A DNA stretch of 64,000 nt from NCBI RefSeq assembly GCF_041053055.1, contig NZ_CP163443.1, positions 1,240,001 through 1,304,000 of the forward strand, given 5' to 3'. Of the stretch, positions 1 through 64,000 are shown one piece after another (position 1 is the first letter of the stretch; every line of letters starts with the position of its first letter). The DNA comes from Streptomyces sp. R41. Its GTDB lineage: Bacteria; Actinomycetota; Actinomycetes; Streptomycetales; Streptomycetaceae. The position numbers and the translations under genes were made by a program. The notes below the pieces were generated by a model. The model searched no databases and was not told where the DNA came from. It saw only the letters and a program-made list of their open reading frames with translations.

Positions 1-414
1 TTCGCGCGCCCGGGCGAGACCGTCAGCTTCGCCGACGGCTATCCGCTGCTCGTGACGACACTCGCCTCGCTGCAGGCCCTCAACTCTTTGATCGCGCAAG
101 GCGACCACGCCCATGAGGGCCCGCTACCGATGAACCGTTTCCGGCCGAACATGGTCGTGTCCGGCACGGCCGCCTGGGCCGAGGACGACTGGTCCCGGAT
201 CGCCATCGGCGAGGTCACCTTCCGCGTCGCCAAGATGTGCGGCCGATGCGTCGTGACCACCACCGACCAGTCGACCGCCGAGCGCGGCAAAGAGCCCCTG
301 CGCACCCTCGGGCGCCACCGCCGCTTCGGCGGCCAGTTGGTCTTCGGGCAGAATCTGGTGCCCGAGTCCCCCGGCGCGGTGCGCGTCGGCGACCCGGTCA
401 CCGTCCTCGAATAG
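1..414 (+). CDS. MOSC-domain protein, 3' part only
   Basis: The reading frame is open from the first base and ends at TAG 412-414, so only about 137 C-terminal residues are present. The segment reads like the C-terminal MOSC domain of YcbX-type proteins: a conserved N-R-F-R-P-N stretch followed by a cysteine pair in KMCGRC and a closing V-G-D-P-V beta strand. MOSC domains are the sulfur-carrier or molybdenum-cofactor-binding modules of molybdenum cofactor sulfurases and of mARC/YcbX N-hydroxylated-compound reductases, where a Cys binds the cofactor. The N-terminal beta-barrel expected in this family lies outside the window. Substrate cannot be told from this fragment. Confidence 0.85.
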   Translation, partial: FARPGETVSFADGYPLLVTTLASLQALNSLIAQGDHAHEGPLPMNRFRPNMVVSGTAAWAEDDWSRIAIGEVTFRVAKMCGRCVVTTTDQSTAERGKEPLRTLGRHRRFGGQLVFGQNLVPESPGAVRVGDPVTVLE

Positions 415-601
415 TCCGCGCGACCGAGTTCCGTGAATGTGCCCGCCGGGAGGGAACCCGGGCCCTGGGCACGATCGTTGAGACTTCGTGAGAAGTTCAT
501 GAGAGGCCCGGGGGAAGGGTGATTTCGCTCTCTCTTCCCCGTGCTCTCGCGTGAGCGGCTCCGCTGCGGGTTATCACGGACGCGGAAGGGGGTGCGGGAC
601 G

Positions 602-1207
602 GTGCGAGCTATCAGGGGACTCTGGCGCTGGCGGCACAATCCGCTGCGCCGCACGACCGATCTGGTCGAGGCCTGGCTGGCCCTGGCGGCAGTGCTGCTC
701 GTCCTCGTCGCCGCTCCCGTCATCGGCTCCGTCGTCGGGGCCGCGGCCCAGGACGCGTTGCAGCAGTCCGTGCGGGACCAGCGGCACAGCCGCCACGAGG
801 TGGCGGCCACCGTCGTCAAGAAGCTGTCCCGCAGCCCGCTGGATCCCGACCCCGAGACCTCCTCCGCGCGGGATGCCCACAGCCGCGTCCTCGCCGACTG
901 GACGGCACCGGACGGCACCGCGCGCCACGGCACGGTGACAGCCGCCCTCAAGTCCCCCCACCATGGGGACCACTTCACCATCTGGACCGACCTGCACGGC
1001 CGAATAGTCGGCCGCCCACTGGACAGCGCCACCGCGACGACGCACGCCGTGCTGGCCGGATTCGGCGCGGCCCTGCTGTCCGCGGGCATCGTCGAGGGCG
1101 GCAGACGGCTGATCGTCTGGCGCATGATCCGTCGCCGGTACGCCCGTTGGGACCAGGCATGGGACAAGGCGGGTCCCGACTGGGGCAGGACCGGCACCGG
1201 CAGCTGA
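602..1207 (+). CDS. Rv1733c-like two-helix membrane protein
   Basis: Encodes 201 residues from a GTG at 602 preceded by GGAAGGGGG; an in-frame start at 551 exists but lacks as good a ribosome binding site. The protein has an Arg-rich N-terminus, a long hydrophobic helix around residues 24-44, a hydrophilic extracytoplasmic-like middle of about 95 residues, and a second hydrophobic helix around 141-160 followed by a basic tail. This matches the actinobacterial Rv1733c family of conserved membrane proteins, expanded in Streptomyces; the biochemical role of the family is unknown. It stands alone, 158 bp before the next gene on the same strand. Confidence 0.75.
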   Translation: MRAIRGLWRWRHNPLRRTTDLVEAWLALAAVLLVLVAAPVIGSVVGAAAQDALQQSVRDQRHSRHEVAATVVKKLSRSPLDPDPETSSARDAHSRVLADWTAPDGTARHGTVTAALKSPHHGDHFTIWTDLHGRIVGRPLDSATATTHAVLAGFGAALLSAGIVEGGRRLIVWRMIRRRYARWDQAWDKAGPDWGRTGTGS

Positions 1208-1365
1208 CGGCCTTCCCGCTCCGGTCAACCCGGCGTCCCCGCGCACGCTACGGTGGACCGGCCGAACTGTTCGGCACCGCCGTGAGAGGCTGTCCTTGAT
1301 CCCGACGGGGTTTCAGTACGGCCTCGCAGGACCCGCGTACGACGAGGTGGGGGCACAACAGCGCC

Positions 1366-3798
1366 ATGGCACAGGGCACGGTCCAGGTGACGCACACCGG
1401 CACCTCGCGGTGGCGGCGCCGCACGGGAGAGTACGCATCGCTGGCCGCCGCCCTGGAGGCCGCGGCAGACGGCGATGTGCTCACCGTCGCTCCCGGCACC
1501 TACCGGGAGAACCTGGTGGTGCAGCGCGCGGTGACGCTGCGGGGCCCCGAGGGCTCCCCTGGCTCCGTGCGCATCGCTCCGGTGGACGGGGTGCCGCTGA
1601 CCGTGCGCGCCTCCGCCGTGGTCCAGGACCTGCACGTGGAGGGCCAGGACTCGGCGGCGCCCGCGCTGCTCGTCGAGGAGGGCACTCCGGAGCTCCTGGA
1701 CGTGCGGATCGTCACCCGGTCCGCGGCCGGGATCGAGGTGCGCGGCGGCGCCCGTCCGACCGTGCGCCGATGCACCGTCGACAATCCGGCCGGCATCGGC
1801 ATCGCCGTACTCGACGGCGGCGGTGGGGTGTTCGAGGAGTGCGAGGTCGTCGCGGCCGGGCAGTCGGGCGTCGCGGTCCGCGGGGGCGCCCATCCGCGCC
1901 TGGAGCGCTGCCGGGTGCACCACACCTCCGGCGCGGGGCTGTCGGCGACCGGTGAGAGCTCGTCGCTGGAGGCGGTCGGCTGCGAGGTGTACGAGGTCAA
2001 GGGCTCCGGGGTACAGATCACCGGGCGGGCGACGGCTCATCTCACCGACTGCGATGTGCACCGTACGACCGCCGACGGCGTCACGCTCGACACGGACGCG
2101 GTGCTCACGCTCGCCGACTGCCGTATCCACGACATCCCGGAGAACGCGGTCGATCTGCGCTCGCGCTCGGTCCTCACGCTGACGCGCACGAGCGTACGGC
2201 AGTTCGGGCGCAACGGCCTGTCGGTCTGGGACCCGGGCACGCGTGTGGACGCCAACCAGTGCGAGATCTTCGACAGCACCGGCGACTACCCCGCGGTGTG
2301 GGTCAGCGACGGCGCGACCGCGGTGCTCGACTCGTGCCGGGTGCACGACGTGCCGGACGCCCTGTTCGTCCTCGACCGCGGTTCGCGTGCCGACGTCGTC
2401 GACAGCGATCTCTCCCAAGTACGCAACACCGCCGTCTCGGTGAGCGACGGCGCCACCGCACAGCTGGACGACTGCCGTATCCGGGACGCCGCGACCGGCG
2501 CCTGGTTCCGTGACCACGGCAGCGGCGGCACCCTGTCCGGCTGCACCGTGGACGGCACCCAGACCGGCGTGATCGTCACCAAGGGCGCCGATCCCACCAT
2601 CGAGCGCTGCACGGTCACTTCACCGGCCGAGGCGGGCTTCTATGTGTCGGCGGGGGGTCGCGGCAGCTTCCTCAACTGCCGGGTGAACGACAGCGGGGGC
2701 TACGGCTTCCATGTGATCGACGGCTGCCGCGCGACGCTGAAGAAGTGCCGTACGGAGCGGTGTGCGCGCGGGGGTTACGAGTTCGCCGACGGCGGCGCGC
2801 AGGGCTCGGGCGGCGGCCCGGTCGTCGAGGACTGCACGAGCGACGAGAGCGCCGGACTGCGTTCCCCGGCGCACGAGAGCGCCGTACAGACGTCGAGCCC
2901 GTCGCCCAGCCTGCTGGGTGCGATCCCCGGTCAGCGCACCACCGAGCAGGAGCCCCTCGTCGCCGCCATGGAGCCCGCGCAGCCGGCGCGCACGTCGAAG
3001 GCCGTGCTCGGGGAACTCGACGCGCTGGTGGGCCTGGAGAGCGTCAAGCGCGAGGTGCGAGCCCTCACCGACATGATCGAGGTGGGCCGCCGCCGCCAGC
3101 AGGCGGGCCTCAAGGCGGCCTCCGTCCGACGCCATCTGGTCTTCACGGGCTCCCCCGGCACCGGCAAGACGACGGTCGCCCGGCTGTACGGCGAGATCCT
3201 CGCCTCGCTCGGCGTCCTGGAGAAGGGCCATCTCGTCGAGGTGTCCCGGGTGGACCTGGTCGGCGAGCACATCGGCTCCACCGCGATCCGCACCCAGGAG
3301 GCCTTCGATCGGGCACGCGGCGGTGTGCTGTTCATCGACGAGGCCTACGCGCTGTCACCGGAGGATTCGGGCCGCGATTTCGGGCGCGAGGCCATCGACA
3401 CGCTGGTGAAGTTGATGGAGGACCACCGGGAGGCCGTGGTCGTCATCGTCGCGGGTTACACGGCCGAGATGGAGCGCTTCCTTTCGGTCAACCCCGGTGT
3501 GGCGTCCCGCTTCTCACGGACCATCACCTTCAGCGACTACGCTCCCGAGGAGCTGCTGCGGATCATGGAGCAGCAGGCCGAGGAGCACGAGTACCGGCTG
3601 GCCCCGGGCGCGGCCGAGGCGCTCCTGAAGTACTTCACGGCGATCCCGAAGGGACCCGCGTTCGGCAACGGCCGCACCGCGCGGCAGACCTTCGAGGCGA
3701 TGGTGGAGCGGCACGCGGGGCGGGTCGCCCAGCTGGACGAGCCGAGCACGGACGACCTCACTCTGCTCTATGCGGAGGACCTGCCGGAGCTGCCCTGA
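1366..3798 (+). CDS. Parallel beta-helix protein fused to CbxX/EccA-type AAA ATPase
   Basis: Encodes 810 residues. Roughly residues 20-480 are a right-handed parallel beta-helix of pectate-lyase type: many degenerate turns of about 22 residues carrying the pattern x-C-x-V/I-H-D, with regularly stacked Cys residues, opening with A-P-G-T-Y-R-E-N as in DUF1565/NosD-like beta helices. A polar linker (about 480-540) leads into an AAA domain of the CbxX/CfqX (SpoVK, EccA) class: Walker A GSPGTGKTT at about 595, Walker B LFIDEAYAL at about 654, sensor region SRFSRTI, and an arginine-containing lid. CbxX-class ATPases remodel protein complexes such as Rubisco or ESX secretion substrates. The beta-helix may be a recognition platform; that is inference. 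No ESX genes are visible nearby. Confidence 0.85.
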   Translation: MAQGTVQVTHTGTSRWRRRTGEYASLAAALEAAADGDVLTVAPGTYRENLVVQRAVTLRGPEGSPGSVRIAPVDGVPLTVRASAVVQDLHVEGQDSAAPALLVEEGTPELLDVRIVTRSAAGIEVRGGARPTVRRCTVDNPAGIGIAVLDGGGGVFEECEVVAAGQSGVAVRGGAHPRLERCRVHHTSGAGLSATGESSSLEAVGCEVYEVKGSGVQITGRATAHLTDCDVHRTTADGVTLDTDAVLTLADCRIHDIPENAVDLRSRSVLTLTRTSVRQFGRNGLSVWDPGTRVDANQCEIFDSTGDYPAVWVSDGATAVLDSCRVHDVPDALFVLDRGSRADVVDSDLSQVRNTAVSVSDGATAQLDDCRIRDAATGAWFRDHGSGGTLSGCTVDGTQTGVIVTKGADPTIERCTVTSPAEAGFYVSAGGRGSFLNCRVNDSGGYGFHVIDGCRATLKKCRTERCARGGYEFADGGAQGSGGGPVVEDCTSDESAGLRSPAHESAVQTSSPSPSLLGAIPGQRTTEQEPLVAAMEPAQPARTSKAVLGELDALVGLESVKREVRALTDMIEVGRRRQQAGLKAASVRRHLVFTGSPGTGKTTVARLYGEILASLGVLEKGHLVEVSRVDLVGEHIGSTAIRTQEAFDRARGGVLFIDEAYALSPEDSGRDFGREAIDTLVKLMEDHREAVVVIVAGYTAEMERFLSVNPGVASRFSRTITFSDYAPEELLRIMEQQAEEHEYRLAPGAAEALLKYFTAIPKGPAFGNGRTARQTFEAMVERHAGRVAQLDEPSTDDLTLLYAEDLPELP

Positions 3799-3804
3799 GG
3801 CGCA

Positions 3805-3818
3805 CCGCCGGTCGGCGG
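3805..3818. terminator. Short hairpin between convergent genes
   Basis: CCGCC-GGTC-GGCGG forms a 5-bp GC stem with a 4-base loop just after the stop of the beta-helix/AAA gene and before the convergent hydrolase gene ends. There is no T-tract. It is a weak candidate terminator. GTCAGCTGCTC also occurs twice close by, near 3836 and 3866. Confidence 0.25.
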
Positions 3819-3863
3819 CCCTGCAGCACGTCGCCGGTCAGCTGCTCGAGGGCGCCCCGCCCG

Positions 3864-6218
3864 TCAGCTGCTCTGGGGCACGCCGCCTTCGTCGTCCTGT
3901 GCGCGCGGGGCCGGGACGTCCGGCCTCAGTCGTGCCAGCAGCAGTTCCCGCTCGTCCGCGAAGGCAGGGTCCGCCTGGTACTCGGAGTGGCCGAGGATCG
4001 GCGCGGGCAGCGGCTGCTTCTCGGTGCGTCCGTAGGCGAGCGGGTCCTTGAGGGGCTCGCGGTCGACCTGGGGGCCGCAGTCACCGGGCAGCCGGACGGG
4101 TCCGCCGATGGGGTCGGTCAGGCGGTACAGATTGCGCCAGCAGGCGACCTCGCGGTGCAGCGAGGTGAGGGCGGCCGGGCCGAAGTGGGCCGGGAACCAG
4201 CGCCCGTACAGGCGCTCCAGGGGTGAGCCGTAGGTGAGCAGCGCGATCCGTTTGCGTACCGACGGCTTCAGCTGCCAGGCCGCGGCGGCGGCCAGCACGC
4301 TGCCCTGGGAGTGCCCGGACAGGACGAGCCGTCCGCCGGTGGCGCGGATCCAGCTGGCCATGCGCCAGGTCAGGTCGGGCACGGCGCGCTCGGCGTAGCA
4401 GGGCGGTGCGAAGGGGTGGGCGGCGCGCGGCCAGAACGTGCCGACATCCCAGAGGATGCCGATGGTGCGGCGGGCGGCGGGATCCTTGTAGGCGCGGCGG
4501 CCCCAGGTGACGAAGAGTATGAAGCCGAAGCCGATCAGCCAGGACCCGAGCGCCTGCGCGGTCTCGGCGGCCCCCTGGACGAAGGCGTACGCCCCCCGCG
4601 CGGCCTCGCCCGGAGGGTCCTCGGTCACCAGCGCGCCCGCCAGCGCTCCGGCGCCCAGGAGCAGCGTCACGGACGAGACGACGCCGACCATGCGGGGCGC
4701 CCGGTCGGTGAGGGCGGCCATCGCGCGTGTGCTCGCGATGCGGCGTGTGCGGGCGGTGTCCTTGGGCTCTCCCTTGTAGTCGAGCTCCACGGTGTCCATC
4801 TCCCGGCCGCGCAGTTGCCAGGAGCGCCGGGCCAGCCAGCCGACGAGGCACGCCAGCACGACGAGCAGCGGGGGGATCACGGAGGCCTGCCAGGTCAGCA
4901 GGACGGGCGGGCCCGGGATCGAGTCCCGGGTGCCGTCCAGCCAGTCGGCGACGCGCTGGGACACCCCGCCGGACATCACGCCACCCAGCGCACAGGCGAG
5001 CATGGCGACGGCGGGACCGGCGAGGCCACGCATCGCGGTGCGTGTGTCGGGACGGGTGCGGTACAGGATGTGGGCCACCACGCCGAGCACGATGACAAGC
5101 AGGCCCTGGACGAGGGCGATGCCGCCGAACGTCATGTCGCCGGGCAACCGCCCCGTCGAGTGCCAGTCCGGTCGCGACCACCCGGCGTACACCAGGGTCA
5201 GGGCGAGCAGGGCGATCGAGCCGACGGGCAGCCAGCGCACGAGGGTCTGGTCCAGTTCCTGGTCCAGCCGGTTCTCGCTGCGGCCGCGGCGGCAGACCAC
5301 CCACAGCACAACCGCCGCGCCCACGGCAAGGGTTGCGTCCAGGAGCCATCCCAGCGTGCCGAGTACGGCGGGGCCGCCGGAGTCGCGGTCGTAGCGGGCC
5401 GCCGAGGTGCCCACGGCCGCGGAGACCGTCAGGAAGCCCGCGGCGGTGTGCGCCGCGCGCAGCCGGGCCACCAGGCGGCGCCCGTACCAGAACCCGGGCC
5501 GGCCGAGCCCGGTGCGGCCGGTCTCCTCGTCGGGCTCGGCCCTGCGGGACATCGGCTGCTGCGACTCGTACGCGCTCCAGGTGCGGTGGGACAGGTACCA
5601 CAGGAGGCCGGTCAGCGCGGCGGGCACCAGACAGGCCAGGGCGAGACGGCGGCCCGGCTGACTCCACCAGCCGCCGCCGGACACGTCGGGTGAGAGGAAC
5701 CCCAGCCAGCTGTGCTCCTCGACGCACGCGCGCGTGCCAGCGCACTGCCAGGCGGTCAGGTCGAGGGCGACCTCGCAGGCGGCGGCGACCAGCAGCACCG
5801 TGAGAGTGAGGCCGGCGAGGCGGACGAGCAGGCCGTACAGGCGGACCGTCCGTTTCCGGCCGCGGGTGGTGGGGCGCATCCAGTGCGCGAGGTTGACCAC
5901 CATGAAGGGCAGCAGTAACAGCCACAGGGCGCGGGCGCCGTTGCCCGAGGTGAGGTTGCACCACACGTAGGCCTCGCGCACCGGTCGGCCGCGGTAGTCG
6001 TCGGGACGCTGTTCCGCGTCGGCGTCGTCGGCGCGCCGGAAGACGGCCGCCGTCGCGTCGCCGGTGATCCGTACCGTCCGTGGATCGTTGAGCATCTCCT
6101 CCGGTGTGGTCCCGCCGACTCCGTGGACCAGGAGTTCTAGGGCGGTTTCGGCCTTTTCTGGCCGCTGTGCGGGGCTGTCGAGCTCCCCCGTCGAGGCATG
6201 TTCCCGTGCACGTTCCAC
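3864..6218 (-). CDS. Integral membrane alpha/beta hydrolase (lipase-like)
   Basis: Encodes 784 residues from a GTG at 6218 preceded by GGGGAAG. Residues 28-45 hold LLVHGVGG, the oxyanion-hole strand typical of alpha/beta hydrolases. A middle region of about 450 residues then contains around ten hydrophobic helices, and the nucleophile elbow SGHSQGS appears near residue 640 of the C-terminal third. The hydrolase fold therefore seems to be split by a membrane domain, or to fold from both ends. The family is common in Streptomyces, where it is annotated only as an integral membrane protein. Substrate is unknown; a lipid ester is plausible from location. It converges on the beta-helix/AAA gene and is divergent from a DeoR regulator. 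Confidence 0.7.
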   Translation of the reverse strand: MERAREHASTGELDSPAQRPEKAETALELLVHGVGGTTPEEMLNDPRTVRITGDATAAVFRRADDADAEQRPDDYRGRPVREAYVWCNLTSGNGARALWLLLLPFMVVNLAHWMRPTTRGRKRTVRLYGLLVRLAGLTLTVLLVAAACEVALDLTAWQCAGTRACVEEHSWLGFLSPDVSGGGWWSQPGRRLALACLVPAALTGLLWYLSHRTWSAYESQQPMSRRAEPDEETGRTGLGRPGFWYGRRLVARLRAAHTAAGFLTVSAAVGTSAARYDRDSGGPAVLGTLGWLLDATLAVGAAVVLWVVCRRGRSENRLDQELDQTLVRWLPVGSIALLALTLVYAGWSRPDWHSTGRLPGDMTFGGIALVQGLLVIVLGVVAHILYRTRPDTRTAMRGLAGPAVAMLACALGGVMSGGVSQRVADWLDGTRDSIPGPPVLLTWQASVIPPLLVVLACLVGWLARRSWQLRGREMDTVELDYKGEPKDTARTRRIASTRAMAALTDRAPRMVGVVSSVTLLLGAGALAGALVTEDPPGEAARGAYAFVQGAAETAQALGSWLIGFGFILFVTWGRRAYKDPAARRTIGILWDVGTFWPRAAHPFAPPCYAERAVPDLTWRMASWIRATGGRLVLSGHSQGSVLAAAAAWQLKPSVRKRIALLTYGSPLERLYGRWFPAHFGPAALTSLHREVACWRNLYRLTDPIGGPVRLPGDCGPQVDREPLKDPLAYGRTEKQPLPAPILGHSEYQADPAFADERELLLARLRPDVPAPRAQDDEGGVPQSS

Positions 6219-6498
6219 TGTTCTGTACTTCCCCCGTGCCGCGTGTGGCGTGTGTCATGTGCAGGTATAAGGATCTCCACTCCGGGGGGTGTGCACACGC
6301 GTAGTCACGGAATCTCCCCGATACGTGTGACAGTGAGGGCACGGGAGGCGCCCGGTGTCCGTGCGGTGCAGTGGCGCGACTGTCGGTGACCCGTGCGAGG
6401 ATGGGGCGTCCTCAGGACCTCGGACAAGGAGAATGTCCACGTGGGAGTGGGTTCGGACGGAGTGTCGGGCGGACAGTGGAGAAGGGACCGGAGCGGAC
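6219..6498. promoter_or_regulatory. Divergent intergenic region
   Basis: This 280-bp stretch separates the membrane hydrolase (minus) from the DeoR-type regulator (plus) and should contain promoters for both. It holds the relatively AT-rich segment GTATAAGGATCT near 6264 and a perfect 10-bp palindrome GTGTGCACAC at 6289-6298, which is a possible operator. I cannot assign -35/-10 boxes with confidence. Confidence 0.35.
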
Positions 6499-7329
6499 GT
6501 GAGTGAGAATCAGAACCTCCTCGCGGAGCAGCGCCGCGCACTGATCCTGGACGAGGTGCGCCGCCGCGGTGGCGTCCGCGTGAACGAACTGACCCGGAAG
6601 CTCGGCGTCTCCGACATGACGGTCCGCCGCGACCTCGACGCCCTCGCCCGGCAGGGCGTCGTGGAGAAGGTGCACGGTGGCGCGGTGCCGGTGGTCGAGG
6701 CGAGTACGCACGAGCCGGGGTTCGAGGCCAAGTCGGGTCTGGAGCTGACCGCCAAGGAGGACATCGCGCGCGCCGCCGCCGAGTTGGTCGCTCCGGGCTC
6801 CGCGATCGCGCTCTCGGGCGGTACGACGACGTACGCGCTGGCCCATCAGCTCCTGGACGTCCCGGACCTGACCGTGGTCACCAACTCGGTGCGCGTGGCA
6901 GATGTGTTCCATTCCGCTCAGCGCACCTCCGGTCAGCGGCAGGGCGCCGCCACGGTCGTCCTGACCGGCGGAGTGCGTACGCCGTCCGACTCCCTCGTCG
7001 GGCCCGTGGCCGATCAGGCCATCGCGGCGCTCCACTTCGATGTGCTCTTCCTCGGCGTGCACGGGATATCGGTAGAGGCGGGCCTGTCGACGCCGAACCT
7101 GGCGGAGGCAGAGACCAACCGGCGGCTCGTGCAGTCCGCACGGCGTGTCATCGTGGTCGCCGACCACACCAAGTGGGGCACGGTGGGCCTGAGTTCGTTC
7201 GCCGCGCTCGAACAGGTCGACACGCTGGTCACCGACGCCGGGCTGCCGGCCGAGGCACGTGTGGAGGTCTCGGAACACCTGAGGCGCCTGGTGGTGGCCG
7301 GTGAGCCCGGAGACGGTACAGACATCTGA
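6499..7329 (+). CDS. DeoR/GlpR-family transcriptional regulator
   Basis: Encodes 276 residues from a GTG at 6499 with GGAG six bases upstream; an in-frame ATG at 6433 would add 22 residues that do not look like the family. Residues about 6-60 form the DeoR winged helix (VRVNELTRKLGVSDMTVRRD recognition segment) followed by the family signature HGGA. The C-terminal part is the DeoRC sugar-phosphate sensor domain with GGTTT, TNS and the GVHGIS/ADHTKWG motifs. DeoR proteins repress sugar or nucleoside catabolic genes and are released by phosphorylated sugars. No sugar genes lie beside it, so its target is not evident; the next gene is an SRPBCC protein 129 bp downstream. Confidence 0.9.
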   Translation: MSENQNLLAEQRRALILDEVRRRGGVRVNELTRKLGVSDMTVRRDLDALARQGVVEKVHGGAVPVVEASTHEPGFEAKSGLELTAKEDIARAAAELVAPGSAIALSGGTTTYALAHQLLDVPDLTVVTNSVRVADVFHSAQRTSGQRQGAATVVLTGGVRTPSDSLVGPVADQAIAALHFDVLFLGVHGISVEAGLSTPNLAEAETNRRLVQSARRVIVVADHTKWGTVGLSSFAALEQVDTLVTDAGLPAEARVEVSEHLRRLVVAGEPGDGTDI

Positions 7330-7458
7330 CGGTCCGCCAGCTATGGTGACGCCGCCCCGCGCCGCCGGTGACGCTGTCCGCGCCACCATTGGTGCGGGCG
7401 CGCCCTGGTCATCGCCCGCTGCCGCCCGGGACTCCGTTCCCGCAAGGGGGTTTCGTTC

Positions 7459-7938
7459 ATGGCACGCCGTCTGCGTCCGGTGGGACCCGACTTCGTCGAG
7501 AACGCTCCACTGCGTCTGGTCTTCGCGCGTGTGGTGACCGCCCCTCCCGAGGCGGTCTTCCACGCGCTCGCCGAGGACGTGTCCGGCTGGAGCGAGTGGT
7601 TCTCGGCCGTGACGCTCGCCCGGCCGACCCAGGACGGCGCCGGGCGCGAGGTCCGGCTCAAGGGCGGCACACGCTTCGAGGAGACGGTCCTGGTGGCCAA
7701 AGCTTCCGAGGTGTACGCGTACCGGGTGGACGTCACGAACGCGCCCGGGGCCCGCGCTCTGGTCGAGGAGTGGCGGCTCACGCCCGACGGGACGGGCACG
7801 CGGGTGCAATGGACCTTCACCGCCGACGGGACGACCCTCTTCCGGGCGGCCCTCACACTCGGTCGGGCAGGATTGGGCCGCGCCTTCCGTGACGCGGTGA
7901 CGGCGCTGGACCGACGACTGGCGTCGACGACGGCCTGA
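7459..7938 (+). CDS. SRPBCC (START-like) family protein
   Basis: Encodes 159 residues from an ATG at 7459 preceded by GCAAGGGGG. The pattern is that of polyketide-cyclase/dehydrase-like SRPBCC proteins: an N-terminal beta strand leading to APPEAVFHALAEDVSGWSEWF, alternating strands with the central VxWTFTADG, and a long C-terminal helix. These small helix-grip proteins bind hydrophobic ligands in a deep cavity; actinobacterial members of this type are mostly uncharacterised. No catalytic residues can be pointed to. It is followed by short tandem repeats and a hairpin, then a convergent PLP enzyme. Confidence 0.8.
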   Translation: MARRLRPVGPDFVENAPLRLVFARVVTAPPEAVFHALAEDVSGWSEWFSAVTLARPTQDGAGREVRLKGGTRFEETVLVAKASEVYAYRVDVTNAPGARALVEEWRLTPDGTGTRVQWTFTADGTTLFRAALTLGRAGLGRAFRDAVTALDRRLASTTA

Positions 7939-7950
7939 AGCCGGGCCGGG

Positions 7951-7997
7951 CCTTTGGCCATTGGCCTCCATTGGCCTCCATTGGCCTTTGGCCTTTT
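7951..7997. repeat. Short tandem repeats after a stop codon
   Basis: The stretch contains CCATTGGCCT-type units: CCTTTGGCC followed by ATTGGCCTCC twice in tandem, then ATTGGCCTTTGGCC. It begins 13 bp past the stop of the SRPBCC gene. GGCC spaced at about 10 bp dominates. No function is apparent. Confidence 0.6.
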
Positions 7998-8027
7998 GGA
8001 CGGGTGAACGGCGCCGTTCAGGCGTCC
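7998..8027. terminator. Bidirectional hairpin between convergent genes
   Basis: GGACG (7998-8002) pairs with CGTCC (8023-8027), enclosing the 14-bp perfect palindrome GAACGGCGCCGTTC (8006-8019). The structure lies between the convergent SRPBCC and PLP-enzyme genes, the right place for a shared intrinsic terminator. A T-tract is absent, as is common in high-GC actinobacteria. Confidence 0.5.
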
Positions 8028-8061
8028 GACTCAGGACCACGCAACAGGCGGAGGCAGGGCC

Positions 8062-9186
8062 CTAGTCCGGCCACACCCCGGTCTCCAGCAGGGAGTTGAT
8101 CGCCGCCGTGTACGGCGCGATGTCCAGGCCCTGTTCGGCCAGCCACGTGTCCGAGTAGTACTTGTCGAGATAGCGGTCCCCGGGGTCGCAGAGCAGCGTC
8201 ACCACGCTTCCCGTACGCCCGTGGGCCACCATCTCGGCGACGATCTTCAGCGCGCTCCACAGGCCGGTGCCGGTCGAGCCGCCCGCCTTGCGGCCGATGG
8301 CCTGTTCCAGGGCGCGTACGGCGGCGACGCTCGCCGCGTCCGGCACCTTCATCATCCGGTCGATGGCGCCGGGTACGAAGCTCGGCTCCATGCGCGGTCG
8401 GCCGATGCCCTCGATGCGCGAGCCGCAGTCGCAGGTGACGTCCGGATCGCCGGTGGTCCAGCCCTCGAAGAAACAGGAATTCTCCGGGTCGGCGACACAG
8501 ATGCGGGTGTCGTACTGCATGTAGTGGACGTAGCGCGCGAGCGTCGCCGAGGTGCCGCCGGTGCCGGCCGTGGCGACGATCCACGCGGGTTCCGGGAAAC
8601 GCTCCAACTCCAGTTGGCGGAAGATGGATTCGGCGATGTTGTTGTTTCCGCGCCAGTCCGTGGCCCGTTCCGCGTAGGTGAACTGGTCCATGTAGTGGCC
8701 GCCCGTCTCGACCGCGAGGGCGGCGGACTCCTCGTACATCTTGCGCGAGTCGTCCACGAAGTGGCACTGCCCGCCGTGGAACTCGATCAGGCGGCACTTC
8801 TCGGCGCTCGTCGTGCGCGGCATGACCGCGATGAAGGGCACGCCGATGAGCCCCGCGAAGTAGGCCTCGGAGACTGCCGTCGAGCCGCTGGACGCCTCGA
8901 TGACGGGGCGGCCCGGCCGGATCCAGCCATTGCACAGCCCGTACAGGAAGAGGGAGCGGGCGAGGCGGTGCTTGAGGCTGCCGGTGGGGTGGGTCGACTC
9001 GTCCTTCAGGTACAGGTCGATGCCCCACTTCTCGGGCAGCGGGAAGCGCAGCAGATGCGTGTCGGCCGAGCGGTTGGCGTCGGCCTGGACCTTGCGGACG
9101 GCTTCTTTGAGCCAGGCGCGGTACTCCGCGTCGCTGTGGTCGACGTCGAGGGTTTCGCCGGCCCGGGTCTGTTGAGGGGTGCTCAC
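8062..9186 (-). CDS. PLP-dependent cysteine synthase-family enzyme
   Basis: Encodes 374 residues from a GTG at 9186 behind a clean AGGAG. It is a fold-type II PLP enzyme: the Schiff-base lysine is Lys72 in GSLKHR, the substrate loop is SSGSTA (99-104), and the phosphate-binding loop is GTGGTS. It differs from canonical CysK by the GSLKHR motif and long inserts with a Cys cluster (VTCDCGSR). This divergent branch includes the mycobacterial Cds1 cysteine desulfhydrase (Rv3684), which makes H2S, pyruvate and ammonia from cysteine. I infer either cysteine synthesis or cysteine breakdown; the sequence alone does not decide. Two identical 9-bp direct repeats sit in its promoter region. Confidence 0.8.
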
Positions 9187-9555
9187 GGCGGGGCTCCTTA
9201 CGCATCGCGCCGACGCCGGTTCACATGGTCGGACGCCTCGATCATAAACACCTTCCGCACGCTTCTCACCTGCATAAACACAGCTTTGAGCAGCCCAAAG
9301 GCAGCCCTGGGGGTCGGCTCGGCGAGGGGCCGGGGGGCGCATCCGGTCGTGTGCTCCCACCCGGGCCGCCACCTCGTCATGCGCACTGGTGCTCCTCGCT
9401 GCCTGCGGGCAGACTGCACCGCACAGGACGTGTCCCGCGTGCCGACCGCATCGCGATCGCACGGGAACGGCGGTCGGAACGGGTGCACACTGGATCACGG
9501 CCCGACGCGGGTTCACGACGGAGCACAGCCGAAGCGCACAAGGGGGCGGGGCATC
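9187..9555. promoter_or_regulatory. Divergent region with a paired 9-bp direct repeat
   Basis: This 369-bp gene-free stretch separates the PLP enzyme (minus) from a small hypothetical gene (plus). CATAAACAC occurs at 9243-9251 and again at 9273-9281, exactly 30 bp apart (about three helical turns) on one face of the helix, 57-95 bp upstream of the PLP-enzyme start. That position and spacing suit a regulator binding site or tandem promoter elements; on the minus strand both read GTGTTTATG. The rest of the stretch shows nothing I can name. Confidence 0.45.
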
Positions 9556-9879
9556 ATGGCGGAGCCGGAGTTCACGGCCACGGGCGTGCGGATCGGGAAG
9601 AGGCTGCGCTCGCTCACCCGGGCCGGACAGGTCCGGATCAGCGACGGCAGGCTGCAATTGCTCACCAGTTACGGCAGCGAGATCGACAGCGCGCCGGTGC
9701 AGGCGGTGCGCGCGTCGAAGCCCTGGTTCGCCCACGAGGACCGGGCGTTGGCGGACGTCAACGGCACGCGCTACTCCCTCACCCTCGGCGAACACGACCC
9801 CGCGCCCGGCAAACCAGGGCCGCCCTCGGCGCGCCGCTTCATCGAGGCGGTACGCAAGGCGGCGGGACGCGGTGCCTGA
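9556..9879 (+). CDS. Small conserved hypothetical protein
   Basis: Encodes 107 residues from an ATG at 9556 behind AGGGGGCGGGG. I do not recognise a named domain. The protein alternates basic and hydrophobic residues without signal peptide or membrane helix, and has W and F near the middle ([11 protein letters not shown]). GC3 bias supports real coding. Its final codons are the first unit of a tandem repeat array that continues for about 150 bp past the stop, so the C-terminus may be recently altered. Confidence 0.6.
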
Positions 9880-10035
9880 AGCCGTACGCGGGGCAGCGGG
9901 GCGCACCAGCTGAAGCGATACGGCCAGGCAGCAGGACGCGACAGCCGAAGCCATACGCCATGCAAGCGGGAGGCAACGGCTGAAGCCATCGCGAGGCAGC
10001 GGGGCGCAGCGGCGAAAGCACGGCCGCAGCGGCTG
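9839..10035 (+). repeat. About 35-bp degenerate tandem repeats spanning a gene's 3' end
   Basis: Units begin near 9839 (inside the coding end of the 107-residue gene), 9874, 9909, 9944 and 9979, with decayed copies near 10012 and 10031. Each has the layout GC(C/T)GAAGCC-(G/A)TACGC-n-GGCAGCGGGGCGCA. The stop TGA of the gene lies inside the second unit, and TGA recurs in most later units. Together with 10036-10219 this fills the 340-bp gap to the next gene; the last part presumably carries the promoter of the ATP-binding protein. Confidence 0.7.
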
Positions 10036-10219
10036 AAAGTGCCGCGAGTTGCAGGACCGCACCCCCTGCGTCACGCTGGTCTCACGTCACTCTGGGTTTA
10101 CCGGCGATAACGCTGCGAACCAGCCCGCCGGCCACGACAGCAGGCGGCCGTTCCACTCAGCCACACTGCTGGATCCGATCTCCGTCTTCTTCCGGACCTC
10201 AATTCGGGGAGTCGCAGCC

Positions 10220-10744
10220 GTGATCAGCCAGCCAAGCAGGCATTGCACGGTGGAGCTCCAAGCCCTGCCGTCGCGGATCGGCCAGGTCCGCAGAATCGTC
10301 TCTGCGCAGTTGCGCTACTGGCATCTGGACCCCTTGATAGACCGGGCCGCGCTCGGCGTGACCGAGCTGCTGACCAACGTCCACCGGCACGCCCAGCCCG
10401 ACAAGACGTGCACCGTGGAGATCGAGCTGCTGCTGGACCGACTCACGGTCTCGGTGCACGACCACGACCCCCGCCTTCCCGAGGTGCGGGACGCGGACCC
10501 CACCTCCACCGGCGGACGCGGCCTCGCGATGGTCGCCGCGGTGAGCGAGAGCTGGGGCGTGCGTCCCGACGGCGAGTCGGGCAAGGTCGTGTGGTTCACG
10601 CTTCCGGCGCCGACGAACGCGGTGACGGCGCCCGTCCTCCCGCCGTACGGCACGGCGCGCGAGACCACGCGCAGGCAACCCCTCGACGGCCGCGACGGCC
10701 TCCGGCCCGAACACGCTCCCGCCCGGTCCGCCGTTGCCGGCTGA
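10220..10744 (+). CDS. HATPase_c anti-sigma/regulatory ATP-binding protein
   Basis: Encodes 174 residues from a GTG at 10220 with GGGGAG nine bases upstream; the frame is open to 10049 but the upstream part is unlike the family. The core is the GHKL ATPase fold of SpoIIAB/RsbW-type serine kinases: N-box ELLTNVHRHA, G1 box VxVHDHDP, and G2 box GGRGLAMV. Streptomyces has dozens of these small stand-alone anti-sigma-like kinases, which usually pair with SpoIIE phosphatases or anti-anti-sigma proteins. No partner sits beside it; a SpoIIE phosphatase is found 14 kb away. The last 40 residues are low-complexity and probably not part of the fold. Confidence 0.85.
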   Translation: MISQPSRHCTVELQALPSRIGQVRRIVSAQLRYWHLDPLIDRAALGVTELLTNVHRHAQPDKTCTVEIELLLDRLTVSVHDHDPRLPEVRDADPTSTGGRGLAMVAAVSESWGVRPDGESGKVVWFTLPAPTNAVTAPVLPPYGTARETTRRQPLDGRDGLRPEHAPARSAVAG

Positions 10745-10806
10745 CCGGGCGGTGACCCCCACCTCGTACGCCATTCAATGGCGAAGGGCGTACGTCCCTC
10801 GGTGGC

Positions 10807-13368
10807 TCACTCGGTGGCGATGGCGCGCAGCACGTCCAGGCGCGCCGCCCGCCGGGCCGGGCGCAGGCCCGCGAGGCCCCCGGCCGCGAGGCCCACCAGC
10901 GCCACCACGACCAGCTGCACGGGCGGCACCGCGAAGGCGAAGGCGCTGTCCGACGCGCCGTCGGAGGCCTTGACGAGCACCCAGCCGAGGAAGGCGCCCA
11001 GGGCGAGGCCGCCCGCCGTGCCGAAGGCGGCCACGAGGACCGACTCCCAGCGGACCATGGCGCGCAGCTGCGCCCGGGTCTGTCCGACGGCCCGGAGCAG
11101 ACCGAGCTCACGGGTGCGCTCGTGGATCGCGAGCGTGAGCGTGTTGGCGATGCCGAGCAGGGCGATGAGGACCGCGAGGGCGAGCAGCGCGTAGACCAGG
11201 GTCAGCATCATGTCGATGCCGCCGGCCGAGGACTGCGCGTATTCGTCGCGGGTCTGCACCTCGGGGTTGCCGTACTGTTCGGCGACCTTCCGCACCGCGG
11301 TCTTGCCGTCGGCGGTGCTCACACCGTCCTTGAAGGAGACGGCGACGAGCGTGTCGGAGTCCTGGGTGCGGTGCGGGGCCCAGGCGGCTCGGGTGATGAC
11401 GTAGTCGCCCGCGAGTTCCGACTGACCGTAGACCGCGCGGACCGTGAAGCTCTCCTTCTTGCCGTCGGTGAAGGTGAGTTGAGCCGTGTCGCCGGTCTTG
11501 AGGTGCTGTTTGTCGGCCTCCTTCTTGGTGATGGCGATGCCGTTGGTGCCAAGGTCGTCCAGCGAGCCGTGTACCTCGCCGAGGTCGAAGACCTTGCCGA
11601 GGGTCACCGGGTCGGTGACGGTCAACGCGCGTCCCTTGCCGTCGACTTCGGCGACACCGCGGCCCAGGCCCACGGCGTTCTCGACGGACGGCTGCCGCGC
11701 GATCGCGGGGGCCAGCTTCGGGCTGAGCCCGCTGCCGCCCGCGCCGAACGAGGGGGTGCTGACGGCGACGTCGCCCGCGAAGGACCGGGACACCGTCTGG
11801 TCCATGGTGGCCTTGAGCGAGGCGCCGAAGACCGTGAACAGGGAGACGACGGCGACGCCGATCATCAGGGCGCTCGCGGTGGCGGCGGTCCGCTTCGGGC
11901 TGCGCAGCGCGTTGCGCCGGGCGAGCCCGCCCGTGACACCGCGCAGCTTGTCGAGAGGGCCGCCGAGGACGCGTACGGCTGTCGAGGAGGCGACGGGGCC
12001 GAGGACCACGAAGGCGGCGAGGGCGAGCACGGCGCCGAGCCCGGCGAGCCACAGGGACGGATTCGCCAGTACGCCGGTCAGGGTGATGCCGACCGCCAGT
12101 GCGGTCAGGCCGCAACCGACGATCGCACGCCCGCGCGAGGCCCCGGACTGGTCGACGGCCGTCTCGCGCAGCGCGGCCAGCGGTGCGGTGCGTCCGGCAC
12201 GTACGGCGGGCAGCAGCGCGGAGCCGAGGCAGACCACGATGCCGACCGCGAGCGGCAGCAGCATGGACAGGCCGCTGATCACCAAGTTGCCCTCGGGGAA
12301 CGGGAATCCGATGGCTGGGAAGAGCGCCTGCAGGCCGGCCGCGATGCCGATGCCGCCCGCGAGCCCCGCGGCCGAGGCGGTCACGGCGACCACGCTCGCC
12401 TCGACGAGGGTCGAGGCGGTGACCTGACGGCGGGAGGCGCCGAGGGCGCGCAACAGGGCGTTCTCTCGGGTGCGTTGGGCCACGACGATCGCGAAGGTGT
12501 TGTGGATGGAGAAGGTCGCGACCAACAGCGCGATTCCGGAGAACACGAGCAGGAAGGTCGTGAAGATGGTCAGGAACTGGCTGGAGATCATGTCGGTGTT
12601 CTCCTGGGCCGACTCCTGGCCAGTGATGGCCTCGACTCCCTTGGGCAGGACGGGAGTCAGAGCGGAGACGAGCTGCTGCTCACCGACACCGGGGCCGGCC
12701 CGCACGCGGATGCTCGCGGCCTCGCCGGGCTTCGCGGTGAGGTACTTCTCGGCGTCGGCCTGGGTCATTCCGGTGAACGTCACCTGTGCCATGCCGTCCT
12801 CGCCGCCGAAGGTCGCGAGGCCCACGATGGTCACCTTGACGGGATCGGGTGTGCGCAGGGTCGTCGTGTCGCCGATCTTCAGGTCGCCCTTCTTGGCGGC
12901 GCCCCGATTGACGATGACCTCGCCGGACTTCGACGGGACGCGGCCTTCGGCGAGTTGATACGCGTTGAGCTGGGGATCCTCGATCCAGTTGCCCGCGAGG
13001 GTGGGAGGGCCCTGGCCGCCGATGGGCTTGCCGTTGGCGCCGACGAGCTGGCCCGCGCCCTGGATGTCGGGCGCGGCGGCCGCGACTGAGGGGGTCTGCT
13101 CGATCGTCTTCACCAGGTCGGTGTCGACGGGCCGGCGCACGCCCTGGCTCTCGCCGGGCGTGGTGATGGTGTCGGCGCTGCGGACGACGGCGTCGGTGCC
13201 CTTCGTCGCGTTGCCGAACATCGTGTCGAAGCTGGCGCGCAGCGTGTCGCCCATGACCAGCGTTCCGGCCAGGAAGGCGACGCCGAGGAGCACCGCCAGG
13301 AACGTACCGGCGAAGCGTCGTTTGTGGGCGCGCAGGGAGGAGACGCTGATGCGAATCGAGGCGTTCAT
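10807..13368 (-). CDS. ABC transporter permease, FtsX/MacB type, double domain
   Basis: Encodes 853 residues; the ATG at 13368 overlaps the stop of the ATPase gene (ATGA), so the two are translationally coupled. The layout is an N-terminal helix (about 17-37), a large extracytoplasmic MacB-PCD-like domain, three helices near 255-380 forming the first FtsX domain, a central helix pair, a second extracytoplasmic domain, and three C-terminal helices of a second FtsX domain. This is the usual actinobacterial export permease of type VII ABC systems, which act mechanically on envelope substrates or expel antimicrobials and lipids. The substrate is not visible. It is the last gene of an operon SHOCT-ATPase-permease. 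Confidence 0.9.
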   Translation of the reverse strand: MNASIRISVSSLRAHKRRFAGTFLAVLLGVAFLAGTLVMGDTLRASFDTMFGNATKGTDAVVRSADTITTPGESQGVRRPVDTDLVKTIEQTPSVAAAAPDIQGAGQLVGANGKPIGGQGPPTLAGNWIEDPQLNAYQLAEGRVPSKSGEVIVNRGAAKKGDLKIGDTTTLRTPDPVKVTIVGLATFGGEDGMAQVTFTGMTQADAEKYLTAKPGEAASIRVRAGPGVGEQQLVSALTPVLPKGVEAITGQESAQENTDMISSQFLTIFTTFLLVFSGIALLVATFSIHNTFAIVVAQRTRENALLRALGASRRQVTASTLVEASVVAVTASAAGLAGGIGIAAGLQALFPAIGFPFPEGNLVISGLSMLLPLAVGIVVCLGSALLPAVRAGRTAPLAALRETAVDQSGASRGRAIVGCGLTALAVGITLTGVLANPSLWLAGLGAVLALAAFVVLGPVASSTAVRVLGGPLDKLRGVTGGLARRNALRSPKRTAATASALMIGVAVVSLFTVFGASLKATMDQTVSRSFAGDVAVSTPSFGAGGSGLSPKLAPAIARQPSVENAVGLGRGVAEVDGKGRALTVTDPVTLGKVFDLGEVHGSLDDLGTNGIAITKKEADKQHLKTGDTAQLTFTDGKKESFTVRAVYGQSELAGDYVITRAAWAPHRTQDSDTLVAVSFKDGVSTADGKTAVRKVAEQYGNPEVQTRDEYAQSSAGGIDMMLTLVYALLALAVLIALLGIANTLTLAIHERTRELGLLRAVGQTRAQLRAMVRWESVLVAAFGTAGGLALGAFLGWVLVKASDGASDSAFAFAVPPVQLVVVALVGLAAGGLAGLRPARRAARLDVLRAIATE

Positions 13369-14123
13369 GACGGCCCTCCCTTTCCGTCGAAGGCCTTCAT
13401 CCGGTCGAGGACCTTGTCGGCCGTCGGGGATTCCATCCGGTCGACAAGGCGTCCGTCGGCGAGGAAGACGACCTCGTCGGCGTGCGCGGCAGCCACCGGG
13501 TCGTGGGTGACCATGACGACCGTACGGTCCATCTGGCGCACCGCCCTGCCGAGGAGGTTCAGGACCTCCTCGCCGGAGCGGGAGTCGAGGTTGCCGGTGG
13601 GTTCGTCGGCGAAGACGACGTCGGGCTGCCCGGCGAACGCCCGTGCCACGGCGACGCGTTGCTGCTGTCCACCCGAGAGCTCGCTGGGACGGTGGTGGAG
13701 CCGGTCGCGCAGGCCGACGACGTCGACGAGGGCGTCGATCCAGTCGCGTGAGCCCTCGGATCCGGCGAGGTCCATCGGCAGGGTGATGTTCTCCGCGACG
13801 GTCAGCGTCGGGACCAGGTTGAACGCCTGGAAGACGAAGCCGATGCGGTCGCGGCGCAGCAGCGTCAGTCGACGGTCGTCGAGCGTGCCCAGTTCGGTGT
13901 CGCCGATGAACGCGGCTCCGGAGGTGAGCGTGTCGAGGCCCGCCGCGCAATGCATCAGGGTGGACTTGCCGGAGCCCGAGGGCCCCATGATCGCGGTGAA
14001 GCGACCGGCCGGAAAGCCGACGCTCACCCCGTCCAGGGCCCTCACGGCGGTGTCTCCGCTGCCGTACACCTTGACGGCGTCGGTGACACCCGCGGCATGA
14101 CGCGTCGTGATCACGGTGGTCAT
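13365..14123 (-). CDS. ABC transporter ATP-binding protein (LolD/MacB type)
   Basis: Encodes 252 residues. All nucleotide-binding motifs are present: Walker A GPSGSGKST, Q-loop FVFQAFNL, signature LSGGQQQR, Walker B VVFADEPTGNLDS and the switch His in MVTHDP. The PTGNLDS extension is typical of ATPases serving FtsX-type permeases, which fits the coupled downstream permease. It overlaps the upstream SHOCT gene by ATGA (14120-14123) and the permease by four bases, so the three genes form one transcript, likely controlled by the divergent TetR protein. Confidence 0.95.
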   Translation of the reverse strand: MTTVITTRHAAGVTDAVKVYGSGDTAVRALDGVSVGFPAGRFTAIMGPSGSGKSTLMHCAAGLDTLTSGAAFIGDTELGTLDDRRLTLLRRDRIGFVFQAFNLVPTLTVAENITLPMDLAGSEGSRDWIDALVDVVGLRDRLHHRPSELSGGQQQRVAVARAFAGQPDVVFADEPTGNLDSRSGEEVLNLLGRAVRQMDRTVVMVTHDPVAAAHADEVVFLADGRLVDRMESPTADKVLDRMKAFDGKGGPS

Positions 14124-14428
14124 GCCGCTCCCCCCTTGCCCGTACGCCCGAACTGCTCGTCCAGGACGGAGAGCCGGCGCCAGTACTCGTCCTCGTCGAT
14201 CTCTCCGGAGGCGAAGCGGCGGCCGAGCACCGCGATCGGCGAGTCACCCGCCGGGCGGGTGTCGCCGCCGGGGCCGAAGCCGCCCATCGCGCGCCACGGA
14301 CCGAGACGACCACGCCGGCCGGTGCGGCGCAGGACGGTCACGACGCCGATCACGACGACGGCCCAGATCAGCGGGAAGAAGAGGATCCACGGGCCGGGCC
14401 CGCCGTCCCAGTTCGCCAGGGTCTGCAT
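14120..14428 (-). CDS. SHOCT-domain small membrane protein
   Basis: Encodes 102 residues. One hydrophobic helix (about 14-34) is followed by a basic, Gly-rich linker and a C-terminal SHOCT motif (LGRRFASGEIDEDEYWRRL, about 68-88). SHOCT is a short helical oligomerisation motif found at the ends of many bacterial membrane proteins. As the first gene of the ABC operon it may be an accessory or regulatory subunit of the exporter; that role is inferred from position only. Confidence 0.8.
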   Translation of the reverse strand: MQTLANWDGGPGPWILFFPLIWAVVVIGVVTVLRRTGRRGRLGPWRAMGGFGPGGDTRPAGDSPIAVLGRRFASGEIDEDEYWRRLSVLDEQFGRTGKGGAA

Positions 14429-14577
14429 CTCGAGTCATCTCCTCGGTGGGATCTGTTGCGATGCTTCGAGATTGGCTGCGAAAGGGGGTCCCGGTCGTCG
14501 TACGGCCAGCGGCCGTACGCGTACCTCCGTGGGAGTACGCGGAGCTTCCTGGGCTGCTCCTTGAAGACCTCGACTTC

Positions 14578-14597
14578 TGTACCTACTAGTATGTACA
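14578..14597. promoter_or_regulatory. Probable TetR operator palindrome
   Basis: TGTACCTACTAGTATGTACA is a 20-bp palindrome with a single mismatched pair, centred on CTAG, lying 9 bp before the chosen start of the TetR gene and about 150 bp before the divergent SHOCT-ABC operon. Length, symmetry and place fit a self-regulating TetR operator. It contains an in-frame ATG (14591), which argues that translation starts at the next ATG, 14606. Confidence 0.65.
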
Positions 14598-14605
14598 TTG
14601 GCTTC

Positions 14606-15166
14606 ATGAGCACTCCGGACCGGCTGATCGAGTCCACCCGCGAGCTGTTGTGGGAGCGCGGTTACGTGGGCACCAGCCCCAAGGCGATCCAGCAGCACGC
14701 CGGTGCGGGCCAGGGCAGCATGTACCACCACTTCAAGGGCAAGCCCGATCTGGCCCTCGCCGCGATCCGCCGCACCGCCGAGGAGCTGCGCGCTACCGCC
14801 GAGGGCGTACTGAGCGCGCCCGGATCGCCGTACGCGCGCATCGAGGCGTATCTGCGCCGCGAGCGCGACGTCCTGCGCGGCTGCCCTGTCGGGCGGCTGA
14901 CGATGGACCCGGAGGTCATCGCGAGCGACGAGCTGCGCGCGCCCGTCGACGAGACGCTCGACTGGCTGCGCGAGCGCCTCGCCGGAATCGTCGAAGAGGG
15001 CAAGGAACAGGGTCAGTTCGCGCCCACGCTCGACGCGGAGGAGATCGCCGCGACGATCCTCGCGACCGTCCAGGGCGGTTATGTACTGGCCCGCGCGTCC
15101 GGCTCACCCGCCGCCTTCGACACGGGAGTTCGCGGACTGCTCGCCCTTCTCACGCCTCTCCGATAA
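14606..15166 (+). CDS. TetR-family transcriptional regulator
   Basis: Encodes 186 residues from the ATG at 14606; the ATG five codons upstream lies inside the palindromic operator. No clear ribosome binding site precedes it, so a leaderless or near-leaderless message is possible. Residues 1-50 form the TetR helix-turn-helix (ELLWERGYVGTS, GAGQGSMYHHF). The C-terminal domain resembles the LmrA/YxaF group (CPVGRLTMDP). It is divergent from the SHOCT-ABC operon and directly upstream of the DUF4865 gene (15-bp gap), so it probably represses the exporter, itself and perhaps the DUF4865/tautomerase genes. Confidence 0.9.
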   Translation: MSTPDRLIESTRELLWERGYVGTSPKAIQQHAGAGQGSMYHHFKGKPDLALAAIRRTAEELRATAEGVLSAPGSPYARIEAYLRRERDVLRGCPVGRLTMDPEVIASDELRAPVDETLDWLRERLAGIVEEGKEQGQFAPTLDAEEIAATILATVQGGYVLARASGSPAAFDTGVRGLLALLTPLR

Positions 15167-15181
15167 GGGAGTTTCCGCCAG

Positions 15182-15766
15182 ATGCACGCCATGCAGTACG
15201 AGCTCACCTTCCCCGCCGACTACGACATGGACATCATCCGCGGGCGTGTCTCCCGTATCGGGCACCTGCTCGACGACTGGGAGGGGCTCGGATTCAAGAC
15301 ATATCTCATGCGTGAGCGCGGGGTGGACGGTTCGCCGGTCAACCAGTACGCGCCGTTCTACCTGTGGAACACGTCGGAGGGCATGAACTCCTTCCTCTGG
15401 GGCGGCGCGTTCCAGGGGCTCGTCAACGACTTCGGGCGACCCGTGGTGCAGCACTGGACCGGTCTCGCCTACGAGGAGGGCGGCGCCGCCGGCTCGCCCG
15501 CCAAGGTCGCGGTACGGCGGCGGCAGCCCGTTCCCGATGGAATGGAGCTGTCCGAGGTGATGGAGGAGGCCGTGCGCGAGGCCGGGCGGCTGGCCGCGCT
15601 GGACGGCGCGGTCTGCGCGGCCGCAGCCGTCGATCCGCGGCACTGGGAGCTGGTGCACTTCTCGCTCTGGGACCACGACTCTCCCAAGGCTTCGGGCGAG
15701 GTCTTCCGGGTGCTGCACATGTCGGCGCCGGAACGCGACCGGCTGCCGCGGGGCCGGCAGTGGTGA
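15182..15766 (+). CDS. DUF4865 family protein
   Basis: Encodes 194 residues from an ATG at 15182 with AAGGGAG upstream. The N-terminus (MQYELTFPADYDMDIIR) and the segment HLLDDWEGLGFKTYLMRE are characteristic of DUF4865, a family of unknown function with a ferredoxin-like or monooxygenase-like beta-alpha pattern. In actinobacteria and proteobacteria these genes tend to sit beside tautomerase-family genes, as here. A role in small-molecule turnover alongside the tautomerase is inference. Directly after its stop, and in the same frame, lies a remnant of another gene. Confidence 0.75.
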   Translation: MHAMQYELTFPADYDMDIIRGRVSRIGHLLDDWEGLGFKTYLMRERGVDGSPVNQYAPFYLWNTSEGMNSFLWGGAFQGLVNDFGRPVVQHWTGLAYEEGGAAGSPAKVAVRRRQPVPDGMELSEVMEEAVREAGRLAALDGAVCAAAAVDPRHWELVHFSLWDHDSPKASGEVFRVLHMSAPERDRLPRGRQW

Positions 15767-15862
15767 ACACGGTTCGTCGAACTCGCCCTGGGAAAGGACC
15801 TGGTGGAGCGCGTCTTCACCGAGAACCCCGCGCGCGCCTTCGCCGTGGACTGGCGTGAGTGA
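15767..15862 (+). pseudogene. C-terminal remnant of a metal-dependent hydrolase
   Basis: Immediately after the DUF4865 stop, and in the same frame, 31 codons stay open to a TGA at 15860-15862 and read FVELALGKDLVERVFTENPA followed by RAFAVDWRE. Codon third positions are GC-rich as in real genes. An E-N-P-A-R-A-F ending is typical of amidohydrolases and phosphotriesterase-like enzymes of the TIM-barrel superfamily. The remainder of such a gene is missing, so this looks like the tail of a hydrolase deleted from a former DUF4865-hydrolase-tautomerase operon. Alternatively it is a recently cut-off extension of DUF4865. Confidence 0.5.
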
Positions 15863-15924
15863 GCAGCGGCGCTGCCCAACCCACCGGAACCCGTTGACCA
15901 TTTCTCCGAGGGGACAACACTGAC

Positions 15925-16350
15925 ATGCCCTTTGTCCGCATAGACGCGCTGGGGACCGATCGTGACCGGCTCGACGCGCTCGGCCGCGCCGTGCACGACG
16001 CCCTGGTGGAAACCATCGGCATCCCACCCGACGACCGGTTCCAGGTCCTGGTCGGCCACGACGGCTTCAGCAGCACGCTGCGTTACGACGACTATCTCGG
16101 CGTGCGCCGCGACGACGGCATCGTGTACGTCGCGATCACGCTGCGCTCCGGCCGCACGCCCGCGCAGAAGCGGGAGCTCTACCGGCGTATCGCCGAACTC
16201 GCCCACGCCTACGCCGGGACGGAGCCGCGCAACGTGTTCGTCACCCTGACCGAGAACGAGTCGATCGACTGGTCACTCGGCGACGGGGTGGCGCAGTACG
16301 CCCTGACCTCCGATGCAGCCGATCCGTCGTCGGCGGTTACCCGGAACTAA
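15925..16350 (+). CDS. Tautomerase-superfamily protein
   Basis: Encodes 141 residues from an ATG at 15925 behind GAGGGGACAAC. The chain begins M-P-F-V-R-I, giving the exposed N-terminal proline (Pro1 after Met removal) that is the general acid/base of 4-oxalocrotonate tautomerases. It is about double the length of a single 4-OT unit (60-70 residues), as in the two-unit MSAD/cis-CAAD-like or DUF1904-like tautomerases, and the second half (GIVYVAITLRSGRTPAQK) repeats the fold. Substrate is unknown. It forms a unit with TetR and DUF4865. Confidence 0.8.
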   Translation: MPFVRIDALGTDRDRLDALGRAVHDALVETIGIPPDDRFQVLVGHDGFSSTLRYDDYLGVRRDDGIVYVAITLRSGRTPAQKRELYRRIAELAHAYAGTEPRNVFVTLTENESIDWSLGDGVAQYALTSDAADPSSAVTRN

Positions 16351-16626
16351 GCCACCGAGGTGTTCACCGACGGCCGGAGCTTCTCCGCCGCCGTGAGGGC
16401 CTCGTGCGCGTCGAAGGCCGCCAACAGCGCCTCGTCCGCAGGGTGTTCGCACGCGCGGAAGGCGATCTGCTCGTACTGCTGGCGCCCTTCCGGCGGCGCG
16501 TCCGCAAGTCCGCCTGGGTCTGCGGACGGGTGACGCGGCCGCCGCGCTGACCCGGCTCGACGAGCGCTCGTCGCTGCGCTGTGGAGTCTGACCGGTTCCT
16601 GACCTTCAGAACTCGGCCAGAGCCCC
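16351..16626 (-). pseudogene. Intergenic stretch with decayed coding fragments
   Basis: Between the tautomerase and ROK genes no complete gene is convincing, but two fragments show coding bias. On the minus strand, about 50 codons ending at TAG 16350-16352 have almost pure G/C third positions and encode an acidic helical tail (QYEQIAFRACEHPADEALL). On the plus strand, about 30 codons up to a TGA near 16590 read LGLRTGDAAAALTRLDERSS. Neither has a plausible start, and I do not recognise either. They are best seen as gene debris, possibly tied to the same deletion history as the hydrolase remnant 500 bp upstream. Confidence 0.3.
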
Positions 16627-17868
16627 TCATACCTCGGCCAGCGCCGCCGGCGGGTCGTCGAGCACGGGCTGCCATGCCAACTCGGCCGCCCCCACGAGGC
16701 TGTTGTGGTCCAGCGTGCAGGCGAGGATCGGTACGCCGCCGCTCTGCCCCCACAGGCTGCGGTCGGCGACGACGGCGCGCAGCCGGTCCGGGTCGGCGTC
16801 GAGCAGGGTGCGGTGCAGCCCGCCGAGGATGATCCGGTCCGGGTTGAGGATGTTGACGAGACCGGCGAGTCCGAGGCCGAGCCGGTCGATCAGCGCCTCG
16901 GTGGCCATGCGGACGCCCGGGTCGGCGTACTGGCCGCGGATCAGGTCGTTGGCCTGCTGGAGCAGCGACACCTCGGGGCCGGGGTCGCGGCCCGCCGCGG
17001 TGAGGAAGGCCAGCGGGTCGGCCTCGACGTCGAGACAGCCGCGGCTGCCGCAGTAGCAGGGGCGGCCCTCGGGGTTGACGGTGAGGTGGCCGACTTCGAG
17101 GGCGAGCCCCGAACTGCCCGTGTGCAGACGCCCGTCGAGCACGAGCGCGCCACCGACGCCCCGGTGCCCCGTGGCCACGCACAGCAGGTCACGGGAGCCG
17201 CGGCCCGCGCCATGGCGGTGCTCGGCGAGGGCGGCGAGATTCACGTCGTTGGCCGCGAACGCGGGTCCCTGGATGCCGGCCGCGCGCACCCGCTCGGCGA
17301 AGATCTGCCGCACGGGGGCGCCCGCGGGCCAGGCCAGGTGCAACGGGTTGAGGGCGAGCCCCTCGGGTTCGGCGACGGCGGACGGCACGGCGAGTCCGGC
17401 GCCCACGCAGCGCCGCCCGGTCTCGCGGAGCAGCTCGGCGCCCGCCTCGACGACCGAGCCGAGCACCTTCGCAGGATCGGCGTCGACGGTCTCGCAACCG
17501 GGCGCCGTCGCGACGATCCGGCCGCCGAGGCCGACCAGTGCGGCACGGAACCCGTCGGCGTGCACCTGCGCGGCCAGCGCGACGGGCCCGTCCTCGGCGA
17601 CCTCGAGGCGGTGCGAGGGTCGCCCCTGCGAACCGGCCGCCGCCCCGGGCCGCGCGTCGACCCGGATCAGCCCCAGCGCCTCCAGCTCCGCGGCCACCGC
17701 GCCCGCCGTCGCCCGGGTGACCCCCAGCTCGGCGGTGAGCACGGCACGCGTCGGAGCACGCCCGGTGTGCACGAGCTCCAGCGCCGGCCCGAGCGCTCCG
17801 CGCCCCCGGTCCAGCCGCGTCCGCGTGTTCCCTTCCCCCGCCGCCCGGGGGCCCGCCTTGCCGTTCAT
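16627..17868 (-). CDS. ROK-family transcriptional regulator
   Basis: Encodes 413 residues. The N-terminal third has a winged helix (LTAELGVTRATAGAVAAELE, about 43-62). The rest is a ROK sugar-kinase-like domain with the zinc motif CYCGSRGC followed by L-D-V-E and the ROK hallmark GHLTVNPEG. Whether the actin-like ATP site is complete is uncertain; in ROK repressors such as NagC or XylR the domain binds a sugar or sugar phosphate rather than phosphorylating it. It is translationally coupled (ATGA, 17865-17868) to the upstream AlkB gene, an unusual partner for a sugar-responsive repressor. Confidence 0.9.
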   Translation of the reverse strand: MNGKAGPRAAGEGNTRTRLDRGRGALGPALELVHTGRAPTRAVLTAELGVTRATAGAVAAELEALGLIRVDARPGAAAGSQGRPSHRLEVAEDGPVALAAQVHADGFRAALVGLGGRIVATAPGCETVDADPAKVLGSVVEAGAELLRETGRRCVGAGLAVPSAVAEPEGLALNPLHLAWPAGAPVRQIFAERVRAAGIQGPAFAANDVNLAALAEHRHGAGRGSRDLLCVATGHRGVGGALVLDGRLHTGSSGLALEVGHLTVNPEGRPCYCGSRGCLDVEADPLAFLTAAGRDPGPEVSLLQQANDLIRGQYADPGVRMATEALIDRLGLGLAGLVNILNPDRIILGGLHRTLLDADPDRLRAVVADRSLWGQSGGVPILACTLDHNSLVGAAELAWQPVLDDPPAALAEV

Positions 17869-18590
17869 GAGGGGGAGTCTCCCATGATCCGCTCGTCCGG
17901 TGGCATGTCCGGTGGCCCAGCGCCTGATTCACCGCACGGACCCTGGAAGCCGCTCACCCGCAGAGTGACGTTGAGTCGGCCGGTGAGCCCCAACTCCGGC
18001 GGCGCCGTTCCCGCGTACACCCGCGGCACCCCGTGATAGGCGAGCCGCGACGCCCCGCCGAACACGAAGAGATCGCCGCTGCGCAGCTCGACATCCGTGT
18101 ACGGCCGTGTGCGGGTCTCCGTGTTCCCGAACCGGAAGACGCAGGTGTCGCCGAGGCTCAGCGACACCACCGGCGCGTCCGACTTCTCGTCGCTGTCGCG
18201 GTGCATGCCCATGCGGGCGTCGGCGTCGTAGAAGTTGATCAGTGCGATGTCGTACGCGGCGGTCGCCGCACGGGCTCCGAGGGCGTCCGTGACCGCGCGT
18301 CGGCCGAGCTCGTCGAGCCATCGCGGGAAGGGTTTCACGGGGGCGCCGTCGGCGACCGTACGTGCGTACCGGTACGGGTACCAGTGCCAGCCCAGGCAGA
18401 CCTGCCGGGAGGTCATCGTGCCACCACCGGGGGTGCGCACCGTGCGAAGGCCGGCCGGTGGGCGGGCCCAGGCGCGGCAGGCCTCCAGGAGCTCCCGCTG
18501 GCTGTCCGCGTCCAGCCAGTCCGGGACGTGCACCTCGTCGGGCGCGATCTCCGTCCGGCTCCGGGGGAACAGCTCGGCGTCCATGGACAT
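17865..18590 (-). CDS. alkB: AlkB-like 2-oxoglutarate/Fe(II) dioxygenase
   Basis: Encodes 241 residues from an ATG at 18590 behind GAGGATGGAG. The double-stranded beta-helix iron site is complete: His130-x-Asp132 in MHRDSDE, distal His186 in AYHGVPR, and Arg residues 205 and 211 in GRLNVTLR for 2-oxoglutarate and substrate. Residues LINFYDADARMGMH match the AlkB nucleotide-recognition and catalytic strand. AlkB enzymes repair N1-methyladenine and N3-methylcytosine in DNA or RNA by oxidative demethylation. Its stop overlaps the start of the ROK regulator. It is divergent from an rRNA methyltransferase-like gene. Confidence 0.9.
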   Translation of the reverse strand: MSMDAELFPRSRTEIAPDEVHVPDWLDADSQRELLEACRAWARPPAGLRTVRTPGGGTMTSRQVCLGWHWYPYRYARTVADGAPVKPFPRWLDELGRRAVTDALGARAATAAYDIALINFYDADARMGMHRDSDEKSDAPVVSLSLGDTCVFRFGNTETRTRPYTDVELRSGDLFVFGGASRLAYHGVPRVYAGTAPPELGLTGRLNVTLRVSGFQGPCGESGAGPPDMPPDERIMGDSPS

Positions 18591-18715
18591 GGCTCCATCC
18601 TCGCGCACCCGGCCCGACCGGGGCTGAGCTGCGGCTCGGTCGAGCGGCACCGGGGAGTGCGGGCGGCGTGGGGGCGTGCCCGGGCCTCCCCGGGGTCGCT
18701 TAGCCTTGACCCACG

Positions 18716-19858
18716 ATGAACGACCGGATGAGCACACCCTGGGGCGAGTACACACTCGCCCGCTTCCCCGAGGACCCGCGCGAGCAGCTGCGTGCCTGGG
18801 ACGCCGCCGACACGTATCTGCTGCGGCACCTCGCGGAGAGCGGGACCCCCCTGACCGGATCGGTCGTGATCGTCGGCGACCGCTGGGGCGCGCTCGCCAC
18901 GGCGCTGGCGGCGCACCGGCCGACGCAGATCACCGACTCCTTCCTCGCACACGAGGCGACTCGGGCGAACCTGGCGCGGGCCGGTGCCGAGGAAGCCGCC
19001 GTACAGCTCCTCACCACGCAGGACACCCCTCCGGAGCGCATCGACGTGCTGCTCGTCCGGGTGCCGAAGAGCCTCGCCCTGCTGGAGGACCAGCTGCACC
19101 GGGTGGCGCCCGGTGTGCACGAGGGGACGGTCGTCGTCGGCACCGGAATGGTCAAGGAGATCCACACCTCGACGCTGAAGCTCTTCGAGCGGATCCTCGG
19201 CCCGACCCGCACCTCGCTGGCCGAGAAGAAGGCCCGGCTCATCTTCTGCACCCCGTACCCGGGCATCGCGCGGGACACCAACCCGTGGCCGTACAGCTAC
19301 GAGCTCCCCGACGGCATCGGTCCGGTCTCCGGGCGCACGGTGGTCAATCACGCGGGCGTCTTCTGCGCCGACCGTCTCGACATCGGCACCCGATTCTTCC
19401 TCCAGCACCTTCCGCGCAGCCGCGGTGCCGAGCGGGTCGTGGACCTGGGCTGCGGAAACGGGGTCGTCGGTACGGCGATCGCGCTGGCCAATCCCGAGGC
19501 CGAGGTGTTGTTCGTCGACGAGTCCTACCAGGCCGTGGCCTCGGCCGAGGCGACCTACCGGGCGAATGCCGACGGGAGCGCGGAGTTCCGCGTCGATGAC
19601 GGGCTGGCGGGTGTACCCGCCGCAAGCGTCGACCTCGTGCTCAACAATCCGCCGTTCCACTCGCATCAGGCGACGACGGACACGACGGCCTGGCGGATGT
19701 TCTCGGGGGCACGGCACGCGCTGCGGCCGGGCGGCGAGCTGTGGGTGATCGGCAATCGTCACCTCGGCTACCACCTGAAGCTGCGCCGCCTCTTCGGCAA
19801 CAGTGAACTCGTCGCCGGCGACGCGAAGTTCGTGATCCTCAGGGCCGTCAAGAAGTAG
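18716..19858 (+). CDS. RlmG-like class I SAM methyltransferase
   Basis: Encodes 380 residues, the size of E. coli RlmG (23S rRNA m2G1835 methyltransferase). It has the same two-part build: a catalytically dead N-terminal Rossmann domain and a C-terminal MTS domain with SAM motif VVDLGCGNGVVG near residue 243 and the N2-guanine catalytic motif NNPPFHS near 310. An alternative start ATG lies four codons in (18728); neither has a clear ribosome binding site, and a TTGACC stretch just upstream suggests a short or absent leader. The exact rRNA position modified in actinobacteria is not known to me. The 3' end overlaps the convergent AraC gene by 11 bp. Confidence 0.8.
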   Translation: MNDRMSTPWGEYTLARFPEDPREQLRAWDAADTYLLRHLAESGTPLTGSVVIVGDRWGALATALAAHRPTQITDSFLAHEATRANLARAGAEEAAVQLLTTQDTPPERIDVLLVRVPKSLALLEDQLHRVAPGVHEGTVVVGTGMVKEIHTSTLKLFERILGPTRTSLAEKKARLIFCTPYPGIARDTNPWPYSYELPDGIGPVSGRTVVNHAGVFCADRLDIGTRFFLQHLPRSRGAERVVDLGCGNGVVGTAIALANPEAEVLFVDESYQAVASAEATYRANADGSAEFRVDDGLAGVPAASVDLVLNNPPFHSHQATTDTTAWRMFSGARHALRPGGELWVIGNRHLGYHLKLRRLFGNSELVAGDAKFVILRAVKK

Positions 19859-20621
19859 CGCCGCGCAGTACGCGCGGTGAGGCTCCGAGTTCGCGACGGC
19901 ACGCCTTGTTGAAGGCCTGCAGATCGGGGATGCCGACGGAGGCGGCCACGGCCGGGATGGAGAGCGTCGAGGCGCGCAGCAGGTGGTGGGCGCGCTCCAG
20001 TCTGCGGCGGCGGATGTAGGCCACGACCGTGGTGCCCGTCTCGGTGCGGAAGAGCCGGGTGAGGTGGTTGTGGGAGACCCCGGCGGCGCGGGCGATCTCG
20101 GGAATGGCGAGCGGGTCGGCGAGGTGGGCCTCGATATGGGCGATCGCCGTGCTGACCGCGGGGTGGGGGCCCGGGCCGGTGACGGCGGGCGGGGTCAGAT
20201 GGGCGATGCGCCACAGCGCGGTCCAGATCTCCGCCCGGGTGCGCTCGGGTGCGCCGGGGGCCGCCGCGATCGCATGGAGCAACAGGTCGAAGAAGGTGGG
20301 GAGTTCGGGTCCCGCGTCCTGCATGACGGGGACGGTGCGGGGCGGGCCGACCGGGGCGATGCGCAGGTGGGCGTAGAGGTGTTCGGAACGGCCCTGGTAG
20401 CGGTAGCGGACCGTGGTGCCGGGCGGTACGAGGCTCACCCGGCCGGGGCGGATGAGGTGCGCCGTACCGTCGACGGTCAGCTCGGCGTCGTACTGGTAGA
20501 GGTGCAGCTGCCACAGCTCCGGCAGCCGGAAGACGTCCGTGGGGCTCGCGACGCCGTGCACGCCGACGCCGATGTTGACGACGGCGGGTGGCTCGCCCAG
20601 GTGCAGCTCGGTCTCCCGCAT
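19848..20621 (-). CDS. AraC-family transcriptional regulator
   Basis: Encodes 257 residues. The first half is an AraC-type cupin (strand pattern around LYQYDAELTVDG and IRPGRVSLVPPGTTVRYRY) that would bind an effector. The C-terminal 100 residues hold two helix-turn-helices (IPEIARAAGVSHNHLTRLFR and IPAVAASVGIPDLQAFNKAC). The PDLQAFNKACRRELGASPR ending is the canonical AraC signature. The start at 20621 is only 71 bp from the divergent phytanoyl-dioxygenase-like gene, so it most likely controls that operon. Its 3' end overlaps the methyltransferase gene. Confidence 0.9.
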   Translation of the reverse strand: MRETELHLGEPPAVVNIGVGVHGVASPTDVFRLPELWQLHLYQYDAELTVDGTAHLIRPGRVSLVPPGTTVRYRYQGRSEHLYAHLRIAPVGPPRTVPVMQDAGPELPTFFDLLLHAIAAAPGAPERTRAEIWTALWRIAHLTPPAVTGPGPHPAVSTAIAHIEAHLADPLAIPEIARAAGVSHNHLTRLFRTETGTTVVAYIRRRRLERAHHLLRASTLSIPAVAASVGIPDLQAFNKACRRELGASPRVLRGATS

Positions 20622-20692
20622 GGTGAAAAACTACCAGCAGTGGTGAGTGGGGCCAACGCGCCGACCTGGGGCGCCGCCCTACGTTGGGGCAC

Positions 20693-21526
20693 ATGACCAA
20701 CACGTTGGAGCACACGACCGGCGGCCCGCTGTTGAGTTCCGTGCGGATGGCGCACTTCGTGGCCCACGGCTCACTGCGGCTGGACGCCGTGGTGCCGCCC
20801 GAGATGAATGCCGAGGGGATGGAGGTGCTGCGCGATGGCCTGCCCGAGGTGCCCTACGGCAGCCCTGTGCCGGACGCCTACCCGGAGGGGTCCTTCGCCC
20901 GCCGACTCCTCGAACTCCCCTTGGTGGCGGGAGCGTTGCGCAGTCTCGTCGGACCCGGCCCCGCCGTCGACCATCACGCCGTCCACATCCGCCGCCCCCG
21001 CGAGGGACGGGCGCAACCGCTGCACGGAGACGCGATCATCGATGTGCGCACCGACGCCTTCGACGTCCAGTTGATGTACTACCCGCAGGACGTCACCCTC
21101 GACATGGGCGGCACCCTGAGCGTGCCGGGCAGTCATCTGCGGCGCACCAACGAGTCGGACACCGGGCGCTACCAGAACCTGCGCGGGCAGAGCCGACTGG
21201 TCTGCCCGGCCGGTACCGTGGTGTTTCTGCACCATGGGCTGTGGCACGGCGGCCGGCGCAACGACAGCGACACGGTCCGCTATATGTTCAAGATCCGCTT
21301 CAATCCGACGGTGCGGCAGCGGCGGCTGTGGGACACCTCGGACCTCGGGGACCCTCGCGTCGCCGAGGAACTGTCCACCAGCTTCCCTTGGTACGAGCCG
21401 GCCACCGGCCGCCTCGAGATCTACAACCGCGTCCTGATGTGGCGCGCGCTCACCGGGGACGACTCCTTCGACCTCGACCATTGGGTGACCCGGGTCTCCA
21501 ACCGCCCCCAGGGAGACCTCGCATGA
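20693..21526 (+). CDS. Phytanoyl-CoA dioxygenase (PhyH)-like protein
   Basis: Encodes 277 residues from the ATG at 20693. It carries an HxD iron motif (His111, Asp113 in LHGDAI), a distal His185 in LWHGGRRN, and an Arg-rich strand (YMFKIRFNP) that could bind 2-oxoglutarate; the VPGSHLRR segment is typical of PhyH-family hydroxylases. PhyH-type enzymes hydroxylate a wide range of small molecules, from fatty acyl-CoAs to ectoine and natural products. It is coupled (ATGA) to a 107-residue gene of unknown function and divergent from the AraC regulator. Confidence 0.75.
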   Translation: MTNTLEHTTGGPLLSSVRMAHFVAHGSLRLDAVVPPEMNAEGMEVLRDGLPEVPYGSPVPDAYPEGSFARRLLELPLVAGALRSLVGPGPAVDHHAVHIRRPREGRAQPLHGDAIIDVRTDAFDVQLMYYPQDVTLDMGGTLSVPGSHLRRTNESDTGRYQNLRGQSRLVCPAGTVVFLHHGLWHGGRRNDSDTVRYMFKIRFNPTVRQRRLWDTSDLGDPRVAEELSTSFPWYEPATGRLEIYNRVLMWRALTGDDSFDLDHWVTRVSNRPQGDLA

Positions 21527-21846
21527 GCATCCGTCAGCAAGTTCTGGTCCTCTACCTCGCCACCTCCGCGCTGGACTCGGACGTGGTGGGCTGGTCGGTC
21601 TACGACGGCACCGGCCGCACGTCGCCCACGACCGGGGACAGCGACGAACCCCCGTACACGTCAGGCGTGCACGCCCTGGAGGACGGCTGGCGGCTGTTCC
21701 AGGCGGCGCAGCTGATCCCGCCGTATCCAGGGCATGAGTACGACGTGTCGTTCCTCAAGCACGAGTTCTTCTTCGAGAAGCTGGTCGAGACCGGGGCCGG
21801 GGCCGGGACCGGAGCCGAGGCCCGGGCCGGGGCCGGGGCAGCCTGA
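21523..21846 (+). CDS. Conserved hypothetical, coupled to PhyH-like gene
   Basis: Encodes 107 residues; its ATG overlaps the stop of the PhyH-like gene by four bases. The first 85 residues have a mixed alpha/beta look (VLVLYLATSALDSDVVGWSV, LEDGWRLFQAAQLIPP) and an aromatic motif KHEFFFEKL. The last 17 residues are a Gly-Ala-Glu low-complexity tail encoded by repeats of GCCGGGGCCGG, probably a slippage product. No named domain is recognised. Coupling implies it works with, or stabilises, the dioxygenase. Confidence 0.65.
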   Translation: MSIRQQVLVLYLATSALDSDVVGWSVYDGTGRTSPTTGDSDEPPYTSGVHALEDGWRLFQAAQLIPPYPGHEYDVSFLKHEFFFEKLVETGAGAGTGAEARAGAGAA

Positions 21847-21848
21847 GG

Positions 21849-22700
21849 TCAGCCCCGTAGGACGCCGATGAGCCGTGCCACCGCCCGCGCCATCGCCTCC
21901 CGCCCCACGCTGAGGTACTTCCGGGAGTCCACGGCCTCGGGGTGGGCGGCGAGGAACTCCCGGATGGCGCCGGTCATCGCGATGTTCAGCGCGGTGCCGA
22001 CGTTGACCTTGGCGATGCCGCCCATGACGGCCGCTGCCAGCTCGTCGTCCGGCACTCCGGAGGAGCCGTGCAGGACGAGCGGCACGCCGAGCGTCGCCGT
22101 CAATCGCTTGAGGAGGCCGTGGTCGAGGGTGGCGGTGCGCGTGGTCATCGCGTGCGAGCTGCCGATCGCCACGGCCAGGGCGTCCACGCCGGAGTCGGCC
22201 ACGAAGGCGCGGGCCTCGGCGGGGTCGGTACGGGCTCCGGGGGCGTGCGCGTCGAGCGGCGGCTCACCGTGCTTGCCACCGACCTCCCCCAACTCGGCCT
22301 CGATCCACAGGCCTTGTGCGTGTGCCCAGTCCGCGGCAGCCCGGGTGGCGGCAAGATTCTGCTCGTACGGCAGACGTGCCGCGTCGTACATCACGGAGCT
22401 GAACCCGGCGCCGGGCGCCTGCCTCAGCAGGTCGTCGCTCTGGACGTGGTCCAGGTGCAACGCGACGGGCACCGAGGCACGTTCGGCCGCAGCGGTCGCG
22501 GCGCGGGCCAGCGGAAGCAGCCGTCCGTAGCGGAACTTCACCGCGTTCTCGCTGACTTGGAGAACGACCGGAGCGTCGACGGACTCGGCTCCCGCGATGA
22601 CAGCCTCGACGTGTTCGAGGGTGATGATGTTGAACGCGGCGACGGCGGTCCGCGCCTGGGCGGCCGCGACGACCAGGTCACCGGTTGCTGCGAGGGGCAC
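21849..22700 (-). CDS. Class II tagatose/fructose-bisphosphate aldolase
   Basis: Encodes 283 residues from a GTG at 22700 behind AGGAGGAG. Class II aldolase zinc ligands and catalytic residues are visible: LHLDHVQSDD (Asp and His), ELGEVGGKHG, SSHAM and VLHGSSGVPD; the phosphate-binding VNVGTALN is also present. Length and motifs resemble GatY/KbaY rather than housekeeping Fba. The enzyme would cleave tagatose-1,6- or fructose-1,6-bisphosphate to dihydroxyacetone phosphate and glyceraldehyde-3-phosphate. It lies 33 bp after a SIS isomerase gene, in a layout like aga/gat loci for N-acetylgalactosamine or galactitol use. Confidence 0.85.
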   Translation of the reverse strand: MPLAATGDLVVAAAQARTAVAAFNIITLEHVEAVIAGAESVDAPVVLQVSENAVKFRYGRLLPLARAATAAAERASVPVALHLDHVQSDDLLRQAPGAGFSSVMYDAARLPYEQNLAATRAAADWAHAQGLWIEAELGEVGGKHGEPPLDAHAPGARTDPAEARAFVADSGVDALAVAIGSSHAMTTRTATLDHGLLKRLTATLGVPLVLHGSSGVPDDELAAAVMGGIAKVNVGTALNIAMTGAIREFLAAHPEAVDSRKYLSVGREAMARAVARLIGVLRG

Positions 22701-22733
22701 AACTCCTCCTTCTCGGCGGGTGGTCGAGCCGGT

Positions 22734-23624
22734 TCAGTGGGCGGCCGGGCTGAGGATCACCGAGCGGGTGAGGTGGCGAGGCTGGTCGGGGTCGAGTCCG
22801 CGGGCCGCGGCGACGGCGACCGCCAGCCGCTGGGCGCGGACGAGTTCGGCGAGCGGGTCAAGAGCGCCGGCCACCCACAACCCGCCGGTCTCCCGTACCT
22901 GTTCGGCCAGCCCTTCGGGCGCCTTGCCGAGCATCCAGGTGGCGGTGCCCCGGGTAGTGATGCTGATGGGGCCGTGCCGGTACTCCATCGCCGGGTAGGC
23001 CTCGGTCCAGGCGAGCGAGGCCTCACGCATCTTGAGCCCGGCCTCGTTGGCGAGCCCGACGGTCCAGCCGCGACCGAGGAAGGTGAACTGCGTACAGTCG
23101 ACCAGCCCTTCGGGCAGCGGAGTCTCCAGTGCGGTGCGCGCGTCGGCGACGACGGCGTCGGTGTGCAGCCCGAGGTGGGCCCGGAGCAGCGTGAGCGCGG
23201 TGGTCGCGAACCGCGTCTGCACCACGGACCGCTCGTCGGCGAAGTCGAGCACGACGATGTCGTCCGCGGACTCCATCACGGGGGTCTCGGGGTCGGCGGT
23301 GATGGCGGTCGTACGCGTACGTCCCCGAAGGTGCCCGAGGAGTTCGAGCACCTCGGTGGTGGTGCCGGAGCGGGTGAGGGCGACGACGCGGTCGTACGAG
23401 CGGCCGTGCGGGAACTCCGACGCAGCGAAGGCGTCCGTCTCGCCGTGCCCGGACTGCTCGCGCAGCGCGGCCACGGACTGCGCCATGAAGAACGAGGTGC
23501 CGCACCCCACGATCGCGACCCGCTCCCCCGCCGCGGGCAGCGCGGCTGCGTGCGCGACGGCCTGCTCGGCGGCGCGGTTCCAGCACTCGGGCTGACTGTT
23601 CAGCTCGTTCTCGACATGGGTCAT
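22734..23624 (-). CDS. SIS-domain sugar isomerase/deaminase (AgaS-like)
   Basis: Encodes 296 residues from an ATG at 23624 behind GGGAGGGG. Two SIS domains are visible: the first with VAIVGCGTSFFMAQS and LTRSGTTTEVLELL, the second with FLGRGWTVGLANEAGLKMRE and EYRHGPI. The layout is that of GlmS C-terminal-like isomerases such as AgaS, which converts galactosamine-6-phosphate to tagatose-6-phosphate with loss of ammonia. It precedes the class II aldolase and is divergent from a DeoR-type regulator. A kinase making tagatose bisphosphate and a sugar transporter are not in the window. Confidence 0.85.
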   Translation of the reverse strand: MTHVENELNSQPECWNRAAEQAVAHAAALPAAGERVAIVGCGTSFFMAQSVAALREQSGHGETDAFAASEFPHGRSYDRVVALTRSGTTTEVLELLGHLRGRTRTTAITADPETPVMESADDIVVLDFADERSVVQTRFATTALTLLRAHLGLHTDAVVADARTALETPLPEGLVDCTQFTFLGRGWTVGLANEAGLKMREASLAWTEAYPAMEYRHGPISITTRGTATWMLGKAPEGLAEQVRETGGLWVAGALDPLAELVRAQRLAVAVAAARGLDPDQPRHLTRSVILSPAAH

Positions 23625-23746
23625 GCCGTACCCCTCCCACATTTGCTTGTTCCTGCAAGATATAGCGAGCTTTCGAGCACAATCAAGCATTCTGCTGGGA
23701 ATGGGGTGCGCTAAGGTCGCGGAAGATCGAGGAATGGAGAGTGCGG
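23625..23746. promoter_or_regulatory. Divergent promoter/operator region of the aga-like locus
   Basis: This 122-bp region between the SIS gene and the DeoR gene is markedly AT-richer than its surroundings (23640-23700). It contains the inverted repeat CTTG-TTCCTG-CAAG near 23646 and the arms GCTT and AAGC enclosing TCGAGCACAATC near 23668. DeoR-family repressors bind such sites, so it probably serves both genes. Confidence 0.5.
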
Positions 23747-24526
23747 ATGTCGCGCGACGCCCGCTGGAAGGCGCTGCTGGAACTGCTCGTGGAGCGGGGC
23801 CGGTTGGATGTCGAGGAGGCCGCGGCCCAGCTCGAGGTGTCGGCCGCGACGATCCGGCGCGACTTCGACCAGCTCGCCGAGCAGCAGATGCTCGTACGCA
23901 CCCGGGGCGGCGCGGTCGTCCACGGCGTCTCGTACGAACTGCCCCTGCGCTACAAGACCGCCCGCCACGCCTCCGAGAAGCAGCGCATCGCGAAGGCGGT
24001 GGCCGACCTCATCGCCCCGGGCGAGGCGGTGGGCCTGACGGGCGGCACCACGACGACCGAGGTGGCCCGCGCCCTGGCCGTCCGCCCCGATCTGGCGTCC
24101 GGCTCCCCCGCGCTGACCGTCGTCACCAATGCGCTGAACATCGCCAACGAGCTGGCCGTGCGCCCCCAGTTCAAGATCGTGGTGACGGGTGGGGTGGCGC
24201 GCCCGCAGTCGTACGAGCTCATCGGTCCCCTCGCGGACGGCGTGCTCGGCCAGATCACCATCGACGTCGCCGTGCTCGGCGTGGTCGCCTTCGACGCCAC
24301 GCACGGCGCTGCCGCCCATGACGAGGCGGAGGCCGCGATCAACCGCCTCCTGTGCGAGCGCGCCGAGCGCGTGATCGTCGCCGCCGACTCCAGCAAGCTG
24401 GGGCAGCGCGCGTTCGCCCGGATCTGCCCGGCGGAGTCGGTGGACACGCTGGTCACGGATGCGGCGGTGGGGTCGGAGATGGTGCGGCGGTTCGAGGAGG
24501 CGGGGGTGGGCGTTGTCGCCGTGTGA
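23747..24526 (+). CDS. DeoR-family regulator (AgaR/GlpR-like)
   Basis: Encodes 259 residues. ATG 23747 is chosen because GGAGA lies about six bases upstream; an in-frame GTG at 23741 would add two residues. It has a DeoR winged helix (VEEAAAQLEVSAATIRRDF), the following RGGAV, and a sugar-phosphate sensor domain with GGTTTTE, TNALN and AADSSKLG. It faces away from the SIS-aldolase operon and almost certainly represses it in response to an amino-sugar or ketose phosphate. Confidence 0.9.
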   Translation: MSRDARWKALLELLVERGRLDVEEAAAQLEVSAATIRRDFDQLAEQQMLVRTRGGAVVHGVSYELPLRYKTARHASEKQRIAKAVADLIAPGEAVGLTGGTTTTEVARALAVRPDLASGSPALTVVTNALNIANELAVRPQFKIVVTGGVARPQSYELIGPLADGVLGQITIDVAVLGVVAFDATHGAAAHDEAEAAINRLLCERAERVIVAADSSKLGQRAFARICPAESVDTLVTDAAVGSEMVRRFEEAGVGVVAV

Positions 24527-24531
24527 CGGCT

Positions 24532-24650
24532 GACAACTCGGTTCACGGCTGAGCAGTTGACTGCCGGGTCACGACCTGAGGGGGACAACTCGGTTCAACA
24601 GCAGCCGTTGGCTGCCGGGGTCACAGCCTGAGCGGCGACAACTCGGTTCA
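24532..24650 (+). repeat. Three direct repeats of about 52 bp after the DeoR gene
   Basis: GACAACTCGGTTCA occurs perfectly at 24532-24545, 24584-24597 and 24637-24650. The intervening stretches are also related (CTGCCGGG-GTCAC-n-CCTGAG), so the period is 52-53 bp. The array starts five bases past the stop codon. It occupies the first part of a 331-bp gene-free stretch (24527-24857); the rest holds the promoter of the PAS-SpoIIE gene and the GC-rich segment around 24654-24672, which can fold weakly. Confidence 0.7.
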
Positions 24651-24857
24651 CAACCGGGGGCCTTCCCCTGGGCCGACAGCAGCCCCATGGCTGGGCACCC
24701 GCCCGGACCGACGGCCCGCGCCTGCCGGGCGCCGCCCGGCCTGCTCCCCGACCGTGCCGGGCCGACGACCGCGGGCCCGTGACGGCCGCGCGGACACCAC
24801 CTCCCGCTGCCGCAATCATGAGAAAATGTGCGAAATCGGCAACGAGGTGGCGGCGCC

Positions 24858-26087
24858 ATGACGGACGCGGGGATCGACTACGCGGCGGTGTTCCGAGCCC
24901 TGCCCGGCATGGTGGCCCTGCTGACGCCCCAGCTCGTGTACGCGGATGCCAACGAGGAGTTTCTGCGCATGTCCGGGCGCACAAGGGAGCAGCTGATCGG
25001 CCGCCACCTTTTCGACGTCTTCCCGGACAACCCGAACGACCCCACCGCGACGGGTATGCGCAACCTGGAGGCCTCGCTGACCCGGGTGCTGGCCACCGGC
25101 GAGCGCGACTCGATGGCCCTGCAGCGGTACGACGTCCAATCCGTCGAGCAGCCCGGGCAGTGGGAGCAGCGCTTCTGGAGCCCCATCAACGCGCCGGTGC
25201 ACGACCCGGACGGGAAGGTGGTGCTGCTGGTGCACCGGGTCGAGGAGGTCACCGAGCTGATCCAGGCCCGCGGCGGCCCGAGCGGGAGCCGGTCCCGAGT
25301 GCTGGAGGCCGAGCTGTACACGCGCGCCCGCGAGCTGCAGGAGGTCAACGAACGTCTGCGCCTGGCGCACGCGCGCGAGCGCGAGGTGGGGCTGGCCCTG
25401 CAGAAGGCGATGCTTCCCGCGCCTCGCCAGCTGGAACACCGCCGTGTCGCCGTGCGCTACCGACCCGCGGTCGGCTCGCTGAACGTATGCGGCGACTGGT
25501 ACGACCTGGTCGACCTGGTGGGCGGCAACCGCATCGGCGTGGCCGTGGGCGACGTGGTCGGCCACGGGCTGGAGGCCGCCGGTGTCATGGGCCAGCTGCG
25601 CAGCGCGCTCACCGCCGCCTCCCGTGTCGCCGAGGGCCCCGCTCAGGCCCTGGACGTGCTGGGACGTTATGCCCACGTGGTGGACGGCGCCGAATCGGCC
25701 ACCGCGGTCACGACCTTCATCGACTTCGACCACCACACCATCGCCTACAGCAGCGCCGGCCATCCCCCGCCCGTGCTGGTCCACGCCGACGGTCGCGTGG
25801 AGTTCCTCGATCAGGCCACCGACCCGCCGCTCGACGCCCGCCCCGACCCGATCCCGAGGCCACAAGCCGGCACCACGTTCACCGACGGCGCCACCGTCGT
25901 GCTGTACACCGACGGCCTGATCGAACGGCGGGGTGAAGACATCGACACCGGGCTCGACCGCCTCGCCACTTCCCTGGTCCGCCACAAGGAGGCCGACCCC
26001 GAGACCCTCGCGGACGCCGTCCTCCACGAGCTGCTCCCGCCGGGGGGCGCCACCGACGACACCGCGCTGATCATCGTGAGGTTGTGA
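24858..26087 (+). CDS. PAS-domain SpoIIE/PP2C-type serine phosphatase
   Basis: Encodes 409 residues. Residues about 8-130 form a PAS domain (VYADANEEFLRMSGRTREQL), then a coiled-coil-like signalling helix (about 150-185, ARELQEVNERLRLAHARERE), then a SpoIIE phosphatase domain with QKAMLP, CGDWYD, GDVVGHGLEA, SAGHPPP and VLYTDGLIE, ending TDDTALIIVRL. The metal-binding aspartates are in place. Such proteins dephosphorylate anti-anti-sigma factors in partner-switching modules and are abundant in Streptomyces. The PAS suggests input from a small ligand or redox state. No sigma or anti-anti-sigma gene is adjacent. Confidence 0.92.
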   Translation: MTDAGIDYAAVFRALPGMVALLTPQLVYADANEEFLRMSGRTREQLIGRHLFDVFPDNPNDPTATGMRNLEASLTRVLATGERDSMALQRYDVQSVEQPGQWEQRFWSPINAPVHDPDGKVVLLVHRVEEVTELIQARGGPSGSRSRVLEAELYTRARELQEVNERLRLAHAREREVGLALQKAMLPAPRQLEHRRVAVRYRPAVGSLNVCGDWYDLVDLVGGNRIGVAVGDVVGHGLEAAGVMGQLRSALTAASRVAEGPAQALDVLGRYAHVVDGAESATAVTTFIDFDHHTIAYSSAGHPPPVLVHADGRVEFLDQATDPPLDARPDPIPRPQAGTTFTDGATVVLYTDGLIERRGEDIDTGLDRLATSLVRHKEADPETLADAVLHELLPPGGATDDTALIIVRL

Positions 26088-26329
26088 CGCGTACGGGGGG
26101 TGGGCGTAGCCGACGTCGAATGGATGCATACCGGGCTGCTACGCCATGCGGGGGATCGGCCGGGACATACAGTAATCGGGTGGTGACGTCGAGGCATCCT
26201 GCCTGTTGAGTGGTGCCGACCTCCCTGCCGACTACGGCAATCAGACGCCCCGGCTACTGCTTTGGCCCGGCGCTTTCCCGCCCGCCGCAAGGGCATCGCG
26301 TGTCCGTCCCGACAGAACAGGAGCCCGGC

Positions 26330-27211
26330 ATGCTCATCACCCACCTCGCCCTCGTGTCCGAGACCGACCAGATCACCCCGTCCCAGCTCACCCGGGTCGC
26401 CGCCGCACTGCAGAAACAGGCCACCCGGGACTTCGACCCGATCTGGAAGATCCCCGCCACCGTGGACGCCTTCGACAGGCTCAAAGACGTTCCGGTCGGC
26501 TACTGGCCCATGATCGTCCGGGACGACATCCAGCAGTCCGGAGCGGCCGGCGTCCACCTCGACAACAACGGCCAGCCGTTCTCACTGATCGAGTACAGCG
26601 ACAGCTGGTCGCTGACCGCCAGCCACGAAATGCTGGAAATGCTCGGCGACCCCGGCGGCAATCGGCTGGTCGCGGGCCAGTCCCCCAAGGCTGACCAGGG
26701 CGTGGTGGAGTTCCTGGTGGAGGTCGCGGACCCGTCGGAGGCGCCGGAGAACGGCTACACCATCAACGGCCTGCTGATGTCGGACTTCTTCACCCCGCAC
26801 TTCTACGACCCGGTCGCCGCCCCCGGTGTGCGCTACAGCTTCACCGGCAAACTGGACGGCCCCCGAAAGATCCTGCCCGGCGGCTACATCAGCTGGCACG
26901 ACCCGGTCACCGACCACTGGTGGCAGCAGATCTGGTTCGACACCGACCAGCCTCGCTTCCGTAACCTGGGCCGTCTGACGGCCCGCGCGGGCAGCCTGCG
27001 CTCGGCCATCGACTCCCGGACGGGGACGATCAAGCGCATCGCCACCAGCGGCCCGCGGTCCGATCGCTTCGCCGCCGCCCGCACCCTGACCGCCGCGGTG
27101 AAGGAGTCCACCGCCTCCCGCGCCGACGCGTGGCGCATCCAGATCGACGAATTGCAGGCCGGCCCCGTCATCGAAGGCGCCTGGGAGGGCGGCGAGCACG
27201 ACAATGAGTAG
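26330..27211 (+). CDS. Unrecognised protein with HExxE-type motif
   Basis: Encodes 293 residues from an ATG at 26330 with a perfect AGGAG six bases upstream. The N-terminal half reads as a globular domain (LALVSETDQITPSQLTRVAA, FDPIWKIPATVDAF) and contains SHEMLEMLGDP near residue 100. This resembles the first helix of gluzincin-like metallopeptidases, except that the second His of HExxH is Glu, and downstream acidic residues could complete a metal site. The C-terminal 90 residues are basic and helical. No signal peptide is seen. It is paired with a 75-residue gene 38 bp downstream. The function is not known to me. Confidence 0.6.
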   Translation: MLITHLALVSETDQITPSQLTRVAAALQKQATRDFDPIWKIPATVDAFDRLKDVPVGYWPMIVRDDIQQSGAAGVHLDNNGQPFSLIEYSDSWSLTASHEMLEMLGDPGGNRLVAGQSPKADQGVVEFLVEVADPSEAPENGYTINGLLMSDFFTPHFYDPVAAPGVRYSFTGKLDGPRKILPGGYISWHDPVTDHWWQQIWFDTDQPRFRNLGRLTARAGSLRSAIDSRTGTIKRIATSGPRSDRFAAARTLTAAVKESTASRADAWRIQIDELQAGPVIEGAWEGGEHDNE

Positions 27212-27249
27212 GACTAGCCCACTCGGACCGCCCGGGAAGGAGGTGCGCT

Positions 27250-27477
27250 GTGGCAGACGAGAAGAAGGGCAGCGAGGACCGCGCCGACCACCTGCATGCG
27301 GTGATCGATCGCCTCACGGCAGGACCAGCACCGGAATCGGCCGCCGTTGTCCCCAAGGGGCCCGGTGGTATGAGCCTGCGTGAGGCCATCCAACGCCGGA
27401 TGCAAGAACTCGATGCCTCCGAAGGCGACTCCCCGCCCACGGAGCAGACGGCGAAGCCGGATGCCGAAACGTCCTGA
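27250..27477 (+). CDS. Small acidic hypothetical protein, partner of preceding gene
   Basis: Encodes 75 residues from a GTG at 27250 with the strong ribosome binding site AAGGAGG. It is very polar, with a helical segment (SLREAIQRRMQELDASE) and a disordered, Pro/Glu-rich tail. There is no named domain. The strong start signal and 38-bp spacing from the upstream gene imply they are co-expressed, and the pair may act together. Confidence 0.6.
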   Translation: MADEKKGSEDRADHLHAVIDRLTAGPAPESAAVVPKGPGGMSLREAIQRRMQELDASEGDSPPTEQTAKPDAETS

Positions 27478-27664
27478 GCCCACCGACCCCATCGACGCAT
27501 GCCGTCTCGAGGCTGTGTCGGCGACACACCGGTCACGCACGCGGCGGTGGGGCTGGAGGCCGTCCGGTGCCCCGGCACCGGACGGGTGGCCGGGCACCTA
27601 CGGGTGGCCCACGGGAGGTTCCCTGCCTCGGCAACACGGGCGGTGGATGCACGGGGCAGACGGC

Positions 27665-27696
27665 TTGGACAGCGGCCCGGTTGGACAGCGGCCCGG
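27665..27696 (+). repeat. 16-bp tandem duplication
   Basis: TTGGACAGCGGCCCGG occurs twice back to back just before the end of the minus-strand hydrolase gene. The surrounding 231-bp gene-free stretch (27478-27708) shows no other feature I can support. Confidence 0.7.
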
Positions 27697-27708
27697 CGGC
27701 CGGGCGTC

Positions 27709-28488
27709 TCAGGGCCGGCCGGTCACGAACCAGTCGAGTGCCGAGGTCAGTTCCGCCGGCTTCTCCACCGGCAGTTCGTGGCCGGCGTCCACGATCCGCA
27801 CCACGGCGTCCGGGTAGGCCTTCGCCATCCGCAGCATCTGTGAGATGGGCAGTTGGATGTCGTGGTAGCCGTGCACCAGCAGGGTGGGCGTGCGGATCTC
27901 GCCGACCCGGTCGAGGACGTCGAAGGCCCGCATGGCGCCGTAGAGCGTCATGACCACCTCCCGCGGTGTGTCCGCGGAGGCGCGCACGTACTCCCGGATC
28001 TCCTCGCGCGGATAGCCGGGGGCGAAGGCCCGCTGGATGTTGGCGGCGACGAACAGCTTGAAGGGCACCAGCGTGGATACCCCCATCAGCAGACCCCGCC
28101 CCCGGCTGTAGGTCATGCGGCTGATCGAGTTCACCAGCGCCATGCGCTCCACCCGCTCGGGGTGCGAGAGGGCGATGGTCTGCGAGATCATCCCGCCCAT
28201 CGAGTGGCCGACCAGGACGAACCGCTCGACCTTCAGGTGGTCGAGGAGGGCGAGGACGTCCCTCGCCAGCTCCTCGATCGTGCGCACCCCCGCCCCGCTG
28301 CTCTCGCCGTGTCCGCGCAGGTCGAGGCGTATCACCCGGCGCTTCGGGGAGAAGTGCGCCAGCTGGTGGTCCCAGCGGTGCCGGTTCGCCGTCCAGCCGT
28401 GGATGAACACCAAGGGCACACCGTCGCCGTCGCGGGGGCCCTCGTCGTCGTACGTCAGTGCTGCGCCGTCGACTTCGAGCTGCGGCAT
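27709..28488 (-). CDS. Alpha/beta hydrolase
   Basis: Encodes 259 residues from an ATG at 28488 behind AGGAGG. It is a classical alpha/beta hydrolase: oxyanion strand VFIHGWTANRHRW, nucleophile Ser96 in VGHSMGG, acid in VHGYHDIQLP and the catalytic His in DAGHELP. The nearest named groups are 3-oxoadipate enol-lactonase-like and haloperoxidase-like hydrolases; no specific substrate can be read. It is 64 bp downstream of the cluster's Cys-type hydrolase on the same strand, so it may be the last gene of the biosynthetic operon, for example as a type II thioesterase-like editing enzyme. That placement is inference. Confidence 0.85.
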   Translation of the reverse strand: MPQLEVDGAALTYDDEGPRDGDGVPLVFIHGWTANRHRWDHQLAHFSPKRRVIRLDLRGHGESSGAGVRTIEELARDVLALLDHLKVERFVLVGHSMGGMISQTIALSHPERVERMALVNSISRMTYSRGRGLLMGVSTLVPFKLFVAANIQRAFAPGYPREEIREYVRASADTPREVVMTLYGAMRAFDVLDRVGEIRTPTLLVHGYHDIQLPISQMLRMAKAYPDAVVRIVDAGHELPVEKPAELTSALDWFVTGRP

Positions 28489-28552
28489 GGTGCGCCTCCT
28501 GCGATGCGGTCCGGTTACTGCCCGGTACGGTAGCCGCCCGCCCGGGCCGCCG

Positions 28553-29686
28553 TCACCGTCGTTTGCCGAGGAAATCGAGGATGTGCCCGAATACGTCGAG
28601 GGCGGCGCCCCGGCCCAGGAACGTGTCCAGGTGGCCGTAGCCGGGAATCTCGGTGTACTCGACGTCCAATTGGGGCTGCCGGTGGGCGAGTACCTCGTGG
28701 CAGAGCTTCTGGGAGTTCAGCCACAGGCCGTTCTCACTGCCCGCGAGCAGCAGGACGGGGGTGTCGATGCGGGCGGCCGCGTCCAGGGCGTTGGGCGGCA
28801 GTGCCCGGTAGCGGTGGTCGGTGTCGTGCCAGCGAACCACGCTGCGGGCCAGTTCGATGCGGCGCAGATGCGGCAGGATCCACAGCGGCGCGGGGCCCAG
28901 CAGCTCCGCGAGCCGATTGTGGGTGGCCTCGGACAGATGCGCGTGCACGAACAGCGAAGCACCCGTGCCCCACGCCGAGTTGTGCAGGATCTGGCAGGTC
29001 GGATCGGGGCAGCTCGCCTTCCGGGAGGCCAGCGCGAACAGCGGTGTGTACTTGGACCAGAGGCCGACCTTGCGGAAGTCGACCGGGATGTGGTCGATCC
29101 GGGTCTTCAGCAGCTCCCCGGCCACCGACATCCGCAGTGACGTGCGACCGGCGAGCTTCGGCGTCAGGAACACGCCCTGGGACACCACGCCGGCGAGGCC
29201 CGGCACCAGCCCCGCCGCCATGCTCAGCGAGAGGGTGAGGGAGCCGATGCAGTGGGCGACCACGAACAGCGGCCGGTCGCCGATGCGCCCGCGGATGTGG
29301 GCGACGGCCTCGGGGATGTCGTACAGGGCGACGTCGTCGTACGTGTACTTCTGGCCGGTCTCGTTGTACGGCAGCCGGCAGCTGCCCCGCCAGTCGAGCA
29401 GCCACGGCTCGTAACCGTCGTCGAGCAGGACGTCGACCAGGTTGCGGGTCTCCGGCAGCAGGAACATGTCGGCGGACGCGGTGTGTCCGTGCAGGAGCAG
29501 CACGGCGGGCCGGTCCCTCTCGCCGCTGTCGACGCGGGTCAGGCCGAGCCGGACGCCGTCGCTCGCCCGGAAGGGGATCTCCTCGACGGCCGCGAGGCGG
29601 TGGTGGAGCGGGCGCAGGGCGGTGGTGGTCCTGACCCTGCGGAGCGCCGGCCTGGTCCGGGAGGGGGTGGTCGTCCTGAAGATCAT
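28553..29686 (-). CDS. Alpha/beta hydrolase with Cys in the nucleophile elbow
   Basis: Encodes 377 residues. It has the hydrolase fold (VLLLHGHTASADMFLLP, the glycine-bearing elbow, and a C-terminal PGYGHLD with the catalytic His), but the elbow reads VAHCIGSL, placing Cys146 where Ser is usual. The same A-H-C-x-G-S elbow occurs in the hydrolase half of GMC-oxidoreductase/hydrolase fusion proteins annotated as cholesterol oxidases, as I recall them. Its ATG overlaps the stop of the thioester-reductase gene, so it is translationally coupled. It presumably acts on the released or carrier-bound polyketide as hydrolase, lactonase or acyltransferase; which is unknown. Confidence 0.8.
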   Translation of the reverse strand: MIFRTTTPSRTRPALRRVRTTTALRPLHHRLAAVEEIPFRASDGVRLGLTRVDSGERDRPAVLLLHGHTASADMFLLPETRNLVDVLLDDGYEPWLLDWRGSCRLPYNETGQKYTYDDVALYDIPEAVAHIRGRIGDRPLFVVAHCIGSLTLSLSMAAGLVPGLAGVVSQGVFLTPKLAGRTSLRMSVAGELLKTRIDHIPVDFRKVGLWSKYTPLFALASRKASCPDPTCQILHNSAWGTGASLFVHAHLSEATHNRLAELLGPAPLWILPHLRRIELARSVVRWHDTDHRYRALPPNALDAAARIDTPVLLLAGSENGLWLNSQKLCHEVLAHRQPQLDVEYTEIPGYGHLDTFLGRGAALDVFGHILDFLGKRR

Positions 29687-32600
29687 CGGTTGTGCTCCGT
29701 GAGGGTGGGTGTGCGGCGCAGGTCGAGGAGGTCCGCGGCGGCCCGGGCGAAGGGGCCGAGCAGGCCGCGGCCCATCTCCAGGCCGAACCAGGCGAGCCAG
29801 GTCAGTTTGGCGGCCCGTTTCTCCTGGCCGGTCAGGCGTGGGTCGACCTTGATGCCGTCGATCTGGTCGCGTACGTAACTGTCGGCGGGCACGACGACCT
29901 CGCCCGCCAGGGTTGCCGGTTCGCCCTCGCGGCCGATCTCCACGGTCAGGGCGCGGGTCTGCCGCCACACATCGCGGCGGGCCCGGGCGTACTTGCGGCC
30001 CTCCAGCCACCAGAGCCCGCCGTCGGCGTCGCGCAACCGCAGCCGGTAGCAAAGGAGTTGGTGCCGCAGACCGTGCTGCTGCGGGATGCCCTCCTCGGGG
30101 CGTATCCAGACGTCGCCGCGCTCCACGACCAGGGGCTCGGGGTGCACCGCCGTGCACACCAGCTCGCCGCTGACGTCCACCCGGCGCTCCTTCACCAGTT
30201 GGTACATGCTCGCGATGGAGAGGGTGAGCGCCATCGAGCAGGGGGTGTCGGCGGGGGCACCGACCGGGCCCACGCCACCCTCGGTCGTCTCGGAGAACCA
30301 CAGGTAGGGCTGGTCGTCCTTGTGCGGCAGCCGGGCCAGACCGTCCTGGGCGAGCCGCTCGAACGTCTTCAGCTGGGCCTGGGCGTCGTAGCGGGCCGCC
30401 GGCTGAAGCCCGAGCGCCTCGACGAGCGCGGCCGTGCGGTCGTCGTCGGCCGCAGGGCCCTTGAGCGTCGCCTCGCACAGCTTGAGGGCGGTGGGGCTCT
30501 GCAACACACGGGTCAGGAAGGCGAGTTCGGGCACGGGCTCGGCCTCCAGGCGGGCCAGGGCGTCGGTGCGCCACTCGTCCCAGTCCTGTACGCGTACGTG
30601 CATGCCGCCGAACGCCATGTCGCGTACGACGTCGTCGAGGGTGTTGGGCACGCCGGTCAGGTTGTAGTCGTAGCCCCAGGCGTCGGGTTCGCAGATGACG
30701 CCTACCGCCACCCGGCTCACCCAGTCCACCGGGGCCGCGTTCAGGTAGCGGAAGGCGGGCACGGTGCGGAAGCGGCCGAAGGCGGAGATGAGGCCGCTGC
30801 TGAGGTCCTGCGGGTTGTAGGCGCCGGTCTTGGTGTGACCGCCGATGCCGCCGGGGCGCATCGCCGTGACGATCAGACCGTGGTCGCGGGCCCGGCGGAG
30901 CGCGACTTCGGCGGCCCACTTGGTCTGGTCGTATCCGGCTATGAGGCGATCGACGTGGGCGAGCGGGTCGTCCTCGCCCATGGAAGGGATGCCGACCTCG
31001 TTGAAGACCGCGATGGAGGAGATGTGGTGCAGCGGCTTGGGCCGGCCGGTGGCCGCCAGTTCGGCGAGGGTCAGCGAGCCGATGACGTTGCTCTGCCGCA
31101 GCGACTGGTAGCCGCGCAGGAAGTCCACGGCCGCCGCCACGCCGACGACGCTGTCCAACTCGTGGGCGAGCGTGTTCCACAGGTCGTCGGGCAGGCCGAG
31201 GTGCGGGCGCCGGATGTCGCCGGGAAGCACGGTCACCCGGCGGCGGATCTCCGACGACCAGGGCAGCCGGTAGCTCTTCAGCGCCTCGCCGAGCCGGGCG
31301 ACGGCTGCCTCCTGGTCGGCCGCGCGGACCAGGCAGTAGACGTGGGCATCGCTGTGCCGCAGCAGATCGAGGAGCATGTGGCTGCCGAGGAAGCCGGTGG
31401 CGCCGGTCAGCAGGAGCCGCCGGGGTGGCAGCGGCTCGGGCGAGGCGGTCCAGGGCAGACGGTCGGCGAGGGCGAGGTCGGCCAGGATCTGGTCGAGGTC
31501 CTCGCGGCGGGCCTTGGCGTACGGGGCGTCGTCGCTGCCGGGCTGGAGGGGGGTCGCCACCGCGGGTGGGGTCCGGGGGGACGGGATCGGGAGGGTGCTC
31601 GGGGCGGAGGCCGGGAGGGTGCCCGCGGCGGACAGCGGGAGGGTGCCCGGGGCCGGCGAGGTGCCGGTCGCGGTGTCCGCGTGGACCGAAGTGGGCCTGG
31701 GCGCCGGGGTTTCCGACGTGACGTGCGGCGCCGGGGTTCCCGACTCGGCCGTGGTCCAGGTCGCCGCGGGCGCGGGAGTTGCTGATGTACCCGTGACCGA
31801 CGGGGCGGCCGTGCCCCCGGTCGTCGACAACCAACGCCGGGCGAGGCTGCGCGGCCGGGCGTCGGCGAACACGTCGTCCAGGGCGATCTCCATGCCCAGC
31901 GCGCGTTCCAGCTCCGCGACGAGTTCGACGGCGCCGACGGAGGAGCCGCCGGCGTCGAAGAAGTCGGTGTCGGGCGACAAGTGCCCCTCAGGCAGATAGG
32001 GCCCCGCCGCGGCGGCGATGACCGCGGAGAGGCCGTCCACGTCCTGGGGCACGGCGGTGCCGACACCCGAATCCGACGCGGTGCCCGTCGCTCGGTCTGT
32101 GGTGAAGTCCGCGTGAGCGCCGGTCGGTTGGGATCGGGCGAGGTCCATGGCCAGGCCGGCCGACTCGGGCGAGGCGGAGTCTGTGGCGACGGCGGCCGCC
32201 CCGGGCAGGGCCGAGTCCGCGACCGGGCCCCCCGACCCGGCCAAAGCAGCGTTCGCGACGTCGCCAGTCGAACCGAGCCAGGCGGATTCCGTACCGGTCA
32301 CGGCCGGCGAGAGCATGGCGGAGTCCATACCGCTGCCCGCCGACTCGGACACGGCAGCGTCCGTGACGACGCCGGTCGCCTCGGACGAGGCAGAGTTCGC
32401 GACGACCCCAGCCACCCCCGGCGAGGCAGCCTCCGTGACGACGCTGGTCGCCCCGGCCGAGGCAGCGTCCGTACCGGTCACGGCCGGCCGCAGCGCGCCG
32501 GAGTCCATACCGCTGCCCGCCGACTCGGACACGGCCGACCCGAGCGAGGCAGCGTCCGAGACGACCCCAGCCGCCCCCGGTGAGGCAGCGTCCGTACCGG

Positions 32601-32781
32601 TCACGGGCCGCCCGAGTACGGCGGAGTCCGTCCCGACGCCCGCCGACCCGGCCGAGGCCGCCGACCTGACCCTGGCCAGCAGAGCGTCCACGCTGAGTCC
32701 GCCGCCGCCCCGCTCGATGGACTCGCCGGTCGCCCGCTGTCCGTCGGCGTACGCCGACGCGTCCTCGTTCACATCACGCAT
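29683..32781 (-). CDS. Carrier protein-thioester reductase with repeat-rich N-terminus
   Basis: Encodes 1032 residues. Residues about 40-235 are an Ala/Ser/Gly/Thr/Val-rich repeat region. A carrier domain spans about 245-320 (FDAGGSSVGAVEL, phosphopantetheine Ser281). A Pro/Thr/Ala linker (about 325-430) leads to a thioester reductase of the NAD_binding_4 type: TGATGFLGSHMLLDLL near 455 and the catalytic Tyr617-xxx-Lys621 in YDQTKW. The last 210 residues (about 820-1032) form a beta-rich domain with SIASMYQLV and LCYRLRLRDADGG; it resembles the segment joining oxidoreductase and hydrolase halves in GMC-hydrolase fusions. Thioester reductases release carrier-bound acyl chains as aldehydes or alcohols using NAD(P)H. 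It lies 63 bp after the megasynthase. Confidence 0.88.
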   Translation of the reverse strand: MRDVNEDASAYADGQRATGESIERGGGGLSVDALLARVRSAASAGSAGVGTDSAVLGRPVTGTDAASPGAAGVVSDAASLGSAVSESAGSGMDSGALRPAVTGTDAASAGATSVVTEAASPGVAGVVANSASSEATGVVTDAAVSESAGSGMDSAMLSPAVTGTESAWLGSTGDVANAALAGSGGPVADSALPGAAAVATDSASPESAGLAMDLARSQPTGAHADFTTDRATGTASDSGVGTAVPQDVDGLSAVIAAAAGPYLPEGHLSPDTDFFDAGGSSVGAVELVAELERALGMEIALDDVFADARPRSLARRWLSTTGGTAAPSVTGTSATPAPAATWTTAESGTPAPHVTSETPAPRPTSVHADTATGTSPAPGTLPLSAAGTLPASAPSTLPIPSPRTPPAVATPLQPGSDDAPYAKARREDLDQILADLALADRLPWTASPEPLPPRRLLLTGATGFLGSHMLLDLLRHSDAHVYCLVRAADQEAAVARLGEALKSYRLPWSSEIRRRVTVLPGDIRRPHLGLPDDLWNTLAHELDSVVGVAAAVDFLRGYQSLRQSNVIGSLTLAELAATGRPKPLHHISSIAVFNEVGIPSMGEDDPLAHVDRLIAGYDQTKWAAEVALRRARDHGLIVTAMRPGGIGGHTKTGAYNPQDLSSGLISAFGRFRTVPAFRYLNAAPVDWVSRVAVGVICEPDAWGYDYNLTGVPNTLDDVVRDMAFGGMHVRVQDWDEWRTDALARLEAEPVPELAFLTRVLQSPTALKLCEATLKGPAADDDRTAALVEALGLQPAARYDAQAQLKTFERLAQDGLARLPHKDDQPYLWFSETTEGGVGPVGAPADTPCSMALTLSIASMYQLVKERRVDVSGELVCTAVHPEPLVVERGDVWIRPEEGIPQQHGLRHQLLCYRLRLRDADGGLWWLEGRKYARARRDVWRQTRALTVEIGREGEPATLAGEVVVPADSYVRDQIDGIKVDPRLTGQEKRAAKLTWLAWFGLEMGRGLLGPFARAAADLLDLRRTPTLTEHNR
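32291..32535 (-). repeat. 180-bp-period repeat in the thioester-reductase N-terminus
   Basis: GTACCGGTCACGGCCGGC occurs at 32291-32308 and 32471-32488, and a 35-bp stretch beginning GAGTCCATACCGCTGCCC occurs at 32321 and 32501. All are exactly 180 bp (60 codons) apart and in frame. Further partial copies of the first element lie near 32591. The encoded protein is a set of degenerate units of the form V-T-G-T-D-A-A-S. It is probably disordered. Confidence 0.8.
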
Positions 32782-32844
32782 GAGAGCCCTTCACGTTGTG
32801 CCTCGTCCTCTCGCTCATTGCTGCCGACGGCCGAAGCCGCCCGG

Positions 32845-35800
32845 TCACCGGCGCTGCCAGGAACGGAATGCCCGCAGGTGTTCCGGTGTGGCCACGCTCT
32901 CCAGACGCTCGTCGTCCTGGTCCCCGCCGCCGAGCGCGGCGAGCAGACGACGAGCCGGTACGTTGCGCGGGGTGCGCTCCGCCGTCAGCCGGACCTTGGC
33001 GCAGCCCAGCTCGTCCGCGCGGACGGCCAGCCACTGCAACAGGCGTTCCTCGACGCCTCGGCCGAGCGCGCGGCAGCTCATCAGCCAGGCCAGCACGTCG
33101 AGTTGGTCGCCGTCCGGGCGGACGGCCAGCAGGCCGATCTGGCCGTAGTCGCCGAAGCGGTCCCGGGCCGCGACCGTCCACACTTCGCCGTTCTCCCGCC
33201 ACCGGGCGAGATCGCCGCCGTCGGCCGACCGGGCGCGGAGGGTGAACTGGTTGGTACGGCGGACGAGTTGATCGGCCCGCTGGACATCGGCCTCGGACAG
33301 GGCCCGGATGTCGACCTCCAGCTCCAACTGGGCGAGGAACTCCTCGAAGCCGGCCTGTTCGCGCACGGCGTCCCGTTCCCGCTCCTGCTCGTAGAATTCC
33401 GCCCGCAGCGCGTCCTCGGCCGTCGCCGCCGCCGGGACCAGCGGCCACAACCGGCCCAGGAAATCCTCCAGTTCGGGCGCCGGCGGGCAGGTCACCGACA
33501 GTACTTGCGGCAACGCCGACCGCACTCCCCCGATCTCGACGGGGTTGTCGTCCAGGAACAGGAAGCTGTCCAGACCGAGGTTGAGCGTGCGCGCCGTCTC
33601 GGCCAGACGGCCCGACTTCGGGCCCCAGGTGGCGGAGAGCACGCTGAAGTGCTCCGCCTTCAGCAGGCTGTCGGGGCGCTCCAGAACGGCCCGGACCGTG
33701 TCCTCGTCGTTGTTGCTGACCAGCGCCAGCAGCGCGCCCGCGGCACGCCACTGCAACAGCCTCCGCGCCAGCAGGGCCCGGGGACCGGCCAGGTCCACCG
33801 CCTCCGTGCCGATCTCCCCGGCGACCCCGCCCCACAGGGTCTCGTCGCCGTCCACCGCGATCACCTTCGGCGCGGGCCGCCGCACCGCCCGTACGACCTC
33901 GGCCAGTCGCAGCGCCACCGCCGCCTGGAAGCGCGGGGTGAAGGGGAGGTGAGCCAGCCGCTCGGTCCGCTCGTCGAAGGGTTCCTCGACGGCGTGGTGG
34001 CGCGTCCAGTCGTCGGGGCGGAGCACCGCGATGCCGGGCAGCTCGGCCAGTTCGGCGGCCATCTCGCGCTCCCAGCGCGCGAGCCGCTCCTCCTCCCGTA
34101 CGGACGGCAGGAAGCCGACGATCAGCGGCTTACGGGTCCGCTCGGACAGGGCCCGCAGCGCCGCCGGGTACTCGGTGCGCAGCTCGGCGAGCAGCGCGTC
34201 GTCCACCGGGCCGAACCGTTCCAGGTCCACCGCCCGCAACAGCACCACGCCCACCGCCGTGGTGGGGTCCGCGAAGACGCCGGACGGGTCGCGCAGGCCG
34301 GCAAGCACCTGGTGGTACGGGGCTTCCGCGACCGTCGGACCGCCGTCCCGCGTCCCCTCGTTGGCCGCGGCCTGGCACAGCAGCGGCAGATCGCCGAGCG
34401 CGAAGGTGGCGGCCAGGGCGAGCGAGGGGCGCGGGGAGGCAGCGGGCTCCTCGGCGGCCGTGGCTCCAGCCATGGCCCGAGTTTCAGCCACGACCGGGGC
34501 GACCTCGAGCGTGGTACCGACCGCTGCCATCGGATCCTCGACCACCGTACGGACCGCTGCCATCGGATCCTCGACCGCCGTACGGACCTGCGCCGCCGGA
34601 ACCTCGACCGCCTCCGCGAGCAGCCGCACGAACTCCTCCCCCAGCCCGGTGGAGGTCGCCGCGTCCAGGATGTCGAGGTTGTGGTCGAGGCGGACCCGGC
34701 CCGCGTCGGGGGTCATGGTGATCATCAGGTCGAGGTCGGTGTAGCCCGTCCCGGCCGGCAGCACCTCAAGGTTGGTGAGGCGGCCCGCCGAGGATCGTAC
34801 GTAGTTGAAGTACACCTCCACCAGCGGGGCATTGGCGCGGTACAGCCCCTGCTGGGCCAGCGTCGACAGCACGTCCGAGAACATGGCGCCCTTGGCGAGG
34901 ACCCGGTCGAGGCGGCGGTCGGTGCGGCGCAGCACCTCCTCGATCCGCTCGCCCGGCCGGGCCTCGGCCGGGAACGGCACCGGCACTCCGAAGAAGCCCA
35001 CCGCGTCGTACGCGTCGGCGTGGATGCGCGTGTCCACGGGCACGGCGAGCACGAACCGCTCCCGCTCCCGCTTGCGCGCCAGCAGCACGGTCAGGGTGCC
35101 GAGGCAGAAGGCGGCGGGCGTGATGGCGAGCCCGCTCGCGGCCGCCGACACCCGCTCCATGAGCCCATCGGGGATCGCCACGGTCACACTGCCGGCCCGG
35201 TACGAACGCGCCGCAGGGCGCGGCCGGGCCAGGGTCAGGTCAAGACGCGCGCTGCCGTGGAAGGCCTCGCGCCACTCGGCCGCGCCCGCGCCGGGGGCGT
35301 CGCCGCTCTGCTGGGCCTCGATCAGCAGATGGATGTCGCGGTTGGTGACGGCGTCGCCGAGCGAGGTACCGGACAGCTCGGCGTCGATCTCCCCCGCCAC
35401 CAGCAGCAGCGACTGCAGATCGCTCACCGCGTGGTGCGCGCCGAACACCAGGACCTGGCCCCGCACACCGCCGTCGAGCAGCTCGAACCGCCACAGCGAC
35501 GGGTTCGCCAGGTCGAACGGCGGCTCCAGCAGCCGGCGCAGACCGTCGACGGCGTCGAGTTCGCCCTCAGCGGTCGTCCAGCTCAGGACCGGCTGCGCCA
35601 CATCGCGTACCACCCGCAACTGCCGTCCGCCTTCTGCACTGTTGACGACCGCCGTGCGCAGGGCGGCGTGCCGTCCGGCGAGCCGGGTGACGATGTCGGT
35701 GAGTGTCTCGCGGGTGGTCGGCGTGGCGAGCCGTACGGCCAGGCCGACGCCGTGCGCCGCGTCCGGCATGCCGGGCTGGGCACTGCGCAGCAGCCGTACG

Positions 35801-38800
35801 ACATCGCGGGTCGCGGGCCGCAGTTCGCTCTCGGGCACCTCGACGGCGGCCTCGGCCTGCGGATCCTCCTCATGCGCCGCGGTGTTCCGCTCGGGGAGCG
35901 CCTCGCCCAGCGTCCGTGCGAGGCTGCGGACATCGGACGCCGAGAACACGGCGGCGGCGGGGAGCTCGACGCCCAGCTCGCGGGCGAAGGCGTTGCGCAG
36001 CCGCACGAGCATGAGGGAGTCCAGGCCCAGTTCCTTCAGGGCCGAGGTCGCGAAGACGTCCACGACACCTCCGGAGACCTCGCCGACCCTGGCCCGTACG
36101 TACGCTTCGAGCCACTCGGCGCGGTCCTGGTTTGTCGTCGCCGCGAACACCTTCTTGACGAGGCCGTCGGAGTCCGCCGTGCCCACCGGGACGGTGACGA
36201 GGTCGCCCAGGATCGGGCGGGTGCGCGCCGCGTCCGGGTCGAGCGCCAGCATCTCCCAGTCCAGGGCGATGGGCGCGAGCTGGCGGCGGGAGGTCGCCAG
36301 CACCCGGTCGAACAGTTCGCCGCCGTCCTGCGGGGAGAACGCGACCAGTCCCGACCGGCCGGCCTCGGCGGCCCGGGCACCGGACTCGGTGACCATGCCG
36401 ACGCCCTCCCAGGTGCCCCAGTCCAGGCTCAGCGCCCGTCGGTCGGTCCGGGCGAGGTGGTGTGCCCAGGCGTCGAGGAAGGCGTTCGCCGCCGAGTACG
36501 GGCTCTGCCCGGCCGAGCCGAGGAGACCGGCCGCCGAGGCGAAGAGGACCAGGTTCCCGGCTTCCGGGATCAGCTCGGTGAGCAGGGCGGTGCCCAGGAC
36601 CTTGGGGGCGAGGACGCGCAGGACGCGTTCGTCCGTCAGGTTCGCCACCGTGGCGTCGTCGAGGACACCGGCCGCGTGGACGACTGCGGCGATGGGGCCG
36701 GCTTCACGTCGTACGGCCTCCAGGGCGGCACTCAGGCCGTCGCGGTCCGCGACGTCGGCGCGGGCCAAGTGCACGGTCACGCCGCGCTCTTGGAGGCCCT
36801 TGATCCAGCCGGCGGTGTCCGCGTCGGGCGTGCCCCGGCTCATCAGCGCCAGTCGGCGGGCACCACCGCGGACCAGTCGTTCGGCGACGACGCGGCCGAG
36901 GCCGCCCAGACCGCCGGTGATCAGGTGGACGCCGTCCGGGGTGACCTCGGCGTGGCCGCCATCGTCAGGGCGGGTGCGGGCCAGGCGCGGCACCAGGCGG
37001 CCCGACTCCCGCAGCGCGACCAGGCGTTCGTCGTCGGCGTGCCGCAGCTGGGTCCACAGGGCGTCGGTGCCGTCGGTGCCCGGCAGGTCGATCAGCGTGG
37101 TCGACAGCTCCGGGTACTCCTGGGCCACCGCGAGCCCGAAGCCCCAGGCGAGGGCCTGCTGAGGGTGCGTCACCTGAGTGCTGTCGCCGGCCGCCTGACT
37201 GCCCCGTGCGACCACGAACAGCCGGGGGGCTCGGCCCTGCGGGCGGTCGGCGAGCGTCCGCACCAGGTGCAGGGTGCTCAGGCAGCACAGCCGTGCCGCC
37301 TCCTCGGCCGTACGGGCATCCCCGATCTCCGGCGCGTCGAGCGAGGACAGCTGGACCACGCGCTCGGGCGGCCCGTCCGTGAACGCCTCGTCGAACAGCC
37401 GGGCCAGGTGCTGAGGATCGGTCGGGTCGAGGATGTACCGGCCCGGGGCCTCCAGGCCGAACTCCTGGCCCCTGCGGGCGATCACATGCGGCACCGACGA
37501 GCCGAGACGCTCCGCGAGTTCGGCGGCCACCCCTGTCTCGTCCGCCAGGATCAGCCAACTGCCCTCGGCGGGCCGCTCGTGCGCGTCCGGGCGCGGCTGC
37601 CAGCTGGTCTCGAAGAGCGCGCCGTCCAGCGGTGAGAGCGCGGCCAGCTCGAACTCCTCGGCCTCCAGGACCAGTTGTTCGTTCTCGTCCCAGAGCCGCA
37701 GGTCCAAGGTCGCCGTGTCGCCGTCCACGGACCGCAGTGCGCAGGTCACCCACGTGGGGGTGGTGCGTAGTCCGGTGAACCGGAGCCGGCCGACCCCGGC
37801 GGGCACGAACGCCCGGCCCTCGGGCGCGTTGCCCGGCAGGGCCGCCACGTGGAAGGCGGCGTCGAGGACCGCGGGATGCAGCAGGTGGCCGGCAGCGGGC
37901 TTGTCGGCCAGCCGGCCGAGCGCCGCGGAGTCCGCGCGGCGACCCGCTTCCAGACCGCGGAAGGCGGGGCCGTAGTCGATGCCGAGTGTGGCGAGTCGGC
38001 CGTAGACGCCCGACAGGTCGACCTCTTGCGTGCAGTGCTCCCGCAGCGCGGCGAATCGTGCGTCGGCCACGGGTTCCATGGCGCCGACGGCGACCTGCCC
38101 GACGGCGTGCCGCTCCCACCGCGTACCCCGCTCCCCCGCAGCCGCCGAAGCGATGGTGAAGTCCCTGAAGCCGTCCTCGGCGGGCCGCAGGACGAGTTGC
38201 AGCCGTACGGGCCGGTCCGTGTCCAGCCGCAGCGGCTGGATGAACCTGACGTCGGCCAGCCGCACTTCGCCGCCGCCGTGGAGAGCGGAGGCGCCCTCCA
38301 ACGCCATGCCGAGGAAGGCGGCGCCGGGCAGCCAGACCTCACCGGTCACCCGGTGGTCCGTGAGATAACCGAAACGGCTGTCGCGCAGGTCGATGTCGCT
38401 CTGGAAGATGTGCCGTTCGGGCTCGTCGCTGGCCTCGATGTGCGTGCCAAGGAGCGGCGACGCGCCCGACGCTGCGGCCGGGGCGGGCGCGAGCCAGTGG
38501 CGTTCGCGGGCGAAAGCGTACGTGGGCAGGTCGATCCGGCGGCCCTCCCGGAACACCACCGGCCAGTCGGGCGTGTGCCCGGCCTCGTACAACTCCCCCA
38601 GCCTGCGCAGCAGAACGTCGCGCCCGTCCTGCTGCCTGCGCAGCGAGCCGACGCCGACCGCGTCGATCCCGGCCTCGGCGGCGACCGCCTCGATCGACGG
38701 GATCAGCGAGGGGTGCGGGCTCAGTTCCACGAAGTAGCGGTAGCCGTCGTCCAGCATCCGTCGGATCGCGTCCGCGAAACGGACGGGTTGCCTGAGGTTG

Positions 38801-41800
38801 GCGAACCAGTACTCGGCGTCCAGTCGGTCACCGGGTACGGGTTCGGCCAGCACCGCCGAGTACAGCGGGGTCGGCGTCCGCGTGCCCCGGACGCCGGAGA
38901 AGCGGTCGAGGAGCTCCTCGCGGAGCGGGTCCATCAGCGGGGTGTGCGAGGCGAACGCCGTCGACAGCCGTCGGACGGGGATCGCCCGCTCCTCCAGGTG
39001 CTGCCGCAGCTCGGCCAGCGCGTCGGTCTCGCCGGAAACGGCCGTGGAATTCTGGCTGTTGACCGCCGCTACGAACAGCCGGTCCGCGTACGGGGCGAGC
39101 AGCTTCTCGACCTCGGCGCGCGGCAGCTCGACGGCCTGCATTCCGCCGTGCCCGACCAGTGGTACGACCGCCTGGGCGCGCCCGCTCACCACCGTCACGG
39201 CCTCGTCCAGGGTGAGGGCGCCCACGCTGTACGCGGCGGCGATCTCGCCGAGACTGTGCCCGACCACGGCGTCCGGGGTGACGCCGAGCGCACGCCACGC
39301 GGCGGCCAGCGCCGCGTTGACCGCGAACAGCACGGGCTGCAGGTACTCCGTCCGGTCGAGAGGGGAGAACTCCTCCGGCGCCCGCAGCACGTTGAGCACC
39401 GACCAGCCGACGTGCCGCCGTACCGCCTCGTCGACGCGGGCCAGCTCATCCCGGAACGCCTCCGAGTCGGCCATCGACTCCAGGCCCATGCCCGGCCATT
39501 GACCGCCGTGCCCGGCGAAGACGAAGGCCACTTTGCCCGTCTGCTCCTCGCGCGGTGGCGCCAGGGGTTTCCGTCCGGTCGCCAACGCGTCGAGCACGGT
39601 GCGCAGTTCGTTCGCGTCGCCCGCAACGATCGTGGCGCGCCGCTCGAAGTGGCTGCGGTGCCGCGCGAGGGTGTGGGCGATGTCCGGCAGGGCGACGGTG
39701 TCGTCCCTCAGGTGTTCGGCCAAACGTGCGGCCTGCCCCCGGACCGCGCTCTCACTCCGCCCGGAAAGGACGAAGAGCCGTTTCCCGGGAGGGAGTTCGC
39801 CCGTGGGCTCTGCCTCGACCGGCGGCGCCTCTTCCACGATCAGGTGCGCGTTGGTTCCGCTGATCCCGAAGGCGCTCACGCCGGCGCGCCGGACGCGCTC
39901 CTGCGACGACGGCCAGTCGACCGCCTCCTGCAGCAGCTGGAGCCCGCTGCCGTCCCAGTCGACGTGGCGACTGGGAGTGTCGGCGTGCAGGGTGCGCGGC
40001 AGGGTCTCTTGGCGCAGCGACTGCACCACCTTCATCAGCCCGAGCACACCCGAAGCCGCCTGCGCGTGCCCGATGTTGGACTTCAGCGATCCCAGGTACA
40101 GCGGGCGGCCGGGCGGACGCGAGTCGCCGAAGACCTCCGACAGGGCGTTCGCCTCGATCGGGTCGCCCAGCGTCGTGCCCGTCCCGTGCGCCTCGACGTA
40201 GTCGATGTCGGCCGGGCCGAGTCCCGACAGCTCCAACGCCCGCCGGATCACCTGCTCCTGAGCCGGACCGTTCGGCGCGGACAGCCCCTGGCTGCGGCCG
40301 TCCTGGTTGACGGCCGTGCCACGCAGCACGGCCAGCACCTCGTCACCGTCGCGCCGCGCATCGCTCAGCCGCTTCAGTACGACCATGCCCGCGCCCTCGG
40401 CCCAGATCGCGCCGTCGGCGCCGTCGGAGAAGGAGCGGCAGCGGCCGGTCGGGGACAATCCCCGCAGGCGGCTGAACTCCACGAAGGTCTGAGGCGTGAC
40501 CATCAGCGTCACGCCGCCGGCGAGCGCCAGGTCGCACTCGCCCGACCGCAGCGCCTGCGCCGCCAGATGCAGCGCCACCAGCGACGACGAGCATGCCGTG
40601 TCCACCGTCAGCGCCGGGCCGCCCAGCCCCAGCACATACGCCAGCCGGCCGGAGGCCACGCTCAGCGCCGACCCCGTACCGACGTATCCGTCCAGCTGAT
40701 CGAGCCGGGAGCCCGACAGGTAGTCGCTGCCGAACATGCCGACGTACACACCGGTGGTGCTTCCCGCCAGCGCCGCGGGCACGATACCGGCGCGCTCCAG
40801 CGCCTCCCACGCCGTCTCCAGCAGCAGGCGCTGCTGCGGGTCCATGGCTGCCGCTTCCTTCGGAGTGATCCCGAAGAACCCCGCGTCGAAGGACTCGAGG
40901 TCCTCCAGGAAGCCGCCTTCCCGGGCGTACGACTTGCCCAGGGCCTCCGGGTCGGGGTCGTACAGCGACTCCACGTCCCAGCGTCCCGCCGGGAACGGAC
41001 CGACCGCGTCTCGGCCCTCCGCCACCAGACGCCACAAGCCGTCGGGATCGCTCACGCCGCCGGGCAGGCGGCATGCCATGGCGACCAGGGCCACCGGCTC
41101 GTCGGACGCCGACGCCGTCGTCCGGGCTGGCTGCGTGTCGGGTGCTGTCCGGCGGGTCGTACGGCTGCCGGTAGCGAGCGCGGTGGTCAGCAGGTACTCG
41201 GCGAGCCGGGCCGGGGTGGGGTGGTCGAACAGCAGGGTGGCCGGGAGCTTGGCGCCGATGCGGGTGCCGATGCGGTTTCGGAGGTCGACCGCCGTCACCG
41301 AGTCCATGCCGAGTTCGCGCAGCGGCTGGTCGGGGCGGACGGACTCCGCCGAGCGCAGGCAGAGGGCGCGCGAGGCCTCCTCACGGACCAGGGCAAGGAC
41401 CCGTTCGGCGCGTTCGGCCTCCGGCAGCCGGGCCAGGCGGTCCGCCAGGCCGTCGCCGCCGTCCCGGCCGGTGCGGGGCGCGGGCAGCAGCGAGCGCCAC
41501 AGACTCGCAGAAGTACCGCCGACGGTGGTCGAGTTGTCGCGCAGGCGGGGCAGGTCCAGGGCCCAGGCGACCAGATGCGGTGCGCCGCGCCGCAGGGAGA
41601 GTTCGACGAGGTCGCGGCCCTGGTCGGGGGTGAGGGCGCGGTGGCCGAGGCGGGCCATCCGCTCCAGGTCGGCGTGTTCGGCGGCGAGGCCCTCACCCGC
41701 CCAGGCGCCGAAGGACACCGACACGCCGGGCAGGCCCAAGGACCGCCGATGGTGGGCCAGTTGGTCGAGGAAGACGTTGGCCGCCGCGTAGTTGCTCTGG

Positions 41801-44800
41801 CCCGCGTTGCCTACGACGCCCGCGGCCGAGGAGACGAGCAGGAAGAGGTCGAGGGGCGCGTCGGCGGTGAGCCGGTGCAGGTGGGCGGCGCCGTCGACCT
41901 TGGGGCGCAGCACCTGTGCCAGGCGTTCGGGCGTCAGCTCGGCGACCACCCCATCGGCCAGGATGCCGGCGCAGTGCACGACGCCGCGCAGCGGCAACTC
42001 ATCGCCGATACGGCCGAGTACGTCGGCCACGGCCGCCGCGTCCGCGATGTCGCACGCCGCCACCTCGACCTCGGCGCCGAGCGCGGTCAGTTCCACGGTG
42101 ACCTCGGCGGCACGTGGGTCGTCGGGGCCCTGACGGGAAGTCAACAGCAGGCGTGGGACGCCATGTTCAGCCAGGAGCCGGGCGATGTGCCGGCCGACCG
42201 CGCCCAGGCCTCCGCTGATCAGCACCGTGCCGTCGGCGGGCACCAGGGTGGGGCGGCCGACCAGGTCGAGGACTACGGGGCCGCCGGACGCGATCCCCCG
42301 GCGTATCGCCTCGCGGGCAGCCGTGACGGGAAGGACCCGGGTGTGCGCGGGACGCGGCTGCCTGGCGGTGACGGCCTCGCGCAGGGCCGCACCGAGCTGT
42401 TCACGGTCCACCGTTTCAGTGAGGGCGAGGGGCAGGACGGCAGCGCCGGTGAACGGCAGGTCGTCCGGGAGCACCGCGACCAGCCGCGCGTCGGCGACCG
42501 CCTCGGAGCCGGGCGCACTGTCGGCGAGGGCGACGACCCGCAGGCCGGGGGCGAATTCCTCGACGTCGGCGCCGACCTCGGTGAGCACACCGGCGCACAG
42601 TGTCTCGTCACCGGGGAGGCGGGCCGAGTTGGGGTGCACGGCGAACGCGTGCACCTGGATCCTCACCTGGCCGGGGGCCAGGGAGGCCTGGGACGCCACC
42701 GCGCGAAGAGTCGGGTCCGCCGGTAGACCGGCCAGCTCGTAGTGGTCCCCGGCCGGGATCCGCAGTGTTTCCGGCGCGCGGGCGCGCACCAGCCGGGGTA
42801 CGAGCAACGCGCCCGCGCGGAAGGCTAGTTCTGGCTCGTCGGTGTGTGCGGCGGTGGCCGGCAGGGCGACGCCCACGGGATCGGCGCCGTCGAGGTCGAG
42901 CAGGGTCAGGCCGAGGTCCGGGTGTTCGGTGCGGGCGCTTCGGGCCAGGCCCCACAGCACCGACTGGGCCAGGCCGGGCACCGTGTCCCCGTCGCCGGCC
43001 GCGACCGCGCCGCGGGTCACCCAGACGGTCCGAGTCGGCGCCTCGCCCTCCGGGAGGGCGATCAGGGCCTGCAGCTCGGCCAGTGCCGTGGCCGCCAACT
43101 CCTGTGCGGCGACGGCCGGTTCGGCGTCCGTCCCCGGGCGCGGCCAGAATCGTACGAGGACGTCGGCGCCCGTCTCGCGCACCTCGATCCCCGACGCCTC
43201 AAGGCCTCGCAAGGCTGCGACGACCTCCGGGTCCGAGCGGTCTCCGACGACGGCCCAGTCGGTACCCGGCGTCCCGGTGGGCTCCTCGGGCGCCGCTGTC
43301 CAGACCACCTCGTACAGGTGCCTGCCGCTCTCCGAGCCGCCGTTCAGGTCCGCCGGGTCCACGGCCCGCAGCCGTACGCCCTCCAGTCGGCCCGCCGGGA
43401 GACCGTCCGCGTCCCACAGCGTCACGTCCAGGGTGAGGTCTGTCCCGGAGCCGCCCGATCGGCGTACGCGCGCGGTGAGTTCGCTCGCGCCGCCGAGCGG
43501 CAGGACGCAGCGGCCCACCGCGACCGGCAGCAGCACGCGGCCCTCGGACGCGTCGAACGCGGCGGTCACGTGCAGCGCGGCGTCCAGCAGCGCCGGGTGG
43601 ACCGGGTACGGGTCCGCCGCGTCGCGGACCACGGACGGCAGCGAGAGCCGGGCCAGCAGCTCGCCGTCACCGGTCGCGACCGCCGACCGTACGCCCTGGA
43701 AGGCCGGGCCGTAGCCGAGGCCGAGCCCGGTGAGCCGCTCGTACGTCTCCTCGCTCCAGGCCGGTTCGGCGGCCTGCGGCCACACCGGCGGCTGCCCCGC
43801 CGTCACCGGTGCGGGCTCGGCCGCCGACGCCGTGGCGTGCAGGGTCCAGCCCATGGCCTCCTGGCCGCGCGGACGGCTGTGCACGGTGATCTCCGGCACG
43901 GGACCGGCGGTGGACACCTCGACCGACACCTCGGCCGTGCCGGACTCGGGCAGGGTGAGGGGCGCGAGGAGGAACAAGTCGGTGACGTCACCCGGATCGT
44001 CCGGGCGGGCCACGGCGAGCGCGGCGCGGCACAGCTCCATCAGTGTGGTGCCCGACACCACGGTCCGCCCGAAGACGGTGTGGTCGGGCAGCCAGTCGGC
44101 GGTGGCCGTGGACCACTCGTTGCGGAAGGTCCAGCGGGTCTCGTCCGCGGACTGCAGCTGGATGCCGAGCAGCGGGTGCGCGGCACGGTCGAAGAGGCCC
44201 GGGGCGCCGGCGGCGGACTCGGGCTCGATCCAGTAGCGCTGCGGGTCCCAGGCGTACGTCGGCAGGTCCGCCGGTTCGGCGTCGGCGACCACGCGGCGCC
44301 AGTCGATGTGCCGTCCGTGGACGTGGAGTTCGGCGGCGGCGCGGTCCAGGCAGACGGGCCCGTCCTCGTCGCGACGGAGCGATCCGACGGCGACCAGGTC
44401 GTCGTGGCCGGCGTCCTCCGCGACGGTGCGCAGTGCGGTGAGCAGGGACGGGTGGGGGCCGAGTTCGACGAAGTGGCGGTATCCGTCGGCCGCCATGCGC
44501 TCCACGGTGGGCCCGAAGCGGACGGGTTCGCGGAGGTTGGTGTACCAGTAGTCCGCTTCCAGCTCCTCGGTGACCGGCTCGCCGGTGACCGTCGAGTACC
44601 AGGCGACGGAGGTCGGGTAGGTGATGACACCGTCGAGTTCGTCGAGGATCGTCGCGCGGACCGGCTCGACCTGGGCGCTGTGGGAGGCGTAGTCGACGTC
44701 GAGGCGGCGGGCGAACACCTGCGCGCGGTCGAAGTCGGCCAACAGCGCTTCCAGCGGCTCCACTTCACCGGCGATCACCGTCGAGCGTCCGCTGTTCACG

Positions 44801-47800
44801 GCGGCGACGGAGACCCGGCCGTCGAATTCGGCGAGGCGTGCCTCGACCTCGGTGTGCGGCAGGGCGACGACCGCCATGGTGCCGGAGCCGGACAGCTCGG
44901 TCAGGGCCTGGCTGCGCAGGGCGACGACCGCCGCCGCGTCGTTGAGGCTGAGCGCCCCGGCGACACAGGCCGCGGCCACCTCGCCCTGGCTGTGCCCGAT
45001 CACTGCGTCCGGGCGTACGCCCCGAGCCCGCCACACGGCGGCCAGGGACACCATCACGGCGAAGAGGACCGGCTGGACGACGTCCACGCGGTCCAGGGGC
45101 GGGGCGCCCGCGTCACCGCGCAGGACGGCCGCCACCGACCAGGTGGTGAACGGGCGCAGGGCGGCGTCGCAGCGGTCCAGTTCGTCCACGAACACCGGGG
45201 AGCCGTCGAGCAGATCCCGGGCCATGCCGGCCCACTGGGAGCCCTGACCGGGGAAGACGAAGGCCAACTTGGCTGCGGGCAGGGCCTGTTGGGGGCCGAC
45301 GGTCAGGTCGGCGTCGGGCTGCCCCTCGGCGAGACCGTGGAGCGCGGTGAGCAATTCGTCGCGGTGGGCGGCCTGGACGACGGCTCGGTGCTCGAAGTGC
45401 GTGCGGTGGTGGGTCAGCGTCGCGGCCGCACCGGACAACGGCAACTGCGGCTGCGCCGCCAGCGCTTCGGCCAGGCGGGCCGCCTGCCCCTGGAGGGCGG
45501 GGAGGGTACGGGCGGAGAGCGGGAAGAGGATCTTTGCGGGCAGTTCGACGGTAGGCTCTTCGAGGGGCGACGGTTCGGAGAGCTCCGGCTCGATCGTCTG
45601 CTCGTCGGCTCGGCTCGGCTCGGCGGGCTGTCCCGAGCGCCTCCCCTCGGCCGAATCGTCTTCGGCGGGCCTCGGCTCGGCAACCTGCCCTTTGACCCGG
45701 CTCCGCTCCGCGGGCAGCTGTTCCGAGCGGTTCCCCGCGGCCATCTGCTCTTCGACGTGCCTCGGCTCGGCAACCTGCGCCTCAGCCTGGCTCGGCTCGA
45801 CGAGCAGCGGATCGGAGTGCTCCGCCTCGGCCGAATGGTCTTCGGCGGGCTTCGACTCGGAGGCCTGCCCTTTGACCCGGCTCCGCTCGGCGGGCAACTG
45901 TTCCGAGCACTTCCCCCCTGCCGCCTGCTCTTCGACGTGCCTCGGCTCGGGTACCTGCGCCTCGGCCTGGCTCGGCTCGGCGGACAGCTGTTCGGAGTGC
46001 TTCGCCTCGGCCGACTGCTCTTCGACGTGCCTCGGCGCGGCAACTTGGCTCGGCTCGACGGGCAGTGGATCGAAGTGCTCCGCCTCAGCCGAATGGTCTT
46101 CGGCGGGCTTCGACTCGGCCAACTGCTCCCCGACAGGCCTCGACTCGGCCAACTGCTCCTCGACGGACGGCCGTTCGGCGGCCTTCGGCCGTCGAGTCTG
46201 CTCTTCGGCAGGCCTCGGCTCGACGGGCAGCTGTTCGCCTGGATCAGGCTCAGCAGTCCGCTCTTCGACTCGCCTCGGCGGGGCGGCCGGCGCTTCGACC
46301 CGCCTCGGCCCGGCAGGCGGCTGCCCAGCGGTCAACCGCTGGGCGGGCCGTCGCTCGGCTGCCGGCCGTGCCAGGTCCTCCGGCGCCTCCTCCAGCACCA
46401 CGTGCGCGTTCGTCCCGCTGATCCCGAACGCGCTCACCCCGGCCCGCCGCACCCGGTCGCCGCCTCGCGGCCACACCTGGGCGCTGCTGTGCACGCGGAG
46501 GCCGCTGTCCGGCCAGTCGACGTGCTCGGTCGGGTTCTCGGCGTGCAGCGAGGCCGGGAGCAGTTCGTGGCCGAATGCCAGCACCGTCTTGATGACGCCC
46601 CCGATGCCCGCCGCGGCCTGTGTGTGCCCGATGTTGGACTTCAGCGAGCCGACGCCGAGCGGCCGGCCGGCCGGACGGCCCGGTCCGAAGACGGCGGCCA
46701 GCGCCCGCCCCTCGATGGGGTCGCCCAGCCGTGTGCCCGTGCCGTGCGCCTCGACGTAGTCCAGGTCGTCCGGCCGGAGCCCGGCGGCGTCGAGCGCGGC
46801 GCGCAACACCCGCTCCTGGGCGGGGCCGTTGGGGGCGCTGAGGCCCTGACTGCGCCCGTCCTGGTTGATCGCGGACCCCTTGACGACCGCGAGGACCCGG
46901 TCGCCGTCCCGGCGCGCGTCCGCGAGCCGTTTGAGCAGCACCAGGCCGCAGCCCTCGGCCCACACCACGCCGTCCGCGTCGGTCGAGAACGGGCTGCACC
47001 GTCCGGACGGCGAGAGCCCGCGCAGTCGGCTGAACTCGACGTGCCCGCGCGGCGTCACAAGGAGCGTCGCGCCGCCCGCCAGCGCGAGGTCGCACTCGCC
47101 GCTGGCCAGCGCCCGCGCCGCCAGGTGCAGGGCGACGAGGGAGGAGGAGCAGGCGGTGTCGACGGTCACCGCCGGGCCCTGGAGGCCGAGGGTGTAGGCG
47201 ATGCGCCCCGAGGCCACACTGGACGCCGAGCCCGTGCCGACGTGCCCGTCGAGCTGCCCCAGTCCGGCCGAGGCCAGGTACCCGCTGTCGTACAGGCCGA
47301 GGTAGACGCCCGTGGAGCTGCCGTTCAGCGTCTGAGGGACGATCCCGGCGCGCTCGATCGTCTCCCAGGTGGTCTGCAGCAGGAGCCGCTGCTGCGGGTC
47401 CATGGCCGCGGCCTCGCGCGGCGAGATCCCGAAGAAGGGCGCGTCGAAGCGGTCGATGTCGGAGAGGAACCCGCCGCGCAGGGTGTACGCCTTGCCGGTG
47501 GCCTCCGGGTCGGGGTCGTAGAGCCCCTGGGTGTCCCAACGGCCCGCGGGCACCTCGGTGATGGCGTCCTCGCCCGCGACCAGCAGCCTCCACAGCGCCT
47601 CGGGGTCGTCGGCGCCGCCGGGGAAGCGACAGGCCAGGGAGATGATCGCGATGTCGTCATCGGCCCGCGCGGCCGTGCTCGCCGACGTCGCGTCCGCCGC
47701 CGTCGCGACGGCAAGCCCGTCGTCGAGAACCGCCTCGGCGAGCGCCGCGATCGTGGGGTGGTTGAAGACGAGGGACGGCTCCAGGGACCGTCCGATCAGC

Positions 47801-47994
47801 GTGGACAGCTCCGCGGCCACTGTCACCAACTGACGTGATCCCAGGCCGAATTCGGCGATCGGACGCTCGGGGTCGAGGGTCAGCGGGTCGAGCCCGGCCT
47901 CCTCGGCGACGGCCGACACAAGCCAGGCCCGCACACCCTCGGAGTTCGTGACGGACGTCTTGGGGGTCTGCTTCGGGGAGTCGTTCGCAGGCAT
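32845..47994 (-). CDS. Bimodular type I polyketide synthase with terminal C-FkbH
   Basis: Encodes 5049 residues. Domain order with marker residues: loading carrier (Ser53); KS1 (Cys282, His417); repeat-rich linker (about 541-820); AT1 (Ser1002 in GHSQGE; YASH near 1101, methylmalonyl type); DH1 (His1305, Asp1471); truncated ER-like region (about 1745-1915); KR1 (GGLGAVG, Tyr2069); ACP (Ser2232); KS2 (Cys2468); AT2 (Ser2914; FASH near 3015, specificity unclear); DH2 (His3214, Asp3378, full HxxxGxxxxP); KR2 (Tyr3833, LDD motif); ACP (Ser3993); condensation domain (HHAVSD, His4188); FkbH-like HAD (DGDET, Asp4715/4717) with a C-terminal GNAT-like part. FkbH domains load glyceryl units from 1,3-bisphosphoglycerate onto carriers. 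The chain is presumably started by the adjacent fatty acyl-AMP ligase and passed to the following carrier-reductase. Confidence 0.93.
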   Translation of the reverse strand: MPANDSPKQTPKTSVTNSEGVRAWLVSAVAEEAGLDPLTLDPERPIAEFGLGSRQLVTVAAELSTLIGRSLEPSLVFNHPTIAALAEAVLDDGLAVATAADATSASTAARADDDIAIISLACRFPGGADDPEALWRLLVAGEDAITEVPAGRWDTQGLYDPDPEATGKAYTLRGGFLSDIDRFDAPFFGISPREAAAMDPQQRLLLQTTWETIERAGIVPQTLNGSSTGVYLGLYDSGYLASAGLGQLDGHVGTGSASSVASGRIAYTLGLQGPAVTVDTACSSSLVALHLAARALASGECDLALAGGATLLVTPRGHVEFSRLRGLSPSGRCSPFSTDADGVVWAEGCGLVLLKRLADARRDGDRVLAVVKGSAINQDGRSQGLSAPNGPAQERVLRAALDAAGLRPDDLDYVEAHGTGTRLGDPIEGRALAAVFGPGRPAGRPLGVGSLKSNIGHTQAAAGIGGVIKTVLAFGHELLPASLHAENPTEHVDWPDSGLRVHSSAQVWPRGGDRVRRAGVSAFGISGTNAHVVLEEAPEDLARPAAERRPAQRLTAGQPPAGPRRVEAPAAPPRRVEERTAEPDPGEQLPVEPRPAEEQTRRPKAAERPSVEEQLAESRPVGEQLAESKPAEDHSAEAEHFDPLPVEPSQVAAPRHVEEQSAEAKHSEQLSAEPSQAEAQVPEPRHVEEQAAGGKCSEQLPAERSRVKGQASESKPAEDHSAEAEHSDPLLVEPSQAEAQVAEPRHVEEQMAAGNRSEQLPAERSRVKGQVAEPRPAEDDSAEGRRSGQPAEPSRADEQTIEPELSEPSPLEEPTVELPAKILFPLSARTLPALQGQAARLAEALAAQPQLPLSGAAATLTHHRTHFEHRAVVQAAHRDELLTALHGLAEGQPDADLTVGPQQALPAAKLAFVFPGQGSQWAGMARDLLDGSPVFVDELDRCDAALRPFTTWSVAAVLRGDAGAPPLDRVDVVQPVLFAVMVSLAAVWRARGVRPDAVIGHSQGEVAAACVAGALSLNDAAAVVALRSQALTELSGSGTMAVVALPHTEVEARLAEFDGRVSVAAVNSGRSTVIAGEVEPLEALLADFDRAQVFARRLDVDYASHSAQVEPVRATILDELDGVITYPTSVAWYSTVTGEPVTEELEADYWYTNLREPVRFGPTVERMAADGYRHFVELGPHPSLLTALRTVAEDAGHDDLVAVGSLRRDEDGPVCLDRAAAELHVHGRHIDWRRVVADAEPADLPTYAWDPQRYWIEPESAAGAPGLFDRAAHPLLGIQLQSADETRWTFRNEWSTATADWLPDHTVFGRTVVSGTTLMELCRAALAVARPDDPGDVTDLFLLAPLTLPESGTAEVSVEVSTAGPVPEITVHSRPRGQEAMGWTLHATASAAEPAPVTAGQPPVWPQAAEPAWSEETYERLTGLGLGYGPAFQGVRSAVATGDGELLARLSLPSVVRDAADPYPVHPALLDAALHVTAAFDASEGRVLLPVAVGRCVLPLGGASELTARVRRSGGSGTDLTLDVTLWDADGLPAGRLEGVRLRAVDPADLNGGSESGRHLYEVVWTAAPEEPTGTPGTDWAVVGDRSDPEVVAALRGLEASGIEVRETGADVLVRFWPRPGTDAEPAVAAQELAATALAELQALIALPEGEAPTRTVWVTRGAVAAGDGDTVPGLAQSVLWGLARSARTEHPDLGLTLLDLDGADPVGVALPATAAHTDEPELAFRAGALLVPRLVRARAPETLRIPAGDHYELAGLPADPTLRAVASQASLAPGQVRIQVHAFAVHPNSARLPGDETLCAGVLTEVGADVEEFAPGLRVVALADSAPGSEAVADARLVAVLPDDLPFTGAAVLPLALTETVDREQLGAALREAVTARQPRPAHTRVLPVTAAREAIRRGIASGGPVVLDLVGRPTLVPADGTVLISGGLGAVGRHIARLLAEHGVPRLLLTSRQGPDDPRAAEVTVELTALGAEVEVAACDIADAAAVADVLGRIGDELPLRGVVHCAGILADGVVAELTPERLAQVLRPKVDGAAHLHRLTADAPLDLFLLVSSAAGVVGNAGQSNYAAANVFLDQLAHHRRSLGLPGVSVSFGAWAGEGLAAEHADLERMARLGHRALTPDQGRDLVELSLRRGAPHLVAWALDLPRLRDNSTTVGGTSASLWRSLLPAPRTGRDGGDGLADRLARLPEAERAERVLALVREEASRALCLRSAESVRPDQPLRELGMDSVTAVDLRNRIGTRIGAKLPATLLFDHPTPARLAEYLLTTALATGSRTTRRTAPDTQPARTTASASDEPVALVAMACRLPGGVSDPDGLWRLVAEGRDAVGPFPAGRWDVESLYDPDPEALGKSYAREGGFLEDLESFDAGFFGITPKEAAAMDPQQRLLLETAWEALERAGIVPAALAGSTTGVYVGMFGSDYLSGSRLDQLDGYVGTGSALSVASGRLAYVLGLGGPALTVDTACSSSLVALHLAAQALRSGECDLALAGGVTLMVTPQTFVEFSRLRGLSPTGRCRSFSDGADGAIWAEGAGMVVLKRLSDARRDGDEVLAVLRGTAVNQDGRSQGLSAPNGPAQEQVIRRALELSGLGPADIDYVEAHGTGTTLGDPIEANALSEVFGDSRPPGRPLYLGSLKSNIGHAQAASGVLGLMKVVQSLRQETLPRTLHADTPSRHVDWDGSGLQLLQEAVDWPSSQERVRRAGVSAFGISGTNAHLIVEEAPPVEAEPTGELPPGKRLFVLSGRSESAVRGQAARLAEHLRDDTVALPDIAHTLARHRSHFERRATIVAGDANELRTVLDALATGRKPLAPPREEQTGKVAFVFAGHGGQWPGMGLESMADSEAFRDELARVDEAVRRHVGWSVLNVLRAPEEFSPLDRTEYLQPVLFAVNAALAAAWRALGVTPDAVVGHSLGEIAAAYSVGALTLDEAVTVVSGRAQAVVPLVGHGGMQAVELPRAEVEKLLAPYADRLFVAAVNSQNSTAVSGETDALAELRQHLEERAIPVRRLSTAFASHTPLMDPLREELLDRFSGVRGTRTPTPLYSAVLAEPVPGDRLDAEYWFANLRQPVRFADAIRRMLDDGYRYFVELSPHPSLIPSIEAVAAEAGIDAVGVGSLRRQQDGRDVLLRRLGELYEAGHTPDWPVVFREGRRIDLPTYAFARERHWLAPAPAAASGASPLLGTHIEASDEPERHIFQSDIDLRDSRFGYLTDHRVTGEVWLPGAAFLGMALEGASALHGGGEVRLADVRFIQPLRLDTDRPVRLQLVLRPAEDGFRDFTIASAAAGERGTRWERHAVGQVAVGAMEPVADARFAALREHCTQEVDLSGVYGRLATLGIDYGPAFRGLEAGRRADSAALGRLADKPAAGHLLHPAVLDAAFHVAALPGNAPEGRAFVPAGVGRLRFTGLRTTPTWVTCALRSVDGDTATLDLRLWDENEQLVLEAEEFELAALSPLDGALFETSWQPRPDAHERPAEGSWLILADETGVAAELAERLGSSVPHVIARRGQEFGLEAPGRYILDPTDPQHLARLFDEAFTDGPPERVVQLSSLDAPEIGDARTAEEAARLCCLSTLHLVRTLADRPQGRAPRLFVVARGSQAAGDSTQVTHPQQALAWGFGLAVAQEYPELSTTLIDLPGTDGTDALWTQLRHADDERLVALRESGRLVPRLARTRPDDGGHAEVTPDGVHLITGGLGGLGRVVAERLVRGGARRLALMSRGTPDADTAGWIKGLQERGVTVHLARADVADRDGLSAALEAVRREAGPIAAVVHAAGVLDDATVANLTDERVLRVLAPKVLGTALLTELIPEAGNLVLFASAAGLLGSAGQSPYSAANAFLDAWAHHLARTDRRALSLDWGTWEGVGMVTESGARAAEAGRSGLVAFSPQDGGELFDRVLATSRRQLAPIALDWEMLALDPDAARTRPILGDLVTVPVGTADSDGLVKKVFAATTNQDRAEWLEAYVRARVGEVSGGVVDVFATSALKELGLDSLMLVRLRNAFARELGVELPAAAVFSASDVRSLARTLGEALPERNTAAHEEDPQAEAAVEVPESELRPATRDVVRLLRSAQPGMPDAAHGVGLAVRLATPTTRETLTDIVTRLAGRHAALRTAVVNSAEGGRQLRVVRDVAQPVLSWTTAEGELDAVDGLRRLLEPPFDLANPSLWRFELLDGGVRGQVLVFGAHHAVSDLQSLLLVAGEIDAELSGTSLGDAVTNRDIHLLIEAQQSGDAPGAGAAEWREAFHGSARLDLTLARPRPAARSYRAGSVTVAIPDGLMERVSAAASGLAITPAAFCLGTLTVLLARKRERERFVLAVPVDTRIHADAYDAVGFFGVPVPFPAEARPGERIEEVLRRTDRRLDRVLAKGAMFSDVLSTLAQQGLYRANAPLVEVYFNYVRSSAGRLTNLEVLPAGTGYTDLDLMITMTPDAGRVRLDHNLDILDAATSTGLGEEFVRLLAEAVEVPAAQVRTAVEDPMAAVRTVVEDPMAAVGTTLEVAPVVAETRAMAGATAAEEPAASPRPSLALAATFALGDLPLLCQAAANEGTRDGGPTVAEAPYHQVLAGLRDPSGVFADPTTAVGVVLLRAVDLERFGPVDDALLAELRTEYPAALRALSERTRKPLIVGFLPSVREEERLARWEREMAAELAELPGIAVLRPDDWTRHHAVEEPFDERTERLAHLPFTPRFQAAVALRLAEVVRAVRRPAPKVIAVDGDETLWGGVAGEIGTEAVDLAGPRALLARRLLQWRAAGALLALVSNNDEDTVRAVLERPDSLLKAEHFSVLSATWGPKSGRLAETARTLNLGLDSFLFLDDNPVEIGGVRSALPQVLSVTCPPAPELEDFLGRLWPLVPAAATAEDALRAEFYEQERERDAVREQAGFEEFLAQLELEVDIRALSEADVQRADQLVRRTNQFTLRARSADGGDLARWRENGEVWTVAARDRFGDYGQIGLLAVRPDGDQLDVLAWLMSCRALGRGVEERLLQWLAVRADELGCAKVRLTAERTPRNVPARRLLAALGGGDQDDERLESVATPEHLRAFRSWQRR
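34522..34587 (-). repeat. 33-bp in-frame tandem duplication
   Basis: Two copies of a 33-bp unit (11 codons, ending E-D-P-M-A-A-V) lie back to back in the linker between the condensation and FkbH domains of the megasynthase, differing by one base. It is a recent, length-neutral expansion of a flexible linker. Confidence 0.75.
45540..46370 (-). repeat. Repeat-rich insert between KS1 and AT1
   Basis: About 275 codons between the KS1 and AT1 folds consist of Glu/Pro/Ala/Ser/Gln-rich repeats: PRHVEEQ occurs three times, SEQLPAERSRVKGQ twice and AEDHSAEAEH twice. At the DNA level TTTGACCCGGCTCCGCTC recurs at 45691 and 45871 (180 bp apart), and TTCGGCGGGCTTCGACTCGG at 45841 and 46099. The usual KS-AT linker is a folded domain of about 100 residues, so this is a large, probably disordered, expansion. 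Confidence 0.85.
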
Positions 47995-48193
47995 CTGGAA
48001 AAGGTGTCCTCATGAACTCGGGCTCAGGCGATTTCCGTACGAGCGGGACGGCTGGAATGCCCGGTGGGCGTACGGCTGAAGTGGCCGGCGCACGACGGAT
48101 TCGGGCAGCGCGCGACCAGGGGTGGCCGGTGTGCGACCGGTACGACCGTGATGCCGCCGCCGACGCGGACATGCCCGTCGGCGGCGGGTGACG

Positions 48194-49918
48194 TCATCTC
48201 GTGGCGGGCTCGCCGACCACCGAGAGGGTGCCGTCGAGGTACGCCGCCCGGGAGGCACGGCGCTGGATCTTGCCGCTGGACGTCTTGGGGATGGTGCCGG
48301 GGTGGACCAGCACGACGTCGCGCAGCGACAGGCCGTGGGCCTCGCCGATCGCGCTGCGGATCAGGTCGGTGATCTTCTCGGTCTCGCCCGCCGCCTCCGG
48401 GGCCGTCTCGGCGACGACGACGGGCTGCTCGCCGAAGACTCCGCCGTCCACGGAGAAAGCCGCGGTGCAGCCGGGCCGCAGCGCCCAGTGGCACATCTCG
48501 GCGGACAGCTCCAGGTCCTGCGGGTAGTGGTTGCGCCCGTCGATGACCATCAGGTCCTTGAGGCGGCCGGTGACGAACAGTTCGCCGTCGCGCAGGAACC
48601 CGAGGTCGCCGGTCCGCAGGAAACGACCCTCGCGGTCCTTGAGGGTGGCCCGGAAGGTCTCGCGGGTGGCGAGGGCGTTGCGCCAGTAGCCCTTGGCGAC
48701 GCTCGCGCCGCCGACCCAGATCTCGCCGACCTCGCCCTCGGGCAGCTCCTCCTGCCGCTCGGGGTCGGCGATCACCACGGTCGCGCCGGGACCGGGCCGC
48801 CCTGAGCTGACCGCCGCCGCGTCCGCCGCGCCGGCGTGCGGCCCGGTCTCGGCGGCCTCGATCAGGGTGGGCGGGGCCTGCACCGAGCTGCCGGTGACCA
48901 TCAGGGTGGCCTCGGCCAGGCCGTAGCAGGGGTACAGGGCCTCGCGGCGGAAGCCGACCGCTCCGAAGGCTTCGGTGAATCGCCGAAGGGTGGCGGCCCG
49001 CACCGGTTCGGCGCCGTTGAAGGCGACCTTCCACCGGCTGAGGTCGAGTCCATCGAGGAGGTCGGGCGTGGCGTGCTTCAGGCACAGCTCGTACGCGAAG
49101 TTGGGGCCGCCGCTGGTGTGCGGGCGGTAGCGGCTGAGGGCGGTCAGCCAGCGCTGGGGCTGCTGCAGGAAGTGCAGCGGTGAGAAGAGCGTGGCGGTCA
49201 CGCCGAGGTAGACCGTGTTCAGGACCGGGCCTATGAGACCCATGTCGTGGTACACGGGCAGCCAGCTGACGAACAGTTCGTGGTCGTACTCCGCGATCGT
49301 GTCCGGGGTGTGGCCCATCCGCTCCGTGATGACCCGCTCGTTGTCCAGCAGGTTCCCGTGGGTCACCATCACGCCGCGCGGGGCGGAGGTGGACCCGGAG
49401 GTGTACTGGAGGAAGGCGACCGAGTCGGCGGTGAGGTCGGGTTCGCGCCAGGAGTCGGCCGCCTGGTCGGGGATGTCCTCGGTGGCGACGCAGGTGATGC
49501 CGTCCAGTTCGGGCAGGTGTTCCGCCATGGCTCCGAGGGTGGCGATCACCTCGCGGCCGCCCAGGATCACCTTGACGTCCGCGTCGGCTATCAGGCGCTT
49601 CATGCGGATCAGGGCGCGGTGGTTCTGCGAGCGCCCCTGCGGGGGCACGCCCGGCACGGCGACGACTCCGGCCGACAGGCAGCCCAGGTAGCCGCAGATG
49701 AACTCGAGGCCGGGCGGATACAGCAGCATCGCACGGGAACCGGCCAGGCCGCGCTCCTGCAGCCAGGCGGCGACGGCTCGGGACCGGCCGGCCAGACGCC
49801 CGTAGGAGATGTCCTGGATCTCTCCGTCACAGTCACCTGTGACGAGATAGCGGTAGGCGGTCCGGTCGGGCTGTTGCGAGGCATGCGCGGTCAGCAATTC
49901 GACCAGGGAACGAGCCAT
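48194..49918 (-). CDS. Fatty acyl-AMP ligase (FAAL)
   Basis: Encodes 574 residues of the adenylate-forming superfamily: P-loop YTSGSTSAPRGVM, SWLPVYHDMGLIG, NGAEPVR, YGLAEATLMVTG, RTGDLGFL and the C-terminal Lys in PKTSSGKIQR. The region before RTGDLGFL is spaced like FAALs, which have an insertion that blocks CoA use and which hand fatty acyl-adenylates to carrier proteins of lipid-priming polyketide synthases and peptide synthetases. It is the first gene of the cluster, 199 bp upstream of the megasynthase, whose N-terminal carrier (Ser53) is the obvious acceptor. The gap between the two is long for a coupled pair, so an internal promoter is possible. Confidence 0.9.
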   Translation of the reverse strand: MARSLVELLTAHASQQPDRTAYRYLVTGDCDGEIQDISYGRLAGRSRAVAAWLQERGLAGSRAMLLYPPGLEFICGYLGCLSAGVVAVPGVPPQGRSQNHRALIRMKRLIADADVKVILGGREVIATLGAMAEHLPELDGITCVATEDIPDQAADSWREPDLTADSVAFLQYTSGSTSAPRGVMVTHGNLLDNERVITERMGHTPDTIAEYDHELFVSWLPVYHDMGLIGPVLNTVYLGVTATLFSPLHFLQQPQRWLTALSRYRPHTSGGPNFAYELCLKHATPDLLDGLDLSRWKVAFNGAEPVRAATLRRFTEAFGAVGFRREALYPCYGLAEATLMVTGSSVQAPPTLIEAAETGPHAGAADAAAVSSGRPGPGATVVIADPERQEELPEGEVGEIWVGGASVAKGYWRNALATRETFRATLKDREGRFLRTGDLGFLRDGELFVTGRLKDLMVIDGRNHYPQDLELSAEMCHWALRPGCTAAFSVDGGVFGEQPVVVAETAPEAAGETEKITDLIRSAIGEAHGLSLRDVVLVHPGTIPKTSSGKIQRRASRAAYLDGTLSVVGEPATR

Positions 49919-50500
49919 ATGACGAGTCTCACCTGTTCGGATAAATGAGCGAGGGAAACTGGAGTTCGAAGGCCGCGTAACGCGTACGCGCTGAAGCCGC
50001 GGACACCTGGCCCCCTTGCCAGACCGTCCGTCTCGGCCAACCCGCCCGAAGAGCAGCAGCGATGCGTGCGCCGGCTCCTCGTGACCCCCGTCAGCTTGCT
50101 ACCAACGAGTAGCACGATAGCAAGTCTTATCCGCTACGCAGAGGTAACCCTGGGTATTCAAAGGGGAATTGGACAATCTGACGCCCCGTTATGGAAACGC
50201 GCCAGCGGCCCGCGGATGCCTCGCCACCCATGCGGCCTGCGGAACTGCTTCCGGCACCTGCCGGAAAGGCGGTCACTTCGTCGTATGGCCGTCCGTGCCG
50301 TAGTGGTAGAGCTCACTGATGCGGATGCAGTGCCTTCTTCTCCCCGCCGCCGCCGAGCACCGAACACCTCGCCCACACCCCCTTCGCACAGGCGCTGCGC
50401 GCCTTACCTCAGCTGCCCGGAGGCTCGGAAATAACGCAACCTTTCGGCCAACCCGGTTGTCTCAGCCAATATCAGTCACATAGCTGTCTTGGGGGACACA
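49919..50500. promoter_or_regulatory. Long divergent region upstream of the FAAL/PKS cluster
   Basis: This 582-bp stretch separates the cluster (minus) from the AMIN-like gene (plus). The segment 50095-50175 is clearly AT-richer than its surroundings and contains nested inverted repeats: CTTGCTA (50095-50101) with TAGCAAG (50118-50124), and inside them GCTAC (50098-50102) with GTAGC (50109-50113). That is a good candidate operator, about 180 bp from the FAAL start. GGGTAT at about 50152 could be a -10 box for the plus strand. No other gene in the stretch is convincing. Confidence 0.5.
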
Positions 50501-51082
50501 GTGAGACGAATCAGAAAAACATGGGTGACGCTGGCGCTCATGGGCGCTGCGCTGGGGATGGCGCCGGTACCGGCCGACGCCGCCACGCTCACCACCGCAC
50601 AGACCACTGCCTGCCCCACCGGTTGGGGCAGCCTGGACAAAAAGGCCGCCTCCAGCACGACGGCGCCGCTGACGGACATCAGGACCGGCCGCCACGCCTG
50701 CTACGACCGGATGGTCTTCGACATCCCCGGCGGCGGCAGCGACGGCCTCGGCTACTGGGTCAGGTATGTCGACCACCTCTACCAGGACGGATCGGGTCGC
50801 CTCATACCTGTCGGCGGCGGAGCCGTCCTCGAGGTGCGCGTGGCCGCACCCGGCTACGACCCCGAGACCGGCGCACCCACCTACCCCGCGCGGGCAGGTC
50901 GCCCCCTGCCGGGCGTGGACCTCACCGGATACCGCACCTTCAGGGACACTCGGTTCGCGGGCAGCTTCGAGGGCGAGACGCAGGTCGGACTCGGAGTCCG
51001 CGCCCGACTGCCCTTCCGGGTAGTGCAGTTGACCGACCGTGTAGTGGTGGACGTCGCCCACAACTGGACGGGCGCACGCTGA
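50501..51082 (+). CDS. Secreted AMIN-like domain protein
   Basis: Encodes 193 residues from a GTG at 50501 behind GGGGGACACA. It has a classic signal peptide: basic start VRRIRKTW, hydrophobic core LALMGAALGMAPV and a cleavage site after A-D-A. The mature part (RTGRHACYDRMVFDIPGG, YWVRYV, LEVRVAAPGYDP, FRVVQLTDRVVVDVAH) matches the actinobacterial AMIN-like family, a beta-sandwich related to the peptidoglycan-targeting AMIN domain. It has two Cys residues that could form a disulfide. It is likely exported and cell-wall-associated; the role is unknown. A strong hairpin follows the gene. Confidence 0.8.
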   Translation: MRRIRKTWVTLALMGAALGMAPVPADAATLTTAQTTACPTGWGSLDKKAASSTTAPLTDIRTGRHACYDRMVFDIPGGGSDGLGYWVRYVDHLYQDGSGRLIPVGGGAVLEVRVAAPGYDPETGAPTYPARAGRPLPGVDLTGYRTFRDTRFAGSFEGETQVGLGVRARLPFRVVQLTDRVVVDVAHNWTGAR

Positions 51083-51096
51083 CAGCCGGCGGTTCG

Positions 51097-51137
51097 CCAG
51101 GCGGTACCGCCTCGAGCGGAGAGGCGGTACCGCCTGG
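51097..51137. terminator. Strong 17-bp stem terminator hairpin
   Basis: CCAGGCGGTACCGCCTC (51097-51113) and its exact reverse complement (51121-51137) flank a 7-base loop, 14 bp past the stop of the AMIN-like gene. Each arm also contains the palindrome GGCGGTACCGCC. There is no T-tract. This is a very stable intrinsic terminator candidate. Confidence 0.8.
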
Positions 51138-51267
51138 CAGCGGGCTGCCCGTCGGCCGGAAGGCTTCTTCCAGCATTCACGACACCATCATGTCCAGGCT
51201 GTTGAGCACGTCCGGGATCGAACTAGCGTCTTCTGGTCCGCTCGAACCAACAGAAGTAAGGCTTTCC

Positions 51268-52335
51268 ATGTCCTCAAGACATTTCCTCGCCTGCGTGGCG
51301 CTGGTGCCGGTATTCGCCTTTCCGGTGGCCGCTCATGCGACCACGGAATCCGGCTCCGGCACGCCGCCTCAGAAGACCCACTTCGACCTGCAGGCCCACC
51401 GCGGCGGTATCGGTATGACGACCGAGGAGTCCCTGGAGGGATTCGGCAAGGCGCTGCGCCTCGGAGTGTCCACCCTGGAGCTCGACACCCACATCACCAA
51501 GGACGAGAAGGTCGTCGTCAATCACGACCGGCAGATCAGCGCCCAGAAGTGCCGTGACACGGCGCCGGTCACGCCCGGCGACCCGATGTTCCCGTACGTC
51601 GGGAAGTACATCAAAGACCTCACGCTGGCCCAGATCAAGACCATGGACTGCGGTTACCAGCAGCTGCCCGGTTTCCCCGAGCAGGAGGTGGTCAAGGGTT
51701 TCCGGATGGTCGAGCTGAAGGACGTCCTGAACCTGGTCAAGAGCTACCGCGCCAAGCAGGTCACTCTCAACATCGAGACGAAGGTCGAGGCGGGCGCGCC
51801 CGAACAGACCGCGCCGCGTGAGCTGTTCGTGCGTCGCGTCTACGAAGAGATCCACGCGTCGGGCATCGAGGACCAGGTCACCATCCAGTCCTTCGACTGG
51901 GGCGCCCTGAAGGCGATGCACAAGCTGGCGCCGAAGTGGCCGCTGGTCGCGCTGACGAACTACGACTTCCTCCAGGTCGGCCGGCCCGGCTCCTCCCCCT
52001 GGCTGGGCGGGATCGACGCCGACGACTACGGCGGCGACTTCGTGAAGGCAGCCGCCACCATCCCCGGTGTCAAAGCCCTTTCCCCCAACTACGGCTTCCC
52101 GCAGAGCGGCAAGGTCGGCGACCCGGGCTTCCGTTTCTACCCCGACCCGACGATGATCTCCGAGGCACACGCCAGGGGTCTCAAGGTCGTCCCGTGGACC
52201 TGCGACGATCCGGCCACCGTCGAGGCGCTCATGGACATGGGTGTGGACGGCATCATCACCAACTACCCCAACCACGTACGGCAGATCATGGCCGACCGCG
52301 GCATGCGCCTCCCCAAGGCCTACCAGCCTCGCTGA
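51268..52335 (+). CDS. Secreted glycerophosphodiester phosphodiesterase
   Basis: Encodes 355 residues from an ATG at 51268, with GTAAGG upstream as a weak ribosome binding site. A signal peptide (residues 1-24, cleavage after A-H-A) is followed by the GDPD TIM barrel: QAHRGG with the catalytic His, LELDTHITKD and VVNHD for calcium or magnesium and catalysis, NIETKVE, and the ending GIITNYPN. It would hydrolyse glycerophosphodiesters from lipids or teichoic acids to glycerol-3-phosphate and an alcohol outside the cell, a typical phosphate- or carbon-scavenging enzyme in soil actinobacteria. It converges on the PolX gene. Confidence 0.9.
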   Translation: MSSRHFLACVALVPVFAFPVAAHATTESGSGTPPQKTHFDLQAHRGGIGMTTEESLEGFGKALRLGVSTLELDTHITKDEKVVVNHDRQISAQKCRDTAPVTPGDPMFPYVGKYIKDLTLAQIKTMDCGYQQLPGFPEQEVVKGFRMVELKDVLNLVKSYRAKQVTLNIETKVEAGAPEQTAPRELFVRRVYEEIHASGIEDQVTIQSFDWGALKAMHKLAPKWPLVALTNYDFLQVGRPGSSPWLGGIDADDYGGDFVKAAATIPGVKALSPNYGFPQSGKVGDPGFRFYPDPTMISEAHARGLKVVPWTCDDPATVEALMDMGVDGIITNYPNHVRQIMADRGMRLPKAYQPR

Positions 52336-52377
52336 TCACAGGCGAGCGGCACAGGACGGCGCCCGGCCGGAACTCGC

Positions 52378-54138
52378 TCACGCCGCGGCGCGCCGCTTCG
52401 CCCGCCCCTTGTGCAGGAAGCGCCGCAACCGCGTCTGCGGCCAGGTGTTGATCACGTCGTCCTTGGTCAGCCAGCCGCGCTGCGCCGTCCCCACGCCGTA
52501 GCGCATGGCGGCCAGGTCGAGGATGGAGTGGGCGTCGCTGTCGATGGCGAACGTCACGCCGTGCCGCCTGGCCCGCAGGATGTCCTCGTCGCGCAGGTCG
52601 AGCCGGTGCGGATGGGCGTTGATCTCCAGGGCCGTGCCGGTACGCGCGCAGGCGGCGAAGACCGCGTCGAGGTCGACGTCGATGCCCGGCCGTTTGCCGA
52701 GGATGCGGGTGGTGGGGTGGCCGATGATGTTGACGTACGGGTTCTCGCAGGCCCGTACGATGCGGCGGGTCAGCTCAGCGCGCCCCTGGTTGAAGTGCGA
52801 GTGCACCGAGGCCACGCACAGGTCGAAGCCGGCCAGGAACTCCTCCGGCCAGTCCACCTCGCCGTCGGGGTCGATGTTCAGCTCCACGCCGTGCAGCAGC
52901 CGCATGCCGCCGCGACTGCCGTGTGTGTCGTACGTGCCGTCGAGTTCCTGTACTTGTTCGCGCTGGGCCAGCATCCGCTCGTCGGTCATCCGCTGCATGT
53001 ACAGGTTCGGTCCATGGTCGGTGATCGCGTAGTACGCGTAGCCGCGCTCCGCGGCCGCGGCGATCATCTCCTCGAGCGAGGCGAGGCCGTCGGTGAGGTC
53101 GGTGTGCGTGTGCAGGTCGCCCCGGAGGTCCGCCTCGGTCACCAGGTCGGGCAACTCGCCCCGCAGCCCGGCCTCGATCTCTCCGCGGTCCTCGCGCAGT
53201 GGTGGCGGGATCCACGGCAGGCCGAGCCGTGCGTACACCGCCTCCTCCGTCTCGGAAACGATCTTCTCCCCGCTCTCGACGTCGAACAGTCCGTACTCGG
53301 AGAGCTTGAGCCCCTGGTGCACGGCCAGTTCCCGGGTGCGGATGTTGTGTGCCTTCGAGCCGGTGAAGTACTGCAGGGCCGCTCCCCAGGAGTCCGGCGG
53401 CACGACACGCAGATCGACGGCCAGGCCCTTGGTGGTGCGGATGGACGTCTTGGTCTCACCCCGCGCGATGACCTCCGTGACGTACGGCAGTTCGGTGAAC
53501 GCCCGCATGATCGGCGCCGATTTGGTCGCCGCGGCCAGGATGTCGATGTCGCCGATCGTCTCGCGGACGCGGCGCAGCGACCCGGCGTACGTGCACCGCC
53601 GGCAGCCGGTCACGCCGGACAGTTCGGCGACGATGTCCTCGGCCAGGTCCATGGCGACATCGAGCAGGGCCCGGTCTCCGGAGGACTGCAGGAGAGCGAT
53701 GCCGTGGAGGATGTTCTCCTCCGTCTTGGGCCCGAAGCCCTTCAGGTCGCGCAGCTTCTCTTCGTGGATGGCATCGGCCAGTTCCTCGATCGAGGAGATG
53801 CCCAGCTCCTCGTACAGCGTCATCGCCTTCTTCGGGCCGAGTGCGGGGATGGCTGTCAGCCCTCGGACACCCGCGGGGATTTTCGCCCGCAGTTTCTCGA
53901 CGGCGGACACGCTGCCGCTGCGGAAGTACTCGACGACCTTCTCCGCGATCGACTTTCCGACGCCGGGGATCTCCTGGAGACCCTTGATGTCGAGCGTGGA
54001 CACGTCTTCGTGATAGCCGCCGATCGACCGGGCAGCCTTCTCGTAGACACGTGCCTTGAACGCGTCGCCTCCGGTGATCGAGATCAGGTCCGCGTATTCG
54101 TGGAACAGCGCGGCGATCTCGTCGTTGGACCGAGCCAC
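52378..54138 (-). CDS. polX: PolX-type DNA polymerase/PHP phosphoesterase
   Basis: Encodes 586 residues from a GTG at 54138, just after GGAGG. The N-terminal 8-kDa domain and helix-hairpin-helix motifs (EIPGVGKSIAEKV, LGPKKAMTLYEELG, GFGPKTEENIL) come first; the palm has YAGSLRR and the metal-binding GDIDIL plus a third Asp in VDLRVV; the C-terminal PHP domain has DLHTHTDLTDG, ITDHGPN, GVELNID and HPTTR, ending with IDSDAHS. This is the full bacterial PolX layout, a gap-filling repair polymerase with 3'-5' exonuclease and AP-endonuclease activity. It heads a repair-flavoured island with archease and RtcB. Confidence 0.95.
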   Translation of the reverse strand: MARSNDEIAALFHEYADLISITGGDAFKARVYEKAARSIGGYHEDVSTLDIKGLQEIPGVGKSIAEKVVEYFRSGSVSAVEKLRAKIPAGVRGLTAIPALGPKKAMTLYEELGISSIEELADAIHEEKLRDLKGFGPKTEENILHGIALLQSSGDRALLDVAMDLAEDIVAELSGVTGCRRCTYAGSLRRVRETIGDIDILAAATKSAPIMRAFTELPYVTEVIARGETKTSIRTTKGLAVDLRVVPPDSWGAALQYFTGSKAHNIRTRELAVHQGLKLSEYGLFDVESGEKIVSETEEAVYARLGLPWIPPPLREDRGEIEAGLRGELPDLVTEADLRGDLHTHTDLTDGLASLEEMIAAAAERGYAYYAITDHGPNLYMQRMTDERMLAQREQVQELDGTYDTHGSRGGMRLLHGVELNIDPDGEVDWPEEFLAGFDLCVASVHSHFNQGRAELTRRIVRACENPYVNIIGHPTTRILGKRPGIDVDLDAVFAACARTGTALEINAHPHRLDLRDEDILRARRHGVTFAIDSDAHSILDLAAMRYGVGTAQRGWLTKDDVINTWPQTRLRRFLHKGRAKRRAAA

Positions 54139-54157
54139 ACCTCCAGAGTAGGCACGT

Positions 54158-54802
54158 TCACTCGAGGTGGTCCTCGCACCACTCCCTGGCCGCCTCGGCG
54201 ACCTCCTCCAGTGCGCCGGGCTCCTCGAACAGGTGGGTGGCACCGGGCACCAGGCGCAGCGAGTGCGAGACCCGCAACCGCAGGGCCGCCTCCTGGTTCA
54301 GCCGCAGAACTTCCCGGTCCCGGCCGCCGACGATGAGCAGGACCGGGGCCTGTACGCGGGGCAGGGCATCGTCCGCCAGGTCCGGCCGACCGCCCCGCGA
54401 CACCACGGTCAGAACGCGTTCCGGCCGCTCCGCCGCGGCCACCAGAGCCGCTGCCGCCCCGGTGCTGGCGCCGAAGAGGATCACCGGCAGTCCCTTGGTG
54501 TCGGACTGCGCCGCCAGCCAGTCGATCACGGCAGCCACGCGGCTTCCCAGCAGCGGGATGTCGAAGCGGTGCTCCCGCGTCCAGGCGTCCTCACGGTCCT
54601 CGCGTTCGGTGAGCAGGTCCATCAGCACGGTGCCGAGTCCGGCAGTGCGCAGGTGTTCGGCGACCATCCGGTTGCGGGGGCTGTGCCGGGAGCTGCCGCT
54701 GCCGTGCGCGAACAGCACCACCGCCCGGGCCGACGCCGGCACCACGACATCGCCCGCGAGCGACTCGCCGCCGACGGGCACCACGACCGACTGGGTGATC
54801 AT
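54158..54802 (-). CDS. Dienelactone-hydrolase-like alpha/beta hydrolase
   Basis: Encodes 214 residues from the ATG at 54802. A GTG at 54862 would add 20 residues but lies only 14 bases from a GGGTAC promoter box, so the inner start is preferred. Motifs are LFAHGSGSSRHSPRNR (oxyanion strand), FGASTGAAAAL (nucleophile Ser), VGGRDREV (acid) and GATHLFEEPG (His). Close relatives in actinobacteria are annotated as dienelactone hydrolase family or as phosphoribosyltransferase-fused hydrolases in stress loci. Here a phosphoribosyltransferase with matching family lies 3.5 kb away as a separate gene. The stop lies 20 bp before the PolX start, so the two can be co-transcribed. Confidence 0.8.
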   Translation of the reverse strand: MITQSVVVPVGGESLAGDVVVPASARAVVLFAHGSGSSRHSPRNRMVAEHLRTAGLGTVLMDLLTEREDREDAWTREHRFDIPLLGSRVAAVIDWLAAQSDTKGLPVILFGASTGAAAALVAAAERPERVLTVVSRGGRPDLADDALPRVQAPVLLIVGGRDREVLRLNQEAALRLRVSHSLRLVPGATHLFEEPGALEEVAEAAREWCEDHLE

Positions 54803-54875
54803 GACCGTCGTCTTCTTCCTTGGGTCGTACGGTCCTGTGGCCGATGTTTTCGGTTCCTTCACTCCTTCTCACCGC

Positions 54876-54897
54876 GTACCCCATACGCTGGATACTG
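54876..54897 (-). promoter_or_regulatory. Possible SigB-type -10 box for the hydrolase gene
   Basis: On the minus strand GGGTAC occupies 54881-54876, 74 bp upstream of the hydrolase start at 54802. A -35 matching GNNT at 14-16 bp is only partial (GATC at 15 bp). It also argues for the inner ATG start, since the outer GTG would leave almost no leader. Confidence 0.4.
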
Positions 54898-54937
54898 ATC
54901 GCTCATGAGCGGAGCGAACACACCCTCGCCCGTCGCC

Positions 54938-54963
54938 GTATGGCCTGGCGCGTCACGGGGTAC
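54938..54963 (+). promoter_or_regulatory. Probable SigB-type promoter for archease
   Basis: GTAT at 54938-54941, a 16-bp spacer and GGGTAC at 54958-54963 match the consensus GNNT-N14-16-GGGTAC/T reported for SigB-type stress sigma factors of Streptomyces. The archease start lies 47 bp downstream. Confidence 0.55.
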
Positions 54964-55010
54964 CCGTCCGCACGAGGCACCACGGCTCAGGGCCGCCGGA
55001 GGTGGTGGGC

Positions 55011-55466
55011 ATGGTCGGTGACACGGACGACGACATCCGGCTGCGGCGCCAGGGCGGCAGCGGCCACCGGGCGCTGCCGCACACGGCCGACATGCGGATC
55101 GAAGCGTGGGGAGCGAGCCGTGAGCGCTGCCTGGTCGAGGCGGTGCTGGGGATGGTGGAGTGCTTCGCCGACGTCGCGGCGGCGCGGCCCACAGCCGTGG
55201 AGCACGTCCGGCTGGCGAAGGTCAGTGAGGACGACCTGCTCACCGCACTGCTGGACGAGGTCATCTTCCGTCTCGAGGTGGACGGCAGAGTGGCCGTCGA
55301 CGTGGAGGCGGACACGGTCGACGGCTGCCTCGACGTACGACTGGCGCTGGCCGAACTGGCAGACGTGGAGATCATCGGTGCCGTGCCCAAGGCCGTCTCC
55401 TGGCACGAACTGCGTATCGGACCCGACCCGTACGGCTGGTCGTGCGCGGTGACCGTCGACGTCTGA
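55011..55466 (+). CDS. Archease
   Basis: Encodes 151 residues from an ATG at 55011 with GGAGG eight bases upstream. It shows the archease pattern: GHRALPHTADMRIEAWG with the metal-binding His and Asp, the middle DEVIFRLE, and C-terminal KAVSWHELRI with the conserved acidic tail (VTVDV). Archease is the activator of the RtcB RNA ligase, speeding guanylylation and multiple turnover. RtcB itself is convergent just downstream on the other strand, so the two are neighbours but not co-transcribed. The stop codon lies within a tandem repeat. Confidence 0.93.
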   Translation: MVGDTDDDIRLRRQGGSGHRALPHTADMRIEAWGASRERCLVEAVLGMVECFADVAAARPTAVEHVRLAKVSEDDLLTALLDEVIFRLEVDGRVAVDVEADTVDGCLDVRLALAELADVEIIGAVPKAVSWHELRIGPDPYGWSCAVTVDV

Positions 55467-55541
55467 GGCATCCCGCCCGCACTCAGTCGGGCGACGTGTG
55501 AGGCGCCCCGTCCCGCACTCCGTCCGGCGACGTGTGAGACG
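55457..55541 (+). repeat. About 36-bp tandem repeats at the archease 3' end
   Basis: A 30-bp unit of layout CCCGCACTC-n-GTC-n-GGCGACGTGTGAG occurs at 55476-55505 and 55512-55541 (27 of 30 identical), and the coding end of archease (GACGTCTGAGGC, from 55458) is an earlier copy of the same phase. The TGA stop is inside the repeated element. It lies between the convergent archease and RtcB genes. Confidence 0.7.
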
Positions 55542-55596
55542 TGCGGTCGGGCGGACACGCGCGACCGGGCGGGAACGCACGACCGCGCCCGAAGCC

Positions 55597-57009
55597 TCAA
55601 CCCTTCACCACGCCCAGCGGCACCAGCCGGGCGACCGTTCGGCACAGCCCCGCGCCCTCGCTCGCCGCCACCACCGCGCCGACGTCCTTGTACGCCTCCG
55701 GGGTCTCCTCCGACAGCCCGCGCAACGACCGGGGCCGCACCGCGATGCCCTGTGCCTCCAAACGGGCCCGCAGCTCCTTCCCGCTGGTCGCACGTGCGGC
55801 CTGGTGCCGGCTCATGACCCTGCCCGCGCCGTGGCAGGTGGAGAAGAACGCGTCACCACCGGGAACGCCGGTCAGGACGTACGAGGCCGTGCCCATGGTT
55901 CCGGGGATCAGCACCGGCTGGCCCACCTCGCGCAGGTCCTCCGGGAGGTCGGGATGTCCGGGCGGGAAGGCGCGGGTGGCGCCCTTGCGGTGGACGCACA
56001 GCAGGCGCGGCGCTCCGGCCACCGGATGGGTCTCCATCTTGGCGAGGTTGTGGGACACGTCGTACACCAGCGACAGCCGGGCGCCCGCGGCGCGGCGGAA
56101 GACCCGGCGGGCCGCGTCCGACAGCAACTGGCGGTTGGCGCGACCGTAGTTGGCCGCGGCGGCCATCGCACCCAGGTAGGCCTGCCCCTCGGGCGATTCG
56201 ACCGGGGTGCAGGCCAGCTGCCGGTCGGGGACGGTGATCCCATAGCGGGACATGGCGCGGTCCATCGCCCGGACGTGATCGGTGCAGATCTGGTGGCCGA
56301 GGCCGCGCGAACCGCAGTGGATCATTACGCACACCTGGCCGGCGGTGAGCCCGAACGCGGCGGCGGCCGTCTCGTCGTACACCTCGTCGACCTGCTGCAC
56401 CTCGAGAAAGTGATTGGCGGACCCCAGGCTGCCCACCTGCCCCAGGCCCCGCTCCCGTGCCCGCTCGCTCACCTGGCCCACATCGGCGTCGGCGACCGCC
56501 CCGCCGTCCTCGCACCGCCTCAGGTCGCGCTCCTCGCCGTACCCCTCCCCCACGGCGTACCGGGAGCCGCCCCGGAGGATCCGCTCCAGCTGTCCGGGAC
56601 GGATGGACCGCCACACCCCGCCGGGTCCCGCGCCACGCGGGATCGCCCGGTCCAGTCCGTCCATGACCGCGGTCAGCGCCGGCTCGAGCGCCCGCCGGTC
56701 CAGGTCGACGGCGAGCAGCCGTACCCCGCAGGAGATGTCGAAGCCGACCCCTCCGGGCGAGACGACACCGCCGTCGTCCACGTCGGTCGCGGCCACCCCG
56801 CCGATCGGGAAGCCGTAGCCCCAGTGGATGTCCGGCATGGCGTACGACGCGGCGACGATGCCTGGCAGCGTGGCCACATGGACGACCTGCTCCAGCGATT
56901 TCTGGGCGTCCCTGAGCAGCGCCCGGGACGCGAATACCACCCCGGGTACCCGCATCTGCCCCTGCGGGTCGATGCGGAAGCGGTGGGGACGTTCCTCGAC
57001 CAGTTCCAC
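55597..57009 (-). CDS. rtcB: RNA-splicing ligase RtcB
   Basis: Encodes 470 residues from a GTG at 57009 behind GGGAGG. RtcB hallmarks are complete: [14 protein letters not shown], the metal Cys in [50 protein letters not shown] and the guanylylated His in [10 protein letters not shown]. RtcB joins 2',3'-cyclic phosphate or 3'-phosphate ends to 5'-OH ends using GTP and manganese, repairing tRNA or rRNA cut by stress nucleases. It converges on its cofactor archease and has GGGTAC 36 bp upstream. Confidence 0.97.
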
Positions 57010-57042
57010 GGCAGCCTCCCGTGCCCGGCATCCCCACGTCCG

Positions 57043-57070
57043 GGGTACCCCACGAGACACTTCCCTACCG
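57043..57070 (-). promoter_or_regulatory. GGGTAC box upstream of rtcB
   Basis: The palindrome GGGTACCC at 57043-57050 gives GGGTAC on both strands; on the minus strand it ends 36 bp before the rtcB start. The expected GNNT -35 is not matched exactly (GTAG at 14 bp, CGGT at 16 bp). The sequence flanking it (TACCCCACGAG-CAC on the plus strand) is shared with the box upstream of the phosphoribosyltransferase gene. Confidence 0.45.
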
Positions 57071-57156
57071 TCCCGACGCCCGGATCCTCGATGCGACGGA
57101 CGGAACGTGGTCGGTAGGCAACGTCTCGATGCGGCGACGGCTCCTAGAGTGGAGGC

Positions 57157-58293
57157 ATGGCCGGCGGGGCGGTGACGCTGTTCGTCTGCGGTGACGTGAT
57201 GCTCGGGCGCGGTGTCGATCAGATCCTGGCGCGGCCCGGTGATCCCGCCCTGCGGGAGGATTACGTCCGGGACGCCCGGTCGTACGTGCGCGAGGCGGAG
57301 TCGGTCAACGGTCCGATTCCGGTCCCGGTGGATCCGTCCTGGCCGTGGGGTGACGCGCTGCGGTTGCTGGAGGCGGCCGCCCCGGACGTCCGGATCGTGA
57401 ATCTGGAGACGGCCGTGACGCGCGGTGACGCGTTCGCGCCCGGCAAGGCGGTCCACTACCGCATGCACCCGGCCAACCTGCCCGCTCTCGCGGTGATCCG
57501 GCCCGACGTCTGCGTGCTGGCCAACAACCACGTCCTGGACTTCGGCCGCGCGGGCCTGGAGGAGACATTGGACTCGCTGGCCCGCGCGGGCGTGCCGACG
57601 GCGGGCGCGGGGCGGAACAGCGACGAGGCGTGGGCGCCCGTGGCGGTCCCCGTCCGCACCGGTGGCCGCGTGCTCGTCCTCGCCCTGGGGACGGTGTCCA
57701 GCGGCATCCCGCCCGGCTGGGCGGCGAGCGCCGACCTGCCCGGTGTCGCCTACGTTCCCGACCTGTCGGCCGGCGCGGCCGCGGCGGTGGTCCGGCGCGT
57801 GCGGCAGGCGAAGCGGGCGGACGACATCGCGGTCGTGTCCGTGCACTGGGGGTCCAACTGGGGCTACCGCGTTCCCCGGGAGCAGATCCGCTTCGCACAC
57901 GCGCTGGTGGACGGCGGCGTCGACATCGTCCACGGGCATTCCTCGCACCACCCCCGCCCCCTCGAGGTGTACCGCGACCGGCTGATCCTCCATGGCTGCG
58001 GCGACTTCATCGACGACTACGAGGGCATCTGCGGCTACGAGGAGTTCCGCGACGACCTCCGGATCGCCTACCTCGTCACGGTGGAGGCGGACACGGGACG
58101 GCTGACCGGCCTGCGCATGGTGCCGCTGCGGGCCCGGCGCATGCGCTTGGAGCCCGCACCGGACGAGGACCGCGACTGGCTGCGCGCCACCCTCGACCGC
58201 ATCAGCGACGGTGTGCACATCACCCTGGAGCCCGACGGCACGCTCTCGGCGGCGCCCTCAACCAGCGCAGACGCGACGGGAACCGGCCCGTGA
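57157..58293 (+). CDS. CapA-family metallophosphatase-like protein
   Basis: Encodes 378 residues from an ATG at 57157. Motifs of the CapA/PGA_cap family are evident: [40 protein letters not shown] and [10 protein letters not shown], with a C-terminal [12 protein letters not shown] strand. The fold is related to calcineurin-like phosphoesterases. Named members take part in poly-gamma-glutamate capsule synthesis, but most, such as this one without a signal peptide or capsule genes nearby, have unknown roles. It is divergent from rtcB. Confidence 0.85.
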
Positions 58294-58361
58294 ACCAGTG
58301 ACTGCGGCTCACGCCGCTCGGTGTCCCGGCGTGCCGCCGCCCGGGGCCGTTTCGCCCCCGC

Positions 58362-59006
58362 TCACCGACCGCCGTGCAGCGCCTCGAGCACATCGTCGTC
58401 CGTCAACTGCTCGAAGTCCTGGTACCACTCGCCGACGGCCATGAACGCGCTCGGCCGGTACAGGCATACCACGTCGTCGGCCTCCTCCCGCATGAGATCG
58501 GCCCCACGTGGCGAGCCGACGGGTACGGCCAGGATCACGCGTTCTGGCGCCTGACGGCGTACCGCACGCAGCGCGGCGCGTGCCGTCGAACCGGTCGCCA
58601 GCCCGTCGTCGACGAGAATCACGGTCCGGCCGCGCAGCGGTGGTGCCGGCCGGCCCTGCCGGTAGCGCTCCTCGCGGCGGCGCAGTTCGTTGCGTTCCCG
58701 CTCGACCACGTCTGCGAGGTCCGACTCGGTCAGCCCCAGCTGGTCCAGGGACCGCTTGTCGAAGAGGGGAGGGTCGTCGCCCGCGATCGCGCCGATGCCG
58801 AACTCCTCCTGGAACGGGGCGCCGATCTTGCGTACGACGAGCACGTCCAGCGGGGCTTCGAGCGCCCGCGCGACCTCCCGGGCGACCGCGACCCCGCCAC
58901 GCGGCAGGGCGAGGACCACCGGATCCGGAAGGGTGCCCTTTTCCTGCAGGACGCGCAGATGTTCCCCCAGCTCCCGCCCTGCCTGCTCACGGTCACGGAA
59001 CTGCAT
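58362..59006 (-). CDS. Phosphoribosyltransferase-domain protein
   Basis: Encodes 214 residues from an ATG at 59006 behind GGGAG. The type I PRTase fold has VVLALPRGGVAVAREVA near the N-terminus and the PRPP loop VILVDDGLATGSTA near residues 129-142, with a C-terminal VCLYRPSAFMAVGEWYQDF typical of a group found in stress or dormancy loci and sometimes fused to dienelactone-hydrolase-like domains. The substrate of this group is not established. A GNNT-N15-GGGTAC promoter lies 62 bp upstream. Confidence 0.88.
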   Translation of the reverse strand: MQFRDREQAGRELGEHLRVLQEKGTLPDPVVLALPRGGVAVAREVARALEAPLDVLVVRKIGAPFQEEFGIGAIAGDDPPLFDKRSLDQLGLTESDLADVVERERNELRRREERYRQGRPAPPLRGRTVILVDDGLATGSTARAALRAVRRQAPERVILAVPVGSPRGADLMREEADDVVCLYRPSAFMAVGEWYQDFEQLTDDDVLEALHGGR

Positions 59007-59344
59007 TGCCTCAGCTCCCTCGCATCACGGGGATGCCGGTCAGCACCGTTCTCCTCGTCTGTCCCGAGTACCCCACGAGGCACCGTCCACACCATTCGCC
59101 GAGAGCCCGCCCGTGGCGGTGCCGACGCGGTCTGCGCCGGTTCCGCACAGCGGCTGGTCTCCACCTGGTGGCGGCGGGAAATGGTGCACGTGCCCGGCCT
59201 GATCCGGTCGTCATGCGGACGAGAACGCTGGGCATCGGGGAAGCATCCAAGACGTCAGCGGACACAGGGAGATGTCGCGTTCCATACCTGGGGGCGCCGT
59301 CGACACCACCGCCGCCGTTCACGGCGCGCGGGCATGCAGCAGGC
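59007..59344. promoter_or_regulatory. Divergent region with a SigB-type promoter on the minus strand
   Basis: This 338-bp gene-free stretch contains, on the minus strand, GTGT (59092-59089), a 15-bp spacer and GGGTAC (59073-59068), matching GNNT-N14-16-GGGTAC and reading toward the phosphoribosyltransferase gene 62 bp away. The plus-strand half, leading to the metallophosphoesterase, contains GCATGC twice just before the start but no promoter I can assign. Confidence 0.5.
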
Positions 59345-60874
59345 ATGCGCTGCTGCTTCTCCGCTCCCCTCGCCGCCCTGTCGTCCCTGCCCGCTCCTTG
59401 CGAAATCCTCCGCTCCGGTGTCCTCCTCGCTCCCGCCCTGCTGCGGGCCGCGGCCGATGCTCTGCACGACCCGGCGCGCCGGAACCGCCCCGGTCACCCC
59501 GACTCCCTCGCGGCCGTCAATCTGGAACTGGTCACCCTCGCCGAGGACCACGCCGTCATCACCTGGTACACCGGAGTGCCCGGCACCGGGGACGGCCTCG
59601 GCCACATGCTCCCCGCGATCACGGAGGGTGAGGTTGTCTACGGCACCCACCCCGCCCGACTCAACCGCAGCGCGGCGGAGGACCGGTCCACCGCGCATCA
59701 CCACGTGGAGCTCACGGACCTGGAGCCGGGGCAGACCTACTACTACCGGGCCCTTTCGCGGGGCGTGGCCGCGACGCCCACGCCGCTGCACCTGGTCCGC
59801 GGCAACGCCGTCGGGACCAACCACCATGGGCTGGGCTCAATTGGAGGTCCGTACTCCTTCACCACGCCGCCGCCTCCTCCTGGGCGGCATGTGCTGTCGA
59901 TCGCGCTCTGCAATGACCTGCACCTCGGGGAGACCACCGCGGGCCTGATGGCAGGCGTGCCCCTGATGCGCGGGGTGTCGCAGGAGCCTGGGCGCGCGCC
60001 GTATCCGGAGGTCATGAGCCGGGCCCTGGTGGACGAGGCCCGCCGGCGCGGAGCCGACCTGCTGCTGGCCGCGGGAGACATCTCGGCCGGGGGTTCACCG
60101 CGCGACTTGGCCGAGGCCAAGCGGATCCTGGACGGTTTCGGTGCCCATGGCCGGGACTATTTCGTCGTCCGCGGAAACCACGACCGGCCAGGGCACGGCA
60201 ACTTCGGTTCCCGCGCGGGCAGTTGCGGGGATGCCTTCAGCGAGGAGTTCCTCGGCGGCGACGGTCCCGCTTACTTCGCCCGCGACCTCGGCGGGCTGCG
60301 GATCATCGGGCTGGACACCTACAAGAAGGACGGCAACGGCGCCGACTCGGGCGGACTGGGTGCCGAGCAACTCTCCTGGTTCCGGGCCCGGTTGAAGGAA
60401 CACAAGGACCAGCCGACGCTGGTGTTCGGCCACCATCCGCTGGCCGTACGGGACTCCGTGTTCCCCGTGACCGGCGGACAGCGCCTCGACCGCCGCGAGG
60501 CCCGCTCCATCCTCGACGCCTACGCCGGTGCCCCTGGCGTCTTCCTCCACCACGCGGGCCACACCCACCGCAACAAGCGCACGGTCCTGGCGCAGGCCCC
60601 GCACGTCACGATGCAGGAGGTCGGCGCCGCCAAGGAATACCCCGGCGGCTTCTGCCTGCTCCGGATCCACTCCGGTGGATTCGCCCTCAACCACTTCAAG
60701 TCCAGCGGCGTCCCGGCCCGCGAATGGGGTGAGCGCACTCGCCGCGTGGCGGCGGGGCTGTGGCCGCACCACGCCCTCGGCCGCTCTGTGGGCGACCGCA
60801 ACAGCGTGGGCGCACACGACCTGTCCGGCATCGTCCGCCCGGCCGAGAGGCCTCACGTGTTCGCCGGTCGGTGA
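59345..60874 (+). CDS. Metallophosphoesterase with purple-acid-phosphatase-like N-terminus
   Basis: Encodes 509 residues from an ATG at 59345; the ribosome binding site is weak and the start uncertain. Residues about 55-175 look like the fibronectin-type III domain of purple acid phosphatases (AVITWYTGVPGTG, HHHVELTDLEPGQTYYYRA). The calcineurin-type domain follows with its full metal set: NDLHLG, AAGDISAGG, RGNHDRP, VFGHHPL and HAGHTHRN. It should hydrolyse phosphomonoesters or diesters with a dinuclear metal centre. The N-terminus (MRCCFSAPLAALSSLP) is only a doubtful export signal. Substrate is unknown. Confidence 0.85.
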   Translation: MRCCFSAPLAALSSLPAPCEILRSGVLLAPALLRAAADALHDPARRNRPGHPDSLAAVNLELVTLAEDHAVITWYTGVPGTGDGLGHMLPAITEGEVVYGTHPARLNRSAAEDRSTAHHHVELTDLEPGQTYYYRALSRGVAATPTPLHLVRGNAVGTNHHGLGSIGGPYSFTTPPPPPGRHVLSIALCNDLHLGETTAGLMAGVPLMRGVSQEPGRAPYPEVMSRALVDEARRRGADLLLAAGDISAGGSPRDLAEAKRILDGFGAHGRDYFVVRGNHDRPGHGNFGSRAGSCGDAFSEEFLGGDGPAYFARDLGGLRIIGLDTYKKDGNGADSGGLGAEQLSWFRARLKEHKDQPTLVFGHHPLAVRDSVFPVTGGQRLDRREARSILDAYAGAPGVFLHHAGHTHRNKRTVLAQAPHVTMQEVGAAKEYPGGFCLLRIHSGGFALNHFKSSGVPAREWGERTRRVAAGLWPHHALGRSVGDRNSVGAHDLSGIVRPAERPHVFAGR

Positions 60875-61035
60875 GCCCTGACCGGGTGTGGGACGCCATC
60901 CAGGCGGCGCGGAGGCCCCACACACCCGGTCGGGGCGCGTCATGCAGAGGAGCTGTGCGGGGGGTTCGAGGGGCGGCCCGCGATGCGCGCGCGGCTGATC
61001 AGCCGTTCCCGCTCACCCGTTCGGCTGACGATCTC

Positions 61036-61488
61036 TCAGCCGAAGGCCCTGACGGCCTGGTAGTACGTCCACGCCGTACTGTCGCAGGCGGTCTTCGTCC
61101 CGCCGCTGTAGTTGGTGCAGACGCGCTTGAGGTCCTCGTAGAAGGCGCTGTCGAGGCGGGACTTATTGGCGCTGAAGGAGCCCGCGGCCTTGTAGTTGCG
61201 GTAGCCGAAGTCGTGGCGGGCGCAGGACACGGCGAAGGGGAAGCCGAACGGGTTGTCCGGCGAGGAGGAGCAGTAGTCGGTGGACCAGTCGAACTCGTAT
61301 GTGGACCAGGCGGCCTGGTTCGCGCGTGCGGCGGCCCAGAGGTTGTAACTCGACGCGCTGGTCTGGGTCCAGCTCGAGAGGACCTGGGGTTTGTCGGCGG
61401 GAACAGCGTCGGCGGCTGTGGCGGTGGCGGTGACGGTGATGAGCGCCAGGGCTGAGGCGGCAAGTCCGGTGGCGAGTCTGCGGTGCAT
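61036..61488 (-). CDS. Secreted phospholipase A2
   Basis: Encodes 150 residues from an ATG at 61488 behind GGAGGTGTGGG. A signal peptide of about 28 residues (LATGLAASALALITVTATAT, cleavage after A-D-A) precedes a mature domain of about 120 residues with the catalytic His-Asp dyad in SCARHDFGYRNY and four further Cys for disulfides. This is the small prokaryotic phospholipase A2 family first known from Streptomyces violaceoruber, calcium-dependent and extracellular, releasing the sn-2 fatty acid from phospholipids. Confidence 0.92.
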   Translation of the reverse strand: MHRRLATGLAASALALITVTATATAADAVPADKPQVLSSWTQTSASSYNLWAAARANQAAWSTYEFDWSTDYCSSSPDNPFGFPFAVSCARHDFGYRNYKAAGSFSANKSRLDSAFYEDLKRVCTNYSGGTKTACDSTAWTYYQAVRAFG

Positions 61489-61779
61489 CCCACACCTCCA
61501 TGAGGCTGCGATCCGTCCGTCGGACCGCAGGTTCATGACAAGATGATCGGCACCTCGACAACCCCTTCACACCGCTTGTGTCCTAATGGCCCATTAACTC
61601 TTGGATATGCCAGGAGATCTGAGCATGAACCGGACCGGAGATCCGGACAGCGAACCGCTCCGCCGGGTCGGCGGCGACCGTGGGTCGGCGCCTTTCACGG
61701 GTATAGCTGTCGTGCCAGAAGCAGCAGCCGACGCCATGGACAGCGGCCGCTCGACACCCAGGGACAGGAGCAATCAATC

Positions 61780-62223
61780 GTGGACATGAGACTCGAGGTC
61801 GTGGTGGTACCGGTCACCGACGTCGACCGAGCCAAGGACTTCTACTCAAAGCTGGGATGGCGGCTCGACGCCGACTTCGCCAATGGTGAGGGCTTCAGGG
61901 TCGTGCAGTTGACTCCGCCCGGCTCGCCCGCCTCGGTCATCTTCGGCACCGGGGTCACCTCGGCCGCACCAGGATCGGTTGAGGGCCTGCACCTCGTCGT
62001 CTCCGACATCGAGGCGGCCCGGGCCGAGCTCGCCGACCGCGGCGTCGAGGTGAGCGAGGTGTTCCACGACGCGGACGGAGTGTTCCACCGCGCCGGGACC
62101 GAAGGACGGGTGCCCGGCCCGGACCCGGAACGCCGCAGCTACACCTCGTTCGCTTCGTTCAGCGACCCGGACGGCAACGGCTGGGTGTTCCAGGAGATCA
62201 CGACACGACTGCCGGGCCGGTGA
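61780..62223 (+). CDS. VOC (glyoxalase/bleomycin resistance) family protein
   Basis: Encodes 147 residues. GTG 61780 is preferred because AGGAG lies nine bases upstream; an ATG two codons later is the alternative. The paired beta-alpha-beta-beta-beta units of the VOC fold are seen (VVVPVTDVDRAKDFYSKLGW, GLHLVVSDIEAARAELADRG), with the C-terminal metal-ligand Glu in NGWVFQEI. The family covers glyoxalases, dioxygenases and drug-binding resistance proteins; this small single-domain form is not assignable further. GGGTAT at 61699-61704 could be a stress-type -10 box. Confidence 0.85.
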   Translation: MDMRLEVVVVPVTDVDRAKDFYSKLGWRLDADFANGEGFRVVQLTPPGSPASVIFGTGVTSAAPGSVEGLHLVVSDIEAARAELADRGVEVSEVFHDADGVFHRAGTEGRVPGPDPERRSYTSFASFSDPDGNGWVFQEITTRLPGR

Positions 62224-62597
62224 CGGAATCCCCGGCCTGCCGTCTCGACCATTCGGTCGCAAGCAAACTTCCGGCCCGCGATCGGTATCCGGACCGGCAA
62301 GCCTTGTGAGGGCCGGGCCTTACCCGCTTGGCGAATGGCGAATGGGCGTCTGCGCCGCCTTCCACGCGGCGCAGACGCCCATTCGCCATTCGCCAAGCGG
62401 GGAGTCCCTGCATCGCAGGCCACCGACACCCACCGCCGAGCGACATGGCGCCGTGGCCCATAGGCTGGCTTCAGGTCGCAGCGCCGCGCAATTCGCCGAC
62501 GCTCCCGTCACCGCACGTCGCCGTCCCCCGCGGCACGTGCATTCACTACATTGCGCACCACCGCCGTCTCGGCGGACGGGCGATTGGGGAGGATCTC
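62224..62597. other. Gene-free stretch around a long inverted repeat
   Basis: This 374-bp gap between the VOC and disulfide-reductase genes is dominated by a 36-bp perfect inverted repeat (62323-62401). The 190 bp after the repeat presumably contain the promoter of the reductase gene; CATTCACTACATTGCGC near 62540 is the most AT-rich part. No coding potential is apparent. Confidence 0.5.
62323..62401. terminator. 36-bp perfect inverted repeat, terminator-like
   Basis: The left arm 62323-62358 begins CCCGCTTGGCGAATGGCGAA and the right arm 62366-62401 is its exact reverse complement; the loop is CTTCCAC. Within each arm GGCGAAT is itself repeated in tandem. A 36-bp perfect stem is far longer than ordinary intrinsic terminators. 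It lies 100 bp after the VOC gene stop and about 200 bp before the reductase. Confidence 0.7.
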
Positions 62598-64000
62598 ATG
62601 ATCGCAGCGGTGGACCCGGACCGCTCGGAGTGGGACGTGATCGTGCTCGGCGGCGCTGCCGCCGGTGAGAACGCCGCCCAGTACGCGAGCCAGTTCTCCG
62701 GCCTGTCCTCGGTGCTCGTGGAGAACAGTCTGCTCGGCGGCGAGTGCTCGTACTGGGCATGCATGCCCAGCAAGGCGTTGCTCCGGCCAGTGGAGGTGGT
62801 GGACGCGGCCGCCCATCTGTCAGGAGTGTCGACGCGGCTGGACCCCGCCGGGGTACTCGCCCGGCGCGACAGTGTGATCAACGGGCTGGACGACACCTCC
62901 CAGGTGACATGGGCTCTGAACACCGGGATCGACGTGGTGCGCGGCTACGGGCGGCTGGCCGGTGAACGCACGGTCGTGGTGAGCCTGCCAAACGGTTCGA
63001 CCAGGACGCTGACGGCCAGGCATGCCGTGGTCATCGACACCGGTTCCTCGCCGGCCGTACCGGATGTCCCGGGATTGCGCGACGCGCTCGCGTGGACCTC
63101 ACGTGATGTGACCACGATGGGTGAAGTGCCACGTCGGGTGGTCGTCCTGGGCGGCGGAGTAGTCGCCTGCGAGGCCGCCACCTGGCTGAACGGGCTGGGA
63201 GCCGAGGTGACGATCGTCCATCGCGGCGAGCGGCTGCTGGCCCGGTACGAACCGTTCGCGGGGACGCTCGTCGGCGAGGAGCTGAAGGACGTAGGTGTGC
63301 GGCTGTGCACGGGACGCAGCCTGTCCCACGTGCAGCGGTCCGACGCTCGTGACACCGGCCAAGGCCGCGTACACGGCGGCGAGGTGAGTGTGACCCTCGA
63401 CGACGGCACGGTCATCGTGGCCGACGAGGTCGTCGTGGCCACCGGGCGCACCCCGAACACCGACGACATCGGCTTGGAAACTGTCGGCCTGTCCCCCGGT
63501 GGGTATATCGACGTCGACGACCACCAGTGTGTGCGGGGAGCGACAGGCAGCTGGCTGTACGCCATCGGCGACGTGTGCGGCCGCGCGCTCCTCACCCACA
63601 TGGGCAAATACCAGGCACGTATCGCCGGAGAGGTCATCGCGGCACGAGCCGACGGATCGGCCGACCTGCCGTCCGCCGCTGCGGGACACATCGGGTTGCC
63701 CCAAGTCGTCTTCACCACCCCCGAGGTCGGCAGCGCGGGCGCAACCGAGCAGCAGGCGCGGGAGGCGGGGATCGATGTCGAGGTCGTCGAGTACGACCTC
63801 GGCGCGCTCGCCGGAACCTACGTCATGCGCTCCGACTACCGCGGCCGGGCCAAACTCGTGATCGACCGTGCGGGCGATCTGGTGGTGGGGGCGACGTTCG
63901 TCGGCGCCGGCATCGCCGAACTCGTGCACTCGGCGACCACCGCGATCGTGGGACGCATCCCTCTGGCCACCCTGTGGCACGTCGTGCCCAGCTATCCCAC
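62598..64000 (+). CDS. Pyridine nucleotide-disulfide oxidoreductase, 5' part
   Basis: The frame runs open from an ATG at 62598 (GGGGAGG upstream) to the end of the window, giving 467 residues without the C-terminus. FAD-binding GGAAAGENAAQYA is followed by the redox-active pair in GGECSYWACMPSK (CxxxxC), an NAD(P) fold with VVVLGGGVVACEAATWL, the second FAD motif LYAIGDVCG, and the start of the dimerisation domain (VVFTTPEVGSAGATEQQA). The family includes dihydrolipoamide dehydrogenase, mercuric reductase and mycothione reductase; the visible motifs do not decide. It stands alone, away from any 2-oxoacid dehydrogenase gene. Confidence 0.88.
   Translation, partial: MIAAVDPDRSEWDVIVLGGAAAGENAAQYASQFSGLSSVLVENSLLGGECSYWACMPSKALLRPVEVVDAAAHLSGVSTRLDPAGVLARRDSVINGLDDTSQVTWALNTGIDVVRGYGRLAGERTVVVSLPNGSTRTLTARHAVVIDTGSSPAVPDVPGLRDALAWTSRDVTTMGEVPRRVVVLGGGVVACEAATWLNGLGAEVTIVHRGERLLARYEPFAGTLVGEELKDVGVRLCTGRSLSHVQRSDARDTGQGRVHGGEVSVTLDDGTVIVADEVVVATGRTPNTDDIGLETVGLSPGGYIDVDDHQCVRGATGSWLYAIGDVCGRALLTHMGKYQARIAGEVIAARADGSADLPSAAAGHIGLPQVVFTTPEVGSAGATEQQAREAGIDVEVVEYDLGALAGTYVMRSDYRGRAKLVIDRAGDLVVGATFVGAGIAELVHSATTAIVGRIPLATLWHVVPSYP

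Follow-up and report, generated by a model that had tools for sequence, protein, structure and literature searches.

A five-gene operon in the Streptomyces sp. R41 genome probably attaches a glycerol-derived unit to a short branched polyketide and releases the product in aldehyde form. The pathway published for clusters of this kind missed this chemistry. The operon lies on the minus strand of a 64,000-nucleotide stretch of contig NZ_CP163443.1 (the window). By gene content and domain string it is a fox-type assembly line, with the same five genes in the same order as the fox cluster of the foxicin producer Streptomyces diastatochromogenes/sp. Tue6028 (KT440882), as described in PMC5318452. 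The novelty is mostly a reinterpretation of that known cluster, not a new architecture. The operon reads FAAL / ACP-KS-AT-DH-KR-ACP-KS-AT-DH-KR-ACP-C-FkbH / ACP-thioester reductase-X / Cys alpha/beta-hydrolase / Ser alpha/beta-hydrolase, and its features are as follows.

27709-49918, minus strand: five-gene operon, in the order FAAL / PKS / ACP-TR-X / Cys-hydrolase / Ser-hydrolase
48194..49918, minus strand: fatty-acyl-AMP ligase (FAAL), 574 aa, FoxBI orthologue (NCBIfam models; 86% identity to the Tue6028 protein)
32845..47994, minus strand: PKS, 5049 aa, FoxBII orthologue, ACP-KS-AT-DH-(relic ER)-KR-ACP-KS-AT-DH-KR-ACP-C-NEX-FkbH
44314..45261, minus strand: AT1, with GHSQG and YASH motifs, which we take to be of the methylmalonyl type
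43354..44178, minus strand: DH1, HxxxGxxxxS motif
42280..42792 (about), minus strand: putative relic enoylreductase, apparently lacking the NADPH-binding core; weak ADH_N match, before the catalytic KR half
38608..39525, minus strand: AT2, GHSLG and FASH motifs
36406..38457, minus strand: DH2 and KR2 of the final module, canonical motifs that recur in most relatives
34579..35736, minus strand: condensation domain (C), HHAVSD motif, 72.9 bits
33880..34407, minus strand: NEX-type N-terminal extension of FkbH, named by position
32914..33876, minus strand: FkbH glyceryl transferase/phosphatase domain, TIGR01686, DGDETLW and MSCRALGR motifs
29683..32781, minus strand: ACP-TR-X protein, 1032 aa, FoxBIII orthologue
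31834..31995, minus strand: ACP, proposed glyceryl thioester site, PP-binding 45.4 bits
30490..31413, minus strand: thioester reductase (TR) domain, GATGFLG and YDQTK motifs, TIGR01746 239.6 bits against a cut-off of 213.35
29686..30486, minus strand: domain X, eight predicted strands, no Pfam family
28553..29686, minus strand: Cys-nucleophile alpha/beta-hydrolase, 377 aa, FoxEI orthologue, AHCIGS motif
27709..28488, minus strand: Ser alpha/beta-hydrolase, 259 aa, FoxEII orthologue, GHSMGG motif, Abhydrolase_1 121.5 bits

Domain scans bore out the parts list of the initial annotation: a FAAL, a bimodular PKS with its loading ACP first and a terminal C-FkbH pair, followed by a carrier and thioester reductase and by a Cys-type hydrolase, the last as a separate gene whose start overlaps the stop of the TR gene by four bases. 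The 259-aa protein is a second hydrolase, distinct from the Cys type in its Ser nucleophile. Three elements were absent from that list, namely the relic enoylreductase of module 1 (ADH_N 16.1 bits, E 0.014, under the Pfam cut-off of 23.5), the NEX-type stretch that separates C from FkbH, and domain X after the TR. The Pfam scan of the PKS gave no match covering the NEX-type stretch, for which we use a term from the study of BurF (PMC12304814). The FkbH domain scored 428 and 423 bits with TIGR01686 (cut-off 146.65), the only match to this profile genome-wide. Domain X is probably a barrel in its predicted model, which has a middling mean pLDDT of 70.0; that of the Cys-hydrolase is low (51.8).

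The correspondence with the fox cluster extends along all five genes. Tue6028 ORFs of exactly 583, 4807, 945, 378 and 259 aa, as published, stand in the same order; foxBI-foxBII-foxBIII-foxEI-foxEII is adjacent and collinear in the window, and the PKS matches the published FoxBII string, ACP-KS-AT-DH-KR-ACP-KS-AT-DH-KR-ACP-C-FkbH (PMC5318452). Identities run from 66% to 90%, compared with the 73-96% given for fox-type clusters in the same source: 86% for the FAAL, 88% and 90% for the Cys- and Ser-hydrolases, 77-82% in the three best aligned pieces of the PKS, and, for the TR protein, 66% over the full length including a repeat linker, rising to 87% in both TR and X. The window also shares the HxxxGxxxxS motif of DH1, a change that the foxicin authors tied to a beta,gamma double bond, and the downstream DeoR/SIS/aldolase flank. 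It differs in a longer KS1-AT1 insert, and the part of Tue6028 that bears ORFs of foxTVI/VII length finds no match in it at the DNA level. The initial annotation had held that no characterised pathway has exactly this order, and had named a characterised cluster with the same architecture and a known product as what would overturn its reading; the fox cluster (PMC5318452) has the order, the product and a single-crossover disruption of foxBII that abolished foxicins.

Two enzyme assignments in the published fox pathway, however, do not agree with the proteins themselves. The model has FoxBI as an amino-acid A domain, places a thioesterase at the end of FoxBIII, and joins an amino acid to a glyceryl carrier protein; in its favour are the foxBII disruption (PMC5318452) and the nitrogen in the foxicin ring. 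Against it, Tue6028 FoxBI scored 429 bits as a FAAL and 142 as an A domain, and FoxBIII 242.8 bits as a thioester reductase, over the cut-off of 213.35. By profile score, FoxBI is thus a FAAL, contrary to its published assignment, and the domain called 'TE' in FoxBIII is a thioester reductase. The window's adenylating enzyme by the same measure resembles fatty-acyl-AMP ligases more closely than A domains (435.6 and 441.2 bits with NCBIfam FAAL models, 140.3 with the amino-acid adenylation model), while attaining no single FAAL equivalog cut-off. FAALs usually take acids longer than isobutyrate. The label 'lipid-primed', given to the cluster by the initial annotation, is doubtful, because the foxicin authors propose an isobutyrate starter, extended by two methylmalonates (PMC5318452).

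The boundaries of the cluster also contract. The foxicin paper (PMC5318452) counts the sugar genes foxGI-III and the acetyltransferase foxA among the cluster members. The foxGI/foxA side of Tue6028 had no DNA match beside the window operon; the R41 orthologue of FoxA sits away from the operon, at 4.69 Mb, and the 20 kb around it held no match to foxGI. Homologues of foxGII, foxGIII and foxRV are present by the window operon, and in only 2 of 77 other loci within the fetched stretches, which counts further against the published model. Since neighbours are not conserved, the core of the fox cluster is, judged by comparison of loci, five genes and not 41 ORFs; the foxG/foxA neighbourhood is not counted as defining because that flank is missing in most relatives. 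Taken as published, we consider the model extremely unlikely.

We examined the terminal cassette across the 77 fetched loci (58 close and 19 distant relatives), 66 of which have a stretch reaching the C domain. All 66 carry C, NEX, FkbH, ACP, TR and X in the same order, which is far beyond chance; the order script flagged one of them (L137) over a further ACP match that precedes C. The HHxxxD of the C domain, a NEX-region match, and FkbH placed between C and ACP-TR were each found in 66/66, and the Cys nucleophile in 76 of 76 relatives (AHCxG in 75, AQCIG in the remaining one). The Ser-hydrolase is less widely retained (over 60% identity in 52/58 close relatives and 0/19 distant ones). The C-NEX-FkbH / ACP-TR-X / Cys-hydrolase set recurs in no fewer than eight genera of actinobacteria, behind PKSs that are two-module, larger or AT-less, and 21 of 199 sampled Streptomyces genomes, R41 included, have a TR-X match.

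We regard the following scheme as reasonably probable for fox-type lines. The FAAL would load a short branched acid (isobutyrate in the foxicin proposal) or a fatty acid onto the first ACP, and two rounds of methylmalonyl-type extension plus KR and DH processing would give a 2-methyl-2-enoyl chain. FkbH would transfer glyceryl from 1,3-bisphosphoglycerate to the ACP of the next protein; it is the sole candidate loader of this last ACP because the FAAL is the operon's only adenylating domain. The C domain would then esterify the chain onto a glyceryl hydroxyl of glyceryl-S-ACP, with regiochemistry assigned by analogy only, and the TR would reduce the thioester to free O-acyl-glyceraldehyde. X and the Cys-hydrolase would take this acyl-aldehyde and hydrolyse it or move the acyl group, which in Tue6028 would end on the aminoquinone as the foxicin amide.

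The scheme has precedents. The fox-type end looks like the release module of BurF, the malleicyprol synthetase, with FkbH intact: the BurF-type motif set (HHxxxD, NEX by position, carrier, and reductase GxxGxxG and YxxxK) is all present in the window, and both systems share an ester-forming C, NEX, T and reductive release, BurF acting on a fatty acid extended twice. The C domain of BurF makes the ester, C His and Red Tyr mutants are inactive, and substrates without a beta-keto group yield trappable aldehydes (PMC12304814). BurF differs in lacking the FkbH catalytic part: BurJ/BurH load it, and with a different alpha-hydroxy acid. The BurF beta-keto chain closes to a butenolide, and the text of PMC12304814 mentions no X/Cys-hydrolase pair. 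The start of the vioprolide synthetase shares a FAAL-loaded acyl chain, an ester-forming C and FkbH-loaded glycerate, giving a fatty acyl-glycerate ester, but has no reductive release at the glycerate stage in the available part of PMC8949500. For X, the central domain of a GMC-X-hydrolase fusion gives a weak profile match (probability 43%, E 0.00025); such fusions (Bernardetia, L154) have an X-like domain and Cys-hydrolase in the same order, with the tail attached to a GMC oxidoreductase instead of a thioester reductase. The vioprolide glycerate belongs to a more extensive peptide assembly line. In tetronate (RK-682 type) pathways glyceryl-S-ACP is also FkbH-derived, as proposed here, and scanning the five proteins of the operon against Pfam found no tetronate-type FabH-like (KAS III) gene, the sole ACP_syn_III match being a 31-residue piece of KS2 under the cut-off.

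The fate of the released group can be read in other ways. A four-electron reduction to the alcohol, giving a branched-acyl monoacylglycerol with no free aldehyde, is unlikely, though the nearest solved structure to the TR is MxaA (E 5.4e-56); against it, the conserved X/Cys-hydrolase tail also occurs with GMC oxidoreductases, which likewise make carbonyls. Myxalamid, the system to which MxaA belongs, is named in PMC12304814 as an example of four-electron reduction to an alcohol, whereas BurF, the closest architectural precedent, yields aldehydes. The C-NEX-T-Red logic shared with BurF could instead lead to Knoevenagel closure and a hydroxymethyl-butenolide, as in malleicyprol, and among the relatives the last module of L137 consists of KS and ACP, Pfam showing neither KR nor AT, and L140 has no KR or AT match between its last KS and C, so that in these two C could receive a beta-keto chain. 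No such chain is predicted in the window, whose last module has an intact KR and DH, and both ATs of the FoxBII orthologue are methylmalonyl-specific according to the foxicin authors (PMC5318452), leaving no acidic alpha CH2. We consider this closure very improbable here; with an alpha carbon that would be methylated and sp2 it is not expected, and the aldehyde should therefore persist.

An objection comes from foxicin itself, the sole product found tied to this architecture. In the available part of PMC5318452, foxicin A is an amide on an aminoquinone bearing the two-module chain, 2,4,6-trimethylhepta-2,5-dienoyl, with no visible glyceryl ester and no aldehyde. The glyceryl-ester, reductive-release reading of the initial annotation holds up in its domain anatomy and its fit to BurF and vioprolide, while foxicin counts against it. 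The acyl-ACP chain might be taken directly for a foxicin-like amide, bypassing the C-FkbH-TR end and glyceryl altogether; yet nearly all relatives retain the catalytic motifs of the C domain, of FkbH, of the TR and of the Cys-hydrolase, so this end is likely used, and a bypass has in our view little chance of being correct. Alternatively, the fox-type cassette may be a portable release system for acyl donors that packages polyketide acyl groups as 2-O-acyl-glyceraldehydes, whose aldehyde would trap an amine by imine formation, or whose acyl group would pass to the Cys-hydrolase, before an O-to-N acyl shift with glyceraldehyde leaving. Glycolaldehyde-ester ligation is the counterpart of this shift in peptide chemistry. 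We hold this elaboration to be a long shot; if true, it accounts for the foxicin amide without glyceryl.

The fox cluster type is common in Streptomyces, and two of the enzyme assignments underlying its published pathway are contradicted by the sequences. With the core corrected to five genes, the pathway becomes open to direct tests in vitro, and the terminal cassette, recurring behind varied PKSs, would be a natural module for the reductive release of glyceryl esters.

Five genes, all on the minus strand, occupy the region 27709-49918 of the window (G000:C1:1240001-1304000, on the single contig of a 10.46-Mb genome):

48194-49918, minus: FAAL, 574 aa
32845-47994, minus: PKS, 5049 aa
42280-42792: relic enoylreductase (ER) in PKS module 1, with similar pieces in the sampled genomes G024, G124, G118 and G085
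29683-32781, minus: ACP-TR-X protein, 1032 aa (TR, thioester reductase; X, a following domain without a Pfam family)
28553-29686, minus: Cys alpha/beta-hydrolase
27709-28488, minus: Ser alpha/beta-hydrolase

By coordinates, gaps of 199, 63 and 64 bases separate FAAL from PKS, PKS from the TR gene and the Cys-hydrolase from the Ser-hydrolase; the Cys-hydrolase start overlaps the TR gene stop. Domain and motif reading of the proteins confirmed the initial annotation's observation and domain string, to which we add the relic ER (no match in the other close relatives compared besides the four genomes listed), a NEX-type region that separates C from FkbH (NEX, N-terminal extension of FkbH, named by position), and X. 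In-frame tandem repeats of 30, 78, 90 and 180 bp at 45611-46179 code for a long Glu/Pro-rich insert that lies between KS1 and AT1, and the close relatives examined alongside the window have a shorter KS1-AT1 spacing. In-frame repeats of 36 and 123 bp at 32346-32651 fall in the Ala/Ser-rich N-terminus of the TR protein, and a 33-bp in-frame repeat (34502-34612) sits between C and NEX. The upstream neighbours, a weakly glycerophosphodiester phosphodiesterase-like gene (51007-52335, plus), a PolX-type polymerase (52378-54243, minus) and an RtcB ligase (55597-58218, minus), so far seem unconnected with the operon.

The order of these genes had been thought to match no characterised pathway, a claim refuted by the foxicin (fox) cluster of Streptomyces sp. 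Tue6028. Its published gene table lists foxBI, foxBII, foxBIII, foxEI and foxEII at 583, 4807, 945, 378 and 259 aa, and gives foxBII as ACP-KS-AT-DH-KR-ACP-KS-AT-DH-KR-ACP, C, FkbH (PMC5318452). Tue6028, the foxicin producer, found as locus L082 in a scan of named genomes, has ORFs that match these lengths exactly and in the same order, and its DNA aligns with the window in six main pieces (81.8-86.9% identity) within 27694-49942, interrupted at the repeat linkers and the relic-ER area. Taken together, ORF lengths, order and alignment identify the window operon, at the level of sequence, as an orthologue of the fox cluster. Three further DNA pieces (87-88%) align in the far flank, within 11637-24529. 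Of 15 regions compared, 13 carry the motif HxxxGxxxxS in the module-1 DH, the window and Tue6028 among them; the S position is C in G072 and P in G085.

This comparison also revises the fox account. FoxBI as an amino-acid A domain is ruled out, as the Tue6028 protein scores 429 bits as FAAL versus 142 bits with the amino-acid A-domain model, and the 'TE' of FoxBIII is rejected, as the Tue6028 protein carries a thioester reductase above the curated cut-off. With 41 ORFs, the cluster as published seems too large. In its gene table, two transporter genes follow foxEII, and then foxRV (261 aa), foxGII (306 aa) and foxGIII (283 aa) (PMC5318452). Flank genes for DeoR, SIS and aldolase are seen in 2 of 77 named loci (S. 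albiflavescens and Tue6028), some fetched stretches ending early. With a crude gene caller, 46 of 76 loci have the 259-aa hydrolase downstream of the Cys-hydrolase, and the family that ranks second there is in 16; upstream of FAAL, each gene family is found in at most 5 of 14 regions, of which that of G085 barely reaches 1 kb. A FoxA orthologue (82%) lies at 4.69 Mb of the window genome, with no GAPDH match within the 20 kb fetched around it, and a second FoxA relative (59%) at 2.40 Mb. A search of the literature open without subscription listed no paper linking fox to the malleicyprol synthetase BurF or correcting FoxBI or FoxBIII, and PMC12304814 is not among the eight papers found there to name foxicin.

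We describe C-NEX-FkbH / ACP-TR-X / Cys-hydrolase as a portable release unit, or cassette. Its counts use the 66 of 77 loci whose stretch extends to the C domain: C, NEX, FkbH, ACP, TR and X are present in all 66, and the Cys-hydrolase in 65, the exception (L095) ending just behind X. The presence of TR and X follows from the retrieval of the loci via X; that of C-NEX-FkbH and the Cys-hydrolase does not. One locus, L137, was flagged out of order by the script because of a second ACP match upstream of C. The HHxxxD motif of C and SCRxLGR of FkbH occur in 66/66 loci and the TR motifs in 77/77; FkbH DxDxT occurs in 65/66 by a looser pattern (the miss being the frame-broken L101) and 47/66 by a stricter one, and the Cys nucleophile reads AHCxG in 75/76 (AQCIG in L129). 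The 259-aa Ser-hydrolase (>60% identity) is found in 52 of 58 close relatives, with L095 among the six misses being cut, and in 0 of 19 distant ones, a distribution that places it outside the cassette.

Besides Streptomyces, the hosts are Amycolatopsis, Nocardia, Actinomadura, Kitasatospora, Actinacidiphila and Catenuloplanes; the foxicin authors report no relatives outside Streptomyces (PMC5318452). Rhodococcus plasmids also carry cassette loci. For one of these, L153 on plasmid pB of Rhodococcus pyridinivorans P23, every part of the cassette was read, and a crotonyl-CoA carboxylase/reductase plus two glycosyltransferase genes come after it. The PKS front in close relatives is FAAL plus two modules; other fronts have FAAL and PKS joined in one open frame (G198, 5025 aa; Nocardia, 5335 aa), a loading module with several modules (G014, G203, G219) or an AT-less line (L137; L140 and L142 look alike). 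Module 1 of L104/G085 (Streptomyces sp. yr375) looks like a domain exchange, since its DH (with canonical P) and KR are 37% and 54% identical and its KS1 and AT1 87% and 82%. In L101/G129 (Streptomyces anandii) the TR match is divided between a 499-aa and a 445-aa open frame and the PKS frame is also broken, through either frameshifts or sequencing errors. G118 has a split TR match as well, there within a single open frame and hence an in-frame insertion.

By profile comparison, a GMC oxidoreductase fusion ends in parts that match X (weakly; E 0.00025, probability 43%) and then the Cys-hydrolase (E 1.6e-22), in the order of the cassette. A 40%-identical hydrolase adjoins a divergent GMC gene on a Pseudonocardia plasmid. 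Both partner enzymes, GMC and TR, are capable of forming carbonyls, a hint that the substrate of the X/Cys-hydrolase pair may be an aldehyde or its ester.

Precedents exist for the individual steps. In BurF the C domain forms an ester, the aldehyde set free by the Red domain cyclises to a butenolide, and with substrates lacking a beta-keto group aldehydes could be trapped; its authors found 95% of NEX orthologues coupled with FkbH subdomains and consider BurF to have lost them (PMC12304814). The fox cassette has the intact NEX-FkbH arrangement. The vioprolide system combines FAAL, an ester-forming C and FkbH (PMC8949500). KR and DH motifs are intact in the last module of the window PKS, so that its chain would be 2-methyl-2-enoyl and the released aldehyde would persist. 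Of the 62 loci that extend 4.6 kb or more ahead of C, 60 have a KR match close to C and 61 a DH match. In the AT-less L137 (Streptomyces coeruleorubidus) and L140 (Streptomyces sp. DHE7-1), the DH match sits before the last KS and KR is absent from the last KS to the cassette (by Pfam for L137 only); with this layout a beta-keto chain may reach C and cyclise to a butenolide as in malleicyprol, provided that no KR acts in trans.

Foxicin A itself is an amide of the two-module chain with an acetamido-hydroxy-quinone, no glyceryl ester being apparent, and its link to the genes rests on a single-crossover disruption (PMC5318452). An amide without glyceryl implies either that the acyl group moves from an acyl-glyceraldehyde to an amine or that the foxicin link is looser than the disruption suggests. 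The initial interpretation of a chain esterified to glyceryl and released reductively is partly right, the novelty of the order having fallen; what is useful is the corrected mechanism and the spread of the cassette.
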